This document shows positions 1 through 44,758 of a DNA stretch of 44,758 nucleotides, piece after piece (the stretch's first letter is position 1; the number at the start of each line of letters is the position of its first letter). The position numbers and the translations under genes are program-made. Below the pieces are notes generated by a model. It did no database searches. It was given only the letters and a program-made list of their open reading frames with translations, and was not told the DNA's origin. The stretch lies in NCBI GenBank assembly GCA_016191015.1, contig JACPPM010000192.1, positions 1 to 44,758 of the forward strand, written 5' to 3'. The stretch is from Acidobacteriota bacterium. GTDB taxonomy: Bacteria > Acidobacteriota > CAIWXX01.

Positions 1-484
1 GCAGTCATCTCCGGAGCTCAGGGGGGCATCGAACAGACCCCTTCCTGCCTTCCTAACTTCCTGCTTTCCTGAGAGGAGTCCGGAGCGGCCAGACCGTGGG
101 GCGCCGCCACCCTGTTTGGTTGCGGCTGGTCCGCGTTAGGAATTGCGATTTCAATGCGCGGGTCGCCGCCGCGTTTCTGGAGTACCTCCAGAGGTTCTGC
201 GCCAGCGGCTGCTACAACCGAAACACTAGATGCCGGGGGGGTCCCCGAGGTCTATTTCGACGAGGCGCTGGAAGAGACCTTTCCGGGATTCGAGAGGTGC
301 GAACCGAACCAGAGTCACAACGAGGTCCGGGTGCATCACTTGGGCTTGTGATGAAACAGCGTCAGCCCCCTCGCGATCACAAACTTCGTTCGAACCGACA
401 GGTTGTCAGACCCGGCCGACCGTGAATCGCAAGCGTAGTCGTGGACATGGCGACCGCGTAGCCGGCAGCACGCAGGAAGGTGCT
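1..484. other. Gene-free left edge with possible pseudogene scrap
   Basis: No convincing complete gene lies here. Positions 41-86 carry a copy of a C/T-rich repeat also found at 31736-31781. Between about 140 and 350 on the plus strand, two overlapping frames each give a short protein-like stretch (one containing AAFLEYLQRFCASG, the next VPEVYFDEALEETFPGF), as if a gene had been broken by a frameshift. No family is recognisable, so I treat it as a possible degraded remnant only. Confidence 0.3.
41..86. repeat. Dispersed C/T-rich intergenic repeat, copy 1
   Basis: The stretch ends in TCCTGAGAGGAG and is built of TTCCTGC/TTCCT units. It aligns over about 46 nt with 31736-31781, with roughly ten differences, in the same orientation. 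Both copies are intergenic. The GAGAGGAG tail resembles a ribosome binding site but no start codon follows. Confidence 0.55.
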
Positions 485-1192
485 CTAACGGCGCTGGAAC
501 CCCTCCGCGTCACGGATCTCCTCAATCGTGAGTCCAGTCGCACTGGAGAGAGAGGCATCTGCTCCGATCTCAATGACATGTTTTTTCGGTCCGGTCGGGT
601 CCGAGAATTCTCGGATGGCCTTGATCTCAAGGCCGGCAGCGACGAGTGTCAGAGCTACTAGTCGAACATCGTCTGGGTGGACTTGTCGTCCGCACCATAC
701 CGCGTTAGTTGGGACTTCCTGTACCCTACTTACGCCCCGCTCCAAGCGGAAGCCATGGTCGCTGAGCGCAGGCAGTACGATCGCCTCGTTCACGTCACGC
801 TCGAACTCCTTCGGATAGTAACGCACCACGACGCTCCGCCGTCGTTCAAGTCCTTCCAATGCAAGCCGCTGGGCCATCACACGCGCATCGAGCCCCTGCG
901 CAAGCACCGCGGGATCGGCGTTCGCCGGATCCTCGTGCCCGAGTCCCGCGAGCGCGAGCGGCCTGAGCCTTTCGATTTCCGCCCTCTTCTGCGCGAGCTT
1001 GCCGTCAAGGCTCTGAACCTGGGAACTCAGATTATCCCTTCGGGCCAACAGCTCTTGGGTCTCCGTACTCAGCGTTTCGATACGATCAGTAGCATAGACC
1101 AGTGAGAGTACAATGATGATGGCCCCGCCCGCCGTCACGAGTGCCGCGATGCGGGAGCCACGAGCCACCTTGGCGTTCCTGGTGCTTGTCAT
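485..1192 (-). CDS. Membrane-anchored coiled-coil protein, unknown function
   Basis: A 235-residue protein of unrecognised family. It has a basic N-terminus, one hydrophobic helix at residues ~15-34 and a Q/E/L-rich coiled-coil stretch at ~36-75 (TQELLARRDNLSSQVQSLDG), followed by a soluble mixed domain of about 150 residues. The topology suggests a short cytoplasmic tail with the coiled coil and C-terminal domain outside the membrane. It overlaps the upstream gene by four bases (ATGA), so the two are translationally coupled, and it is the last gene of unit A. A role as a membrane sensor or scaffold is inference from topology and position only. Confidence 0.8.
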   Translation of the reverse strand: MTSTRNAKVARGSRIAALVTAGGAIIIVLSLVYATDRIETLSTETQELLARRDNLSSQVQSLDGKLAQKRAEIERLRPLALAGLGHEDPANADPAVLAQGLDARVMAQRLALEGLERRRSVVVRYYPKEFERDVNEAIVLPALSDHGFRLERGVSRVQEVPTNAVWCGRQVHPDDVRLVALTLVAAGLEIKAIREFSDPTGPKKHVIEIGADASLSSATGLTIEEIRDAEGFQRR

Positions 1193-1476
1193 TCCTCATC
1201 CTCCGGCAGGGCATCCTCCTCCTGACCCACAAGGCGGAGAGCCTGGTCCCACATACGAAGCACGCGACTTATGGAGATCGTGATTAGGCCGCTGGATCCG
1301 AACAGGAGAGCAAGCGTGGGTGGGTCGGCTTGGTTGCGCATGACGAGGGTCACCGCCGCAGCAAGAAGCATTGCAAGCGCCAGACCGCTCACCACAAGGT
1401 ACGTAGCTCGCTCCCATCGAAAAAGCTGCACGAGACGCTCCACCGCTTTCACCCGCTCCGTCATCGCGTCGTTCAT
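1189..1476 (-). CDS. Small membrane protein with two transmembrane helices
   Basis: A 95-residue protein with hydrophobic helices at about residues 27-46 and 53-70 and an acidic C-terminus ending in LPEDEE. The ATG is preceded by GGAGG at seven-base spacing. Its stop overlaps the start of the coiled-coil gene and its own start overlaps the stop of a 32-codon upstream ORF, so three small reading frames are chained by four-base overlaps. No family is recognised. The charged N-terminal amphipathic stretch and two-helix hairpin resemble small accessory membrane subunits. Confidence 0.78.
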   Translation of the reverse strand: MNDAMTERVKAVERLVQLFRWERATYLVVSGLALAMLLAAAVTLVMRNQADPPTLALLFGSSGLITISISRVLRMWDQALRLVGQEEDALPEDEE

Positions 1477-1571
1477 TTCTGGCCTCCTCTCATGCGCTTG
1501 ACCTCCTGAAGGTATCGCTCACCTCTCTGGACCGAAACGATCAGATCGACCCTGTTGGAGTGGACCCACAT
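1473..1571 (-). CDS. Small ORF (32 aa) coupled to the two-helix membrane gene
   Basis: The ORF encodes a 32-residue basic peptide (starts MWVHSNRVDLIVSVQRGERY) between the lipoprotein gene and the two-helix membrane protein. Its TGA overlaps the following ATG in ATGA form, the same coupling used by the next gene pair. The initiating ATG has only a weak ribosome binding site (CGGGA). The overlap and position inside an operon favour a real small gene, but nothing is known of its function. Confidence 0.42.
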   Translation of the reverse strand: MWVHSNRVDLIVSVQRGERYLQEVKRMRGGQK

Positions 1572-1596
1572 TCCCGATGCCGCTTGAGTTCCGTTG

Positions 1597-2028
1597 CTAC
1601 ATCTTCACGCGTCCGAGGGAGGGGCCCGTCTCACTGCGTCCGGTGAACGTGATTCCCAGCCCACCAGGATGACGGGGGCGTGACACGCGTGCCTGGGCGC
1701 TCCTCTTCGGGCACCTCCGCGGGGGCTTGCATATGGCGCAGGGCTTGTAGTGGTGACTCTTCGCCCACTCCAGTGTCACTCGCTTCTTCGAGCTGTTCAA
1801 GTACCGGCAACTTGCTCGATGGTACTTGGTGCCGCTCTTGGTGATGTAGACGTCGCAGGTTGCGAGCTCATTCGCGGCGATGGTCGATTCCGGGGCGCTC
1901 GGCGCTCCCACGAGAGACATTTCTTGGTTCGGCAGAGTCGGCATCTGCTGGCACGAAGGTGCGGAGAACAGGACGGCGAAAACGAACACGGCGGATGTCA
2001 ACAGGAAGACGGTCCGGTGCCTGGGCAT
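1597..2028 (-). CDS. Secreted or lipid-anchored protein with Cys-pair YH..C / C..C domain
   Basis: A 143-residue product. I chose ATG 2028 because AAGGAGGT lies six bases upstream and the protein then begins with a clean signal peptide (VFLLTSAVFVFAVLFSAPSC), whose cysteine could be a lipid-attachment site although the lipobox is not classical. The core (VYITKSGTKYHRASCRYL, then YKPCAICKPP) matches a small module often appended to nucleases and surface proteins, with two cysteine pairs suited to binding a metal or forming a disulfide. The C-terminus is basic. It is probably periplasmic or outer surface; its function is unknown. Confidence 0.75.
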   Translation of the reverse strand: MPRHRTVFLLTSAVFVFAVLFSAPSCQQMPTLPNQEMSLVGAPSAPESTIAANELATCDVYITKSGTKYHRASCRYLNSSKKRVTLEWAKSHHYKPCAICKPPRRCPKRSAQARVSRPRHPGGLGITFTGRSETGPSLGRVKM

Positions 2029-2254
2029 GGCGACCTCCTTGACTCTGAGCACGCCTTTCGGCCTGCAGAGGCTGACAGCAAAATCTCGGCAACGCGCCAT
2101 GCGTCATCGAATTCCGCACATCCCCCTCTACACCAATAGTGGCGCCAGGAGGTGGAAATCTTGCAACCCGAATGAAAAGACCACTCCATTCGCCAACGGT
2201 GACAACGGAACGGAGCCACGTTGCGTTCCATCCGGGCCTGCGGATCGTAGGTAT

Positions 2255-3295
2255 CTAGATGGTGGAGAACACAGTACGCAGGGCGGTCTCCGCGAGCACC
2301 TTTGGTCGCGGGAAGTCATTATCGTCGGGCCAGCGGACGAGCCGGATCATCCCGTCGGACAGCTCTATGCCCGTGATGTCGCCATCGGCGAAACAGCAAC
2401 ACCCCGTGTTGAAGTAGCAGGGCGAAGTCCTCGCCGCCGCTCCAGCATCGAATCCGGAAGCTGCGGCGGCCCACTCGCGCCTGGCGCGGAGGTCTGGGAG
2501 CGCTGTCTGATCCCCGCACTGCATGATCTGACTGTCGAGCTGCGCGACGAGTCCCAGGGAACCGAAGACGGGGTGGTGAGTGTGCCCGGCGATCAGGACG
2601 AGCTTGTCGTCGCGGTTGGCCACCGTGTTGTGGGCGACGGCCCAGTCGTACATGAGCTTGTCGTGCTTGGCTCGCAGCTCTAAATCCTTGGCGGGGGTGT
2701 TCCAGGAGTATCTGAACAACCGTTGCAGCGGCCTATTGACGTACCTCACGATGATCTTGCTCAACGCGGCCCACCTGTCGCTCGCAAGGGATCCCTGGTG
2801 TCCGTGAGTCATGAACATACGACCAACGCGCTTGCCATTCTCCACGAGAAATAGGTGCACACCCTCGCGAGCGCAGAACTCCGGTTTGAACATTGCGGCC
2901 AGGTGTTTGGTGACGTTGCCGGGGTATTTCCAGGCGTCGTCATGATTCCCGACACATCGCCAGTAGCAACCCTGGTCGTTGAACTGTGCTTCGAGCTTCA
3001 GCGTGTCGTGGTGGCGCCTTACGGGCTCTCCGGGCCAGCACTCCCAGAGCTCCTCGACATCGCCGAGGACAATCAGCCCATAGCCCTTCGCAAGGTAGTA
3101 GCCTAGAGCCGCGTTGTAAGCCTGCTTAGCGCTGTGGCCGGCGCGAATCACATTGAAGTCATCGGCACCGTCCCCCGCGCCACGATGGTGATCGGAGAAG
3201 ACAACCAGCTTGAGCCTGTCAATCCCGATCGTTAGCTCCACGGCATTCTTGGTGTCGAATGCTCGGTCCAGTCCGTTGCTGATAGTGCTAGACAT
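2255..3295 (-). CDS. Calcineurin-like metallophosphoesterase
   Basis: A 346-residue protein with the full metallophosphoesterase motif series: SDHHRG (D35, H37), LGDVEELWE (D79), GNHDD (N117, H118), THGHQG (H164, H166) and GHTHHP (H238, H240). These residues bind two metal ions and hydrolyse a phosphoester; the ligand cannot be read from sequence. There is no signal peptide, so it is cytoplasmic. ATG 3295 follows AAGGA at normal spacing. It lies in the ECF-sigma operon, which also encodes a PhoD-like phosphatase, so two unrelated phosphoesterases are co-expressed. Confidence 0.93.
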   Translation of the reverse strand: MSSTISNGLDRAFDTKNAVELTIGIDRLKLVVFSDHHRGAGDGADDFNVIRAGHSAKQAYNAALGYYLAKGYGLIVLGDVEELWECWPGEPVRRHHDTLKLEAQFNDQGCYWRCVGNHDDAWKYPGNVTKHLAAMFKPEFCAREGVHLFLVENGKRVGRMFMTHGHQGSLASDRWAALSKIIVRYVNRPLQRLFRYSWNTPAKDLELRAKHDKLMYDWAVAHNTVANRDDKLVLIAGHTHHPVFGSLGLVAQLDSQIMQCGDQTALPDLRARREWAAAASGFDAGAAARTSPCYFNTGCCCFADGDITGIELSDGMIRLVRWPDDNDFPRPKVLAETALRTVFSTI

Positions 3296-3350
3296 TGGGT
3301 CCTTGGTGTTTCTGTCTTTGAGAGTCCATCGCGTCCATCATAGGAACACG

Positions 3351-4232
3351 TCAAATGAGGAATCGATATCCCGGATCCAGGAACTGGTGGCGAATCAGGA
3401 TTTCGTGGATGTCGTATGGATGGGTAGGCCGTTTTGTCAGGGCGTTCCGGAGCACTTGGAAGACGTGCCCAATCCCGGCGGCGTCGTCGATATCGATATC
3501 CGCAACACAGTCGTCACCGCGCATGAAGAACGTCAATTGAAGATTGCCGTAGTCGTCAGGTGTCTTGAAACTCCCAGCATCTGTGAAGCCTCTGAAATCC
3601 GAGGGAAGATGGTGCATAGTGCCGGAAACGGAGGTGAACAAACCATCGGCCACGCTGTTCTTGGTCTCCTCGCGCAGTTCCCTCGGAACGACCGCGAAGA
3701 ATCGGTCACCTCTCAGTTCCTTCACTTCCAGGATGTAGTCAAGAACTGTCCTACCGTTGCTGAGGGGTGAAGCGCTGGCCTTCTGGACCACATTCAGGAA
3801 GCCCGCTCGGCGAAGGTCTCCCAGAGTCCCCGCCGCGTACAGATCCTCGCCAGAGAGATTGGGGAAGGAGAAGACTTCGCGGCTGTCGTCTAGAATTTTT
3901 CTGACACGAGCGGGCAGATCGCCGTATCCCGGGAAGACGACCCCCGAGACCTTCTTCGGATCGATCGGGAAGACGATCACGATATCCGTGCTTGGACCTG
4001 ATTTCACGTCAACATATCGAGCGACCGGTAGATAGCTCGGTGGATCCACCTCCAACCGATGGAGTCCCATCGAGAGGCCCCTGATCTCCATGGTCTTTGT
4101 GGCCTTCGTGCTTCGAACAATCCTCCGGTCACTCAATGTCTGGTGCCGGAGCATGACATCGACACGTTCACTAATGGGATCGCCGTAGACATCCCTCAGG
4201 TCTAACCTTAGTACCCTATTGTTGCTCATCAT
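3351..4232 (-). CDS. Unknown protein with N-terminal beta-sandwich-like domain
   Basis: I chose the twin ATG at 4232/4229 behind GGAGAAGGA; a GTG at 4298 in the same frame is possible. The product is about 294 residues. The first ~100 (LRLDLRDVYGDPISERVDVML through DIVIVFPID) have alternating hydrophobic residues typical of a beta-sandwich of the carboxypeptidase-regulatory kind. The rest is mixed alpha/beta with FPNLSGEDLYAAGTLGDLRR and a C-terminal DYGNLQLTFFMRGDD segment. No signal peptide or membrane helix is present. I do not recognise the family. It sits between the ECF sigma region and the phosphoesterase gene. Confidence 0.72.
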   Translation of the reverse strand: MMSNNRVLRLDLRDVYGDPISERVDVMLRHQTLSDRRIVRSTKATKTMEIRGLSMGLHRLEVDPPSYLPVARYVDVKSGPSTDIVIVFPIDPKKVSGVVFPGYGDLPARVRKILDDSREVFSFPNLSGEDLYAAGTLGDLRRAGFLNVVQKASASPLSNGRTVLDYILEVKELRGDRFFAVVPRELREETKNSVADGLFTSVSGTMHHLPSDFRGFTDAGSFKTPDDYGNLQLTFFMRGDDCVADIDIDDAAGIGHVFQVLRNALTKRPTHPYDIHEILIRHQFLDPGYRFLI

Positions 4233-4362
4233 TCCTTCTCCCGCGTATCCGTAGTTCGTCTGCCGCGAGCCTCTGATCAAAGCGGTGTACAAATTCACCT
4301 TGGTTACTGGGTCCTTCCTCTCTTCTTGATCCCTCCTCCGCCGACGTAGGCACTGCGTTCAT
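4216..4362 (-). CDS. Possible small ORF (48 aa) overlapping the next gene start
   Basis: This frame gives a charged 48-residue peptide (MNAVPTSAEEGSRREEGPSN at the N-terminus) that runs 17 bases into the following gene. The ribosome binding site is poor. Overlapping small frames are common in this operon, which is the main reason to record it. It may be fortuitous. Confidence 0.25.
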   Translation of the reverse strand: MNAVPTSAEEGSRREEGPSNQGEFVHRFDQRLAADELRIRGRRNDEQQ

Positions 4363-4385
4363 GAACGAGACGTCGATGGTCCGAT

Positions 4386-4724
4386 CTACTCGTCAATCCC
4401 AGACAGGGAGTAATCGACAAACATGTTCCCCGTGAAGTCAGCGACCTCGTCGCGCTTCCGTCCGCGATGCGGGGAGCGCTCAGGACTATCACGGGACGTG
4501 TAGAGCAGGCCGGCAACGTCGTGCTTTTTCTTCATGAGGTTACTGGCGAGGATCTCCACAACGGATTTCATGAGAGCGACTCCGCCGTGAATGCCGGGTT
4601 CCCGTGCATACACATCGGGAGCACGCCATGACGGGAGTCGTTGTTCGTGTATGGGCGGCGCGCGGCCTTCCGAGATCCGGCAAACGGCAGGGACATCCGG
4701 TTCTGAGATCTTGATCATGACCAC
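4386..4724 (-). CDS. Unknown small soluble protein downstream of ECF sigma factor
   Basis: A 112-residue product. The GTG at 4724 has GGAG six bases upstream and lies three bases after the sigma-factor stop codon, so the pair is probably co-translated; an in-frame ATG at 4718 is an alternative. The protein is charged, with one central helix (ALMKSVVEILASNLMKKKHD) and no membrane segment or zinc-finger cysteine pattern. Its position would suit a sigma-factor partner, but it does not look like a classical membrane anti-sigma. No family is recognised. Confidence 0.62.
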   Translation of the reverse strand: MVMIKISEPDVPAVCRISEGRAPPIHEQRLPSWRAPDVYAREPGIHGGVALMKSVVEILASNLMKKKHDVAGLLYTSRDSPERSPHRGRKRDEVADFTGNMFVDYSLSGIDE

Positions 4725-4727
4725 CGC

Positions 4728-5348
4728 CTACTCCGACATCCCAGGTATCCCACCGAAGGCGCCAGATGCACGCTGGATTTTCCGGTGCCGTCTGAGCGTG
4801 GAGATCCTGTTGTAGATAGTGCCTTCGGGGACCCCGACTCTGTCGGCCACGGCCCTCAACGTTTGGCCTTCGACTAGCATCTCGCGGGCGAAATCAGCGC
4901 TGGAGCCGAAGATCTCGCAGAGGGCATCTGGGATCCTGTCGCAAGGCGGAAATTGCTGGGGCAACAATGCGACGCGGGGCATGCCAATGCCAAGCGCGGC
5001 ACTCGCCCGACGCGAGCGCAGCCTGGACTGTCCAATCGACAATCGTTCGACTGTAGCCCGGATCCAAGCGGCAGGGCATTGGATCTGCTCGGCTTTGAGA
5101 ACTGCAAGTGTGAAAGCGTCCTGCACAATATCCTCGGCGTCCGCCCAGCTAACCCGAAAGCGCCGACTCACCATGGCGACAAAGTACCTTCTGTATCGCC
5201 GATAGCAGTCGTCGAGCACATCAGTGGAACAGGGCTTTGACCCTTCGAGCGGGCGTCCGCGCGGATTGCGAATGGCATCGGAAGATCCCCGCGGGAGCAC
5301 CAAGTCGTTTCTGGGGAGCGTGTCAACCATCAGGAGGCGTTCATTCAT
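4728..5348 (-). CDS. ECF-type RNA polymerase sigma factor
   Basis: From ATG 5348 the protein has 206 residues, normal for the class. Sigma region 2 is visible at ~50-110 (AMVSRRFRVSWADAEDIVQD, then WIRATVERLSIGQSR) and region 4 at ~140-192, with a helix-turn-helix TLRAVADRVGVPEGTIYNRI and basic RRHRK. The sequence is divergent from named groups. I prefer 5348 over the in-frame ATG at 5396 because an upstream 35-codon ORF with a strong ribosome site ends in ATGAATGA over this start, implying coupling. It probably directs polymerase to the three 29-nt boxes at 9477, 16144 and 27879, one of which heads its own operon (inference). No obvious anti-sigma is encoded next to it. Confidence 0.88.
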   Translation of the reverse strand: MNERLLMVDTLPRNDLVLPRGSSDAIRNPRGRPLEGSKPCSTDVLDDCYRRYRRYFVAMVSRRFRVSWADAEDIVQDAFTLAVLKAEQIQCPAAWIRATVERLSIGQSRLRSRRASAALGIGMPRVALLPQQFPPCDRIPDALCEIFGSSADFAREMLVEGQTLRAVADRVGVPEGTIYNRISTLRRHRKIQRASGAFGGIPGMSE

Positions 5349-5448
5349 CCGGGTCCCGCTCGTCACTGTCTTTTTTCCACGATGATGGTCTTGCATCCCA
5401 TATCCCTCTGTACTCCGACGCCGGCCTGAAGGTGACGGTGGTGTTCAT
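5341..5448 (-). CDS. Small ORF (35 aa) translationally coupled to the sigma factor
   Basis: A 35-residue charged peptide (begins MNTTVTFRPASEYRGIWDAR) with an excellent ribosome binding site (GGAGGAAGG upstream of the ATG). Its TGA overlaps the sigma-factor ATG within ATGAATGA. It could be a genuine small protein, perhaps a sigma-factor partner, or simply a device that sets sigma translation. No homologue is recognised. Confidence 0.5.
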   Translation of the reverse strand: MNTTVTFRPASEYRGIWDARPSSWKKDSDERDPDE

Positions 5449-5498
5449 GTTTGGTCCTTCCTCCCCGCACCCACCAATGTTCTCTTCACGGGCCTTTC

Positions 5499-6176
5499 TC
5501 AGCTCGCTGGTCCGACCCAGCCCTCCTCGAATTTCCGAAGGGGGCGCTGCCCGAACAATTTGTGCCCCGTCTCAACAGTGACCTGTATGTTCTCCGGGCC
5601 CTGGCTAGGATCCGACTCCTCGGGCCGGCAGGCGCGGGAGTTTCGCGCGTCGACCTGTACCTGATACGTCTCTTGCTGGTTGTACAGAACCAGTGTTTGG
5701 CTGAACAGGTCGCTGCCGCTGCAGACGACACAGCTGCCGCTAGGAAAGTTCGCGTTGGAGGGGAAACTAACTAGTACCTTCGTCAACTCCCTCTTGAATG
5801 GACCTCTCTGCTTCACCACAAGATCACGCATCTGTTCCCCCAAGCGCGTTCTTGGGGAGAGACGCTCAAGTGCATCGGCAAGGGCAGGGTCGTCGAGTGC
5901 GAACAGACCATGCTCCTTCGCCAGCAAGGCCTTGGCCTGAGTCTGTCCCTCCGGGTTCGCGAAAATCATACTCAACATCTCCTGCAGCCTGAGCTCGCGA
6001 TTCTTGAATTGCATTTCCAACGAGGAGTCACCCACCTTCAACTTGAGCTGTCCAAGCAGGGCTTGCGACCGCGCAGCCCACCACAGGAACCCCAATGCGA
6101 CAACGAGCGATGCGAGGATCGCGGTTGAACCCAGATATAGCTTCTCTTTGTTCTTGTTCATGGACGCCAACTCCAT
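5499..6176 (-). CDS. Single-pass membrane protein, unknown function
   Basis: A 225-residue product starting at ATG 6176 behind GGAG. A short basic N-terminus (MNKNKEK) precedes one membrane helix at ~15-35 (STAILASLVVALGFLWWAA), then a helical region rich in L, E and Q (~40-130) and a C-terminal domain with three cysteines (C-V-V-C and one further). The topology places most of it outside the cytoplasm. It lies directly upstream of the sigma-factor genes, so it is a candidate for the missing signal-sensing partner, but no anti-sigma domain is visible. Confidence 0.72.
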   Translation of the reverse strand: MELASMNKNKEKLYLGSTAILASLVVALGFLWWAARSQALLGQLKLKVGDSSLEMQFKNRELRLQEMLSMIFANPEGQTQAKALLAKEHGLFALDDPALADALERLSPRTRLGEQMRDLVVKQRGPFKRELTKVLVSFPSNANFPSGSCVVCSGSDLFSQTLVLYNQQETYQVQVDARNSRACRPEESDPSQGPENIQVTVETGHKLFGQRPLRKFEEGWVGPAS

Positions 6177-6206
6177 CCCTCTCCACGATGTTGGTCGCGG
6201 ACATGC

Positions 6207-7796
6207 TCAGCCGCCTTCGGGTGACGTCGGGCCGTCGGGTCGAGGATTCGCAGTTGGAACCCCGTGTGGGATCGGGCGCCTGCCGGGGCCGTTGAGCACC
6301 TGGGTCAGTCGGATAGGTATCTGACCAATCGTCCCTTCGCTGTAGAAGGTGACAAGGAGATTGCCGTTCCGCTCCCATCCGTTCCCTGCCGAATCAGCGG
6401 GGTCCAGAACGGCGAAGTTGCGACGGTCGATGACGACGCCGCCAACACCGCTCATTCGAATGAGGCGGCCCTGGAAGTCGGGGGATCCGAGCTCAATCCA
6501 GTTTCCGCTGGTCGCCAGCTTGACGAGCCAGAGGGCGATACCTGTCGGCGGTGGAGAACCGATTCCTGACGCAGTAACCTGGTAGATACGACCGGGGTGA
6601 CTGGACATGCTGGGGAGAGAGGCACGCAGCTCTCCGACCGCACCCACGTGAACATCTCCTGAAAGTACGGTGACCTGAGTCTCGGGATGACGGTCCTGAT
6701 ACACAAACAGGCGCTTCATGAGCCGGTGGCACTCGTGCGTATTGTTTGGCGCCGTCCAGGCATCACGGAGGTCGTCTTCGATGGGGACCTCGCCTGGGAC
6801 AAGATCGAGGAGCTTGACCGAACCTGCCACTCTGGCGTGGACGATCGGGATGCTTGACACGACATAAAGGTGCTTTAGCGGCGGGGCATTCGCCAGCCAG
6901 TGAGCGAGGGCGGTCAGTTGAGCCTCTCCAAGCACCGTGCTCGCGTTCCACATCCTGTTGGTCCGTGTGTCGAGCAGAAGGATTCCCAGTTCCCCGTGGA
7001 CAAACCCCGTCAGCGACGAAGAAGCCTCCAAAGGCTTCGTGCCATGGCTGGCCTGGAATTCCAGGAAAACGGCACGCGCCGCCTCGAAGAACGCACGCTC
7101 CGTGGGTTGGTCATCATCGTCATGGGACCCATACCCGTCATAGATGTCATGATCATCCCAGGTCATGATGTTCGGGACCGACGACAGCACCTCGGCAACA
7201 TCCGGGTCGATCCACGTCATGAAGTACCATCGCCGATATTCGGACTTGAGGTTCTCGATCCGGGTGTTGCTTTGGGGCGACAGCCCTCGATTGCGCGGAT
7301 CGCTATCGTGCCACTCCCATATTGGATCCGCGTAGATCTGGTCACCGCAGTGAATGACCAGATCCACCTTACCTTGCCGGATCTCCTGTCCCAGCGCCCG
7401 CCAGAGAGCGTTCCTCCTCGGGTCTTCAGGGGCATAGTTGAAAGCTCCGTTGCAGCTGACGAGCGCCACCCGCGGGGGTCGGTCTGTCGGAGGCAGACGC
7501 AGCCGACGGATCCCTTGAGACGGAAACGAGCCGGCAGGGGAAAGCATGCCAGGCCCCTCAGCGGTAGTGATAGCGTATTCCAGTTGGGCGCCGGGAGGGA
7601 GGTCCTTCAATTCAAACACGCCCAAGTGACAGGGGTTCTTCCATTCGAGCTGAACATCCTTGACACCACCCCGCTGACCGAACCGCCATTGCACGCGCGC
7701 GTGTATCTGGCGGTCACCTCCACCCTGGATGCAATAGAAGATCTTTGCACTGGCGACCGTGCAATGACCCACAACGACGATCTCTGCATCGCCCAT
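6207..7796 (-). CDS. PhoD-like metallophosphatase
   Basis: A 529-residue protein with an N-terminal Ig-like domain (~1-105) of the sort that precedes PhoD-type phosphatases, then the catalytic domain: HCGDQIYAD (~149-157), MTWDDHDIYDGYGS (~211-224), LLDTR (~274-278) and VLSGDVHVGA (~377-386). These supply the Asp and His residues that bind the metals. PhoD enzymes hydrolyse phosphomonoesters or phosphodiesters; the substrate here is unknown. Unlike classical PhoD there is no twin-arginine signal, so the enzyme is probably cytoplasmic. It lies between the secreted Ig-like protein and a membrane protein of unit A. Confidence 0.92.
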   Translation of the reverse strand: MGDAEIVVVGHCTVASAKIFYCIQGGGDRQIHARVQWRFGQRGGVKDVQLEWKNPCHLGVFELKDLPPGAQLEYAITTAEGPGMLSPAGSFPSQGIRRLRLPPTDRPPRVALVSCNGAFNYAPEDPRRNALWRALGQEIRQGKVDLVIHCGDQIYADPIWEWHDSDPRNRGLSPQSNTRIENLKSEYRRWYFMTWIDPDVAEVLSSVPNIMTWDDHDIYDGYGSHDDDDQPTERAFFEAARAVFLEFQASHGTKPLEASSSLTGFVHGELGILLLDTRTNRMWNASTVLGEAQLTALAHWLANAPPLKHLYVVSSIPIVHARVAGSVKLLDLVPGEVPIEDDLRDAWTAPNNTHECHRLMKRLFVYQDRHPETQVTVLSGDVHVGAVGELRASLPSMSSHPGRIYQVTASGIGSPPPTGIALWLVKLATSGNWIELGSPDFQGRLIRMSGVGGVVIDRRNFAVLDPADSAGNGWERNGNLLVTFYSEGTIGQIPIRLTQVLNGPGRRPIPHGVPTANPRPDGPTSPEGG

Positions 7797-7836
7797 GCCT
7801 ACCTCCTCAGCCTTCCATTGTTCGCGGCGACCCGAT

Positions 7837-9204
7837 TCAGAAAAGACCGGCCGGCATCACGTTGATCCCGTAGAGGACGCGGACGTCTTGCGGTCCGCCG
7901 CCGAATGCCCGATTGACCTCGAGGCCAAGAACGAACCGCCCGGCACTCATGTTGGGAATCTTCGGGAATGCAGAGAAGCGCACGACAAGCCTGTTGCGCG
8001 AATCGGTCTCGCTCGTGCCCTGCAGGCCTGCCAGGTTCTCGCTCCTCTGGTACAAAGTCTCGAAGACCAGCAGGTCGGCTACGTTTCGGGGATGATGAAT
8101 CATGTCATCGGCCATCACAACGTCAGTCTCGCTGGCTTCTTCGTACTGCTTCAGCGTGAAGCGCGCACCGACCTCACCGGAGAAGAAGGCCCGCTTTCCG
8201 TCCGGTCTCGCCAGCGTGATGAAGGTCAAGTCATCGGTCTTTACGACCTTCTCCCCCTCGATGAACGCATCTATGATGCCTCTCACGACTGCGCCCATTT
8301 CCAGGAAGCTTCCTTGACCGTCCGCATCTCTTACAGCGGCGGCAAAGAGCTCACCACTTGCTGTGAAAGCACGCTGATAAGCGAGCCTGCTGCTCGCGTC
8401 CTTCGAGTCTAGTGTTCGGTGTGAGGGTTGGTCCCCATCCGTTCTCGTTTGATCGACGGCTACAGGCTTGTTCATGATGCCAGCGCGAACAACAACGTGC
8501 ACGTCATACGAGAACCCTGGCTCGACCCGGTGTGTCGTCTCTAGGTGCATGAGCGCTTTCCTGGCGAGTGCGGGCTTCTCGGACATCGGCGGGGATTCGA
8601 TGCCCGTTGAGTCCGGGAACAGGAACTTCGGTGCATCGCTCAACACTTTGTCACGGTCGAATCCTTGTCTGGGACTGAGGGGCTGCCAATCCAACTTGAA
8701 CAGGAAATCAGCCTGCGTGCGGCCCAGGATGTCGCTCGGAACCTGAGACTCGCTGCTGGAGAGCCCGGTCGAGCCGTCCGCCTCTATCTCCCATCTCAAC
8801 CCCCCGCGCTCTACCGAGATTCTCACGGTTGCCGTGGCCGTCGAAGTCTTATCAGTCGCCCCGTAGTGGATCTCGTCGGTGCCGACAAACCCGATATTCG
8901 GCTGATACCGATAGACCGCGCTTTTCCGCTCCGGTGACTCGGAGGCTTTCTGGATCTCACCGTGACTTGGCCCTCCAGTGATCTTGAACCTCACTTCCTT
9001 CGAATCCGCGTCCTCTGCCACGAGAATGATCGTGGTATACACGTTCCATTCCTCTCGAGCTCGCATCAGGGATCGGACCGAGAAGTCGCGCACTCGGGGT
9101 GCCATGTCTGCGTCCTGGGCACTGAGAGGCAGGGTTGCACCGGCGACCTGCCCAGCCAGAAGAAGCGTCACCACGCGGGCCCACCTCAACATGGACGTCT
9201 GCAT
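7837..9204 (-). CDS. Secreted protein with cadherin/Ig-like domain
   Basis: ATG 9204 is chosen because GGAGG lies six bases upstream and the protein then opens with a signal peptide (WARVVTLLLAGQVAGATLPL, cleaved near SAQ-DA). Residues ~45-125 match the tandem cadherin-like pattern, GGPSHGEI followed by YRYQPNIGFVGTDEIHYGATD. The remaining ~320 residues are mixed, with an N-glycosylation-like but otherwise anonymous C-terminus (LGLEVNRAFGGGPQDVRVLY) that could be a beta-rich surface domain. Probably exported; function unknown. It is the first full-size gene of unit A. Confidence 0.8.
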   Translation of the reverse strand: MQTSMLRWARVVTLLLAGQVAGATLPLSAQDADMAPRVRDFSVRSLMRAREEWNVYTTIILVAEDADSKEVRFKITGGPSHGEIQKASESPERKSAVYRYQPNIGFVGTDEIHYGATDKTSTATATVRISVERGGLRWEIEADGSTGLSSSESQVPSDILGRTQADFLFKLDWQPLSPRQGFDRDKVLSDAPKFLFPDSTGIESPPMSEKPALARKALMHLETTHRVEPGFSYDVHVVVRAGIMNKPVAVDQTRTDGDQPSHRTLDSKDASSRLAYQRAFTASGELFAAAVRDADGQGSFLEMGAVVRGIIDAFIEGEKVVKTDDLTFITLARPDGKRAFFSGEVGARFTLKQYEEASETDVVMADDMIHHPRNVADLLVFETLYQRSENLAGLQGTSETDSRNRLVVRFSAFPKIPNMSAGRFVLGLEVNRAFGGGPQDVRVLYGINVMPAGLF

Positions 9205-9304
9205 TTCATCCTCCACTGCTTGATAAACCGTCCTCTGGGAACCGTCTCTCGAAATTCATTGACTGCGGAAAGCAGGAAAGCACGTTCCCCAACTCGCGTC
9301 ACGG

Positions 9305-9463
9305 CTACAGGTCGTTGTTGTCGACTTGATAGAACAAGTATTTCTTTGCCCCTCCCTTCATCAGTTTCCGATAGAGGGCCAGGTGGTCCGTCTTGCCAGC
9401 GCAGGCGACTTCACCCAGGTGAAGGAAGAAAGCGTTCGAACTGCCGGCTGGTGTCAGCATCAT
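9305..9463 (-). CDS. Small ORF (52 aa) immediately behind promoter box A
   Basis: The frame opens with ATGATG thirteen bases beyond the conserved box at 9477-9505 and encodes a 52-residue peptide (contains AFFLHLGEVACAGKTDH and ends KKYLFYQVDNNDL). The upstream AGGG is a modest ribosome site and the leader would be very short. Its sequence looks protein-like, with aromatic and aliphatic residues well spread, and it explains why the first large gene of unit A starts 270 bases from the box. It may be a small effector or leader gene. No homologue is recognised. Confidence 0.5.
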   Translation of the reverse strand: MMLTPAGSSNAFFLHLGEVACAGKTDHLALYRKLMKGGAKKYLFYQVDNNDL

Positions 9464-9476
9464 CCCTATGCACTCT

Positions 9477-9505
9477 TAGTTTCGCCAGAACGGCATTCCT
9501 TCCAC
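9477..9505 (-). promoter_or_regulatory. Conserved 29-nt box A, proposed ECF promoter of unit A
   Basis: In minus-strand orientation the site reads GTGGAAGGAATG, then CCGTT, then CTGGCGAAACTA. Boxes at 16144 and 27879 have the same length and match at almost all positions outside the short spacer. An A-rich tract (plus-strand T-run 9518-9525) lies just upstream and could serve as an UP element. GGAA at the -35 side and CGAAAC at the -10 side fit ECF-type promoters, although the spacing is a little short for the sigma-E pattern. Confidence 0.7.
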
Positions 9506-9614
9506 ACTATTGCGGAATTTTTTTTGAAAAGGGACTCACCGCAGACAAACCTGGAAGCTTGAAGCGAAAGGACGAGTCCGGGCCGGTGGCGCGGGAGGTC
9601 GTTCTTGTGAGAAG

Positions 9615-9794
9615 TTGAAAATCGAAGACGGGCCCTTAGCCGGCGAGAAAGACCACGCCGACGGGACTTTCCGCCTCCCCACGAGTCCGACGAAGGACGC
9701 AGATGGGAAGCTCCGGAACATCAATACCTTGGCGCGGCACTGCAACCAACTCCGCTCGGCGATGATCCGGGCTCACCGCGAGCAGTGGCTTTAG
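9615..9794 (+). CDS. Possible small plus-strand ORF (59 aa)
   Basis: Reading from TTG 9615, this frame gives a 59-residue peptide with a protein-like pattern (ends LARHCNQLRSAMIRAHREQW). It opposes the surrounding minus-strand operons and lies between the end of unit B and box A. No good ribosome site or ATG is visible, and the frame stays open upstream to about 9530, so it could also be the 3' remnant of a larger lost gene. Confidence 0.3.
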   Translation: MKIEDGPLAGEKDHADGTFRLPTSPTKDADGKLRNINTLARHCNQLRSAMIRAHREQWL

Positions 9795-9830
9795 CCCCAA
9801 GACCGGCAGCGCCCCGCCTGAAGGGCCTGC

Positions 9831-11783
9831 TCACGTACCCGCTCTGGGACCGTAGATGGCACGGACCGCGGCGCGAATGCGCGTATTCTCTTCCGCGGCT
9901 TGGTGGATGATGTTCGTGCCATCGTCCCGCGAACAGACGCCGGCGTAGAGTCCGGCGAAGGTAAAGAAGAGATTGATTGAGGTGGAGACCCTGTGCCATT
10001 GCAGCGGAGTCGCAGGATTGCTCGCGACTCTGACTTGGACGCTTTCCACCGGCCCACCGAGCGGTGGGAAGAGGTTCGCGTCTTGGTCATCGAGCAGCAT
10101 TTCGATCCTCTGCCCGACTGCATTCGGATCGAGGGGTGCAACCAAACCGAAGGTGTAGTGAGGTGCAAACCAGGGATCGGAGCCATAGCCCGGAGCCGTG
10201 AAGACTGGATCGCATGCGGAGCTTGTGGTGCCGACACCCGCTTCCAGGTACGTCGTCTTTCCGTCTTTCCAGCGAATGATCTCGACTGGATCCAATCCCC
10301 ACCATAGCTTCGACGTCGTGAAGGCCTTTTGGTTGCTGAGATGACGCCGGCGCAGCTTGCTCCAGTCAACATTGCACCGATCCTTGCCCGGCGTACCGAA
10401 CTCCGAAGCCCACAGTCCGGCCATTTCGTAAAGGAAAGCGCGACCACAGTACGGCTCCGGGACACACGCATAGCTCGCCGGCGGCAGGGAAGGGTCCTTG
10501 AGAGCTCGCAGCAACAGGAGCGTGATCAGCTCACTGTTCCATTCTGTCCAGGTGGATGAGAGCGGCTCGCCGGAACTGTCGAAGCCATGGGTTAGCTCGT
10601 TCTTCCTATTGGTGAACGAGTCCCAGTCGATTGGATCCACGAGTCGGGCAAAGACGTCGTTCAGCCGGCTCTCCATTCCCAATCCATCGAGTGCCAACAC
10701 GGCGGGCACGAGGGCGAGAGCCGTGTCGACCGAAGAATATTCCGCATCGGGATGCGGCCGACGGTCTTCGAGGAAGTGGGGCAACAGCTTGGAACGAGAG
10801 TGCCTCTTGATCTTCAGGAGCCGATTGGTGCAGCGGGTCGCGATGTCGCGTGCCGTGTCCTTCGAGATGACGCCGAGATCGGAGGCACAGGCGGCAGCGT
10901 AGATCTGAAACCCCATCGCCGGCACGCTGTCGAAATCTCCGCCCGGGAAATTAAGATGGTCCTTAGTCGTACCGTCCTCATTCAGACATGACAAGAGGCG
11001 GCTATAGGTGACGGCCGCCCCGTACATCAGCGGGTCATCCCGCAAGATGTCGGGCACATCGCAAACAAGATCTACGGAATCGAACCACAGGTGGGAACCG
11101 TCGCCGGGCTGTGATTCCACAACGATGTTGAGCAACTTGACACGCCCGTACAGGCTGGCGGGAAGGTCCACGACGTCGTCCACGAATTCATTCGGACTGG
11201 TGGTTGAGCGTGGAATCGGTGCGATCGCATGGCTCTCGTCGGCGCGCTTGAGCTCCAACTTCCACGTTCCAACACCCTTCACGCGTACGCGCACACCCGT
11301 CACGCGAACCCGGAACGGCAGGAGGATCTGTCGAGGCATTGGATCTTTGAGATCGATCGTCAGCTTCTTCTCGCCGGAAGTTCCGACAAGGCTGATCCAT
11401 CGCCCGTGCCAAGAGGTGCCGGTGCTGTCCTGTTTGGCCCAAACCTCCCAGAGTCCGGACCCGTTCTTGTTCAGCTCGTAGCCATGTAGAGGCAGGTGGC
11501 TCGAGTCGCCCATGTCACCGTGGTCGGTGTTGATATCTGTGTAATACCCGAAGTCCCCATCTTCTGACCAGTTGAAACTGATGAGAGGAGATAGCATCCT
11601 ATTGTCAGAGCGGGCGATATTGGTTGAGACTGGACCTTGCCACGCAGATGCAGCGTGACCCTCCGAAAGGACCAGTGCTGCCAGCAGGGTCAGGCAAGAG
11701 GCTCGCACTCGATGGCGTCCGGGGATAATGCCCATCGATTGTGCTGATTCCTGCTGTCTCAGATAGAGATCCGTGGTCATCAT
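9831..11783 (-). CDS. Secreted glucoamylase-like (alpha/alpha barrel) protein
   Basis: ATG 11783 follows AAGGAGG at seven to eight bases, giving about 650 residues. A signal peptide follows a longish N-region (SCLTLLAALVLSEGHAASAW). Residues ~45-250 look like a carbohydrate-binding beta-sandwich, ending near HLWFDSVDLVCD. The C-terminal half has the signature of the glucoamylase-like domain: YSSVDTALALVPAVLALDG, TWTEWNSELITLLLL and FGLVAPLDPNA. The family acts on beta-linked glucans in several characterised cases, but the substrate here is unknown. It is the last gene of unit B, and it is odd to find an exported sugar hydrolase behind a helicase. Confidence 0.68.
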   Translation of the reverse strand: MMTTDLYLRQQESAQSMGIIPGRHRVRASCLTLLAALVLSEGHAASAWQGPVSTNIARSDNRMLSPLISFNWSEDGDFGYYTDINTDHGDMGDSSHLPLHGYELNKNGSGLWEVWAKQDSTGTSWHGRWISLVGTSGEKKLTIDLKDPMPRQILLPFRVRVTGVRVRVKGVGTWKLELKRADESHAIAPIPRSTTSPNEFVDDVVDLPASLYGRVKLLNIVVESQPGDGSHLWFDSVDLVCDVPDILRDDPLMYGAAVTYSRLLSCLNEDGTTKDHLNFPGGDFDSVPAMGFQIYAAACASDLGVISKDTARDIATRCTNRLLKIKRHSRSKLLPHFLEDRRPHPDAEYSSVDTALALVPAVLALDGLGMESRLNDVFARLVDPIDWDSFTNRKNELTHGFDSSGEPLSSTWTEWNSELITLLLLRALKDPSLPPASYACVPEPYCGRAFLYEMAGLWASEFGTPGKDRCNVDWSKLRRRHLSNQKAFTTSKLWWGLDPVEIIRWKDGKTTYLEAGVGTTSSACDPVFTAPGYGSDPWFAPHYTFGLVAPLDPNAVGQRIEMLLDDQDANLFPPLGGPVESVQVRVASNPATPLQWHRVSTSINLFFTFAGLYAGVCSRDDGTNIIHQAAEENTRIRAAVRAIYGPRAGT

Positions 11784-11847
11784 GATTTCACCTCCTTCGA
11801 ACGCCGGCATCAAGGCGTGCGGCCACCCTCTGCCGTCGTCGGCGATG

Positions 11848-12693
11848 CTACTGACCGCCCGGGAGCAGTTGCTGTTTGTTGCATCCTTCAATAACTCCGA
11901 TCGTCAGCGGCTCAAAGATCACACGTGGGCGGTAGCGGTCCACCAAGTCTTCCAGACGGGCTACGTACTCGGCCTCGATGGCATCGTCGCCCTTCAGGCC
12001 CTTCGGCGCCTGGCCGAGGAGCCGGGCATCCTTGCCCGAGTTTGTAGTGTAGAGCCTCTCCAGGCACTGGAGATCCTGTGCATAGTTCTGCCGCAGGCGG
12101 TCCACCTCGGCGACGATCGGTGAATCGTGCCGATAGGACTCCTGTGCTTCCCCCACCGCAGCCAGGAGGGTTGGCAGGGCCATGCGGAGCTCCGATCGCT
12201 TGAGGTCGAGCGGTCCGACGATCGCACCGAGCATAAACAACGGATCGTCCCCCGTCTGAAGGAAATGTTGCCCCTCATTGACCAAGAAGTACGCCGTGAA
12301 TCGCTGTCGGAGCCGGTACCCGAGCGAGAGTGACAGACCGAAAGCCAATCGTACGACCGTGGAGAGGGGACTCTGCTTCGACGCGGCCGGGAGCGTGGCC
12401 GCGAAACCAATAGGCGCGCAGGTGAGCTGCCGGGCAGCGGCCCTTTCCACCAGCCGGAGTCGATCGCGCCACTCATCTTGATCGCCTGGCTCCGACACGA
12501 CGACCATTGGCGCAATCTTGCGTCGCAGTGCCTCCCTCTCCTGCTCGCTCAGGAAGTCTTCGACGAAGTTCTTCCAGGTGTCAGAGGTGCCTTCCATTCG
12601 CCATCCCTTCGCGTCGTCGGACACCTGCGCTTCCAGATACTCACCGAGACTCCTGACCCATCGTTGCAGGAGATCAGCCGAGTCTCTACTCAT
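11848..12693 (-). CDS. Unknown protein coupled to SNF2 helicase
   Basis: A 281-residue protein. ATG 12693 has AAGGAGG five bases upstream and overlaps the end of the helicase gene by eight bases (ATGAGTAG), so the two proteins are probably made in fixed ratio. It is mostly helical and charged, with a hydrophobic centre (STVVRLAFGLSLSLGYRLRQ) too polar at its ends to call a membrane helix and a leucine-rich C-terminus. No family is recognised. Tight coupling suggests it is a helicase partner. Confidence 0.75.
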   Translation of the reverse strand: MSRDSADLLQRWVRSLGEYLEAQVSDDAKGWRMEGTSDTWKNFVEDFLSEQEREALRRKIAPMVVVSEPGDQDEWRDRLRLVERAAARQLTCAPIGFAATLPAASKQSPLSTVVRLAFGLSLSLGYRLRQRFTAYFLVNEGQHFLQTGDDPLFMLGAIVGPLDLKRSELRMALPTLLAAVGEAQESYRHDSPIVAEVDRLRQNYAQDLQCLERLYTTNSGKDARLLGQAPKGLKGDDAIEAEYVARLEDLVDRYRPRVIFEPLTIGVIEGCNKQQLLPGGQ

Positions 12694-14836
12694 CCAGCCT
12701 CCTTCGGCGTGGCTTCCATTGCCGGCTTGCTGCCGCTTCCGTCGGATCGAGGTCGGCTCCAAACTGTCGGAAGCGACGGCGGAGGTCATCCTCGTTCTCG
12801 CTGCTCAGGATGATCTGGCCGATGCCGAGGACATCCTCAGGGGTCGCGTATCGGGAATGGATCCCCTCCAGTTGGAAGATCCCCGGAATCACTCGGCCCA
12901 ACACGTCCTCGCAGACGTTCAGTTTCTCGCGGAGTGCCTGATAGACGTACTCCTCGATCGTGCCCCGGGTGATGTAGTTTTCAATGATGACGGTCCTGCT
13001 CGCTTGGCCGATCCGATCGACACGGCCGATCCGCTGCTCCACACGCATCGGGTTCCACGGAAAATCGAAGTTCACGACCACGTGACCGTCCTGGAGGTTC
13101 AGCCCCTGGCCACCGGCGTCTGTGGAAATGAACCAGGCGGCGTGCTTGGACTTCCGGAACCGCTCGATCTGGTGCTTCTTGTCCTCCTGAGACAGGCCGC
13201 CGTGATAAGAAATGATCTGGGGTTTGCGAAGGATGCCCAACTCGCGGAGCACCGGCTTCCCGAGTTGTCGGAGCCGAGAGTCAATCGCCTTCTGGGTTTC
13301 GCGGAATTCCACGTAAACGATGACGCGTCCAAAGCGGCGGGCGAGCAGCGGCAGCTGCTCCATCAAGTGATCGGTCTTCTGATGTTTGCCGGCACCCCAG
13401 TCCGCTGTCTCGTAGCGAGTGGCGATTTCCGCCAGCCTCCGATCCAATGCCTGGAGATCGTCGGCTGCGCGCGTTGCCGACGCGAGTTGTGTCACTCTCT
13501 TGCGGAGGGGACCGGCGAGGGTCTTGAGCGCGGCACGCGGATGGCTTGCGAGCTCGCGAAGAACCAGCATCGAGATGAGGACGAGCTGAGAGACGGCTTC
13601 CTCTCTGCCCGATGGTCTGCGGAGGAAGTTCGCGGAGCCGAGGTGCCAGCGATAGATGCCGCGCAGCAGCGAGAGCACATTGTCGTAGAGATCACGCTCG
13701 TCATCAGAGCGCTCCACGATCTCCACAGTCTCGATCTGTCTCCGCGGGAAGCTAAGATCAGTCTCATGCCGCTGGCGCTGATTCAAGACCGCCGTGAGCT
13801 TCGACTGGAGGTCTACGGCGTTTGCGATCTGTCGATCGTCTCGCATGAAGTTCTCGGCAAAGACCGCCTTCTGGCCAAGGTGACCGGGCCGTACAATGTT
13901 GATCTGATGGAAAATGTCGTACCCGCTGTTGTGGACCGGCGTCGCCGTCAGCAGCAGGCGAAACCGGGCGCGCAGGGCGTAGACGAATCGGTATCGCGCC
14001 GTGTCATCGTTGCGGAGCCCGTGCCCCTCGTCCACCAGCAGCAAGCCCCATCGCCGCGAACGGAGAATCTTCGCCCGGCGTTCTTCCTTCGCTGTGTCGA
14101 TGGATAGGAGCAGGTAGGGATCGGACTTGAGCGCCTCAGGCCTATAGCGGCCCTCCTCCTTCGTGATCTCCAAGTTCGACCACGCCGCGATTTCACCGGC
14201 CCACTGACTGCGCAGGTTCGACGGCACCAGGATGAGGCAGGTCAGCACGGGGTCGCGCCGCAGCAGCTCAGTGAGCACGAGGATCGCGGTAATGGTCTTG
14301 CCGAGCCCGACCTCATGGATCATGATGCCGTTCCCGAGCATTCGTTCGACGATTCTCTGCGCCTCCTCGATCTGATGGCGGAAGGCGGTCTGGCTCCGCT
14401 CGACGTCGCCGTGTGAGGAGAGGAAATGTCGCGGGCGGGCTTCAGCGTAGGCGTAGGCAGTCTCGATTAGAGCGGCCTGCCGGGCCGAGGAGACATCAGA
14501 CCGCAGCAGATCAAAAAGTGCCTTGTCCTGGGGGACCTCCGCCGGTTCGGCATCGATCACGACCTCGTGATGTTTGCGACGGTGCAGTTCCCGGCGGACG
14601 GCACGGGCCAGGCTCGAATATTCGATCTCCTTTTGCGTCCAGTCAAGTCCCCACCAGGCACAGTCGTCCAGGAGCTCGCGCCGCGTGACGTCTTGCAGAG
14701 ATGTCATGAAGCCATCGATGGAGACCATGTCGCTCGCGCTGAACCGGCCGAGAGCGCGTAGATAGGCCCCGAGGCGTGACAGGGGAATGTCACGGCCGGC
14801 CGGACTACGTCGTTCTTCCAGAATGAGATGTGGCAT
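12686..14836 (-). CDS. SNF2/RapA-like superfamily 2 helicase
   Basis: A 716-residue ATPase. Motifs in order: Walker A HEVGLGKT (174-181), DEGH (269-272), LLTATP (295-300), then the helicase C domain with YHGG, STDAGGQGLNLQ (571-582) and RVEQRIGRVDRIGQ (598-611). The layout matches SNF2-type DNA translocases such as RapA and the helicases of several defence systems. The ~150-residue N-terminal region is unassigned, and there is no nuclease domain. ATG 14836 follows GAGG and overlaps the upstream membrane gene by 32 bases. It presumably remodels nucleoprotein together with the adjacent unknown gene products (inference). Confidence 0.95.
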   Translation of the reverse strand: MPHLILEERRSPAGRDIPLSRLGAYLRALGRFSASDMVSIDGFMTSLQDVTRRELLDDCAWWGLDWTQKEIEYSSLARAVRRELHRRKHHEVVIDAEPAEVPQDKALFDLLRSDVSSARQAALIETAYAYAEARPRHFLSSHGDVERSQTAFRHQIEEAQRIVERMLGNGIMIHEVGLGKTITAILVLTELLRRDPVLTCLILVPSNLRSQWAGEIAAWSNLEITKEEGRYRPEALKSDPYLLLSIDTAKEERRAKILRSRRWGLLLVDEGHGLRNDDTARYRFVYALRARFRLLLTATPVHNSGYDIFHQINIVRPGHLGQKAVFAENFMRDDRQIANAVDLQSKLTAVLNQRQRHETDLSFPRRQIETVEIVERSDDERDLYDNVLSLLRGIYRWHLGSANFLRRPSGREEAVSQLVLISMLVLRELASHPRAALKTLAGPLRKRVTQLASATRAADDLQALDRRLAEIATRYETADWGAGKHQKTDHLMEQLPLLARRFGRVIVYVEFRETQKAIDSRLRQLGKPVLRELGILRKPQIISYHGGLSQEDKKHQIERFRKSKHAAWFISTDAGGQGLNLQDGHVVVNFDFPWNPMRVEQRIGRVDRIGQASRTVIIENYITRGTIEEYVYQALREKLNVCEDVLGRVIPGIFQLEGIHSRYATPEDVLGIGQIILSSENEDDLRRRFRQFGADLDPTEAAASRQWKPRRRRLDE

Positions 14837-15290
14837 GGATCCTCAACCATGCTTTCGCTTGCTGCCAAAGCATGAAGAAGTTGACGGTCGGCCCAACCCC
14901 TCTGGCCATGTAAGCGAGCAAGTTGAGACCGAACCACACCCAGCTCAGGCAAAGCTGCCATAGAGCCAGCGGCTCGGGTTGCTCACCCTGTGCCGAAGTG
15001 AAAATTTCCTCGGGACCGACGAATAGGACTACTACGATTGTGGCGAGAAACGCGACGTTTAGGAAGTGGAGAAGAAACATCCAAATCGAGAAAAGTTGCC
15101 CGGAAAAGGGTTTGAGCTTCTTCGCCACGTACTCACTCTCCGGAGCGTTCTCTGACCAATCCGGCTTGATCGCGTCGCGCAGTTGCGCGGCTAGGTCCTG
15201 CATCTCCTTCCGCTCGAGGAGAGCCCAAAGGACGGCCCAGCCCGTGCTGTTCAGGACAAGGCCGAACAGTGTGATCAGGTCAACCTTCAT
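14805..15290 (-). CDS. Three-helix membrane protein
   Basis: A 161-residue protein from ATG 15290 (the frame is open to 15332). Membrane helices lie at ~4-26 (LITLFGLVLNSTGWAVLWAL), ~68-91 (FLLHFLNVAFLATIVVVLFV) and ~108-129 (LCLSWVWFGLNLLAYMA), with a charged ~40-residue loop between the first two. It overlaps the upstream gene by 11 bases and the helicase by 32. A membrane protein between an unknown cytoplasmic protein and a helicase suggests a membrane-tethered complex or effector, as in Zorya-like systems, but no sequence relationship to ZorA/B is apparent. Confidence 0.75.
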   Translation of the reverse strand: MKVDLITLFGLVLNSTGWAVLWALLERKEMQDLAAQLRDAIKPDWSENAPESEYVAKKLKPFSGQLFSIWMFLLHFLNVAFLATIVVVLFVGPEEIFTSAQGEQPEPLALWQLCLSWVWFGLNLLAYMARGVGPTVNFFMLWQQAKAWLRIHATSHSGRTT

Positions 15291-16101
15291 ACCCTGCCTC
15301 GCTCGGGATCTCATAGATACTGAAGAGCTCATCCCTGATCTTGTTGTCCTTCACCACGTCGACCACGTTCTTATGCACCCAAAGTGTGTTGTCCGTCTTA
15401 CTGATCAAGGCCGCGTCGCGAAGGGGGACCTTTTCTCGTAGCCGAAGCTCTTCGATCAGGGAGTTAGCATCGAGGAGGTACCGACGGGAAGGCACGCGAA
15501 AGATCGGTCCATATGCTCTGTTGAGCTCGTACTCCCTCTCGATCATGCGGTGGACCGGATCCAGCCCGCGCAGGATGCGATAGATCCGGCGGAGAGCGAT
15601 CGGGAAAAGAAGCGCTTTGCGGAACCGGGCAATGAAGTCGGATGCCATGTACGAAGCACGGAGCTTTGTCGTGTTGAAGATCAGTGCAAGATCGTCGTCG
15701 TCGGGGAGCTGGAACGCCCAGATGTATTCCACGTATTGGCGCATGCGCCAGAGAAGAAGCTCACGGGGGGTGATGAAAGGTAGTCTGCCGTTCAGCCACA
15801 GGCCATACTCGCGTTGCGACACCATCACCAGTCGCTCGCGCACGAACTTGAGCAGGAACGTGCGCTTGGCGGTCTCGTCCGCATCGGGCTGGTACGCCGC
15901 CTTCATTGAGGCGATCGTGCACTGAGGGCGCGCGTCCTCGGGAATGCTGTTGGCGAACACGAGAAGGACGTTGTCCAATATCTCGGGGACGACCGGTTCC
16001 TTGAGACGTAGAAAGTTCTCTGCCTCTGCCCGCAGGGACTCCTCTTCCGCTTCCCTCTCTTTGCCTTCGCGAGGTCCCTCGCTTTTCTTCTGTCTGGTCA
16101 T
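15280..16101 (-). CDS. Unknown soluble protein, first gene of unit B
   Basis: A 273-residue protein with a very charged N-terminus (~1-30, rich in K, E and R), then an all-helical body with aromatic-rich stretches (YVEYIWAFQLPDDDDLALIF) and a C-terminal segment NTLWVHKNVVDVVKDNKI. No signal peptide or membrane helix. ATG 16101 has GGAGG six bases upstream and lies 43 bases beyond the conserved box B, giving a normal 5' leader. No family is recognised. Confidence 0.78.
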   Translation of the reverse strand: MTRQKKSEGPREGKEREAEEESLRAEAENFLRLKEPVVPEILDNVLLVFANSIPEDARPQCTIASMKAAYQPDADETAKRTFLLKFVRERLVMVSQREYGLWLNGRLPFITPRELLLWRMRQYVEYIWAFQLPDDDDLALIFNTTKLRASYMASDFIARFRKALLFPIALRRIYRILRGLDPVHRMIEREYELNRAYGPIFRVPSRRYLLDANSLIEELRLREKVPLRDAALISKTDNTLWVHKNVVDVVKDNKIRDELFSIYEIPSEAGYEG

Positions 16102-16143
16102 CTTCGTCCTCCGCCTCCAGAGTGTAGCGTTTCCTCATCTCCC

Positions 16144-16172
16144 TAGTTTCGTCAGGAAGGCATTCCTTCCAC
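16144..16172 (-). promoter_or_regulatory. Conserved 29-nt box B, proposed ECF promoter of unit B
   Basis: In gene orientation: GTGGAAGGAATG, then CCTTC, then CTGACGAAACTA. It differs from box A mainly in the spacer and has CTGA instead of CTGG before CGAAAC. An A-rich tract (complement of the T-run near 16183-16191) lies upstream. The distance to the ATG of the first gene is 43 bases, normal for a promoter. Confidence 0.72.
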
Positions 16173-16574
16173 TTCGGTTTGACTTTTCTTTGTCGACGGA
16201 AACCCCCTCGGCGCCGGCGAGTTCCCAGCAGAGGCCGGCACTTAGGGTGCTTCCTCTCTTGCAGGACGCGGGGAATCGCGCAGATCTGAACAGCCAGCCG
16301 ACCTTCTTCACCTCCGCGTCCGGATGGTGCCACCGTGCTCGCGCATGCCACGGCTCTCCGCTTCCCTCCGGCCAGGCAGGGCGCCTACGGCGGCCTTGAC
16401 ATGCCCTCCGCTCGGTGTCGGTGCAAGAACGCGGAGGCGAAAGAAATCGGATGCGCGGGCTCGTGTCGGCGACATGTTCAGATTCGCTCGGTTTGTGGTG
16501 AACGTCGACATCCTCTACTGGTACAGGTGAGAACTCAAGAAGCTACTGAGGACGAGGTCGTCTGCACGGATGGC
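16173..16574. other. Intergenic region between unit C and box B
   Basis: About 400 bases separate the end of the STAND gene from box B. A 67-codon minus-strand frame (16308-16511) is present but has a ribosome-site sequence jammed against its ATG and R/P-rich composition, so I do not call it as a gene with any confidence. No terminator hairpin with a T-run is seen. Confidence 0.45.
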
Positions 16575-19500
16575 CTAGTAGTCGCCTCCTCGATCTCGAT
16601 CGATCCGCCTCGCTCGGTCCTTCAGTTGCCCGGTGCGCTTTTCGAGGATCTCCCGGGCGTGGACCCACATTGGGCTGGGGCGCTCCCCAAGCAGCGCGGT
16701 GAGAGAGAGTTGGTCAGCAGGATCATCCAACAGGATTGGATCGCCGAGCGCCAGGATCCCCTCCAACACCACCCATTTGCGTGGGGAGTTCAACCCCTGG
16801 AAGCTGTTCATGAGAAGTCTGATGGAGTGCAGCCTGGATCGGCATCTCAATGACCGTTGGGCAGCGCGCCTCACTTCGAACTCACCGTCCTCGAGAGCGA
16901 GCTGTCTGAGTACTTCGTCCAGTTCGGCATGCGAAGACCATCCCGCCATCTCTGCGGCTGCTTCACGAACAAGGGGATCCGGTGCTTCAGCCATCTTCCT
17001 TAGGGACCGGCCAATTGTCGCGTGATCGCCCACATGCCTCAGTGCCCGCCCGATGCTCCAACGAACCCACGATTGCCTTTCACGCGTCATGTGATCGAGG
17101 AGGAACTCATTGGCTTGGCCAGGATTAAGGTCCAGCAGAAGTTGAGGTAGTGGATCCACATCTTCCCACCCCTCCTCCATCGCCCTCGTTCCCAAGCGGA
17201 ACGCAATCTCAACGTCGCGCTTGGCAAGACCGGTGATTGCTGCTGTGATTCGGTCTGGATCGGGGGAATCTCCGAATCCCTTGAACACCTCCTCGACCAA
17301 GAATTCTCGCACGGCGCGGTCGTCAGAGTCGCCGAGAGCCTCCAATGTCAGATTGGTGACTCGCGGTCGTCCTGATTCCTGGATGTGCCGCCAAATGCTG
17401 TTAGCTATGGAAACGCGATCAGCATTGTTCCTGGCGTTGATCCACTCATGGTTAAGCAGCTGCAAGCGCAGGGCAGCTCCTACGTCGTTAGATCTAAGGC
17501 CCGACACGGACTCGCGCGCCGCTCCCACCGCCGAATCGGTCCCTATCTCGAGCAATGTCTTGAATGCGGCCCTTCGATACTTCGGCTGCGCCAGCTGGCT
17601 TCTGAGGAATTCAACTGTCACGCCATCGGAGGCTCCAAGCATCCTCAAGATCTTGACGAGCACTCCTACCTCGCTGCTTGCCGGGTCGATCCGAGTCAGG
17701 GCTTGTTGGATATCACTGACGGCATCCTTTCTGCCAGACAGGCCCAGCACCCAGAGTGCGCCGACTCGCAACATGGGATCGTCCTTCTGCAAAAAGAGAA
17801 CCGCCTCACGAACGATATCTTCGCCAAATGGTTGACTGCCAGCGAGGAGCCACTTAAGCTCACGACTGTATCCGGCTGGATACAGAAGGATTGACCGCCC
17901 AATCACGTCGCACTCCTGCAACGACGCAAGGCTCAACAGGGTAGCCCTCCGTACGACCACCGCTTCAGGTGTGTCCGGCCTGGCTCGCCCGGTTGCCATT
18001 TCGGCAAGGATCTTTCGGGTATCTGTGTCCGGGTTCACCAGTGACCAAGTTAGGCCGGCGAGAAGGAACTGAAACTCTGGCCTCCGAAGCCAGGAATTCG
18101 TCAACTGAGTTATGCCGACGCCTCCGATCTTGAAGAGAAGATCCCCTAACTGCTTGGCCTCAACGTATCCAGCAAGGCCGATGTTCGTAGCTCTTACTGC
18201 GATCCGGAGGAGCTTCTCTTCCAGGGACGTACCCGAGAGGGTCCAGATTCTCTCTAGAGTCGTCGGGGACCATGTTTTGTTGAAAGTCTCGAGCAGTATG
18301 GAGAGGCGTGGATCGTGCTGAGAAGGATCCAAGCTGAGGCATTGGTCTATCACTTGATCTAGGGCTTCGAGGAGAACGCGCGTGGTTTCGTCGTCCATTT
18401 CGTCCGGTATGGATTGATAGAGGTCGGCGAGGAACACTCGATCACTCAAGTCAAATCCGAATCTCAGACGGAGGGCAATCTGCGTCTGACCAGGTGAACG
18501 CAGCAGAAGCTCGGGCAGCCACCACTTCACGAAGAACCTAAGCATGTTGCGATTCATTCCGGGCAGAGACTCAATGGTCCAAGCGGGACTGATGCGGGCC
18601 GCAGCAGCAAGTGCCTCGGCCGCGACCAAGCCTGCTTCGTGTTTCATCCACCCCGAGAGCCTGGCGACGTCGGTCGCATCACCGTAACGACGGATGCATC
18701 GGCAAAGCGGTCTGAGAGCTTCATCCCGTGGATTGCCGAGTAGCCGATCCCTGTGCTTCTGCCACATCTCGGAACCGATCGGCATAGGCATGCTCGCCAG
18801 CAGGAATGCGAGCTGATCGAGAAGTGGGGATGACGGTTCGGAGTTGGAGAGCTCACCATCCAACCACCCCGGGTTCTCCTGTATACAAGCACGGAGCGCT
18901 CCCCATGACATCAGATGGCGATGAACCCATTCCTGACCCTGTTCGGACTCCAACCCTGCCGCGTTTCGGGAATGGATCTTCCAGAGACGATCCAAGATGG
19001 ACTCATCGCCGACACCATGCTTGGCCAGAACCAACATGGACGCCTCCTGCATCACCTCGTGCGGATCGAACAACCAGTCGAGCGCAGCCCTCAGGACAGG
19101 CTCCTGCTCCCACTCCGCTATCAGATGCATGGTCGACGCTATCAGGTAAACACACACATGCTCCGTCCGGTCGGTGACGTTCCGCAGCCGACTCTCGAGA
19201 AGCGGAATCATCCTAGAACCGAGTCGTGGAAGCAGGTTCTTGTACGTCCAATCGGGGTACCTGGCCTCGTATGTTTCGATCAGAGAAAGAGCGTCGGGGA
19301 TCAACTGCATCCTCCTATCGCAGAGTATCCACACCAGGTCCTCCAACAGGCGATCGGTGATCAGCAACTCTCGTCGCGCGGGCATCTCGTCGATGGAGCG
19401 GACCCGCTCCACGAGCTGAGATGTCGTGATGGAGTTGTTGCGGCGCTGTTCTATGAGACCCTTTGCTATTGACCAAACCAACAGGCGGTTGTGCCACATC

Positions 19501-21191
19501 TCCACTCGACCCTCATCTACTAGTCGCGTGAGCCATCCTGCCGCCTCGAGATGGCTCTGGATTTCGTCAGTGATACCAACCTCCGCGAGAGCAGTCTGAG
19601 TCCAGGGGTAAGAGGTCTTCGGGTCGAGTATCGTGAGCGCAAGAGCACCGAGGCGTGCCGCGGAACCGGGGAGGATCGGCCCCCGACGGTACTCTTCTAT
19701 GCGGCCCCAGAACTTCTCAATGATCTGATGCTCCAAATTGGGGTGCCATCCCTCCGACTCGGCAAGATCACAAAACAGCTTCGCAAGGAGTGGTCGTCGG
19801 AGAGTGTTGTTCAGCCTCAGCGGAAGACGCGTCCAGTCGTGGCCGTTGAGTTCGAGATAGACATGCATTTCTTGGTTGGTAAAGTCGTCGACTCTGAGAA
19901 GAGACGCCTGTTCGGGATGGGACCTCGCTACTGCCCGACCGATCTCCAAGGTTGTGCCCAATCCCAGGTGGAATCCCGGCCAATCCGAGGTTCTTTCGAC
20001 GAGAGCGTGGGCCTCCTCGGGGTCTCGCACATCATCAAGAAGGACTGTTACTGAAGGCGTCTGAGTGAGGCCGCCTGCCGAGGCTAATCGAGCGGGTAGC
20101 TCGTGCAGCGGTGGGGATGCGGCGCGACCGAGCATTTCTTGCCAGATGACTCTTGCCGCTTCATTGAGGTCGTCATCGACGTTACCGGTGGCCCTGACGA
20201 AAACCACTAGACTGCCGGGCGCACTCATCACCTTGCCTACGGCACAGAGACGCCATGTCTTCCCTTGCCCGCTCTCGCCAGCGACCACCAGCACGGACGT
20301 AGAGGCTGACCAAGTCGGCTGAGGCCGCACGTCCATTTCCGGACGGTAGTGATTGCGTCGAAAGGACCTTTCCAACCATCGGATTTGGGTCTCGCTTAGC
20401 CTAGCTAGGTCACCGAGGGATTGTCCCGTCAGCCCAACCTTCGAGAGCAACTCCTGCGCCGTGACCCGAGTCTCACCTCTCCCCCCCAGTTCCAGGATGA
20501 GGCCGCAGAGTTCCCTGCGCTTCACATCTATATCTTCCCGAAATGTTATGAGCTGTGACAGTAGGCCCCCGATATCTCGCTCAAGATCTGCGATGGTGCG
20601 CTGACCATGGAACTTGAACCGGGAGAGCAAGTGCCACAGCTTTCGATATGTGACTTGAGACGACTCTCCGTAGACGCGATCCCCTAGGACCTCCCTCACG
20701 CGATCAGCTATCCATATGAAGAAATCACGCTCTGTCTGCTTCACTCCGTTCCCGAACTCCTGAAGAGTCTTAGGATCCAGGGCGGAGAGCCCATCGTCTG
20801 GAACCATCTGGCAAAGTTGTTCGAAGAACTGCATTCCGTTGGTCCATTGACCCCTGCGCCCTTCGGTGACAAACCTATACTCGACCAAATCACCCAGATT
20901 CGAGTCATCCACGGCCAGGTATAGATCCGGCAAAACTCTTTCCACAAGATCGACCAGGGACCAAGTTCCCTGCGAGGACTTCGCTTTCCACTGCTCGACG
21001 ATGCGTCGGTGAGGACTCTGCACCTGGATGTCGCCGCCGCCGTGTCGGGGCTCGAGTATGAGCGAGGTGCTCTCAATCTCGCCGGTGTCGGTCACCGGCA
21101 AGTCAACGCAGAGGTAGGCCGCCCAGTGGATACTCCCCAGAATCTGGTAGAGGATGCCATAGATCGCGGCAGATCCTCCGGATTGCGGCAC
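16575..21191 (-). CDS. STAND-type NTPase with Cap4/DUF4297-like nuclease N-terminus and helical repeats (Avs-like)
   Basis: A 1538-residue protein starting at GTG 21191 behind GGAGGAGG. Residues 4-20 (GGSAAIYGILYQILGS) and GGDIQV at 52-57 followed by VEQWKAK (65-71) look like a PDDEXK nuclease of the DUF4297/Cap4 kind, with D54 and Q67-x-K69 as likely catalytic positions. A P-loop follows, Walker A GESGQGKT (305-312) and Walker B VTVLLDD (381-387). The remaining ~1000 residues contain HEAT-like helical repeats (for example VGALWVLGLSGRKDA, LVREAAAEMAG). This nuclease-NTPase-repeat order is that of Avs antiphage sensors, which recognise a phage protein with their repeats and then cut DNA. The ligand here is unknown. 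It ends unit C. Confidence 0.82.
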   Translation of the reverse strand: MPQSGGSAAIYGILYQILGSIHWAAYLCVDLPVTDTGEIESTSLILEPRHGGGDIQVQSPHRRIVEQWKAKSSQGTWSLVDLVERVLPDLYLAVDDSNLGDLVEYRFVTEGRRGQWTNGMQFFEQLCQMVPDDGLSALDPKTLQEFGNGVKQTERDFFIWIADRVREVLGDRVYGESSQVTYRKLWHLLSRFKFHGQRTIADLERDIGGLLSQLITFREDIDVKRRELCGLILELGGRGETRVTAQELLSKVGLTGQSLGDLARLSETQIRWLERSFRRNHYRPEMDVRPQPTWSASTSVLVVAGESGQGKTWRLCAVGKVMSAPGSLVVFVRATGNVDDDLNEAARVIWQEMLGRAASPPLHELPARLASAGGLTQTPSVTVLLDDVRDPEEAHALVERTSDWPGFHLGLGTTLEIGRAVARSHPEQASLLRVDDFTNQEMHVYLELNGHDWTRLPLRLNNTLRRPLLAKLFCDLAESEGWHPNLEHQIIEKFWGRIEEYRRGPILPGSAARLGALALTILDPKTSYPWTQTALAEVGITDEIQSHLEAAGWLTRLVDEGRVEMWHNRLLVWSIAKGLIEQRRNNSITTSQLVERVRSIDEMPARRELLITDRLLEDLVWILCDRRMQLIPDALSLIETYEARYPDWTYKNLLPRLGSRMIPLLESRLRNVTDRTEHVCVYLIASTMHLIAEWEQEPVLRAALDWLFDPHEVMQEASMLVLAKHGVGDESILDRLWKIHSRNAAGLESEQGQEWVHRHLMSWGALRACIQENPGWLDGELSNSEPSSPLLDQLAFLLASMPMPIGSEMWQKHRDRLLGNPRDEALRPLCRCIRRYGDATDVARLSGWMKHEAGLVAAEALAAAARISPAWTIESLPGMNRNMLRFFVKWWLPELLLRSPGQTQIALRLRFGFDLSDRVFLADLYQSIPDEMDDETTRVLLEALDQVIDQCLSLDPSQHDPRLSILLETFNKTWSPTTLERIWTLSGTSLEEKLLRIAVRATNIGLAGYVEAKQLGDLLFKIGGVGITQLTNSWLRRPEFQFLLAGLTWSLVNPDTDTRKILAEMATGRARPDTPEAVVVRRATLLSLASLQECDVIGRSILLYPAGYSRELKWLLAGSQPFGEDIVREAVLFLQKDDPMLRVGALWVLGLSGRKDAVSDIQQALTRIDPASSEVGVLVKILRMLGASDGVTVEFLRSQLAQPKYRRAAFKTLLEIGTDSAVGAARESVSGLRSNDVGAALRLQLLNHEWINARNNADRVSIANSIWRHIQESGRPRVTNLTLEALGDSDDRAVREFLVEEVFKGFGDSPDPDRITAAITGLAKRDVEIAFRLGTRAMEEGWEDVDPLPQLLLDLNPGQANEFLLDHMTRERQSWVRWSIGRALRHVGDHATIGRSLRKMAEAPDPLVREAAAEMAGWSSHAELDEVLRQLALEDGEFEVRRAAQRSLRCRSRLHSIRLLMNSFQGLNSPRKWVVLEGILALGDPILLDDPADQLSLTALLGERPSPMWVHAREILEKRTGQLKDRARRIDRDRGGDY

Positions 21192-21210
21192 TTGCGGGTC
21201 CTCCTCCTGT

Positions 21211-21841
21211 TCAGCCGCTCGACTGGTAACTTAGCATATCTCCAAGTTTATCCTGATACGTTCTCCATCCGGAGTTCGGTCCCCCCGGGAGAGAGACTGC
21301 GCGTTGCTTCGAACTCCTCATGCAAACGGTCCCCCCTACCCACTTCATGCACACGGCTCCGCGCCCTCTGTTCGGGTAGCATAGCCACGGATGTCGCTCC
21401 ACCGGTCGAGTTAGGGGCGATCCGTTCGGGTGGAGGTGAGAATAGCGAGCGCAATCCAGAAAGTACTTACCGCCCACGACCGGGATCCCGCCGTGCCACC
21501 GATTGAAAACGTGCGCATCCGCGCCATTCACCTCTCGCCTCCAAGGAGCAAGGTCCTCGCGCGGCGTCTCGCGGAGCATATGGTAGTCATTCGACATGTC
21601 GAAGACAGCGTGGACGACGAGGCCACTATCAGCGACCGCCTCCCCGACTGGGTCGAGGAATTCGGCCAGTTCGGCATCGCCAAGAAAGAACGGGCACGCG
21701 CGTCATGTCACGCAACAGGAACTGACATAGAGCCAGTTCGTACTCAAGCCCAGTCAGCCAGCTCACCCCCGTTGGTACCAGTCGTTCGAATCCGTTCACA
21801 GGTGAAAATGAAAATTGAAGAACCGGCCGTCGGCGGCTCAT
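21211..21841 (-). pseudogene. Unknown gene interrupted by a +1 frameshift
   Basis: Two minus-strand frames join to one plausible protein of about 209 residues. The first runs from ATG 21841 (SPVNGFERLVPTGVSWLTGL, then YELALCQFLLRDMTR) to about 21690; the second, one base offset, continues with FFLGDAELAEFLDPVGEAVA and later RWHGGIPVVGGKYFLDCARY, ending at 21211. The composite starts 42 bases after the upstream gene stop and ends 20 bases before the STAND gene, so it fills an operon slot exactly. The switch lies near a run of C and T (CCCGTTCTTTCTTGG), so a sequencing error, a recent mutation or programmed frameshifting are all possible. No family is recognised. Confidence 0.62.
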
Positions 21842-21882
21842 TGATTCATGTCCGTGTTCGAAGGGGCGTTGCTCCATGCACG

Positions 21883-22782
21883 TCAGACGGAGCTGAACAG
21901 TTCGTGAACGATGTGAATTGGCGTGAAACTGGCGATCTTGCGTGAGTACATGAAGTACCGTGCGCCCCTGCTGGTGTTCGGCGGGAGAATCGCTGCGCCT
22001 TTCAGAATATCTTTCGGACGGGCTTCGTGGAATAAGAGTTCGGCTTCTTTCGGAATTGGCACAGCCTCGACGTCCCAGAGAGCATCGCCACAGGTTATCC
22101 ATCCGGCCCGTGCCATGGCGCGCAACTGAAGAAGATGTCCGTAGGCGTGGTCGATTCTGCCGCGCGTCACAGTCGCGGAGAATCGTCCCCCCAGTACCGA
22201 AACAAGTGTGAGATAGGACCTCAGCACGCCAGCACCGTGGCCATCGGATGTTGCGATGTCCCGAGTCGTACACCAGTGTTCCCATACCGGTCCGCCTTTC
22301 TTGGCAAGATAAACAGGGTGATCGTAGTCTTGACGACGGTCGTCCTTCTTGGGATCGCCCGGATCTTTTGCCTTCCGATCGAGAATATGGCCGCGTGACG
22401 CTCCCTCCACGTAGCCGACGAATGAGTGTCGTTTCATTGCTTCGGAGGCGTGAGTGCTTTTCAGCGCTACAGTCTTGACGATCGGGCCATCGCAGTGGCT
22501 GAAGGTGGGCACGTAGCTCTTCCTGGCAGAATCATAAGTAATTCCGGCCCATCCCGGGCGGCCCTGTTCGTCACGAAATAGTCCGGCGGCAGCGACAAGG
22601 TGGCACAGGACGTGCCAACTCCCTCGGCCGCCTGATCTCGTTCCAGGGCCACCGCAGGTCAGCACAAGGTTCCAATCGACAAACATTCTCTGCGATTTGC
22701 CAAAGTTGGTGCGGGAGTCGACAAGATTTCCGGATACGTCGGTTTCAAATTGATACAGTCCACGTTTGGGCATGTTCTTCAC
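21883..22782 (-). CDS. Unknown protein coupled to MfnB-like enzyme
   Basis: A 299-residue product from GTG 22782, whose start overlaps the MfnB-like gene stop by four bases (GTGA); an ATG nine bases later is an alternative. It contains conserved-looking aromatic and histidine-rich motifs (SHCDGPIV, GPVWEHWCTTRD, ATSDGHGAGVLRSY, GRIDHAYGHLLQL) that could form a metal or nucleotide site, and no signal peptide or membrane helix. I do not recognise the family. The overlap implies it acts with the MfnB-like protein. Confidence 0.75.
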   Translation of the reverse strand: MKNMPKRGLYQFETDVSGNLVDSRTNFGKSQRMFVDWNLVLTCGGPGTRSGGRGSWHVLCHLVAAAGLFRDEQGRPGWAGITYDSARKSYVPTFSHCDGPIVKTVALKSTHASEAMKRHSFVGYVEGASRGHILDRKAKDPGDPKKDDRRQDYDHPVYLAKKGGPVWEHWCTTRDIATSDGHGAGVLRSYLTLVSVLGGRFSATVTRGRIDHAYGHLLQLRAMARAGWITCGDALWDVEAVPIPKEAELLFHEARPKDILKGAAILPPNTSRGARYFMYSRKIASFTPIHIVHELFSSV

Positions 22783-23954
22783 CCACGCTTTTCCCTGGGG
22801 TCGGCCTCTTCGAACTCTTGCACTAGACCCCTAACACGCGGACGCTTGATGTCGTTGCTCTTCCGAATACCGCTGCTATGACGGGCGGCACCGCCGAAAC
22901 AGATGAGATCGACTCGTGATTTGACGTAAGGCTTGATTTCAGCACATCGGATCGACCCCGCAATCCAGAACTCGATGCCTTTGTGGTGGGCTGTGTTGGC
23001 CAGTTCCAGCGTATCATTCTCCGAGTAATAGTCCCGGTAACGGCGCCCGGCATGCTTTTCGAAAGTGTCGATCAAGATTCCCTGCCACTTCGCCTTGGAT
23101 GTGAGTTCGATCGCGCGATGAGCAATTTCCATGGGGCGATCACCGTTTGACTCTACGCCGATATCAGGGAAAAACACGGCGACGAGTGGATAACGAGGGG
23201 GATCGTTCAGCGGCTTGGGAAGGAGCCTTTGCGCGGTCGCTTTGTCAACGAAAGAACGCACGAGCTTCATCTGGCGAGAAACCTCGGCGCCTGCCATATC
23301 TTGTTTTGTGATGTCAAGATTGGCGAATCCGACCTTGATCACATCGGCACCGGCATGGATGGCCGCCACGACCTTCGAAGCAGTGAGGGCGGCAGTGGAA
23401 CGTGTATCCACTTGCCCGGTCTTCGCGGACCGAACAATCTGGGGACTTTCGGAAACATTGGTCGAGACATAGACATATTCACCAATCTGTTTGCGGATGG
23501 AGAAGATTTCGTCAACCGACGCAGGTCCTAACGCCTGCTCAATGTGTTCGACATCCACGACGACGCGATCGTATGCGACTAGAGTGGGGATCTCCTGACC
23601 TTCAAAGCCGCTGATCAGACAGAGGGAGTTCACCGGGCGGGGGTTCGCCGAGCCGGTCCAGGCGCTCATCCGGAAACCGTGTCGGTGATGTGAACCCCGT
23701 CCAGATGCGTCGATGGCCGCGCGACGTAGCTCGAGAAGTTTGCGGCCTCCTGGATCCACGTACCGGAGTGCTTCGTTGATTGTTTTCCAGCGACGCTTGT
23801 TATCCCGGGAAATCCGCTGAATTTCGCGGATGACTTGGCTTCCCGCATCGATGGCCGCTTGGAGTGCCAAGCCGCTGTTTTCAGGGGTTCCGACTTTGAG
23901 AAGAATGCTGAGATCGGTAGGGCCACGTTTGACGAGATACTTGTGTCTGGGCAT
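22779..23954 (-). CDS. MfnB-like (5-formylfuran-3-yl)methyl phosphate synthase-related TIM-barrel protein
   Basis: A 391-residue protein from ATG 23954 (AAGGGG five bases upstream). The C-terminal ~240 residues match the MfnB/UPF0264 barrel, with HAGADVIKVGFA (~200-211), GILIDTFEKHAG (~292-303), IAGSI (~331-335) and LICFGGAARHS (~350-360). MfnB converts two glyceraldehyde-3-phosphate to the furan precursor of methanofuran using a Schiff-base lysine. Here the N-terminal half (~150 residues) is an unusual extension, and the expected first lysine site is not clear, so activity may differ. It sits among genes for a modified peptide and a STAND sensor, with no other methanofuran gene in view. Confidence 0.75.
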   Translation of the reverse strand: MPRHKYLVKRGPTDLSILLKVGTPENSGLALQAAIDAGSQVIREIQRISRDNKRRWKTINEALRYVDPGGRKLLELRRAAIDASGRGSHHRHGFRMSAWTGSANPRPVNSLCLISGFEGQEIPTLVAYDRVVVDVEHIEQALGPASVDEIFSIRKQIGEYVYVSTNVSESPQIVRSAKTGQVDTRSTAALTASKVVAAIHAGADVIKVGFANLDITKQDMAGAEVSRQMKLVRSFVDKATAQRLLPKPLNDPPRYPLVAVFFPDIGVESNGDRPMEIAHRAIELTSKAKWQGILIDTFEKHAGRRYRDYYSENDTLELANTAHHKGIEFWIAGSIRCAEIKPYVKSRVDLICFGGAARHSSGIRKSNDIKRPRVRGLVQEFEEADPREKRG

Positions 23955-24235
23955 GATCACCCCTTAGAAAAGTGGTTGTTCCGACGTCGGAGTGGGATAC
24001 CCCAACATGTTGCGTTCGAAAGGCGCGATGGGGTGGGATCGGGGTGGCAGTGGAGGAGGTGAAGTATGCCGAGAGGAGCACATCCCAGCAGCTCGCCACG
24101 GCTATTCCTTCGCCGTGGCTCGCCTGAGGCCGCTCTGCGCCCACGTGATGGGCGCTCCTGGCTCTCCGGTTTCGTTGCTGCCGGGTCGCCTCCCCGGTTT
24201 GAAACTACTCCCACAAAAGCGCGATCCAACACAAC
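23955..24235. other. Gap with hairpin and an uncertain 91-codon frame
   Basis: An inverted repeat of eight bases (GCCACGGC at 24095-24102, GCCGTGGC at 24112-24119) around a nine-base loop could form a hairpin in the transcript, with no following T-run. A minus-strand frame from TTG 24232 stays open to 23957; it begins three bases after the preceding gene and its stop overlaps the GTG at 23960, which is suggestive, but its arginine-rich composition and weak start make it doubtful. Confidence 0.4.
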
Positions 24236-25102
24236 CTAATGTGCATCGACCTGAATGATTTGCAGCGCGGTCGAGTATGCATGGCCCTCCACTGCATAGT
24301 AGAGTTGCAGTCGACCCGCCACAGTCGGCTGCAGGTCGTCGATGACCCATTCGATTGGCGCCCACGTGCGGACATCCCGCACCCTACTCCCGAGCACATG
24401 ATAGCCTGGTGTGAGGGGATCATCGGCCGGCATGGTCCAGAGGGGAACGCTCTTGGTTAGCTTACAGGTCGGGGGGACCAGAAGGATGATCTGCACCGAT
24501 CGAAGGCCCATGCCCTTGTGAAGAAAGGCCTTGATTCGGATCCGGGCACACTTGCCGACCTCCCATGCGGTCGAGCCAGCATCGTCAATTAGGTCAAGGT
24601 CGGGAAGTGAGAGCCGGGAAATATCCCGAAAGCTCAAGAGCGCACGCACCAAGAGCGCGATGCCTACAATGAACGGCAGAAAGACGAGAAGTCCCGCCGG
24701 AGACGGTCTAGCGGGCGGCATTGAGGCATTCCCGGCCATCTTGGAAAGAACGGCAGCGCAAATGAAAAAGCCACCCGGATAAAGTACAGCCCCTCGGACA
24801 CCTATTCTTCCCGAGGTCTGGCGGACCGCCTTCAGGGCGGCTTGGCACTCCCGTACCTCGCGGTTCATTTCGCATAGCTGTTGGTCTGGCGTACAGCTCG
24901 CCCTGAGCCCGGATTGGAGCCAAGCTATTCTCTCTGCGATCCTCTTTCGACTACGCGCAACTGAGGCACCGGCTACCGCGCGGGCGGGGCCAAGCAGCGA
25001 GAGCGAAAGAGCGCAAACGGCAACGAGGGTTGCAACAAGAGTGATGGAGAGGCGGAAAACGGTTTCATACAAAGCGGGTAGATGGCGCAGGACAGAGTCC
25101 AT
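24236..25102 (-). CDS. Membrane protein with C-terminal soluble domain
   Basis: A 288-residue protein; ATG 25102 follows AAGGAGG at six bases. Membrane helices lie at ~16-38 (ITLVATLVAVCALSLSLLG), ~104-122 (GAVLYPGGFFICAAVLSKMA) and ~136-157 (GLLVFLPFIVGIALLVRALL), with a charged helical loop between the first two containing three cysteines. The last ~120 residues form a soluble, beta-rich domain (SVQIILLVPPTCKL). No transporter family is recognised. Placed directly downstream of the precursor peptide, it could export or sense the peptide product or give immunity (inference). Confidence 0.75.
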   Translation of the reverse strand: MDSVLRHLPALYETVFRLSITLVATLVAVCALSLSLLGPARAVAGASVARSRKRIAERIAWLQSGLRASCTPDQQLCEMNREVRECQAALKAVRQTSGRIGVRGAVLYPGGFFICAAVLSKMAGNASMPPARPSPAGLLVFLPFIVGIALLVRALLSFRDISRLSLPDLDLIDDAGSTAWEVGKCARIRIKAFLHKGMGLRSVQIILLVPPTCKLTKSVPLWTMPADDPLTPGYHVLGSRVRDVRTWAPIEWVIDDLQPTVAGRLQLYYAVEGHAYSTALQIIQVDAH

Positions 25103-25177
25103 TGGGTGCCTCCTTTGTTATGTCGGCCGGCGTATGGGGCAGCAAATTTTCGCCCTGTTAGAAGACGCAACACCGAT

Positions 25178-25227
25178 TGCCTGAATGCGAACGGACCCCC
25201 GGGCAAGTCCTCGTTCGCATTCAGGCA
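25178..25227 (-). promoter_or_regulatory. 16-bp perfect inverted repeat after the precursor-peptide gene
   Basis: TGCCTGAATGCGAACG (25178-25193) is an exact reverse complement of 25212-25227, with an 18-base loop. In the minus direction it lies 19 bases after the precursor stop and before the membrane-protein gene. There is no poly-T tract, so it is not a classical terminator. Such intercistronic stems often protect the upstream message and lower expression of downstream genes, which would favour high output of a RiPP precursor. Confidence 0.7.
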
Positions 25228-25246
25228 TCGTCAAAAGCGGTTCACC

Positions 25247-25399
25247 TCATTGAAGCAGGCAACCGCAACACTGTTCGTCGTTGATGCAAACGCAGGAGCA
25301 GAGCCCTTCGCCGATCTCATTGTTTTCAGGGAACATTAGCTCGGTTTCGGCGAGGATCTGCGGGTCAGCTGGAACCAGTTGCACGTCTGGCTCACTCAT
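25247..25399 (-). CDS. Cys-rich RiPP precursor peptide (50 aa)
   Basis: The 50-residue peptide has an acidic N-terminal leader (~1-31, with ETELMFPENNEIGEG) and a C-terminal core GLCSCVCINDEQCCGCLLQ carrying six cysteines in 14 residues (34, 36, 38, 44, 45, 47). AAAGGAGG lies about nine bases before the ATG. It overlaps the end of the radical SAM/SPASM gene by eight bases. Short acidic leader, Cys-rich tail and an adjacent SPASM maturase together mark a ribosomally made, post-translationally modified peptide, most like ranthipeptide or sactipeptide precursors, where the enzyme makes thioether links to cysteine. The exact modification is unknown. The core lacks the regular spacing of the SCIFF family. 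Confidence 0.85.
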   Translation of the reverse strand: MSEPDVQLVPADPQILAETELMFPENNEIGEGLCSCVCINDEQCCGCLLQ

Positions 25400-26714
25400 C
25401 TTGTTCGCCTCCTTTCTCCCGGGTGAGTAGTGCCACAATTTGATCGTAAAGAACCGCCCGATTGAAGTGGCAGCGCGACCATCCAATCCTACGTAGGTCC
25501 GGGCAATCACCCGCGCAATGCCACCGTGCAAAGCAGGCACAGCACGCCTCAGGAACGGCGTTCAACTCAGCGATATGATTCAACCGCTCCTGATCGAGAA
25601 TGATCTTGCCCGAATTCGCCTGAATAGTTCCATAACCATAGTCCGTTCCGCCGTGATCTCGGTGGCAGGCCGTGATCTGACCATCGACACAGACGGCGAA
25701 TGAGGGGATGGTCATTGCTCCACAGTAACGTGTGATGAGTCGCTTGAGCGAAGGCCCCGACGAGGTCACTCGAATGCCAAGCTCCGCCCCTATCTCCTCT
25801 GCCTGCTTGAACTTCTCGAGGAACACGGTCAGTTCCGGAGGCTGCAAAGTCGGGGACACCAGTGCTCGGCCCAAAGGAACCAGCGGCTCGAATGCGACCA
25901 CAAATCCTCGTCCGAACTCGCAGGCAAACCGCTGGATGATCATGGGAAGGTGATCGACACTCTTGGCCGAGACGGTGCTCCGGATTCCTAGGCGCAGGGT
26001 CGGGACCGTGAGAAAGTGCCTGATGGTTTCGCACACGACAGCGTACGAACCCCGCCCCGCGCGGTTCGGCCGGTGAAGATCCTGAATGTTCTGGTCCCCG
26101 TCGAGCGAGACCGTGAGGTGGTCGAAATGGGCGGCAATAAACTGCCTGCGATCAGGACCATAATACCCGTTTGTGGTCATGGACAGGAAAAGCCGGTCAA
26201 CTCCGGAATCGGGGCTGACAACCAGATGCTTGAGTGTCACCACTGCGCGAGTGAAGAGATCCCATGGCATGGTGGGCTCCCCTCCGACGGCGAAGGAAAC
26301 CGATAGCGTCCTTCGCGGGGTTTTGGCCGCGGCGGCAGCTGCGTATTCGATCGCAGTCTGGAGGGTACTCCAATTGGCATCTCGGGGCTTGTCGGCTTCC
26401 GCGTGGCAGTAGAGGCAGGCCAATGTGCAGTTTCGGGTCAGACCGATACCAAGATGAAAAGCATTCGGGGGAGCGGCGACCGGCGCCACGGCCTTAGAGA
26501 GAGCAGCACTCAGCCGTGTGCTTATATGCGGCGGCGTTCTGCCCGTCTGAATAGCTTCGGTGGCGCTCGCGTTTAGTAGTAGCGCGAGTCGGAGGGTGGG
26601 AGCGAAGAGTACGTAGGGTGGTCTGCCTGCGGAGGACAGGAGCCAGTAGTCATGACCGTACCATTGTGCATGGGAATCACAGACTGCGGACGTCGGGTGA
26701 TCCGCCACGTTCAC
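25392..26714 (-). CDS. Radical SAM/SPASM peptide maturase
   Basis: A 440-residue enzyme from GTG 26714, chosen for the GAGGAG six bases upstream. The radical SAM cluster motif NCTLACLYCHAE gives cysteines 96, 100 and 103. A glycine-rich GGEPTMPWD and SLDGDQNIQDLHRP motif follow, as in SPASM maturases. The C-terminus holds the SPASM cysteines (CVDGQITACHRDHGG, ACCACFARWHCAGDCP, WSRCHF) that bind two auxiliary [4Fe-4S] clusters. It probably installs thioether or C-C crosslinks in the Cys-rich peptide encoded just downstream, with which it overlaps by eight bases. N-terminal residues ~1-90 may include the leader-binding domain. Confidence 0.95.
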   Translation of the reverse strand: MNVADHPTSAVCDSHAQWYGHDYWLLSSAGRPPYVLFAPTLRLALLLNASATEAIQTGRTPPHISTRLSAALSKAVAPVAAPPNAFHLGIGLTRNCTLACLYCHAEADKPRDANWSTLQTAIEYAAAAAAKTPRRTLSVSFAVGGEPTMPWDLFTRAVVTLKHLVVSPDSGVDRLFLSMTTNGYYGPDRRQFIAAHFDHLTVSLDGDQNIQDLHRPNRAGRGSYAVVCETIRHFLTVPTLRLGIRSTVSAKSVDHLPMIIQRFACEFGRGFVVAFEPLVPLGRALVSPTLQPPELTVFLEKFKQAEEIGAELGIRVTSSGPSLKRLITRYCGAMTIPSFAVCVDGQITACHRDHGGTDYGYGTIQANSGKIILDQERLNHIAELNAVPEACCACFARWHCAGDCPDLRRIGWSRCHFNRAVLYDQIVALLTREKGGEQDE

Positions 26715-26842
26715 GTCGCTCTCCTCGGAGTCTCTGGATCGCCGCGGTTGTGGGAAGCCAGAAGTGCCTTGCGACGATCTTGACGCGGGTTCACGTGAGG
26801 ATCCCAATCTGTCTCACGCGCAGAGCGCGCTGTTGCGTCCAT
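26711..26842 (-). CDS. Small ORF (43 aa) coupled to the radical SAM gene
   Basis: A charged 43-residue peptide (MDATARSARETDWDPHVNPR at its N-terminus) whose TGA overlaps the maturase GTG in GTGA form. The ribosome site is weak. If translated, it would couple the protease-maturase gap and might serve as a separate leader-recognition protein, although it is short for one. Recorded because neighbouring gene starts use the same overlap. Confidence 0.33.
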   Translation of the reverse strand: MDATARSARETDWDPHVNPRQDRRKALLASHNRGDPETPRRAT

Positions 26843-26934
26843 GACCAAGAGTCCGCCCGAGTATCCGAAGAAGGCGGATTTTCGCTATGAACAGGTGTGA
26901 TTTGACACGAGGCCCATTCAGCCAAAGTTTCGCT

Positions 26935-27819
26935 CTATCCTTCGACAAACGTGACGTTGAGGCTTCTCATGAATTCCTTGATGATCTGGATGTGCACGCA
27001 GCCGCCGACATGAAGGAATGCGCTGTCCTGCACCCGCTTCGGCAGTCCCTGCCTGCGAACCTGTTGGTCTACGTCGAAGTCAAGATCCAAGTGCCCTGTC
27101 ATGGATTGGATGCCCCAGACTCTCCCCTGTGAATCGAATGCCGGCCCGCCGCTCTGTCCGCGAAGCCCCGGGGTACTCATTTCAAAACCGATCAGTTCCG
27201 CGCCTTGCCCAATCAAGTGACGGGTAACCATCCCTTCTATGGGGAATCGGGGGGTTGTATGCTGACCGGTCTGCGTCCATTCAATCTCGTCGCGATCAGG
27301 GTCGTAGCCGAAGTCGGTGAACTCGACAAAAGGGAATCCAAGTCTGCAGAGAGATTTTCCGGGTTTCAGGGAGCCGGAGTCGGGTGCGAAAACCGGGAAC
27401 TCGGTGCAGAGCAGCTTCTCAAAGCCTTCAAACTTGAGGAGGGCAATGTCATAGGTCTTATGCCTCTGCATTGTGAGGGTTTGAAAGCTGTCTAGGCAGT
27501 CAACGAATTTCACTTTCATCTGGGCCAGTTCTCTGCGGTCCAGGTGATACTTCCGTTCGAGTTCCCGACGGACCTGCTTCGCCTTCTTTCCATCCGCATA
27601 CGCCCCGAGTTCGCCTTTGAACAGCCGATAGCGCTCGTTGATGTGGTCGGTGGCCATGATTTGGTCAGCAACATGTCCACATGTGACCGCCCAACCATCC
27701 GCGTTGACGAAGAAGATGGTGGCGGCGCCAGGCTGGACGATGGCTGAGCCGTATGTGCGTGAGATGAAGAAGATGGGACGTGTGAATTGAGCAGCTTTCT
27801 CGATTGCGTCTACGTACAT
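26935..27819 (-). CDS. Cytoplasmic trypsin-like serine protease
   Basis: A 294-residue protein with the chymotrypsin-fold triad: H49 in AVTCGHVAD, D124 in TYDIALLKF and S223 in GLRGQSGGPAF. ATG 27819 follows GGAGG at five bases and directly abuts the stop of a 14-residue leader peptide. There is no signal peptide, unlike DegP/HtrA, and no PDZ domain. An insertion at ~60-110 is long and charged. Next to a radical SAM maturase and Cys-rich precursor, it is a good candidate for leader-peptide removal, or alternatively an effector protease of a defence system. Both roles are inference. Confidence 0.88.
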   Translation of the reverse strand: MYVDAIEKAAQFTRPIFFISRTYGSAIVQPGAATIFFVNADGWAVTCGHVADQIMATDHINERYRLFKGELGAYADGKKAKQVRRELERKYHLDRRELAQMKVKFVDCLDSFQTLTMQRHKTYDIALLKFEGFEKLLCTEFPVFAPDSGSLKPGKSLCRLGFPFVEFTDFGYDPDRDEIEWTQTGQHTTPRFPIEGMVTRHLIGQGAELIGFEMSTPGLRGQSGGPAFDSQGRVWGIQSMTGHLDLDFDVDQQVRRQGLPKRVQDSAFLHVGGCVHIQIIKEFMRSLNVTFVEG

Positions 27820-27864
27820 CTATCCTCCAAAGTACTCGGAGCACTCCGTCGAAGGTCGACACAT
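27820..27864 (-). CDS. Leader peptide MCRPSTECSEYFGG (14 aa)
   Basis: A perfect AAGGAG five bases upstream of ATG 27864 initiates a 14-residue peptide whose TAG is followed at once by the ATG of the protease. It starts 15 bases from the proposed promoter box C. The strong start and TAG-ATG junction suggest translational coupling or a regulatory leader. The two cysteines are noted, but no attenuator hairpin is obvious. Confidence 0.55.
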   Translation of the reverse strand: MCRPSTECSEYFGG

Positions 27865-27878
27865 GTCTTCTCCTTGCT

Positions 27879-27907
27879 TAGTTTCGCCAGCAAGACATTC
27901 CTTCCAC
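27879..27907 (-). promoter_or_regulatory. Conserved 29-nt box C, proposed ECF promoter of unit C
   Basis: In gene orientation it reads GTGGAAGGAATG, then TCTTG, then CTGGCGAAACTA. It has the same length as boxes A and B, an A-rich tract just upstream (complement of 27919-27925), and lies 15 bases before the leader-peptide ATG. It is arranged head-to-head with the inverted copy at 27928-27956. Confidence 0.72.
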
Positions 27908-27927
27908 CCGAAACAAATGTTTTTTCA

Positions 27928-27956
27928 AGGGAAGGAATCGGCCGCTGACGAAACTA
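27928..27956 (+). promoter_or_regulatory. Inverted box D, proposed outward-facing ECF promoter
   Basis: On the plus strand, GGAAGGAAT, seven variable bases, then CTGACGAAACTA repeats the architecture of boxes A-C with the same spacing (21 of 29 positions equal to box C). Boxes C and D share an upstream region that includes the T/A-rich stretch, so they could be divergent promoters, or together one large imperfect palindrome. The first in-frame start beyond it is a GTG at 27961/27963, opening only short frames. Confidence 0.6.
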
Positions 27957-28385
27957 GGCGGTGTGGTGGGAGAAGACGAGCCGGGCGCCGGGCTCGCTGC
28001 CGCCGAGATCAGTCATACAGACACCCGGGCCCGAGGCTCCCGACGACCCGCCCAAAGGCAGCTTAGGATCGTCTGACCGTACGCCGGATAGTCCGGGCGA
28101 TCCGTGGTGCTGCCGGGCAGGGCTCTCATGCTGAGAAGGCCCGCCTCCACTCTAGATAGGCGCCTGAGCGCCCATTTATTACCACCAGGGTTTCATCGCT
28201 GGGTGGGGATCCGGCGTCGAAATGACCGGGACACTGAGACGCCAAGCCGCACCAAGGGGCGAGGGAATCCTCTCGGTAGTGTCTTGGTGACTTGGTGGTA
28301 TTGCGGATCCGACCGCAAGCGGAGCGAGCCTGTCATTCGAGGCGGAGCCGCCGGATGGGCATTGCGCCTCTGCGGCGATCTCCTC
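27957..28385. other. Gene-free region at the right edge of the island
   Basis: No convincing gene. A short plus-strand frame begins GTG 27963 just after box D (37 codons) and another at 27961 (about 56 codons); neither has a ribosome site. From ~28190 the DNA carries repeat-like phrases (GTGTCTTGGTGACTTGGTGG, GACACTGAGACGCCAAG) seen as intergenic litter in many genomes. An unannotated RNA from box D is possible. Confidence 0.4.
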
Positions 28386-29339
28386 CTATTCGAGCGGGAT
28401 GTGGCTCTTGTTCCGGTTGAGCCAGGAGGCGAAGGTTTGCAGCGACGGATTGAGGGAGCGCGAGACATCAAGGCTGCGCGCGCCGCAGAAATCCGCCTCA
28501 AAATCATGCTTGAACTGGAACATGTTGCCGAGGTCCTCGGCGCCGGGAAAGCCGAAGCTTCGGTAGACCTCGGGCGGCACTGCGTTGTACCGCACGTCCA
28601 GGCCTGTCGCCTGAGCGAGCGCAGAGGCCATCTGTTCGCCCGTCAAGTGCTCGCCGGCGATGCCCACCCGCTTGCCGATGAGATCGGAGCCTCGCTTGAA
28701 AATGCCGAGAGCGCATCTGCCAATGTCCTCGGCGGCGATGCCCGGGAGCTTCTTGTCGCCCATGGGAAGCGTGAAGACCAGCTTCCCATCCGGGCCCTTC
28801 TTGGGTCCCATGCCGAAGTGGATCAGGTTGTCCCAGTAGAACGAGGTGAGCAGGAAGGTCGTCGGCACGCCCAGCTCGGTGAACACCTGGTCTGACTCAC
28901 CCTTGGCATCGAAGTGCGGAACCTTGTACCGGCCCATCAGGGTCGGCATGCGGTCATCACTCAGGGGCACCCACCGACGGGTGTCCTCGAGCGTGGACCA
29001 GACGACGTGCCGGAGACCGGCGTGCTTCGCCGCAGCGGCCATGTTGCGGACTTCGGCTGCCTCCTTTTCCGGCGAGAAATGCGCCCAGAAGAATGTGACG
29101 CAGTAGGCGCCGTAAGCCCCTTGGAATGCCCTCTTCAGGCTCTCCAGGTCGTCCAGGTCCGCCGCCACGACTTCGGCACCCAGCTTCGCCAGCTCCTTTG
29201 CCTTGTCCGAATTCACGTCTCGCGTGACGGCCCGCGCCACGAAGCCGCTGCTCGGGTCGCCCAGGATGGCGCGCACGAGGCCGCCACCCTGCGCTCCGGT
29301 CGCGCCTACTACAGCAATGATCCTCTTATTGTCTGCCAT
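28386..29339 (-). CDS. NmrA-like NAD(P)-binding Rossmann protein
   Basis: A 317-residue protein; ATG 29339 follows AAGGAG at seven bases. The N-terminal AVVGATGAQGGGLVRAIL is the dinucleotide-binding motif of the atypical short-chain dehydrogenase (NmrA) group. Later segments (VVAADLDDLESLKRAFQGAY, VVWSTLEDTRRW) fit the same fold. Family members act as redox sensors or reductases on small isoprenoid or quinone compounds; the substrate here is unknown. It stands alone, cytoplasmic, outside the island. Confidence 0.88.
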   Translation of the reverse strand: MADNKRIIAVVGATGAQGGGLVRAILGDPSSGFVARAVTRDVNSDKAKELAKLGAEVVAADLDDLESLKRAFQGAYGAYCVTFFWAHFSPEKEAAEVRNMAAAAKHAGLRHVVWSTLEDTRRWVPLSDDRMPTLMGRYKVPHFDAKGESDQVFTELGVPTTFLLTSFYWDNLIHFGMGPKKGPDGKLVFTLPMGDKKLPGIAAEDIGRCALGIFKRGSDLIGKRVGIAGEHLTGEQMASALAQATGLDVRYNAVPPEVYRSFGFPGAEDLGNMFQFKHDFEADFCGARSLDVSRSLNPSLQTFASWLNRNKSHIPLE

Positions 29340-29573
29340 TCGAATCTCCTTCTTGCTTTGGAAAGTCGCTGCGAAACGCCTCTCCACGGAATATGCTAAC
29401 CGACGCGCCGGCCGATACAAGGGAGTAGTCGCGGCTCAGTTGAGAGGGAGCGCCTACGCGCCCGACTCCAATGGCACGTGAATAGGAGGAGATGATGGCG
29501 TGGCGTATGCTGAGGGATAGTGGTTGACAGAACTCCGTACAGACTGTACAGTGATGCGGAGGAGGCGACGATC

Positions 29574-29819
29574 ATGGCTCATCGCATGGGAGCAGAACAG
29601 GCCCGGCAGCACTTCGCGGAGATCATCGCGAACGCGGAGCGGGGCCGCGTGACGATTATCGAAAGACACGGAGAGCCGCGGGCGATGGTGGTGCCCCTGA
29701 CGAGGTCTCCCGCCAGCCCGGCTTCGGTGACGTTCACGGCCTTGGCCGGAACCGGTGCCGGTCTGTGGGGGAGTGATCCCACTCGTACGATCGAGGCGCT
29801 CCGTGAGGAGTGGGAGTGA
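29574..29819 (+). CDS. Phd/YefM-family antitoxin
   Basis: An 81-residue protein from ATG 29574 behind GGAGGAGG. AEQARQHFAEIIANAERGRV followed by IIERHGEPRAMVVPL is the Phd/YefM DNA-binding fold. The variable C-terminus (LRHGD-free, ending IEALREEWE) would bind and neutralise the toxin. It overlaps the VapC gene by four bases, the usual antitoxin-first order, and probably autorepresses the operon. Confidence 0.9.
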   Translation: MAHRMGAEQARQHFAEIIANAERGRVTIIERHGEPRAMVVPLTRSPASPASVTFTALAGTGAGLWGSDPTRTIEALREEWE

Positions 29820-30262
29820 GCATTCTCGAGAGCATCCCGGCCGGGGCGACAGTTGTCGTCGATAGCGGACCGATCATTCTCGTCCTCGACGGGACTGATC
29901 GCACTCTTGCGGGGCACTACCTTCCGGTGTTCAAGGCGGCCGAGCGGGGTCGCATCGCAATCGCGGTCTCGACGATCACAGTGGCCGAGGTGATGACCGG
30001 GCCGCTGCGACACGGCGATCGCATCCTGGCCGAACGATACAGGCAAGTGATGTCGTCCTCGACAAACTGGCGTGTTGTCGATTTCACGCTCGGGCTTGCC
30101 GGTCTTGCGGCAGAACTGCGGGCCAAGTACCGGTTGAAGCTCCCGGACGCCATCCAGCTCGCCACTGCGATCGACGCCGGTGCCCATGCGCTCATTACCC
30201 ACGATCGCGACTTCTCCGCGATCAGCGAGTTGCCGGTTATCAGCGGAGTCCGTCGGCGGTGA
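29816..30262 (+). CDS. vapC: VapC-type PIN-domain toxin
   Basis: A 148-residue ribonuclease starting at GTG 29816 (GAGGAG five bases upstream, GTGA overlap with the antitoxin). The PIN catalytic acids are visible: D16 in VVVDSGPII, E58 in TVAEVM, D111 in LPDAIQLAT and D130/D132 in THDRDF. VapC toxins cleave specific tRNAs or rRNA when released from their antitoxin. Its end overlaps the converging propeller gene by 23 bases. Confidence 0.92.
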   Translation: MSILESIPAGATVVVDSGPIILVLDGTDRTLAGHYLPVFKAAERGRIAIAVSTITVAEVMTGPLRHGDRILAERYRQVMSSSTNWRVVDFTLGLAGLAAELRAKYRLKLPDAIQLATAIDAGAHALITHDRDFSAISELPVISGVRRR

Positions 30263-31616
30263 TCAGCGGCTGCGCCGTGCAGAGATCGCGTGTCTTGAGC
30301 TCGGATTTGTGAGCGCGTGGCTTGGCGGCCACGGCCACGGCGGTTGTGGCTGTCACGGAGGCCGAGGCCGGCAACGCGCCTGCTGTGTGATCTGCGATCG
30401 TTGCCGCGCTCACGGAGAAATGGTCGCACTCACCGGGATACCCGCCTGCGCCCGGGACTCGAAAGATCATGGCGTCTCCCGGACCGCCCTTCGCCGACGT
30501 ATGTCCACCGACAAGGAGATCACCGCCAGTCAGCTCACGAATGGATTCGGCGCTGTGAGCCTCCAGGCCTCGAGCGCCGGAGAAGCTCCTCTGCCAGAGA
30601 AGAATCCCGCTCGCGTCAATCCTGCGATAGAAGGCGAGACTGGAGTAATAGCCGACCGTGCTGACAGTGATTGCGCCGCTGATCAGAATGCTCCCATCTG
30701 CCGTTTCAACCAGCGATCTGACCGACGGCGAAATCGATGTGACGACCGAGTATTCTTGAAACCTCTTCTGCCAGAGGACGCCGCCGGCTGCGTCAAGTCT
30801 GAGGAGCCAGACTCCAAGCGGATACAGCTGGCCTGTGGGCGGCGCCACCGACCCAACCACGAACCCACCATCCGCGGTGCGCGCGATCGCCGCGCTCAGG
30901 TCGACGCTGGCTGTGCCGTACACGAAATCCCAGACCAGAGCACCGGCTGGGTCCAGCTTGAAGACCCAGAGCGTCTTGTCGAGCCTGCCGGCGATGACGT
31001 AACCGCCGTCCGCCGCCGGTGCAATCGAAGTGGCTGAATCGTCGGCGGGGCCGCCGATTGCTTTCTGCCAGATGATGTTTCCGGACGCGTCGAGCCGCAG
31101 ACACCAGGCATCTCTCCCGCCGGCCCCGAACGACCTCGTCGTGCCGACCACGAGATAGCCGCCGTCGGAAGTTTGAAGCGCGTCGGTAACGAGGTCCTCC
31201 GCCGCTCCCCCATAGTTTCTCTGCCAGCTGATCTTGCCTGATGACCCGGTCTTGACACACCAGAAATCCTCCGCGCCCTGGCTGGAGGTGTCCGTGTCTC
31301 CCGCGGCGAAGAAACCTCCTTCAGAGGTCTGCACGACTGCGTCGAATGAGTCGTCCTTCCTGCCTCGGTACGATTTCTGCCATTGGATCTTGCCTCGCGA
31401 AGAGATCTTGACGAGCAGTCCGTCCCTTCCCTGTCCCGACGTGCGACCGGCGAGGATGCACCCGCCATCGGCCGTCAGCTCCATGTCCGCCGCCGTATCT
31501 GTCACCCCGACGGCACCGACGGTGTGCGCCCAGCTCGCCGCGGACAGGTCGTGCACTCCGGAGGCGAGAACTGACATCAGAACGAGCGCAAACCGGCGGA
31601 CGCTGCAAATGACCAT
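30240..31616 (-). CDS. Secreted beta-propeller repeat protein
   Basis: A 458-residue protein, ATG 31616 with AGGAGG upstream. A signal peptide (FALVLMSVLASGVHDLSAAS) precedes about seven repeats of ~45-55 residues with the pattern W-Q-K-x-Y/F-G-G, D-D, T-x-D-G-G-Y, G-x-T-S/D, D-x-W. Such repeats build a beta-propeller found on bacterial surfaces, where roles are poorly known. The C-terminus after ~400 is low-complexity, rich in Ala and Thr. It converges on the vapC gene. Confidence 0.82.
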   Translation of the reverse strand: MVICSVRRFALVLMSVLASGVHDLSAASWAHTVGAVGVTDTAADMELTADGGCILAGRTSGQGRDGLLVKISSRGKIQWQKSYRGRKDDSFDAVVQTSEGGFFAAGDTDTSSQGAEDFWCVKTGSSGKISWQRNYGGAAEDLVTDALQTSDGGYLVVGTTRSFGAGGRDAWCLRLDASGNIIWQKAIGGPADDSATSIAPAADGGYVIAGRLDKTLWVFKLDPAGALVWDFVYGTASVDLSAAIARTADGGFVVGSVAPPTGQLYPLGVWLLRLDAAGGVLWQKRFQEYSVVTSISPSVRSLVETADGSILISGAITVSTVGYYSSLAFYRRIDASGILLWQRSFSGARGLEAHSAESIRELTGGDLLVGGHTSAKGGPGDAMIFRVPGAGGYPGECDHFSVSAATIADHTAGALPASASVTATTAVAVAAKPRAHKSELKTRDLCTAQPLITADGLR

Positions 31617-31657
31617 GATGTCCTCCTAACGCGGCGGAGCCGCGCGTGAGAGCGTCC

Positions 31658-31674
31658 GGCCCGCTTCGCGGGCC
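31658..31674. repeat. Hairpin GGCCCGC-TTC-GCGGGCC
   Basis: A seven-base perfect stem with a three-base loop lies between the propeller and VWFA genes, flanked by direct copies of GCGTGAGAGCGT. It could end the VWFA transcript, but no T-run follows on the minus strand. The flanking direct repeats suggest part of a repeat element. Confidence 0.5.
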
Positions 31675-31735
31675 TGGAGCGTGGAGCGTGAGAGCGTTCT
31701 TCCGAGCCACTCTGATCCTCCGAGGCGACCGCTCC

Positions 31736-31781
31736 GTTCCTGCATTCCTCTCCTCCTGCTCTCCTGAGAGGAGCTCGGAAG
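31736..31781. repeat. Dispersed C/T-rich intergenic repeat, copy 2
   Basis: Same element as at 41-86, ending TCCTGAGAGGAG. Shared sequence on both sides of the island shows it belongs to the genome at large and not only to the mobile part. Confidence 0.55.
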
Positions 31782-31836
31782 ATCTTGCCCTCTCAAACGA
31801 TTTGCCATTTCGCGTAAGCACTCTACTTCTTAGACG

Positions 31837-34002
31837 CTATGGTGCTCTGAACCCAACTGATTCGGAGACGGCCGGCCCGCCGTGATCGTCCATCACCGTG
31901 ACCCGCAGAAGATAATTGCCCGCCGGGAGCTGGGGCGGCGCGAAGGAAAAGAGCAACTCCGCCGAGCCATCGGGCTGGGACTGATATTGAATCAGCTTGT
32001 AGGGTGGTTCAGCCAGCTCCTTGCCCGAGGCGTCCGTCACTCTCCACGATATTCTCGCTTTCGGTTTGCCCGTGGCATCGAGATCGACGTGGTAGAGCTT
32101 GACCAGGAGCGGCCGCTCGGCCGATGCCGCGAGGACCGGGCTGGTGTCCGCGACGAGCTCCTTGTTCTGGAAGGTCAAAGGGTATTCGGGCGGGCTTTCC
32201 TTGAATCGAGCCGAACCGCTCCCGGTGCCTCCCCGCACGTGGGCGCCCCCGGACCCGATCGAGAGGAAGCAGGGGGATGCCATCTGCAGGCCGGCGGCAC
32301 CAAAATCCGGGACGGACACGGAGAGGTCCCGCGCACCCGTCGTTCCGGTCGCGAGATCGCGCACCACAAGCCTCAGCCTGTAACTTCCCGGCCGAAGCAT
32401 CAGGACGTCCGAGTAACTGAAGCCGCTCTGAGCCGCTTTCTCTCCGAGATCCACCTTGGTCATGTCCACGAGCCCATGGAAGAAGTCGGCGACCTCGCCA
32501 TCCGATTTCATCGCGAATCCATACAAGTCGACCTTTCCGAGCTTGGATTCGGCGATCTGGTCCTTCGAGAGCGAGATCTGCGCAAGGATGCCGCCAAACT
32601 CTTTCCAGGCATCCGGTCGTCCGGGATAGAGGAATGCCTGCCCATCGAAAAGTATGCCTTCCATTCCGCCACCGGAGTTGACGATCTGCGCCACATGCAG
32701 ATCCTTCTCGAACGCGGTGAATTCGTTGAACGGCTTATCTTCGTAGTAGCCCTTCCGGTACGAGATCGAAATTGACGGCCGCGACACCTCGACCTTGATC
32801 TTGTGAAATGCACCTGTCCCTTTCGTCGCCGGGGGTGTGTACGCGAGCACGTAGTAGTGCTGTGTTTCGCGCATGATCTGTTCGAAGGGCTTGGTGAGGT
32901 CGTTTGCATTGCGGAAGAACTCGCCACCCGACTCCGACGCGAGGAATGCCAGAGAATCCTCGCGACGCGCCGGCGGCGGCCCGCCCGGCGCTTCCAGTCC
33001 GCCCGTTTCGACGCTGTAGAAGCGGCAGTCCGAAGATGAGAAAAACGACATTGCCGCGCTCGCAAGGTCCATCACCTGGCTTTCGATCTGTCCGGCCGTC
33101 GGATCGGCCGTCTCGCCTGCAGGCAATCCCCCGGCTCCGCCGAACGATGGGCTCTTGTTGAAGAACGCCTGGTGGGAATCGAATCCTCCCGAGAGGAGAA
33201 CGACCACCTTCCTTCCGGGCATCACGTTGAGCGACCTGGCGAGGCTCTGAAGATCGCCCAGGTAGTCGCGCACGGTCGTCTTGTACGTAAATCTGTCGAA
33301 GCGGGCGACCGCCTCCAGATGATCGATCACTTCCTCCGGCAGGTTCTCGAGGCTCTCTTCCAGCCCGGAGAAAAAATCGCCTTCGCTCCCGAGCCCCGCC
33401 CCAGGCCGCTTCCAGCGCGGCTTCGAGGCCGGGCCCTCACGCGAAAGCCCCGCCGATTCGGCCATCACGTGCGCGCTCTCCTTCGACCTGAGATCCGCAA
33501 TCGCCTCGCGGATCTGCTCGACATCCGTCGTGAAATTCGTACACATTGTGAGGCCGGTCGTCCGCGAAACCGCGAAGACGGCGACCGGATCTGACGCGGC
33601 GCGTTGAGTTGTGACCAGACGCCACGCGGCGTCGCGGGCGCGCTTGAGGCCGTCGAGGCTGTTGAATGTCAGATCGAAGATCAGGACCAGGCGCCTCTGT
33701 TCAGTGACAGGCGGAAGCGCGGCAGCGGACGGCTTGGGCGCCTCGACGGTTGCGCTCCCGGCCTGACCCGTCGTGACCGGCTGGACGAAGAGCACCGTCT
33801 GCTTCTTTCCATCTTCGAAGACCGTGAATTCCTCCGGCCGCATGTCTGTCACCGGATTCCCGTCGCGATCCAGGACGTAAACAGGAACTTCGACGGCCGA
33901 CACGCGACTCTCCTCCGTGACCGGCCGGTCTGCCTCGGCATTCCCCGCCGCGACAATCAGCGCCATGGCGCACACCAAGCCCACCACTCTCTTCATCACC
34001 AT
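31837..34002 (-). CDS. Secreted VWFA-domain protein (acidobacterial type)
   Basis: A 721-residue protein with a signal peptide (VVGLVCAMALIVAAGNAEAD). The region DRDGNPVTDMRPEEFTVFED (~48-67) and LVLIFDLTFNSLDG (~105-118) match the VWFA-related family described from Acidobacteria; the metal site is degenerate (D-x-T in place of D-x-S-x-S). A later segment (VLLSGGFDSHQAFF, LAYTPPATKG) completes the fold, and the C-terminal ~300 residues are beta-rich. Its role is unknown and probably extracellular or periplasmic. Several in-frame starts (34002, 33996) have weak ribosome sites. Confidence 0.85.
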   Translation of the reverse strand: MVMKRVVGLVCAMALIVAAGNAEADRPVTEESRVSAVEVPVYVLDRDGNPVTDMRPEEFTVFEDGKKQTVLFVQPVTTGQAGSATVEAPKPSAAALPPVTEQRRLVLIFDLTFNSLDGLKRARDAAWRLVTTQRAASDPVAVFAVSRTTGLTMCTNFTTDVEQIREAIADLRSKESAHVMAESAGLSREGPASKPRWKRPGAGLGSEGDFFSGLEESLENLPEEVIDHLEAVARFDRFTYKTTVRDYLGDLQSLARSLNVMPGRKVVVLLSGGFDSHQAFFNKSPSFGGAGGLPAGETADPTAGQIESQVMDLASAAMSFFSSSDCRFYSVETGGLEAPGGPPPARREDSLAFLASESGGEFFRNANDLTKPFEQIMRETQHYYVLAYTPPATKGTGAFHKIKVEVSRPSISISYRKGYYEDKPFNEFTAFEKDLHVAQIVNSGGGMEGILFDGQAFLYPGRPDAWKEFGGILAQISLSKDQIAESKLGKVDLYGFAMKSDGEVADFFHGLVDMTKVDLGEKAAQSGFSYSDVLMLRPGSYRLRLVVRDLATGTTGARDLSVSVPDFGAAGLQMASPCFLSIGSGGAHVRGGTGSGSARFKESPPEYPLTFQNKELVADTSPVLAASAERPLLVKLYHVDLDATGKPKARISWRVTDASGKELAEPPYKLIQYQSQPDGSAELLFSFAPPQLPAGNYLLRVTVMDDHGGPAVSESVGFRAP

Positions 34003-34087
34003 TCTCTCTTTCTCACCTCAGAATATCAGCGTCCCACCGGCGCACTCATGATAGCGCAATCCACGGCCCGTTCGTCAAAAAAAACAC

Positions 34088-34115
34088 TTGACATCTTCTC
34101 AGATCCAAATAATAT
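34088..34115 (+). promoter_or_regulatory. Sigma-70-type promoter of the cystathionine synthase operon
   Basis: TTGACA at 34088-34093 and TAATAT at 34110-34115 are separated by 16 bases, close to the consensus. Transcription would begin near 34122, about 200 bases before the first start codon. Confidence 0.7.
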
Positions 34116-34121
34116 CCATCC

Positions 34122-34323
34122 CCGAGATGGGTAACTTCGCGACCCGATTGAATCGCCATATGGCGATGCGCTGCCCGGGCACAGGGCTGATGGATCTGTG
34201 CCGGGCGGTTCGCTGACTCGCGACTGAACCTTCCCCGTCTCATCGGCTCTCTGCTCGGGCTGAGCAGCTCCAAGCAAACTCTGTTCGGCTACTGGCAACC
34301 CCATTCATCACGAGGAGAGAGCG
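34122..34323 (+). promoter_or_regulatory. Long structured 5' leader, possible riboswitch
   Basis: The leader holds a palindrome (ATCGCCATATGGCGAT), a strong stem formed by 34173-34184 with 34196-34206 (one bulged G) and a third stem CTGCTC/GAGCAG near 34253-34269, followed by TACTGGCAACCCC. A long folded leader before a sulfur amino acid gene suggests S-adenosylmethionine control, but I cannot match it to the SAM-I, SAM-II or SAM-IV consensus by eye. Confidence 0.4.
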
Positions 34324-35523
34324 ATGAGTCACAAGTTCGATACGCTGGCGATCCACGCCGGTCAGTCCAACGACCCCCAGACCGGATCGGTCACGTTTCC
34401 GATCTACCAGACATCCACGTACGGGCAGATTGAGCCCGGCGTCACGAGAGGGTTTTGCTATTCGCGGACCGGCAACCCGACGCGCCAGGCGCTTGAAGAG
34501 TGCCTCGCGGCGCTCGAGGGTGGCGCGTTCGGAATAGCCTACGCGAGCGGGCTGGCCGCTGTCGCCGCCTGCGTCCACCTGCTCCGCTCCGGCGATCACG
34601 TCGTCGCCTGCCGGGACCTCTACGGCGGCGCCTACAGGCTCTTCACCAAGGTGTACGCCAGATTCGGGATCGATTTCTCGTTCGTTGATACCACCGACAC
34701 CGACGCGATCGAAGCGGCCCTGCGACCCGACACGAAGCTGCTCTGGCTCGAAACACCTTCCAATCCGCTCCTCTGCGTCACCGACATCGCCGCTGCTTCA
34801 CGGGTCGTCAAACGAAGAGGTGGAATCACAGTCGTCGTCGACAACACCTTCGCCAGCCCCTACCTGCAGCAGCCTCTCGCACTCGGCGCCGACGTCGTCC
34901 TGCATTCGACCACCAAGTACCTCAATGGGCACGCCGACGTCATCGGCGGAGCCCTGGTGACCTCCGACCCGACGCTCGCCGAGGCGCTCAGGTTCCAACA
35001 GAACGCCGTGGGAGCCGTCCCCGGGCCGCAGGATTGTTTTCTCGTGCTACGAGGCATCAAGACACTGGGCGTGCGCATGGAACGGCACTGCCGCAACGCG
35101 GTCCGCATCGCCAGCTTTCTTGTCGGCCATCCGAAGGTCGAGCGGGTTCACTACCCCGGCCTGCCTACGCATCCGGGATATGCAGTCGCAAGGCGACAGC
35201 AGCGGCTGTTCGGGGCCATGCTCTCGTTCGAGCTCAGATGCGACGTCGATGAGGCGAAGAGATTCACGACTCGCACGCGCCTCTTCACGCTTGCCGAGTC
35301 GCTGGGCTCGGTCAAGTCACTCCTCTGCCACCCCCCAACAATGACCCACGCGAGCGTCGAACCGGAGGTGCGCAGGAGAAACGGGATCCCGGACGGGCTG
35401 ATCAGGCTGAGTGTCGGCATCGAAGACGCCGGTGACCTGATCGACGATCTCGATCAGGCTCTTGCCCGGGTCTCGGAGACGGCTCCCGTCGGCATGGATC
35501 GGGAGGAGGCGTGTCGCGGGTGA
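34324..35523 (+). CDS. metB: Cystathionine gamma-synthase / trans-sulfuration PLP enzyme
   Basis: A 399-residue PLP enzyme with YSRTGNPT (46-53), LYGGAYRLF (99-107), VVDNTFASPYLQQP (171-184) and STTKYLNGHADVIGG, in which K198 forms the Schiff base. ATG 34324 follows GAGGAG. The family joins or splits sulfur amino acids: cystathionine gamma-synthase, gamma-lyase and O-acetylhomoserine sulfhydrylase are hard to separate by sequence. Being followed by aspartokinase and aspartate-semialdehyde dehydrogenase, a biosynthetic role in methionine from homoserine is most likely. Confidence 0.9.
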   Translation: MSHKFDTLAIHAGQSNDPQTGSVTFPIYQTSTYGQIEPGVTRGFCYSRTGNPTRQALEECLAALEGGAFGIAYASGLAAVAACVHLLRSGDHVVACRDLYGGAYRLFTKVYARFGIDFSFVDTTDTDAIEAALRPDTKLLWLETPSNPLLCVTDIAAASRVVKRRGGITVVVDNTFASPYLQQPLALGADVVLHSTTKYLNGHADVIGGALVTSDPTLAEALRFQQNAVGAVPGPQDCFLVLRGIKTLGVRMERHCRNAVRIASFLVGHPKVERVHYPGLPTHPGYAVARRQQRLFGAMLSFELRCDVDEAKRFTTRTRLFTLAESLGSVKSLLCHPPTMTHASVEPEVRRRNGIPDGLIRLSVGIEDAGDLIDDLDQALARVSETAPVGMDREEACRG

Positions 35524-35558
35524 GGGGAGCGAGCGCCGGAGCACAGAGGATAGCCACA

Positions 35559-36377
35559 ATGAAGAAAAGCCCCCGACGTGTGATCATCAAGATTGGCGGG
35601 TCAGTGCTGGTGGGCGAGGGGTCGTTTGCGCCCCTCGCCTCCAGGATCGCCGCATACCTCAACAACAACCCCGGGGTCGAGCGAGCCTACATCGTGGTCT
35701 CGGCCATGAAGGGCATCACCGATCGCGCGATCGATTCGATCGCGCCGGACCCGGCGGCCCAACATCTCCTGCGTTCGGCGCTGATCGGCGAGGCCGGTGA
35801 CCCAGGTCAGACCGAGTCCTGGGACAGGCCGTGCCGGTCGCTCGCGCTGCTGTGGGGCGAGATCGAATCGGCATACCTGCTGAAAGAGGCCATGAGCAGG
35901 ATCGAAATACCTGCAGCAGTCGTGACCCAACTCGGCCAGTTCCCGATCGCGGCATCGGGCACGTACCTTCGAGCGAGTGTGGATTTGCGCAATTCGCGAC
36001 GGCGTTTCGCGTCGTTCGATCGAATGTATCGCGACCAGCGTATCATCATTCTGTCGGGATTCGGCGCGGTCAATGGAGATGGCGATCCGACTCTGCTCGG
36101 CCGCAACGCCTCCGACTACGTGGCCGCCATTCTGTCGCGGCTCGACGCGCGGGTCGACTTCGTGATCTTCCTCAAAGACGTTGGAGGCATCTATGCGTGC
36201 TACAAGACAGAGCGGCAGACACTGATCACGGCGACGAGCACCGAGCAGCTCCGGGCTGCGCCTCCCGGCAAGGTGCTCGACCACAGAGTTCTGGACATGA
36301 TCAACTGCGATTTCCATGTCACAGGGACCGAGATGGGCGTGGGCGGTACAATTGTGCGGAGAGGCAGGCCGGAATAA
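35559..36377 (+). CDS. Aspartokinase-like amino acid kinase
   Basis: A 272-residue kinase from ATG 35559 (GAGGA upstream; the frame opens at 35511). It contains IIKIGGSVL (9-17), VVSAMKGIT and LLGRNASDYVAAIL, the phosphate- and aspartate-binding motifs of aspartokinase, and IFLKDVGGIYA. The C-terminal regulatory ACT domains of ordinary aspartokinases are absent, so feedback control must be different. It would make aspartyl phosphate for the dehydrogenase encoded 11 bases downstream. Confidence 0.85.
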   Translation: MKKSPRRVIIKIGGSVLVGEGSFAPLASRIAAYLNNNPGVERAYIVVSAMKGITDRAIDSIAPDPAAQHLLRSALIGEAGDPGQTESWDRPCRSLALLWGEIESAYLLKEAMSRIEIPAAVVTQLGQFPIAASGTYLRASVDLRNSRRRFASFDRMYRDQRIIILSGFGAVNGDGDPTLLGRNASDYVAAILSRLDARVDFVIFLKDVGGIYACYKTERQTLITATSTEQLRAAPPGKVLDHRVLDMINCDFHVTGTEMGVGGTIVRRGRPE

Positions 36378-36388
36378 GGAGTATGACG

Positions 36389-37420
36389 ATGGAGAGGATG
36401 AAGGTAGCGGTACTGGGGGCAACGGGGGTCGTAGGACAGCGCATCGTCGCGATGCTCGACCGCCATCCCTGGTTTGAAGTCACGGCTTTGGCGGCTTCGG
36501 AGGGAAGCGTGGGGGCTCCATATGGGCAGGCGGTGAGGGGGCGGTGGCACGCGCCGGGCGAAGTGCCCGAGTGGGCTGCCGGTCTTCCGGTCGTCAGGTG
36601 CGTCCCCGGCGTGGACGCGCGGATCACCTTCTGCGCGCTGGACGCGAATGTGGCCGGGCCGATAGAGGAGGCCTTCGCGCGTGCAGGGTATCTCGTTTCC
36701 TCGAACGCGAAGAACCACCGCATGTCACGCTCGGTGCCGCTCGTGATCCCGGAGGTGAACCCCGAGCATCTGTCTCTGCTCGCAATGCAGGGGTACGGGC
36801 CGGGTGGGATCGTCACGAATCCAAACTGTTCAACCACCGGAATCGCGCTCGCTCTGGCGCCTCTCCACAAGCGATTCGGCGTGAGCCGAGTCGTCGTGAC
36901 GACGATGCAGTCCCTGTCGGGTGCCGGCTATCCGGGCGTGCCGGCGCTCGCTATCGCCGGCAACGTGATCCCCTACATCGAGGGCGAGGAAGAGAAAATC
37001 GAGAAAGAAACAGTGAAGATCCTGGGCAACGGCGACCGTCCCGCCGGGTTCAGGATCAGCGCTCAGTGCAACCGCGTCGGCACGACCGTCGGCCACCTGG
37101 CGACGCTCGCGGTTGAGCTGGAGCGGAAGACAAGCTACGAGGAAATCGCCGATGCTTTCACGGAGTTCCGCCCGCTGACCGCTCACGATCTGCCGACAGC
37201 GCCCGCAGCTCCGATCGCGCTCCACGACGACCCGTCGAGGCCACAACCCGCGCTGGATGTGGACCGCGGGCGCGGAATGGTGCTTACGATCGGGAAACTG
37301 CGCCCCGACCCGGTCTTCGACTGGCGATTCACGCTTCTGGTGAACAACCTCGTTCGCGGCGCCGCCGGCGCTGCCATCCTCAACGCGGAGCTGCTCGTGC
37401 AGCAAGGGCTCGCGACCTGA
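36389..37420 (+). CDS. asd: Aspartate-semialdehyde dehydrogenase
   Basis: A 343-residue NADP enzyme. Start ATG 36389 is preferred to 36383 because AAGGAG then lies seven bases upstream. VLGATGVVGQRI (8-19) is the Rossmann loop; NPNCSTTG has catalytic C147; QSLSGAGYPG and QCNRV carry substrate contacts. The CSTTG context is that of the archaeal/fungal branch of the family, also found in some bacteria. It reduces aspartyl phosphate to the semialdehyde, the branch point to lysine, threonine and methionine. Confidence 0.95.
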   Translation: MERMKVAVLGATGVVGQRIVAMLDRHPWFEVTALAASEGSVGAPYGQAVRGRWHAPGEVPEWAAGLPVVRCVPGVDARITFCALDANVAGPIEEAFARAGYLVSSNAKNHRMSRSVPLVIPEVNPEHLSLLAMQGYGPGGIVTNPNCSTTGIALALAPLHKRFGVSRVVVTTMQSLSGAGYPGVPALAIAGNVIPYIEGEEEKIEKETVKILGNGDRPAGFRISAQCNRVGTTVGHLATLAVELERKTSYEEIADAFTEFRPLTAHDLPTAPAAPIALHDDPSRPQPALDVDRGRGMVLTIGKLRPDPVFDWRFTLLVNNLVRGAAGAAILNAELLVQQGLAT

Positions 37421-37745
37421 TGGCTGCTGTGTCAGCACCCGAGCACGCGCGGTGGATGCGATCAGCCTCTTGTCAGCCGCAGGGCCGCGGCAAAATCGAG
37501 GCGCCGATTCGGGCGAGACCTTTCCGTGCGAAACCGCAGATGGCACAGATTTCCGCGCAGATTACGCAGATTCTTCCAGCGTTCAACCGACGAGCAACTT
37601 CCTCCTCACTCTCGGCTCGGCGCGAAGCAATCGGCGACATCTGCGAGTCAATCTGTGGAATCTGCGGTTTCCGGGACTTTGCCGTAGCCTTGCGTCAGCC
37701 GGGCGGAGTCTGGTTTGAACCGGTCAGGTTGCGTATACTCACGGG
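37421..37745. other. Intergenic region carrying a dispersed repeat
   Basis: No gene. Most of it is the repeat described at 37552-37692. A TATACT at 37733-37738 just before GTG 37746 may be the -10 of the next gene, which would then be nearly leaderless. Confidence 0.5.
37552..37692 (+). repeat. 141-bp dispersed repeat, copy 1
   Basis: Contains CAGATTACGCAGATTCTTCC at one end and AATCTGCGGTTTCCGGGACT near the other. It matches the reverse complement of 44618-44758 with about four differences. A shorter relative lies at 38953-38995. Confidence 0.9.
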
Positions 37746-38462
37746 GTGACATTCCGCGAGCGCCTAATCGGAACTCTTTCCGCAATCCGGCCCGTTCTGG
37801 AAGAACCCGGTGTGCTTGTAATCGGATCACAGGTCCCAAACATTCTCCAACCCGATGCGGCATCCACGCTCGTCGTTTCGCAGGACGTCGACATCGGCGT
37901 ACCAGTTGCCATTCACGACAGGGTCAAAAGACGCTTGAGGGACGTTCTTGGACTGCGCTCCTCGCCCGAGGAACCATCGGTATGGGTGCCGGAGTCGAGC
38001 GCGCTCATCGAGGTCAACTTCGTCGGCATGGACCCTGCGCTTGGCGGTCCTGAGCAGGCTTATGTCCTCGAGGACACCGAGCTGCCGTTGCTCGTATTCG
38101 GCGCGCTCGCCCTCCTGCGACCCGGCAGATCCATCGAGGTCGCTGGTCTGATCATACCCGTCCCGAGGCTGGCGGGACTGCTCATTGAAAAATCTCTGAC
38201 CGACCGCAGCGGCGAGAAGGGCCACCGAGATCTCCTTGTTGCCCTCGGACTTCTGTTGCTGTCGACAGATGCGGATCTGGAGGAGTCGCATCAGCTGTAC
38301 CGAACACTCGCTCCGGAACTGAAACATGCAATCCGGTCCAACCTCACGGTCCTGTCGCTGTCGGAACCGATACCGGGAATGCCCGATCCGATCCCGCAGA
38401 GAGGTCGCATCGCCTCGTTTCTCGCGCGGTTGGAGTCGACGGAGGAGGGGGGAGCCGATTGA
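37746..38462 (+). CDS. Nucleotidyltransferase-fold protein, possible toxin
   Basis: A 238-residue protein from GTG 37746. VIGSQVPNILQPD followed by VVSQDVDIGVPV resembles the GS-x(n)-D-x-D metal site of minimal nucleotidyltransferases, as in AbiEii and related toxins; D and D in DVDIG would bind magnesium. The C-terminal half is helical (LIEKSLTDRSGEKGHRDLLV). It overlaps the next gene by four bases (TTGA). A two-gene toxin-antitoxin or tRNA-modifying pair is plausible, but the family is not certain. Confidence 0.6.
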   Translation: MTFRERLIGTLSAIRPVLEEPGVLVIGSQVPNILQPDAASTLVVSQDVDIGVPVAIHDRVKRRLRDVLGLRSSPEEPSVWVPESSALIEVNFVGMDPALGGPEQAYVLEDTELPLLVFGALALLRPGRSIEVAGLIIPVPRLAGLLIEKSLTDRSGEKGHRDLLVALGLLLLSTDADLEESHQLYRTLAPELKHAIRSNLTVLSLSEPIPGMPDPIPQRGRIASFLARLESTEEGGAD

Positions 38463-38809
38463 CCGCCACCTTGCAGCGCCGTGTGCGTGACCTGCGCGCT
38501 CGCCTCGCCACCCGCGCCTGGGAATACCGGCAACTGACCCACGCCAAAGGCGCCTGGTTCCGCCTCCGCCGCCTTCTCGCGGACGCGCGGAGCGTGTGGG
38601 CAATTTCGGATCAGGAGGCAACGCAACTGATCGCAGAGGGATTGCGACCCGAGGCGGTCGGCGAGGAGCTCTCACCGGCAAAGCGGATCATCGTCATCAC
38701 CGAAGATCGTCTCGCCGGGTTGGCAAGCCGGCGGGAAATTCCGGTGCGACTGGACGCGGCGCTCCTCTCGGCTCGCAATCTCGCCCTCGTGCGGTTCGCA
38801 ACGAAATAG
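38459..38809 (+). CDS. Unknown partner of the nucleotidyltransferase
   Basis: A 116-residue protein starting at TTG 38459 inside the stop of the previous gene. It has an arginine-rich N-terminal helix (LQRRVRDLRARLATRAWEYR) and a C-terminal alternating segment (RIIVITEDRLAGLA). No family is recognised. Tight coupling and small size suit an antitoxin or specificity partner. Confidence 0.6.
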   Translation: MTATLQRRVRDLRARLATRAWEYRQLTHAKGAWFRLRRLLADARSVWAISDQEATQLIAEGLRPEAVGEELSPAKRIIVITEDRLAGLASRREIPVRLDAALLSARNLALVRFATK

Positions 38810-38952
38810 CGGTGACCGCACTGCCCGAAACGCCGGTATCGGCATCTGGGCATCTATGCGTTGCCAACATCTGGTCAGATCAAACGAGACCGGAGCCGGA
38901 CATCCGCAGATTCAACCTCGGAGTATTGACGGCCGCGAGATCGTTGCTCCGG

Positions 38953-38995
38953 CGAATCTGCGTAATCCGCGTAATCTGCGAAATCTGTGGTTTCC
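38953..38995 (-). repeat. Short fragment of the 141-bp repeat family
   Basis: Tandem AATCTGCGTAATC-type units followed by AATCTGTGGTTTCC resemble one end of the repeat at 37552 in inverted orientation. It lies in an otherwise gene-free gap of about 240 bases (38810-39050). Confidence 0.6.
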
Positions 38996-39050
38996 CCTTC
39001 CGGTCTTCCGGCTAGCGCCCCGCGGACCCGCGTGGGAACCGCCTTGCCTC

Positions 39051-41348
39051 CTATTGGGCCGTCGCCTGAATCTGCCACGCTCCCCGGCCGTATGTGGCCG
39101 CCGTGATCGTGCGAGTCGTGGTGTTGTATTCGAGGTCGGTGACGACGAGTCCGGCCGGCATGCCTGTGTTGAACTGGGTGAACGCAACCGCCCGGTTTGT
39201 GCTCTTGAAGACTCCCACGTCCGTCCCGACGTAGATCGTTTTCGCGTTCAAAGCGAGAACAGTGGTGGCGGGGATATCAGGCAGGCCTCCGGTCCTCGCA
39301 GTCCAGCTCCCGCCCTTGTATTCGTACAGATGAGCTGTACCGAATCCCCCGAGGACGCAGAAAGCCTTGCCGGCATCGGACGGATCCGCGGCGATGTCGT
39401 TGATCACCCGCCCGTCAGGCAAGCCTTTCGAGATATCCGACCAGTTCGTGCCACCGTCGGTTGATCGCCAGATCCTGGAATCGGTCGTCCCGGCATAGAC
39501 GTATTGCGAGTTGGAGGAGGCTACCACGATCGAGTTCAGGTAATCGTCCTGCCCGCCGTTTGTCATGTCCGCGGGGCCGACCTGTGTCCAGATCGAGCCG
39601 CTGTCGGTCGACCGGTATATCCGGTGAGTCCCGAGGAAGAGGGTCGTGGGAGTGCGCGGGTCGAGTGTGTACGGAGTGACCCATCCGATGCGGTCCCCTG
39701 CGGGAATACCGTTGCCTTCGTCTGTAATCCATCCGTAGGGCCCCCCGATTCCATTGGTGGATCGCAACACACTCGGCTGCGCCCCATTGCCGGAGTCCCA
39801 GGGATAGCTGGCCGTGTACACGGTGTCCGTTGTCACCGGGTTGATGATCGACACGAACCCGTCCCCGGTGACCTCCGTGAGTGCCCATGTGTTGCCGGTG
39901 GTGCGAGCGAGTGAGCTATTGTCCTGGGCGCCACCGACGATGATGTCGTTGCTCGTCGGGTGCACACCGATGTCGTAGAACTGTGTGAGACTCAGATTGG
40001 AGTTGAGGTTGGTGAAGTTGACTCCGCCATCAGCCGTCTTCCAGACTCCGCCGTCGCACCCGACGTAGAAGGTATCCGGGCTGGAGCGGTCGATGAGAAG
40101 CGCATGTGTGTCCTGGTGCACCTTCTGCGCTGCGCCCCAGCTTCCGGTGAGATTCGCCCAGTGCGCGCCTCCATCAGTGGTCTTGTAGAGCTGGATGGTC
40201 CCGCGGTAGACGATGTTGGGATTCGTGGGGTGCACCGCCAGAATCATGTTATACCAGCACTGACCATCACACGCGTTCCTCCCCGCCGTCATCTTGCTCC
40301 AGCGGGCTCCGCCGTCAGTCGTCCGCCAGAGCTGCGCTTTGCTGCTTTCCGATCCAAAAAGAGCGTAAACATACTTGCCATTGGACGGCGCGACGGCAAC
40401 ATCCACACGCCCGACGTCGCCCTTCGGAGCAGATGTCTGCAACGTCCACGTGTCGCCGCCGTTGGTCGATTTATAGAGACCGCGATCGGATCCGCCAGCC
40501 CAGAGCAGTTTCGAGCTCTTCGGATCGCTGACGATTCTGGTGACCGGCACGTTGCCCAGTCTCACCGTCCAGGTGGCCCCGGCATCGTCGGATGAATAGA
40601 TTGCACCGGCGTTGTAGAGTCCAGCGGTACAGCCACGCCACCGGCCACCCACGATGATGTGCTCCGAGTCTTTGGGATCGACGATGATGGAGGCGACCGT
40701 GGACAGATCGGCCACCGTTGTCGCACCGGTCCCGTTCCGGCTCTCCCATGTGGCCCCGCCGTCGGTCGACCGCAGGATGCCAATCCCAAAGTATTCTTCG
40801 CACCAACTGCTGTTCTCGCCCGTCCCCACCCAAATGGTCTTCGAATCCGACGGATCCAGCGCGATCGCACCGATCGTCTGAGTGCCGCCCTTCTCGAAAA
40901 CCGAGCTCCAAGATCCCCCGTCGTTCGTTGACTTCCAGATACCGCCTGACGCACTGCCTACATAGAGGATATTGTTGGTGAAATCTTTCGCCAGGCAGCT
41001 CACCCGTCCCGCCACGTTTCCGAACCGCCACCCGCCGAAAGTCGATGAGTACGGCCCTCGCGGGACCCATTTCGCCGCAGTGCCGCGCGACACTTCCAGC
41101 GGCAGGACCTCGGCCGACCGCACGGCCGCGAAACGCTTCTCGGCCAAACGTCCGTCTGAGCCTGCACGGCGAGAGGAAAGAAACCACTCGTGTCGAGCAC
41201 GGATCAAGCCCTCTTCGTCCAAAATGCGGGCAGACCGCCACGATGGCCTCCGGCCCGCAGGATTATCAGCCGAGATTCGGTGCCCACTCGCGAAGGCCAG
41301 CCAGGCGATCACGACGGCAGCGGATACCCGTTCAACTCCTTTGCCCAT
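39051..41348 (-). CDS. Secreted sortilin/BNR-type beta-propeller protein
   Basis: A 765-residue exported protein; signal peptide ~8-27 (AAVVIAWLAFASGHRISA). It contains many Asp-box repeats (S/T-T-D-G-G-x-x-W: STNDGGSW, STDGGATW, TTDGGARW, SSDDAGATW, STNGGDTW), giving a large ten-bladed-like propeller of the VPS10/BNR kind common in environmental bacteria. Possible roles are glycan binding or surface scaffolding; catalytic sialidase residues are not evident. It stands alone, convergent with no close neighbour. Confidence 0.9.
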   Translation of the reverse strand: MGKGVERVSAAVVIAWLAFASGHRISADNPAGRRPSWRSARILDEEGLIRARHEWFLSSRRAGSDGRLAEKRFAAVRSAEVLPLEVSRGTAAKWVPRGPYSSTFGGWRFGNVAGRVSCLAKDFTNNILYVGSASGGIWKSTNDGGSWSSVFEKGGTQTIGAIALDPSDSKTIWVGTGENSSWCEEYFGIGILRSTDGGATWESRNGTGATTVADLSTVASIIVDPKDSEHIIVGGRWRGCTAGLYNAGAIYSSDDAGATWTVRLGNVPVTRIVSDPKSSKLLWAGGSDRGLYKSTNGGDTWTLQTSAPKGDVGRVDVAVAPSNGKYVYALFGSESSKAQLWRTTDGGARWSKMTAGRNACDGQCWYNMILAVHPTNPNIVYRGTIQLYKTTDGGAHWANLTGSWGAAQKVHQDTHALLIDRSSPDTFYVGCDGGVWKTADGGVNFTNLNSNLSLTQFYDIGVHPTSNDIIVGGAQDNSSLARTTGNTWALTEVTGDGFVSIINPVTTDTVYTASYPWDSGNGAQPSVLRSTNGIGGPYGWITDEGNGIPAGDRIGWVTPYTLDPRTPTTLFLGTHRIYRSTDSGSIWTQVGPADMTNGGQDDYLNSIVVASSNSQYVYAGTTDSRIWRSTDGGTNWSDISKGLPDGRVINDIAADPSDAGKAFCVLGGFGTAHLYEYKGGSWTARTGGLPDIPATTVLALNAKTIYVGTDVGVFKSTNRAVAFTQFNTGMPAGLVVTDLEYNTTTRTITAATYGRGAWQIQATAQ

Positions 41349-41393
41349 TCCTGTACCCCCTGATTCTCTAGAATCTTAACTGCCGGAGGGCTG

Positions 41394-41957
41394 CTAGGCA
41401 ATCTGCGGCGTGAGGTCCTCGCCGAGCGCTGCTCGCTGGTCGTCCGTGAGCTTCGTCTCAGCGGTGAAGGACGGAAAGTCCGAGCCGATGGCGACCGGGA
41501 CCTGCCCAGCGACAGGGAAGACGAGATATTGCACGGACGAAAGGCGGCCTCGGCCTCGCTGGGCTTCGTCAAATCGGGGTCTGACGAGAGTCCCGTCCGC
41601 CAGCCGTACGTACAGATGCTCGGGAAGTCGGAACCACTCGGTGAGCCGCGCCGAGCGCAGATCGGGATCGTCGATCTCCACGAGCAGTGAACAGCCGAGC
41701 TCGCCGTCGGCGCCGAGCAGAGCATTGTACGTATCGATCTCATGGAGGATGTCCCGCTCGCGCACGATCCTCTCGACGCGCACCATCTCCTGTATCTGAT
41801 AGCGGACGGTGAGCGGTGTCTCGAAGAGGAAGGTCAGACAATCGCCTACATGGATGCGCCGCCGAGCCTTCTCCGCGAGGACGGCCGCTCGAAATTCGGG
41901 CCGGGTCTCTTCATATGTCTCGTAATCGAGGATCTCACTCCTGCCTACCCCCTTCAT
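41394..41957 (-). CDS. DUF3501 family protein
   Basis: A 187-residue protein, ATG 41957 overlapping the upstream Fe-S gene by four bases, AAGGAGG upstream. Motifs RRRIHVGDCLTFLFE, IRYQIQEMVR-like (VRYQIQEMVRVERI) and RPRFDEAQRGRGRLSSVQYL identify DUF3501, which is regularly found beside rubrerythrin and heterodisulfide-reductase-like Fe-S proteins. Function unknown; peroxide or redox stress is implied by context. Confidence 0.88.
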   Translation of the reverse strand: MKGVGRSEILDYETYEETRPEFRAAVLAEKARRRIHVGDCLTFLFETPLTVRYQIQEMVRVERIVRERDILHEIDTYNALLGADGELGCSLLVEIDDPDLRSARLTEWFRLPEHLYVRLADGTLVRPRFDEAQRGRGRLSSVQYLVFPVAGQVPVAIGSDFPSFTAETKLTDDQRAALGEDLTPQIA

Positions 41958-43330
41958 TTCGCATCGCCTCCTTCTCCGTCCTTGGGCGGCTCCACCTTCT
42001 GTTCAAACCCGTCCTCGCGGTAGGCTCGCGCCAGAATCGACATCGGGTGCATCGGCTTGATGCCCGCGTGCTGCTTGAACTGCAGCGCGGCCAGCGGACA
42101 GTCCGTCGCCCAGATCCGCGCCCCCGATTCCTTCATCCCCTCGAATGCCTTCCTCCCGATCCGCGCCGACGGCTCGAACCCCTCGACCGTCATCGCGTAC
42201 GTCCCATCATGTCCGCAGCACTCCTGGACCGGGAGCGGAATCACACCGGGGATCTTCTTGAGAAGATCGCGGCTCCTGAAACCAATCGCCTGCGCCCGCA
42301 GGTGACAGGGCGTGTGGTACCCGACTTCTCCACCGGGCGTGCTTTTGAAATCCGTGTTGAAGCGCGATTCGCCGCGGATCGACCAGAGAAACTCGGAGGG
42401 ATCCATCGTCGCGGCAGCGAGCCGCCGGGCGGCGTCACGGTCTTCGGCCGCGACGAGCCCGGGGTATTCACGTCGCAGCATCAGGGAGCAGGTGGGGTTG
42501 ATGGCGATCACTTTCGCACCGCGATCGACGAAGGGGAGCAGCACCTTCAGGTTTTGCTTCGCCTGTGCGCGAACCGAGTCCAGATCGCCCTTCTCCCAGG
42601 CGGGCATACCGCAGCAGGCGAGGCCTCGCGCACACGAGACTTTGACCCCGTTCTTCTCGAGGACATCGACGGTGTCTCTCCCGATGGCCGGCTCGTTGTT
42701 CTGCACGTAGCAGGTCTGGAAAAGGACCACTTCGCCGCCAGGCTCGCGTGGGATTCTCCCGGTCTTCTCCGCCCATGACTCGAATGTCGCCGGGGCGAAA
42801 TCCGGCAGCAGCTTGCGGCGGTCGATTCCGAGCACCTTCTCGAGAAACCACCTGTGCAGACGGACTCGATTGGCCACGTTGGCCATCCCCAGACTCGCCC
42901 GCGCCAGCTTGCCGGCACCGTCAGGATTGGCAAGCAGCCGGTCCCGCAGCGGGATCCCCCGCGCGCGGGCCCGCTGAGCGCGGTGGCGATGGACGAGCTT
43001 CGGGAAGTCGAGTTGGTAGGTGTGTCCGTCGCGGGGCGTGTACGGACAGTTGACGTCGCAGAGCTTGCACTGGAAGCAGGTGTCGAGGACCCGATCGATC
43101 TCGCTTCGCTCGAGGCGGCGGACGTCTCCGCCGTGCTTCTTGTCGATGAGCGCGAACAGATCCGGAAAGGTGTCGCAGAACTTGAAGCAGAGCCGGCAGC
43201 CGTTGCAGATTTCGAAAACTCGCTGTACCTCTTTGGCGAACCCTGTCGCGTCCCAGTAGACCGGATCATTGGGATCGTAGCTCAGGCCGTCCGTCGGCGA
43301 GTACGAAATCAACCCCGTGTCAGTGCTCAT
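41954..43330 (-). CDS. Fe-S oxidoreductase, heterodisulfide-reductase (HdrD/GlpC) like
   Basis: A 458-residue protein; ATG 43330 follows GGAGG. Two [4Fe-4S] motifs occur near the N-terminus (CNGCRLCFKFCDTFP and CFQCKLCDVNCPYTP) and two cysteine-rich CCG-type segments later (CGMPAWEKGD, PCHLRAQ, ECCGHDGTYA), as in GlpC and HdrD subunits. It likely shuttles electrons, possibly to the rubrerythrin encoded upstream. The electron donor is unknown. Confidence 0.92.
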   Translation of the reverse strand: MSTDTGLISYSPTDGLSYDPNDPVYWDATGFAKEVQRVFEICNGCRLCFKFCDTFPDLFALIDKKHGGDVRRLERSEIDRVLDTCFQCKLCDVNCPYTPRDGHTYQLDFPKLVHRHRAQRARARGIPLRDRLLANPDGAGKLARASLGMANVANRVRLHRWFLEKVLGIDRRKLLPDFAPATFESWAEKTGRIPREPGGEVVLFQTCYVQNNEPAIGRDTVDVLEKNGVKVSCARGLACCGMPAWEKGDLDSVRAQAKQNLKVLLPFVDRGAKVIAINPTCSLMLRREYPGLVAAEDRDAARRLAAATMDPSEFLWSIRGESRFNTDFKSTPGGEVGYHTPCHLRAQAIGFRSRDLLKKIPGVIPLPVQECCGHDGTYAMTVEGFEPSARIGRKAFEGMKESGARIWATDCPLAALQFKQHAGIKPMHPMSILARAYREDGFEQKVEPPKDGEGGDAK

Positions 43331-43494
43331 CCTGTCCTCCCTGTTCGGACGCGATCGCATGGAGTGCTGTGATGTCCATTAGGTAGAAAGAGTGATCAGC
43401 CGTTAGGTGTTAGCCATTAGCCTCCGAAACCCATACGTTGTTCGGTTTCTTACAGCTAATGGCTAACGGCTACGTGTTCCTCCGGGCTCCGGCC
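43331..43494. repeat. Palindromic dispersed repeat (43398-43471)
   Basis: AGCCGTTAGGTGTTAGCCATTAGC (in two parts, 43398-43421) pairs with GCTAATGGCTAACGGCT (43455-43471), differing by a seven-base insertion. This is the common AGCTAATGGCTAACGG-type intergenic palindrome. It separates the Fe-S gene from rubrerythrin and may form an RNA stem. Confidence 0.75.
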
Positions 43495-43914
43495 CTAGCT
43501 CACGGACTTCAGCATCAGCGAAAAGCGCCCGGCATGCGCCTTCTCAGCCTTGGCGAGCGTTTCGAACCAGTCTGCGATTTCCGCAAAACCTTCCTCGCGG
43601 GCGGTTTTCGCCATCCCGGGGTACATGTCGGTGTATTCGTGAGTTTCTCCGGCGATTGCCGCCCGCAGGTTCTCTTCGGTGCCACCGATCGGCAGATCCG
43701 TGGCGGGATCGCCCACTTTCTTGAGGTAGTCGAGGTGTCCGTGAGCGTGACCCGTCTCGCCCTCGGCCGTCTCGCGGAAGTTGCCCGCGACTTCCGGGTA
43801 CCCTTCGACGTCAGCGACCTTTGCAAAATAGAGATAACGACGGTTTGCCTGGGATTCCCCGGCAAATGCGGCCTTCAGATTGTTGTGCGTTTTCGTTCCT
43901 TTGAGCTGTGCCAT
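43495..43914 (-). CDS. Rubrerythrin-family diiron protein
   Basis: A 139-residue ferritin-like protein with the paired motifs [36 protein letters not shown] and [11 protein letters not shown], giving the E and E-x-x-H residues of a diiron site. The C-terminal rubredoxin domain of classical rubrerythrin is missing, so an external electron donor is needed, perhaps the Fe-S protein downstream. It reduces hydrogen peroxide. ATG 43914 follows AAGGAG. Confidence 0.93.
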
Positions 43915-43960
43915 ACTTTGTTCTCTCCTTCTTCCCGGGGGCATCCTCCCCCCAAGGGTG

Positions 43961-44428
43961 TCAGTTTTGTTGTTGATCGTTGGCCCGACGCCCCGATTGC
44001 CTGGGGCGCTGGCAGGTCCCGCAAAGCCCGAGGATCCGGATATCCAGCTCCTCGGCCGTGAACCCCCGGGGACCGACGAGGGGCAACGGGATTCGAGCGA
44101 TCGTGCCGTCGTCTCCATCGACCATCCGCCCGCAACTCCGGCAGACGAAGTGATGGTGAGGCGCCACGTTGGCGTCATAGCGCGCCACCCCCGCCGTCGT
44201 GCTCACGCGCCGTACCAGTCCCTTCATCTCGAGGCTCTCCAGGACACGATAGACCGTCGCAAAGGATACCGTCGGCATCTCTCTCCGCACTGCCTCAAAA
44301 ACCGCATCCACGGACGGATGAGACGCATCGGACGCAAGGACACGGTACACCGCGAGCCGCTGTGCCGTCAATCGAAGGCCACGCTCGCGACACGAGTGCT
44401 GGAATCTCCGGCACCACTGCGCGACCAC
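43961..44428 (-). CDS. Fur/PerR-family metal-dependent repressor
   Basis: With GTG 44428 the protein has 155 residues. The winged helix is RGLRLTAQRLAVYRVL through SFATVYRVLESLEMKG; PHHHFVCRSC and CGTC supply regulatory and structural zinc sites. The frame remains open to 44620, but a promoter and Fur box at 44493-44526 lie inside that extension, so a downstream start is favoured; GTG 44491 is an alternative. Placed 46 bases before rubrerythrin, it probably acts as a peroxide sensor (PerR) for this block. Confidence 0.85.
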   Translation of the reverse strand: MVAQWCRRFQHSCRERGLRLTAQRLAVYRVLASDASHPSVDAVFEAVRREMPTVSFATVYRVLESLEMKGLVRRVSTTAGVARYDANVAPHHHFVCRSCGRMVDGDDGTIARIPLPLVGPRGFTAEELDIRILGLCGTCQRPRQSGRRANDQQQN

Positions 44429-44492
44429 ATCACGCGGGCGGCGATGAGTCCTCGCCGTGGTCGCCTGGTCGAAGTTAGCATTGCTTCTCACA

Positions 44493-44526
44493 TGAGAATT
44501 ATTACCATATGGCATTCCGGTGTCAA
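44493..44526 (-). promoter_or_regulatory. Promoter with overlapping Fur/PerR box
   Basis: In gene orientation TTGACA (44521-44526) and TAATAA (44499-44504) are 16 bases apart. The 7-1-7 palindrome TGGTAATAATTCTCA (44493-44507) differs from the Fur-box consensus TGATAATNATTATCA at two positions and covers the -10 element, so bound repressor would block polymerase. This indicates autoregulation. Confidence 0.75.
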
Positions 44527-44617
44527 GGGGCTTACTGCCGCCGGGGGAGGCGGATACCGGGATTCCACTCTGTAGCACGGGGTTTGGGGTTGTGGTGCAT
44601 CGGGTACGGGTACGGGA

Positions 44618-44758
44618 CAAGGCTACGGCAAAGTCCCGGAAACCGCAGATTTCACAGATTGACTCGCAGATGTCGCCGATTGCTTCGCGCCGACCCGAGA
44701 GTGAGGAGCAAGTTGCTCGTCGGTTGAATGCTGGAAGAATCTGCGTAATCTGCGCGGA
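44618..44758 (-). repeat. 141-bp dispersed repeat, copy 2 (cut by window end)
   Basis: Near-identical, inverted copy of 37552-37692, about 7 kb away. It runs to the last base, so its true end lies outside the window. The two copies bracket the nucleotidyltransferase pair, propeller and peroxide-defence genes. Confidence 0.9.

Follow-up and report, generated by a model that had tools for sequence, protein, structure and literature searches.

A dedicated ECF sigma factor, most likely the product of gene 4728-5396 of the window, probably drives a scattered regulon marked by seven copies of one box, which comprises its own gene, further targets in the island and on contig C43, and a type III-D CRISPR-Cas operon on contig C235. 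The window is the whole stretch of DNA analysed here (44,758 nucleotides, contig C140), and box counts for the genome were obtained by pattern and profile searches of the draft contigs. The occurrence of the box is confirmed and lies far outside chance expectation, and its placement suggests that one sigma factor switches on scattered, mostly defence-like genes, including a distant CRISPR-Cas system.

A rare box at seven sites

The box core, GGAAGGAAT-N10-CGAAACTA (17 fixed bases), occurs five times exactly and twice with one mismatch in the 6.43-Mb genome (349 contigs), where about 0.0003 exact occurrences and about 0.016 at one mismatch would be expected by chance. The reversed pattern, used as a control, gave no match at up to one mismatch in the same genome. 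The seven sites are the following:

9477-9505, minus strand: box A, candidate ECF-type promoter of the sigma-gene unit (GTGGAAGGAATGCCGTTCTGGCGAAACTA; exact pattern match, profile score 39.6 bits)
16144-16172, minus strand: box B, with the ATG of the SNF2 operon 42 nt downstream (GTGGAAGGAATGCCTTCCTGACGAAACTA; exact match, 37.9 bits)
27879-27907, minus strand: box C, with the ATG of a trypsin-like protease gene 59 nt downstream (GTGGAAGGAATGTCTTGCTGGCGAAACTA; exact match, 46.4 bits)
27930-27956, plus strand: box D, divergent from box C (exact match, 37.1 bits)
C43:5445-5471, plus strand: box E, 128 nt before a 64-aa ORF
C43:5386-5412, minus strand: box F, divergent from box E, with a hybrid histidine kinase gene starting 130 nt downstream
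C235:38242-38268, minus strand: box G, with cas10 of a type III-D operon starting 156 nt downstream

In a genome scan with the seven-site profile, these sites scored 37-46 bits and the next best site 12.6 bits; in leave-one-out scans of three contig stretches (81 kb), the box sites kept 27-43 bits, against at most 8.6 bits elsewhere. Four of the seven boxes lie within the window, that is, within 0.7% of the genome, for which P is ~8e-8 under uniform placement. The first-pass annotation had described boxes A, B and C as minus-strand elements with near identity everywhere except in a short spacer, and this description holds; box D, in the same window, is an addition. Cut down to the core pattern, boxes A, B and C span 9477-9503, 16144-16170 and 27879-27905.

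ECF-type promoters consist of a GGAA-type -35 element and a conserved -10 element at a fixed distance. All seven sites share the invariant blocks GGAAGGAA and CGAAACTA, which stand a fixed distance apart with a variable spacer between them, and an A/T-rich tract lies upstream of the boxes. Every box is oriented toward its genes, and the distances to start codons are 42, 59, 128, 130, 156 and 260 nt. Judged from its sequence, this layout would fit an ECF-type promoter upstream of start codons, with a GGAA-type -35 and CGAAACTA as the -10 element, and the boxes are accordingly interpreted as promoters. At least five of the seven boxes sit 42-156 nt before a start codon, so the outcome that would have spoken against such a role, boxes scattered over the genome without linkage to starts, was not what the genome scan gave. 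The proposal of an autoregulated regulon of ~27 kb stands as regards the promoter-like character of the boxes, their clustering around the ECF gene and a plausible autoregulatory loop. Its extent does not, because the seven sites are spread over three contigs instead of forming a single 27-kb block, with one at the promoter position of a type III-D CRISPR-Cas operon and two arranged as a divergent pair on C43. As the genome is a draft in 349 contigs, the linkage of C140, C43 and C235 hangs on assembly and binning; the common box itself argues that the three belong to one genome.

Genes behind the boxes

The unit behind box A contains the proposed reader of the box and the following minus-strand genes:

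9305-9463, minus strand: 52-aa ORF beginning ~13 nt past box A, possibly coding (translation)
7837-9216, minus strand: predicted secreted protein with a bacterial Ig-like domain (Big_9, PF17963, 1.3e-6), the first sizeable gene of the unit
6207-7796, minus strand: PhoD-like phosphatase (PF09423, 1.2e-22)
5499-6176, minus strand: protein with one N-terminal membrane helix, no family match
4728-5396, minus strand: ECF-type sigma factor, proposed box reader, alternative start 5348 (Sigma70_r2 0.0012; TIGR02937 3.1e-5; PDB SigJ 0.0033)
3351-4298, minus strand: protein without a match in Pfam, NCBIfam or PHROGs
2255-3295, minus strand: protein with calcineurin-like phosphoesterase-type motifs (SDHHRG, GD, GNHD and GHTH, read from the sequence)

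The ECF gene had been placed inside the unit headed by box A, and it is found there, whether read as the ORF 4728-5396 or from the later ATG at 5348. All three boxes named earlier do occupy operon-head positions, with one amendment for box A, which lies 260 nt before the first sizeable gene (7837-9216) with the 52-codon ORF in between. On the strand of this unit, no terminator-like site was found between 9216 and 2255, the first being at 2099. The protein at 2255-3295 gave no Pfam, NCBIfam or PHROG match, and among the neighbours of the sigma gene (5499-6176, 4386-4724 and 3351-4298) no family match was obtained and no anti-sigma factor was recognised. AlphaFold models of the proteins at 5499-6176 and 15280-16101 had mean pLDDT values of 45 and 41, respectively, and both were set aside. 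Most island genes remained without a name in PHROGs and PADLOC searches. A TIGR03436 VWFA protein is also encoded in the window and, by this protein, the host is probably an acidobacterium.

Behind boxes B and C, the following genes are encoded:

9831-16101, minus strand: unit B, five overlapping genes (15280-16101, 14805-15332, 12686-14836, 11848-12789 and 9831-11891)
26935-27819, minus strand: trypsin-like serine protease of unit C (PF13365, 5.4e-10)
25392-26807, minus strand: radical SAM/SPASM protein of peptide-maturase type, unit C (PF04055 2.1e-12; PapB-family model 5.7e-30; SPASM TIGR04085)
21883-25102, minus strand: possible continuation of unit C, with a membrane protein, a small ORF, a 4-HFC-P-synthase-like protein (22779-23960; PF04476, 8.3e-17) and an unnamed gene (21883-22782)
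16575-21191, minus strand: 1538-aa protein combining a nuclease-like motif at the N-terminus with a P-loop and HEAT repeats (HEAT_2 4.9e-14; motifs)

The genes of unit B overlap by 32-104 nt; the one at 12686-14836 encodes an SNF2 helicase with SNF2 and Helicase_C domains, and the best PADLOC matches of the unit are DrmD, BrxHI and HmaA. The limits of unit C are less clear, since 289 nt follow the radical SAM gene and about 285 nt precede the gene of the 1538-aa protein. The first gap makes co-transcription of 21883-25102 with unit C uncertain, and both gaps together make the place of the 1538-aa gene in the unit uncertain; given these gaps, the distal genes may have promoters of their own. 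The 1538-aa protein contains a P-loop NTPase core (Walker A at 305, Walker B at 381) and is, from its motifs, a candidate STAND-like defence protein. Relatives of the trypsin-like protease in other genomes stand at loci without a box and without the remaining island genes. On plasmids, homologues of the radical SAM protein have a coverage of 75% at most, and the gene order of the window was not seen in the two annotated plasmid neighbourhoods of these homologues.

Boxes D and E precede two related short reading frames, one of which lies in the window:

27961-28155, plus strand: short Cys-rich peptide frame ending in WCCRAGLSC(TGA)EGPPPL (alignment, codon comparison, unique 26-nt motif, translation)
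28159-28172, plus strand: weak terminator-like hairpin ending the short box-D transcript (scan; no long T run)

The hairpin is considered weak as a terminator because it has no long T run. The ORF behind box E (L038:5600-5794) encodes 64 aa with an N-terminal hydrophobic stretch and ends in NGECCLAGLSCCEGPPK; the alignment shows the box-D frame to be homologous to it, and the 26-nt core of the peptide gene occurs at only two sites in the genome, behind D and E. In their conserved end, the two copies differ mostly at third codon positions, also past the TGA, and the peptide was therefore probably under selection. A structured-RNA reading of the D and E transcripts was considered as well; the third-position substitutions favour the peptide. 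Rfam gave no credible match around boxes D, E and G. The window copy lacks ~127 nt including the start region and is probably truncated or decayed.

The operon behind box G encodes Cas10, Csx10 and several Cas7-like proteins and has CRISPR arrays on both flanks (two arrays). With PADLOC matches to Cas10 (4.5e-67), Cas5_IIId (2.3e-48) and Csm3/Cas7, it is by sequence assignment a type III-D CRISPR-Cas system, and the GGDD cyclase motif of its Cas10 is intact. Among the scanned proteins of the window, none was a Cas protein. Box F precedes an ordinary-looking hybrid kinase with core-like GC3, and this counts against the explanation preferred here.

The candidate sigma factor and other readings of the box

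The ECF protein of 222 aa consists of regions 2 and 4 only, with a region 2 match at residues 65-123, whose scores are weak and below the Pfam gathering threshold, and a helix-turn-helix at about 170-200. It is the sole ECF gene recognised in the window, and four of the seven boxes surround it. A sample of 396 genomes of the phylum yielded no relative of the sigma factor at E <= 1e-9, and 40 relatives, viral contigs and plasmids yielded only distant ECFs. A search for the box gave the seven sites in the genome itself; the other genomes of the phylum sample gave nothing above chance, namely five single one-mismatch matches, which is close to what the reversed control yields. Upstream of two type III-D cas10 relatives from the phylum, no box is present. 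Sigma factor and box are alike in their restricted distribution, neither rising above background in the phylum sample. Its position in the box-A unit, the four boxes around it and this matching distribution make the protein at 4728-5396 the best candidate, and we infer that it reads the box.

If a dedicated ECF sigma factor, most likely this one, reads the box as a promoter, the active protein would transcribe its own unit via box A in a positive feedback, the SNF2-helicase operon via box B, and the trypsin/radical-SAM unit via box C, where transcription may run on to the gene of the STAND-like nuclease/HEAT protein. It would further transcribe the two copies of the Cys-rich peptide gene via boxes D and E and the hybrid histidine kinase gene via box F; on contig C235, box G would bring in the type III-D CRISPR-Cas operon. 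The net effect would be a joint rise of CRISPR-Cas and of the putative defence or stress proteins associated with it. A defence output of the regulon is suggested for the window operons because of their domain resemblances and the box that they have in common with CRISPR-Cas. In a bolder version, which is offered tentatively and at somewhat less than an even chance, the sigma factor is a self-amplifying, genome-wide immunity switch that drives type III-D CRISPR-Cas in trans and, with it, a new defence island of several operons, composed of the STAND-like nuclease, the protease/radical-SAM genes with the Cys-rich peptides as possible substrates, and the SNF2 genes.

The boxes could also be ECF promoters read by another sigma factor, the likeliest being that of the ECF/zf-HC2-TPR pair on C43 (L038:9145-10582), so that the window ECF would be one target of a cascade. 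This pair is 3.7 kb away from boxes E and F, scores better as sigma-70 and comes with a membrane-anchored anti-sigma-like neighbour, and several more are encoded in the genome. However, no box heads the pair, whereas four of the seven boxes are at the window ECF. Furthermore, a homologue of the C43 ECF with 40% identity is present in a genome of the same family (G001) without the box, and a 38% paralogue exists in the genome itself; the C43 family is therefore not tied to the box, and a reader other than the window ECF is regarded as unlikely. A transcription-factor regulon would likewise show common sites ahead of its operons, and a conventional activator or repressor might bind the box, but the blocks are neither palindromic nor direct repeats of each other, and gene-directed orientation, -35/-10-like spacing with a variable spacer and a position around an ECF gene make such a factor quite improbable. 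Duplication is a third alternative, as the C/D and E/F pairs and the D/E peptide genes are related by duplication over ~300 nt, and the island genes have a lower GC3 than most flanking genes. Nevertheless, conservation at boxes A, B and G is confined to the box and the A/T-rich tract, the flanks appearing unrelated, and conserved blocks combined with a varying spacer form a selection-like pattern, so it is very improbable that the box is merely the leftover of a mobile or duplicated element with no regulatory role. The earlier interpretation of the boxes is partly supported.

Meaning of the proposed regulon and comparison with known systems

Little is known about how bacteria time the expression of their costly immune systems. 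With its seven sites, clean promoter motif and candidate sigma factor, the proposed regulon can be tested directly; if true, it would give the type III-D CRISPR-Cas system found here a regulator, and the boxes point to several uncharacterised operons that are likely to be partners in CRISPR immunity. A single literature search on this question turned up no report that ties a sigma factor to a type III-D operon.

The closest precedents are three sigma factors linked to CRISPR-Cas. In Myxococcus xanthus, the ECF sigma factor DdvS is reported to control an antiphage island that includes type III-B CRISPR-Cas (PMC12288465, PMC11237760). ECF control of type III CRISPR-Cas and other defence genes would be the common feature, as proposed here; the present case is set apart by a type III-D system on another contig, targets at three places, no recognised anti-sigma factor and other island families. 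CASP-sigma of type III-E is a CRISPR-linked ECF whose motif recurs before cas1 and neighbouring genes, which was read as positive autoregulation (Strecker 2022, PMC10028731), and Csx30 retains it until cleavage of Csx30 by Cas7-11-Csx29 sets it free (PMC10028731). A CRISPR-linked ECF, a recurring motif and positive autoregulation would be common to the present case, but the window contains no Cas gene, and the CRISPR operon is a Cas10-containing III-D system with separate Cas7 genes. Linkage of Cas7-11 (gRAMP), Csx29 or Csx30 to the sigma gene was not encountered among the scanned window proteins. In the CalpL-CalpT-CalpS system, a cOA-activated Lon-SAVED protease, an anti-sigma factor and a sigma factor cooperate, and CalpS is released (PMC11229360). 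The link between type III CRISPR and a sigma factor resembles the present one, where Cas10 carries an intact GGDD motif, whereas the neighbours of the sigma gene include no recognisable CalpT-like gene. Searching the genome for SAVED gave no match, the control genomes being silent too. Compared with these precedents, the present system differs in its CRISPR subtype, in having no recognised anti-sigma factor or signal-coupled protease, in its companion genes, and in the scatter of its targets over three contigs.

The trypsin-like protease and its relatives

Full-length relatives of the trypsin-like protein encoded at 26935-27819 of the window, with 35-54% identity, are encoded by four other genomes: one MAG from the Chitinophagaceae and three from the phylum. 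The remaining island genes are absent near these relatives (stretches L041, L054, L055 and L057). Within the island, the product of 22779-23960 belongs to the 4-HFC-P synthase family (PF04476) but is divergent; its gene is clustered with that of the radical SAM/SPASM protein.

Leaders and Cys-rich peptides behind boxes D and E

The leaders behind promoter candidates E (L038 5478-5600, contig C43) and D (window 27963-28060) have in common a short hairpin region, GGGAGAA..GAGCC.GGCG..GCCGCC. This hairpin-bearing stretch could be a conserved mRNA leader; a search of Rfam gave no credible match for it. Two homologous Cys-rich peptide ends are found behind the same boxes, at 28108-28155 of the window and at L038 5746-5794. 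A Cys codon (TGT) of the C43 copy is TGA at the matching position of the window copy, downstream of which the frame is still conserved via silent changes. The TGA may be a nonsense mutation or, less likely, a selenocysteine codon. Beside boxes E and F, L038 5958-10582 encodes a TPR-CHAT protein adjoining an ECF sigma factor and a zf-HC2/TPR protein.

CRISPR arrays flanking the type III-D operon

Two arrays are located on L039, the stretch of contig C235 carrying this operon.

CRISPR arrays on L039
7485-8035, array 1, 35-nt repeats
16362-16907, array 2, 35-nt repeats

Both have a degenerate repeat at the low-coordinate end, suggesting that they are read on the minus strand.

What the first reader, a model, noticed from the sequence alone, without database searches (positions are those of the whole stretch)
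16575..21191. Large STAND NTPase with Cap4/DUF4297-like nuclease start, an Avs-like architecture
N-terminal GGSAAIYGILYQ, GGDIQV and EQWKAK suggest a PDDEXK nuclease, followed by clear Walker motifs and ~1000 residues of HEAT-like repeats. Co-location with a RiPP pathway and sigma factor is unusual for Avs genes, which are usually solitary.
Basis: partly seen in the sequence, partly recalled or inferred. Interest (0 to 1): 0.8.

Follow-up and report, generated by a model that had tools for sequence, protein, structure and literature searches.

The report
Bacterial NLR-like nuclease receptor, HEAT sensor
This bacterial gene encodes a very large protein built like an animal or plant immune receptor, with a DNA-cutting front end, an ATP-driven switch and a long curved tail that probably recognises an invading virus; it belongs to a scattered family in which the cutting part has been swapped for other domains while the rest stayed the same.

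Summary
The ORF lies on the MINUS strand (GTG at 21191, stop at 16575-16577, 1538 aa, strong ribosome-binding site). Residues 1-~250 are a PD-(D/E)xK nuclease of the Cap4/LmuA/DUF4297 kind: the predicted fold matches HerA-DUF4297, LmuA, Cap4 and the Avs3 nuclease, and E47, D54, Q67 and K69 are invariant in 19 of 19 aligned sequences. Residues ~260-620 are a STAND/NACHT ATPase. Residues ~621-1538 are a HEAT solenoid.

I found 21 homologous loci, mostly alpha-proteobacterial, about 25-30% identical. No neighbouring gene is shared; 9 loci have neighbours resembling defence genes (hand-picked). Decisive is natural effector exchange: a Geminicoccaceae homologue is 74% identical to a Mesorhizobium one over 1276 residues of switch and sensor, yet has DUF4062 (reported as a TIR-like NADase) in place of the nuclease; a second homologue has another unrelated N-terminus.

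Best reading: a solitary, Avs-like antiphage receptor; an unknown trigger binds the HEAT tail, the ATPase assembles and DNA cleavage starts. It is not Avs1-5 by profile. New variant of a known kind. The RiPP genes and sigma-like ORF nearby look unrelated.

The parts
16575..21191 (-). the gene: 1538-aa nuclease-STAND-HEAT protein, GTG start, stop codon included
   Evidence: single copy in own genome; 21 homologous loci
21200..21208 (-). ribosome-binding site AGGAGGAGG
   Evidence: read directly from the sequence
20442..21191 (-). residues 1-~250, Cap4/LmuA/DUF4297-like PD-(D/E)xK nuclease domain (putative effector)
   Evidence: alpha-beta-beta-beta-alpha-beta order in the model; VIA Z 14.5 HerA-DUF4297 9c1m_G, 14.3 LmuA 9nxx_D, 13.9 LmuA-DNA 9hr5_C, 12.4 Cap4 7yia; profile comparison with 5 Cap4_nuclease members; LmuA profile hits in relatives
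21030..21053 (-). E47-P48...D54: first acidic positions of the putative active site
   Evidence: E47, P48, D54 in 19 of 19
20985..20993 (-). Q67-x-K69: QxK part of the putative active site, on the third strand
   Evidence: Q67 and K69 in 19 of 19; QVK/QIK at the same place in Cap4_nuclease members
19332..20414 (-). residues ~260-620, STAND/NACHT-type NTPase with its helical and winged-helix region
   Evidence: VIA Z about 22 to NOD2, NLRP3 and NLRC4 over 256-635; weak nSTAND3/nSTAND_NTPase5/NACHT hits in relatives
20256..20279 (-). Walker A (P-loop) GESGQGKT, residues 305-312
   Evidence: G305, S307, G308, G310, K311 in 19 of 19
20028..20042 (-). Walker-B-like LLDDV, residues 384-388
   Evidence: D386 in 19 of 19, D387 in 16 of 19
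16578..19331 (-). residues ~621-1538, HEAT-repeat solenoid (putative sensor)
   Evidence: HEAT_2 52.8 bits; all-alpha model, pLDDT 84.2, pTM 0.81; Foldseek top CAND1 and karyopherins; VIA top alphaRep and PP2A-A, Z 11-12

Best explanation
The gene encodes a solitary bacterial NLR-like (STAND) immune receptor. Shown by computation: a Cap4/LmuA-type PD-(D/E)xK nuclease domain with intact conserved residues, then a STAND/NACHT NTPase with intact Walker motifs, then a HEAT solenoid of about 920 residues; a scattered family that looks horizontally spread; and exchange of the N-terminal domain for other domains, including DUF4062, while the NTPase-HEAT chassis stays the same. Inferred: at rest the HEAT tail holds the NTPase in a closed, nucleotide-bound monomer; an invader-derived ligand, most likely a phage protein, binds the HEAT superhelix; the NTPase opens and oligomerises; the nuclease domains are brought together (a DUF4297 domain dimer and an Avs3 Cap4 domain tetramer are described in PMC11291478, figure legend) and cut double-stranded DNA of phage and host, giving abortive infection. 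The trigger is not known.
For: Fold of residues 1-635: Foldseek best hits are Avs4 (8dgf_A, E 2.9e-9) and NLRs; VIA gives NOD2/NLRP3/NLRC4 at Z about 22 for the NTPase, Avs3 8dgc_A at Z 14.9 over model residues 1-486, HerA-DUF4297, LmuA and Cap4 at Z 12.4-14.5 for the N-terminal domain. Invariant residues. PADLOC LmuA profile hits the N-terminal domain in 3 of 10 relatives scanned (L012 5e-5, L007 1.6e-4, L008 0.009). hhalign against 5 Cap4_nuclease (PF14130) proteins of the same phylum: score 35.0 against a maximum of 21.8 in 200 column shuffles, with E, D and QxK aligned. Effector exchange: L022 has DUF4062 (67.8 bits, cut-off 24.7) and its residues 171-1446 are 74% identical to 270-1541 of the nuclease-bearing L025; L009 has a third N-terminus; the tree needs two separate changes. 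Defence setting: L018 beside IetS, L016 beside a PtuA-like protein, L012 beside ZacB and helicases, L014, L010, L025, L015 and L005 beside other PADLOC families (hand-picked). No shared neighbour in 22 loci, window included. DUF4062 is reported to be an antiphage TIR-like NADase (PMC13174449, abstract) and DUF4297-HerA a dsDNA nuclease acting by abortive infection (PMC11291478, passages).
Against: No experiment. The window protein itself has no Pfam hit outside the HEAT tail and no PADLOC hit. hhalign probability is only 24-41% despite the shuffle result. pTM of the 1-635 model is 0.65, so the domain packing is uncertain. The gene's own neighbourhood holds no recognised defence system apart from a SNF2 helicase resembling several defence helicases. 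Only this genome carries the full architecture among 396 sampled genomes of its phylum. The defence-neighbour count comes from picked genes.
Confidence: 0.75

Rival explanations
1. It is simply a divergent member of a named Avs type (Avs1-4) that profile libraries miss: nuclease-STAND-helical sensor of phage terminase or portal.
For: Foldseek best hit is Avs4; Avs3 aligns over both nuclease and NTPase. Short P-loop hits to the Avs2 model in L007 and L022.
Against: No PADLOC Avs hit for the window protein. The tail matches HEAT/ARM solenoids. Six of the seven distant STAND loci fetched from its own phylum match only the NTPase profile, none the nuclease or HEAT profile.
Confidence: 0.2
2. It is an anti-plasmid or nucleic-acid-sensing system rather than a phage-protein sensor: the HEAT tail reads DNA or DNA-bound complexes, as LmuA partners are thought to do.
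For: The nuclease is closest to LmuA (Lamassu) and HerA-DUF4297 types; Lamassu acts on plasmids and phages (PMC10586767, passages).
Against: No SMC-like, HerA or LmuC partner gene recurs beside it. Two homologues sit on plasmids themselves. Avs receptors with known triggers bind phage proteins (PMC12931631, passages).
Confidence: 0.15
3. It is a housekeeping or developmental STAND regulator whose N-terminal domain binds DNA without cutting it.
For: STAND proteins include transcription regulators (a maltose-system regulator complex, 8bob_C, and a STAND-TPR protein, 6mfv_A, appear).
Against: All expected catalytic positions are invariant in 19 of 19; replacement by a putative NADase makes best sense for an effector; patchy distribution.
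Confidence: 0.06

Closest known systems
Avs3 and Avs4 (AVAST systems; 8dgc, 8dgf)
   Same: N-terminal nuclease, central STAND NTPase, long helical C-terminal sensor, one large protein; best Foldseek hits and VIA Z 14.9 to Avs3 over residues 1-486
   Different: No PADLOC Avs hit for this protein; tail looks HEAT rather than TPR (the TPR nature of Avs3/4 sensors is recalled, not from a call); trigger unknown
LmuA nuclease of Lamassu and Cap4 of CBASS (PF14130 Cap4_nuclease)
   Same: PD-(D/E)xK domain with YQ helix, E...D...QxK pattern; VIA Z 12.4-14.3
   Different: There the nuclease is fused to another docking domain or to SAVED and is activated by other subunits or a second messenger; here it is fused to a STAND NTPase
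HerA-DUF4297 (9c1m)
   Same: Best VIA match of the N-terminal domain, Z 14.5, rmsd 3.4, 191 aligned; nuclease plus ATPase logic
   Different: Two proteins, with a HerA ring rather than an NLR-type switch
Avs5 (Sir2-nSTAND3-repeats) and DUF4062 proteins (Swarozyc; NACHT-DUF4062 proteins such as TEP1, NWD1)
   Same: Same plan with an NADase effector; the homologue L022 has DUF4062 on this family's chassis; nSTAND3 is named in Avs5 (PMC12931631, passages)
   Different: Different effector from the window protein and different sensor
DSR2
   Same: A HEAT-repeat region forms the cavity that receives its regulators (PMC11263360, passages)
   Different: Sir2 effector, no STAND NTPase mentioned in the passages read, only six HEAT repeats

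Membership tests
PD-(D/E)xK nuclease, Cap4/LmuA/DUF4297 type | alpha-beta-beta-beta-alpha-beta core fold | tested here: met
   Secondary structure order H7-30, E43-45, E55-58, E63-69, H79-92, E103-109; VIA Z 12.4-14.5 to four nuclease entries of this type
PD-(D/E)xK nuclease, Cap4/LmuA/DUF4297 type | conserved E...D...QxK active-site pattern | tested here: met
   E47, D54, Q67, K69 in 19 of 19; same positions invariant in 5 of 5 Cap4_nuclease proteins
PD-(D/E)xK nuclease, Cap4/LmuA/DUF4297 type | match to the PF14130 profile above its cut-off | tested here: not met
   No PF14130 hit in the window protein nor in its genome; profile-profile similarity exceeds 200 of 200 shuffles
PD-(D/E)xK nuclease, Cap4/LmuA/DUF4297 type | metal-dependent dsDNA cleavage | not testable with these tools
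   needs biochemistry
STAND / NACHT NTPase | P-loop, Walker B acidic pair, NLR-like helical and winged-helix domains | tested here: met
   VIA Z about 22 to NOD2, NLRP3, NLRC4 over 256-635
Avs (AVAST) types 1-5 | effector, STAND NTPase, repeat sensor in one protein | tested here: met
Avs (AVAST) types 1-5 | hit to a PADLOC Avs model | tested here: not met
   none at E up to 1 for the window protein; 1 of 17 relatives hits Avs2 at E 0.0013; the two Avs2 hits cover only about 40 residues at the P-loop
Avs (AVAST) types 1-5 | TPR-type sensor | tested here: inconclusive
   Pfam finds HEAT_2 and the structural matches shown are HEAT/ARM, but absence of a TPR row excludes nothing
Avs (AVAST) types 1-5 | activation by phage terminase, portal or another phage protein | not testable with these tools
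   needs phage and trigger co-expression
RiPP pathway component | co-directional, tightly spaced operon with the RiPP genes and recurrence of that linkage in relatives | tested here: not met
   About 690-base gap to the next larger minus-strand ORF upstream; no shared neighbours in 22 loci

The most novel reading that the evidence does not exclude
This is an undescribed family of bacterial NLR-like receptors, separate from Avs1-5, whose fixed NACHT-HEAT chassis is reused with different killing domains (Cap4-type nuclease, DUF4062 NADase, and a third unknown domain), so that nature has already made receptor pairs (L022 and L025, 74% identical over 1276 residues) that share a sensor but differ in effector.
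Probability: 0.55. Interest if true: 0.6.

Novelty: new variant of a known kind. Interest (0 to 1): 0.5.

Why it matters
Bacterial STAND receptors are the prokaryotic counterparts of animal and plant NLRs, and only a few families have known triggers. A family with a HEAT sensor and exchangeable effectors widens the known range, and the L022/L025 pair is a ready-made natural experiment: if both react to the same trigger with different outputs, sensing and killing are shown to be separable modules. It would also tie the newly described DUF4062 NADases to bacterial NACHT-like switches, as in human TEP1 and NWD1.

Tried and rejected
Searches that led nowhere: the single-sequence scan of genome contigs; a full-length single-protein search of 396 genomes of the phylum, which apart from the gene itself returned only fragments of the HEAT tail; phage genomes and viral contigs, no relatives; PHROGs, no hit for this protein; direct PDB sequence search, only chance or HEAT hits for the single protein and P-loop or chance hits for the family profiles.

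Considered and rejected: the RiPP cluster or a sigma factor as functional partner (distance, gaps, no recurrence); E66 as the catalytic acid (Q67 is the invariant one); a trypsin-nuclease pair of the kind in PMC12799240 (abstract and introduction seen: there the nuclease is an MBL-fold proenzyme and the protease is fused to the immune gene; here the trypsin-like ORF is about 6 kb away and the nuclease is fused to the STAND protein). VIA for the HEAT region listed no Avs chain among its 50 rows; this excludes nothing.

Rows dropped: L024 (broken frames) from all alignments; L009 and L022 from nuclease alignments because they lack that domain; L013, L017 and L011 (broken or cut) from full-length alignments; L019 (close to L018) from A3 and the tree; L005 and L006 from the alignments used for folding. 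No name of the source organism was available; I did not try to identify it.

Prior description: library searches showed no paper that describes this architecture, judged from listings and the passages read; subscription papers are not held, so this is weak.

Full report
The finding points to 16575-21191. The gene is there, but on the minus strand: the plus strand is interrupted by many stops, the minus strand reads 1538 residues from a GTG at 21191. A strong ribosome-binding site (AGGAGGAGG) precedes the GTG, and the start agrees with the ATG starts of homologues. The genome (6.43 Mb, 349 contigs, unnamed) has one copy. The gene stands alone: about 470 bases separate it from the next minus-strand ORF downstream (15280-16101) and about 690 from the next larger one upstream (21883-22782), leaving aside an unsupported 128-aa ORF at 21211-21597 and an overlapping 218-aa ORF at 21629-22285. 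One promoter-like site was found upstream (0.2 expected by chance); I give it no weight.

By itself the protein is almost invisible to family libraries. Pfam reports only HEAT repeats (HEAT_2, 52.8 bits, best stretch 1362-1449); PADLOC and PHROGs report nothing; NCBIfam only two weak matches far below their cut-offs. So the claim had to be tested through relatives and structure.

Relatives: tblastn found two on plasmids, Rhizobium indigoferae (25% identity, 98% of the query) and Sphingomonas parapaucimobilis. Their alignment then brought 19 loci from the genome collection: Alphaproteobacteria mainly, also Magnetococcales, Betaproteobacteria, Planctomycetota, and one labelled Bacillus. None was found in phage or viral collections. 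Of 21 homologous loci, 18 keep the nuclease-like N-terminus (three of them cut or frame-broken), one (L024) is a broken copy with a recognisable N-terminus, and two (L009, L022) have other N-termini. In the gene's own phylum 17 of 396 genomes match a profile of residues 1-660, but only this genome does so over the whole length. Seven of the partial matches were fetched: six hit the NTPase profile, none the nuclease or HEAT profiles. The distribution is patchy, as expected of mobile defence genes.

N-terminal domain: in 19 aligned sequences G6, G12, Q16, E47, P48, D54, Q67, K69, W77, D89 and R225 never vary. AlphaFold2 on 17 sequences gives mean pLDDT 82.1, pTM 0.65, with the alpha-beta-beta-beta-alpha-beta order of the PD-(D/E)xK core in residues 7-109. 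VIA-align 2 places it on HerA-DUF4297 (9c1m_G, Z 14.5, rmsd 3.4, 191 aligned), LmuA of Lamassu (9nxx_D, Z 14.3; 9hr5_C, Z 13.9), Cap4 (7yia, Z 12.4) and, together with the NTPase, Avs3 (8dgc_A, Z 14.9, model residues 1-486, rmsd 8.2). As an independent line I took five PF14130 (Cap4_nuclease) proteins found in the same phylum. Their invariant residues include Q26, E50, D54, Q68 and K70; hhalign lines the E, D and QxK motifs up with ours, score 32.0 and probability 24%. Rerun locally the score was 35.0 (probability 41%) against a best of 21.8 in 200 column-shuffled controls and 15.2 for the reversed profile. PADLOC's LmuA model hits the N-terminal region of 3 of 10 relatives scanned. The nuclease reading is therefore strong even though the window protein has no direct profile hit. 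The residue at the acid position of the third-strand motif is Q67 (QxK); E66 is D in 2 of 19. That PF14130 was formerly called DUF4297 is recalled.

Middle: residues 256-635 superpose on NOD2, NLRP3 and NLRC4 with Z about 22, and Foldseek's best hits are Avs4 and NLRs. nSTAND3, nSTAND_NTPase5 and NACHT appear as weak hits in 6, 11 and 9 of 19 members. nSTAND3 is the STAND type reported in Avs5 (PMC12931631, passages).

Tail: residues 599-1538, folded with 16 sequences, give pLDDT 84.2 and pTM 0.81, all helices. Foldseek's list is led by CAND1 and karyopherins, VIA's by an alphaRep and PP2A-A, Z 11-12. The tool warns that Z under about 13 in helical repeats may show only a common arrangement, so I use it to say 'HEAT/ARM-type solenoid', which agrees with the Pfam match, and no more. 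HEAT repeats as part of the cavity that receives regulators have a precedent in DSR2 (PMC11263360, passages).

Effector exchange is the strongest evidence for how it works. L022 (Geminicoccaceae MAG) begins with DUF4062 (67.8 bits, cut-off 24.7). From residue 171 on it is 74% identical to L025 (Mesorhizobium loti) over 1276 residues, while L025 begins with the nuclease; the two N-termini show no relation (23% over 156 forced columns). In a tree of the NTPase-HEAT part L022 and L025 pair at 100/100, inside a nuclease-bearing group, and L009 (third N-terminus, no Pfam hit there) pairs with nuclease-bearing L012 at 96/96: two separate exchanges (window, L006, L008 and L012 have long branches, so the L009-L012 pairing is the less sure one). 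DUF4062 has just been reported, in a preprint, as a TIR-like NADase that acts in antiphage defence and sits next to NACHT ATPases in human TEP1, NWD1, NWD2 and NPHP3 (PMC13174449: abstract, one section and passages). A domain that can be swapped for an NADase while sensor and switch stay the same is most simply an effector.

Setting: no neighbour family recurs with the gene in more than 2 of 22 loci, window included, so it looks like a one-gene system. I picked ten neighbouring proteins that looked interesting, from 9 loci (325 ORFs were called in 22 loci), and all ten matched PADLOC models at E 1e-5 or better, among them IetS (L018), a PtuA-like ATPase (L016), ZacB and helicases (L012), PDC-S06 (L014), PDC-M54A (L010) and PDC-S73 (L025); the match of the L007 neighbour is short. 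In L012 the flanking genes look by eye like PglZ and BrxL of a BREX-type locus; this is from reading, not from a call. Because the ten were hand-picked the count is an illustration, not a rate. The window itself has no recognised system, only a SNF2 helicase (12686-14836) that resembles DrmD and other defence helicases without reaching any NCBIfam cut-off.

Mechanism: shown are the domains, conserved residues, exchange and patchy spread. Inferred are ligand sensing by the tail, ATP-dependent opening and oligomerisation, and activation of DNA cleavage with abortive infection, by analogy to Avs1-4 (nucleases that cut phage and host genomes after recognising terminase or portal; PMC12931631, passages) and to DUF4297-HerA (PMC11291478, passages). 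The trigger is unknown.

Classification: it works like an Avs protein. By the tests run I would not file it as Avs1-5, since no Avs profile hits it, and the sensor looks HEAT rather than TPR (inconclusive as a test; the TPR nature of Avs3/4 is recalled). It is best called a STAND receptor with a Cap4-type nuclease and a HEAT sensor, a new variant of a known kind. Paper searches showed no description of this family, but only open-licence papers are held.

Noticed in passing
L022:7455-11795 versus L025:7872-12497: Natural chimera: 74% identical NTPase-HEAT parts, DUF4062 in one and nuclease in the other.
   Followed up: yes
L009:7542-~8000: Third N-terminal domain of about 150 residues without any Pfam match on the same chassis; nature unknown.
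   Followed up: partly
window 25247-27819 and 22779-23960, minus strand: RiPP-like group: radical SAM/SPASM protein (closest PapB-type ranthipeptide maturase, 104.7 bits, cut-off 340), a small Cys-rich ORF next to it, a trypsin-like protease, and a 4-HFC-P synthase-like protein (62.1 bits) that is unusual company for them.
   Followed up: partly
window 11848-16101, minus strand: Four overlapping ORFs, probably one operon: unknown 273 aa, unknown 175 aa with likely membrane segments, SNF2 helicase 716 aa, unknown 313 aa. Possibly a separate uncharacterised system.
   Followed up: no
window 9884-9964, plus strand: ARAGORN calls a tRNA-Thr (CGT) that overlaps, antisense, the end of a 686-aa ORF (9831-11891); either the ORF's end or the tRNA call may be wrong, or a tRNA marks an integration site.
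   Followed up: no
L010:13500-18629 (minus strand) and L054:1845-7253 (minus strand): Other very large proteins starting with a DD...QVK nuclease-like domain; the L010 one lies beside a homologue and matches PDC-M54A; perhaps a separate nuclease-STAND-like family.
   Followed up: partly
L018: Contig labelled Bacillus sp. 2B10, but its copy groups with Sphingomonas; likely mislabelled or contaminated.
   Followed up: no
L024:3121-5832 and L013:3817-8315: Homologues with broken reading frames, L024 in several pieces, L013 at one place.
   Followed up: no

What the first reader, a model, noticed from the sequence alone, without database searches (positions are those of the whole stretch)
25247..26714. 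Cys-rich RiPP precursor with dedicated radical SAM/SPASM maturase
Core GLCSCVCINDEQCCGCLLQ has six cysteines in 14 residues after an acidic leader, and its start overlaps the maturase end by eight bases. The gene order (enzyme before peptide) and core spacing do not match families I can name.
Basis: partly seen in the sequence, partly recalled or inferred. Interest (0 to 1): 0.85.

Follow-up and report, generated by a model that had tools for sequence, protein, structure and literature searches.

The report
New cysteine-rich modified-peptide gene pair
A rare two-gene cassette, found in five bacterial phyla, pairs a radical enzyme with a tiny cysteine-packed peptide that it probably staples into a ringed natural product, and it matches no family in the reference libraries searched.

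Summary
A 50-aa ORF (25247-25399, -) ends in six Cys within 14 residues. It has a good Shine-Dalgarno site and overlaps by 8 nt the stop of a radical SAM/SPASM gene (25395-26714, -). The core is CxC[I]xxExCCGCφφQ-COOH with a leader motif φxF.E(N). Less related maturase loci lack it. The six enzymes form one clade (100/98), and the two core subtypes follow its two sub-branches. The conserved unit is two genes; no protease or transporter travels with it. The enzyme scores far below every NCBIfam equivalog cutoff (best: PapB ranthipeptide maturase, 105 against 340 bits); its closest solved fold is the SCIFF maturase CteB. The core contains an invariant Cys-X3-Glu, the spacing of PapB crosslink sites. 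Best reading: a new Cys-rich RiPP subfamily, most likely with ranthipeptide-type Cys-Glu thioether(s). The chemistry, the RRE and the biological role are inferred. Several copies sit near defence or toxin-antitoxin genes, without a tested background rate.

The parts
25395..26714 (-). Radical SAM/SPASM maturase, 440 aa from GTG 26714 (the ORF can extend to TTG 26807)
   Evidence: PF04055 E 2e-12; NCBIfam best NF047865 PapB 104.7 bits, below the cutoff of 340; Foldseek top hit CteB 5WGG/5WHY
26406..26429 (-). CX3CX2C radical SAM cluster motif (C96, C100, C103)
   Evidence: invariant in 20 aligned maturases
25470..25724 (-). SPASM domain, CX13GX4C...CX2CX5CX3C...C (C331, C350, C391, C394, C400, C404, C415)
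   Evidence: all seven Cys invariant in A1 and A2; TIGR04085 29.6 bits against cutoff 27
26475..26681 (-). N-terminal beta-beta-beta-beta-alpha-alpha segment (residues 12-80), possible leader-binding (RRE-like) domain
   Evidence: AF2 models; isolated-domain Foldseek search gave no significant hit, so unproven
25247..25399 (-). Precursor peptide gene, 50 aa
   Evidence: conserved in L006, L007, L008, L009, L046
25322..25339 (-). Leader motif LMFPEN, family consensus [LIM]xFxE(N)
   Evidence: precursor alignment
25259..25300 (-). Core, six Cys in 14 residues, CSCVCINDEQCCGC; holds invariant Cys38-X3-Glu42
25408..25412 (-). Shine-Dalgarno GGAGG of the precursor, inside the maturase 3' end
25174..25230 (-). 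Strong hairpin just after the precursor stop, probable transcript end
   Evidence: MFE -41.3 kcal/mol, z -3.6 against shuffles; no U tract; not a family-wide feature

Best explanation
A two-gene RiPP cassette. The maturase gene is followed, with translational overlap, by the precursor gene. The leader (acidic, motif [hydrophobic]xF.EN) docks on the enzyme's N-terminal domain. The radical SAM cluster makes a 5'-deoxyadenosyl radical that takes a side-chain hydrogen from an acceptor in the core, most likely the gamma carbon of the invariant Glu42. The thiolate of a core Cys, most likely Cys38 (Cys-X3-Glu), held at an open SPASM iron-sulfur cluster, couples to it and gives a non-alpha thioether (-2 Da). 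Other Cys may form further links or stay free to bind metal or redox partners. The leader is then removed by a host protease not encoded in the cassette. Shown here: genes, motifs, conserved pairing, selection on the core, enzyme clade. Inferred: leader docking, crosslink type and site, leader removal, role.
For: Conserved pairing in six genomes. Core codons under purifying selection: 8 synonymous against 1 nonsynonymous codon difference between window and L007, 8 against 3 for L006; none of 5000 simulations had so few amino-acid changes. The pattern is unique in each carrier genome and absent from six genomes with less related enzymes. One clade 100/98, with core subtypes following sub-branches. 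Complete CX3CX2C and seven-Cys SPASM. Best family model is PapB, a Cys-X3-Asp/Glu ranthipeptide maturase (chemistry PMC9413430). Best solved fold is CteB, the SCIFF ranthipeptide maturase. The invariant CX3E in all six cores matches the PapB spacing.
Against: The PapB score is less than a third of its cutoff, and all SPASM peptide maturases resemble each other at this level: maturases without the peptide score the same. Cys-X3-Glu could be coincidence in so Cys-dense a core. No chemistry was measured. The RRE could not be confirmed as an isolated fold. The Brocadiales copies look partly decayed or badly assembled.
Confidence: 0.62

Rival explanations
1. A RiPP pair, but the enzyme installs another modification: sactipeptide alpha-carbon thioethers, C-C or C-O bonds, epimerisation or Cys oxidation. 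The Glu is structural.
For: Radical SAM/SPASM enzymes do all of these; family scores for nif11-like, QhpD, SCIFF and DynA models are within 45 bits of PapB.
Against: No aromatic residue is conserved in the core across both subtypes (Tyr in one only), so cyclophane-type C-C links are unlikely. Cys-rich cores with SPASM enzymes and an invariant acidic residue fit non-alpha thioether chemistry best.
Confidence: 0.28
2. The peptide is mainly a metal-binding or Fe-S carrying small protein; the radical enzyme makes a small change or uses it as a cofactor source.
For: CxC and CCxC with an exact C-terminal xxQ, found in anaerobic, methanotrophic or soil lineages.
Against: Leader-core layout, strict pairing with a peptide-modifying type of enzyme and no conserved cofactor genes look like a RiPP.
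Confidence: 0.07
3. The small ORF is a chance Cys-rich reading frame.
For: Small ORFs are often spurious.
Against: Conserved in six genomes of five phyla with synonymous-biased change and its own Shine-Dalgarno sites; no such ORF in 40 Markov windows.
Confidence: 0.01

Closest known systems
PapB/PapA ranthipeptide (freyrasin), NF047865
   Same: Radical SAM/SPASM maturase; Cys-X3-Asp/Glu spacing in the core; best family hit
   Different: 105 against cutoff 340 bits; PapA has six CX3D/E motifs, here one CX3E in a core with CxC and CCGC
SCIFF / CteA-CteB ranthipeptide, TIGR03974
   Same: Six Cys in a short precursor; N-terminal domain plus radical SAM plus SPASM; CteB is the closest solved structure
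   Different: 73.9 against cutoff 425 bits; six Cys in 14 residues rather than spread over 45; precursor matches no NCBIfam model; not in Clostridia
QhpD (quinohemoprotein amine dehydrogenase maturase), TIGR03906
   Same: Makes Cys-Asp/Glu non-alpha thioethers; similar enzyme domains
   Different: Substrate is an enzyme subunit, not a tiny stand-alone peptide; 78 against cutoff 453 bits
Cys-rich peptide maturases CcpM, CefB, TIGR04463, Clo7bot
   Same: Radical SAM/SPASM enzyme beside a Cys-rich peptide
   Different: All far below cutoff (31-49 bits against 500-600); no precursor model matched
Peptide-processing modules of vWA-MoxR ternary conflict systems (PMC7159879)
   Same: Radical SAM(/SPASM) gene beside a short peptide in a defence-like context
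   Different: No vWA, MoxR or FtsH domain was found among the window neighbours tested, and the peptide has no FxSxx motif

Membership tests
Radical SAM/SPASM peptide maturases | CX3CX2C cluster motif and seven-Cys SPASM (CX9-15GX4C-CX2CX5CX3C-C) | tested here: met
Radical SAM/SPASM peptide maturases | N-terminal RRE (three beta strands plus three helices, leader binding) | tested here: inconclusive
   beta-beta-beta-beta-alpha-alpha predicted; whole enzyme matches CteB, but no significant hit for the isolated domain
RiPP precursor-maturase pair | Short leader-core ORF conserved beside homologous enzymes | tested here: met
   six of six maturases in the clade, none of the 14 less related loci inspected
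PapB-type ranthipeptide | NF047865 curated cutoff 340 bits | tested here: not met
   104.7 bits; 120.7 and 91.1 for orthologues
PapB-type ranthipeptide | Cys-X3-Asp/Glu in the core | tested here: met
   one invariant CX3E in all six cores
Ranthipeptide class | Non-alpha-carbon thioether in the product | not testable with these tools
   needs mass spectrometry and NMR
SCIFF | TIGR03974 maturase cutoff 425 bits and a SCIFF precursor model | tested here: not met
   73.9 bits; precursor matches no model
QhpD system | TIGR03906 cutoff 453 bits, with an amine dehydrogenase subunit as substrate | tested here: not met
   78.1 bits; no dehydrogenase subunit among the neighbours tested
vWA-MoxR ternary peptide module | vWA, MoxR/FtsH and peptide genes together | tested here: not met
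   no such Pfam domains among the window ORFs tested

The most novel reading that the evidence does not exclude
The cassette is a mobile defence or competition module: a multiply crosslinked poly-Cys peptide that acts as an effector or alarm signal, spread horizontally among unrelated phyla and lodged in defence islands.
Probability: 0.12. Interest if true: 0.8.

Novelty: new variant of a known kind. Interest (0 to 1): 0.52.

Why it matters
It defines a compact peptide-maturase family missing from the curated libraries searched, with an unusually dense Cys core and an exact conserved C-terminus. Six natural variants with matched enzymes make the crosslink pattern directly testable in E. coli. 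If it is a ranthipeptide it extends that class to Acidobacteriota, Planctomycetota, Chloroflexota, methanotrophs and Bipolaricaulota, and offers a small system for thioether chemistry in a core where up to six thiols compete for one acid.

Tried and rejected
A viral-contig scan with the core pattern gave 12 matches, all low-complexity or chance frames, and an alignment scan of viral contigs found no relative, so it is not phage-borne in that collection. Plasmid search: only remote SPASM enzymes, about 30% identity or less over part of the protein. The trypsin-like protease 26935-27819 as dedicated leader peptidase: rejected as a conserved part, since no window protein other than the maturase (and its own antisense frames) has a relative in the other loci. 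Export by a cluster transporter: none found among tested neighbours. The downstream hairpin as a shared regulatory element: not common to the family. Similarity between the window's 288-aa and L007's 291-aa neighbouring proteins: no BLAST match. A first RpoB comparison used wrong-strand frames and was redone; a first precursor alignment had L008 one base out of frame and was redone. Literature searches for a matching described family found none in the held library.

Full report
WHAT IS THERE. On the minus strand a radical SAM gene (25395-26714 from GTG; the open frame extends to TTG 26807) ends in ATGAGTGA, where ATG 25399 starts a 50-codon ORF ending at 25247. GGAGG sits 8 nt before that ATG. 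The peptide is MSEPDVQLVPADPQILAETELMFPENNEIGEGLCSCVCINDEQCCGCLLQ. Six Cys in 14 residues is unique among 415 small ORFs of the window, and none arose in 40 Markov copies. A hairpin of -41 kcal/mol (z -3.6) starts about 17 nt after the stop, so the transcript probably ends there; the next gene (24236-25102) would then be separate. This last point is inference.

THE ENZYME. It carries PF04055, CX3CX2C at C96/C100/C103, and the full SPASM pattern CX13GX4C, CX2CX5CX3C, C. All of these Cys are invariant in 4 orthologues and in a 20-sequence alignment. No NCBIfam equivalog is reached: PapB 104.7 of 340 bits, nif11-like 82.7 of 518.7, QhpD 78.1 of 453, SCIFF 73.9 of 425. AlphaFold2 gives pLDDT 87 and Foldseek puts CteB first (5WGG/5WHY, E about 1e-17 to 1e-16, TM about 0.65), in agreement with the sequence-profile search (5WGG, E 2e-23). 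The N-terminal segment is predicted as four strands and two helices. Alone it finds no significant PDB match, so an RRE is plausible, not shown.

THE CONSERVATION TEST. A scan of one genome per species returned 18 loci encoding relatives. The four above 38% identity (Methylococcales L006, Chloroflexi L007, Bipolaricaulis L008, Brocadiaceae L009) each have a small ORF just downstream with the same core. A profile search added a Brocadiales genome (L043/L046), where the ORF lies upstream. The cores are CSCVCINDEQCCGCLLQ (window), CSCVCISDEGCCGCLMQ (L006), CSCVCINDEQCCGCILQ (L007), GCTCISYEKCCGCIIQ (L008), GCTCIAYEKCCGCFIQ (L009) and GCTCIAYEKCCGCLIQ (L046). All end exactly at Gln, three residues after the last Cys. 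The leaders share [LIM]xFxE(N). In the last 15 codons the changes are mostly synonymous between close pairs (window against L007: 8 synonymous, 1 nonsynonymous), and over all pairs the differences by codon position are 57, 26 and 130. The core pattern occurs once in each of four carrier genomes and not in six genomes carrying less related enzymes, nor in 395 other genomes of the window's phylum. The less related maturases (L002, L010-L022) have no such peptide next door.

PHYLOGENY AND SPREAD. In a maximum-likelihood tree the six enzymes form one clade (100/98). Window, L006 and L007 (the CSCVC subtype) group apart from L008, L009 and L046 (the GCTC subtype), with 93-94% bootstrap support. The nearest outsider, L047 from another Brocadiales genome, has a different Cys-rich ORF 15 nt downstream, which hints at a wider enzyme-then-peptide group. 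The window's genome resembles Acidobacteriota by RpoB (69% to an Acidobacteria MAG, 45-53% to most others; a 134-residue Chloroflexi fragment at 79% covers only the conserved C-terminus and was set aside). Searches of 201 genomes of the Methylococcales order, 38 of the Chloroflexi order, 400 of the Chloroflexi phylum, 62 of the Brocadiales order and 100 Bipolaricaulota genomes added only the Brocadiales copies. The cassette is rare and patchy across five phyla, which suggests horizontal transfer.

CONTEXT. BLAST of all window ORFs against all ORFs of the loci found only the maturase (and antisense frames of it) shared. The conserved unit is therefore two genes. Neighbours differ: in the window a trypsin-like protease, a 1538-aa HEAT protein with a P-loop by eye and an SNF2 helicase weakly like DrmD; in L007 a BbrUII-like restriction gene, a cytosine methylase and Vsr; in L046 cas6; in L006 a VapBC pair. 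That is suggestive of defence islands, but no background rate was computed and accessory genes often sit there.

MECHANISM. PapB links Cys to the beta carbon of Asp or the gamma carbon of Glu in Cys-X3-Asp/Glu motifs, losing 2 Da per link (PMC9413430). SCIFF maturases and QhpD make related non-alpha thioethers, and in CteB a substrate Cys can reach the open SPASM cluster (PMC8326336). Every core here has an invariant Cys-X3-Glu (Cys38-Glu42 in the window). I therefore favour at least one Cys-Glu gamma-thioether. The fate of the other Cys is open. The type of link is inference from family resemblance and spacing; enzymes of this superfamily do many other reactions.

MEMBERSHIP. It is a radical SAM/SPASM enzyme (motifs met) and a RiPP-type pair (conserved pairing met). 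It is not a member of the PapB, SCIFF or QhpD equivalog families (cutoffs not met). It may work like them. Class membership as a ranthipeptide needs chemistry.

LIMITS. Only six members. The L009 maturase frame is broken, its second precursor has a stop inside the core, and the L046 maturase is truncated; these may be decay or assembly error. The genome scan used short exact peptide patterns and will have missed divergent members. Function in the cell is unknown; the defence reading is speculation.

Noticed in passing
window 9831-16101 and 16575-21191 (-): Run of minus-strand genes with an SNF2 helicase weakly similar to DrmD/BrxH (below cutoffs) and a 1538-aa P-loop plus HEAT-repeat protein; possibly an undescribed defence system.
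   Followed up: partly
window 22779-23960 (-): Protein with a 4-HFC-P synthase (MfnB-like) domain and a long N-terminal extension, next to an unmatched 299-aa protein.
   Followed up: no
window 26935-27819 (-): Trypsin-like protease (PF13365) upstream of the maturase; not conserved with the cassette.
   Followed up: partly
window 29520-30262 (+): Phd-like antitoxin (by eye) overlapping a PIN-domain toxin gene.
   Followed up: no
L047 6147-6317 and 6332-7603 (-): Distant sister maturase (Brocadiales) followed 15 nt later by a different Cys-rich peptide ending CEDLHSNSCDNCHPWTSCCDSY.
   Followed up: partly
L010 7277-7672 (+): Protein with a twin-arginine-like signal and CTCNxVCTCN repeats downstream of a radical SAM/SPASM gene in a Cloacimonadota MAG.
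   Followed up: no
L009 5648-5849 (+): Second, apparently decayed precursor copy upstream of the maturase: a TAA stop splits the core (YERCSIW*QCCGCLVQ).
   Followed up: partly
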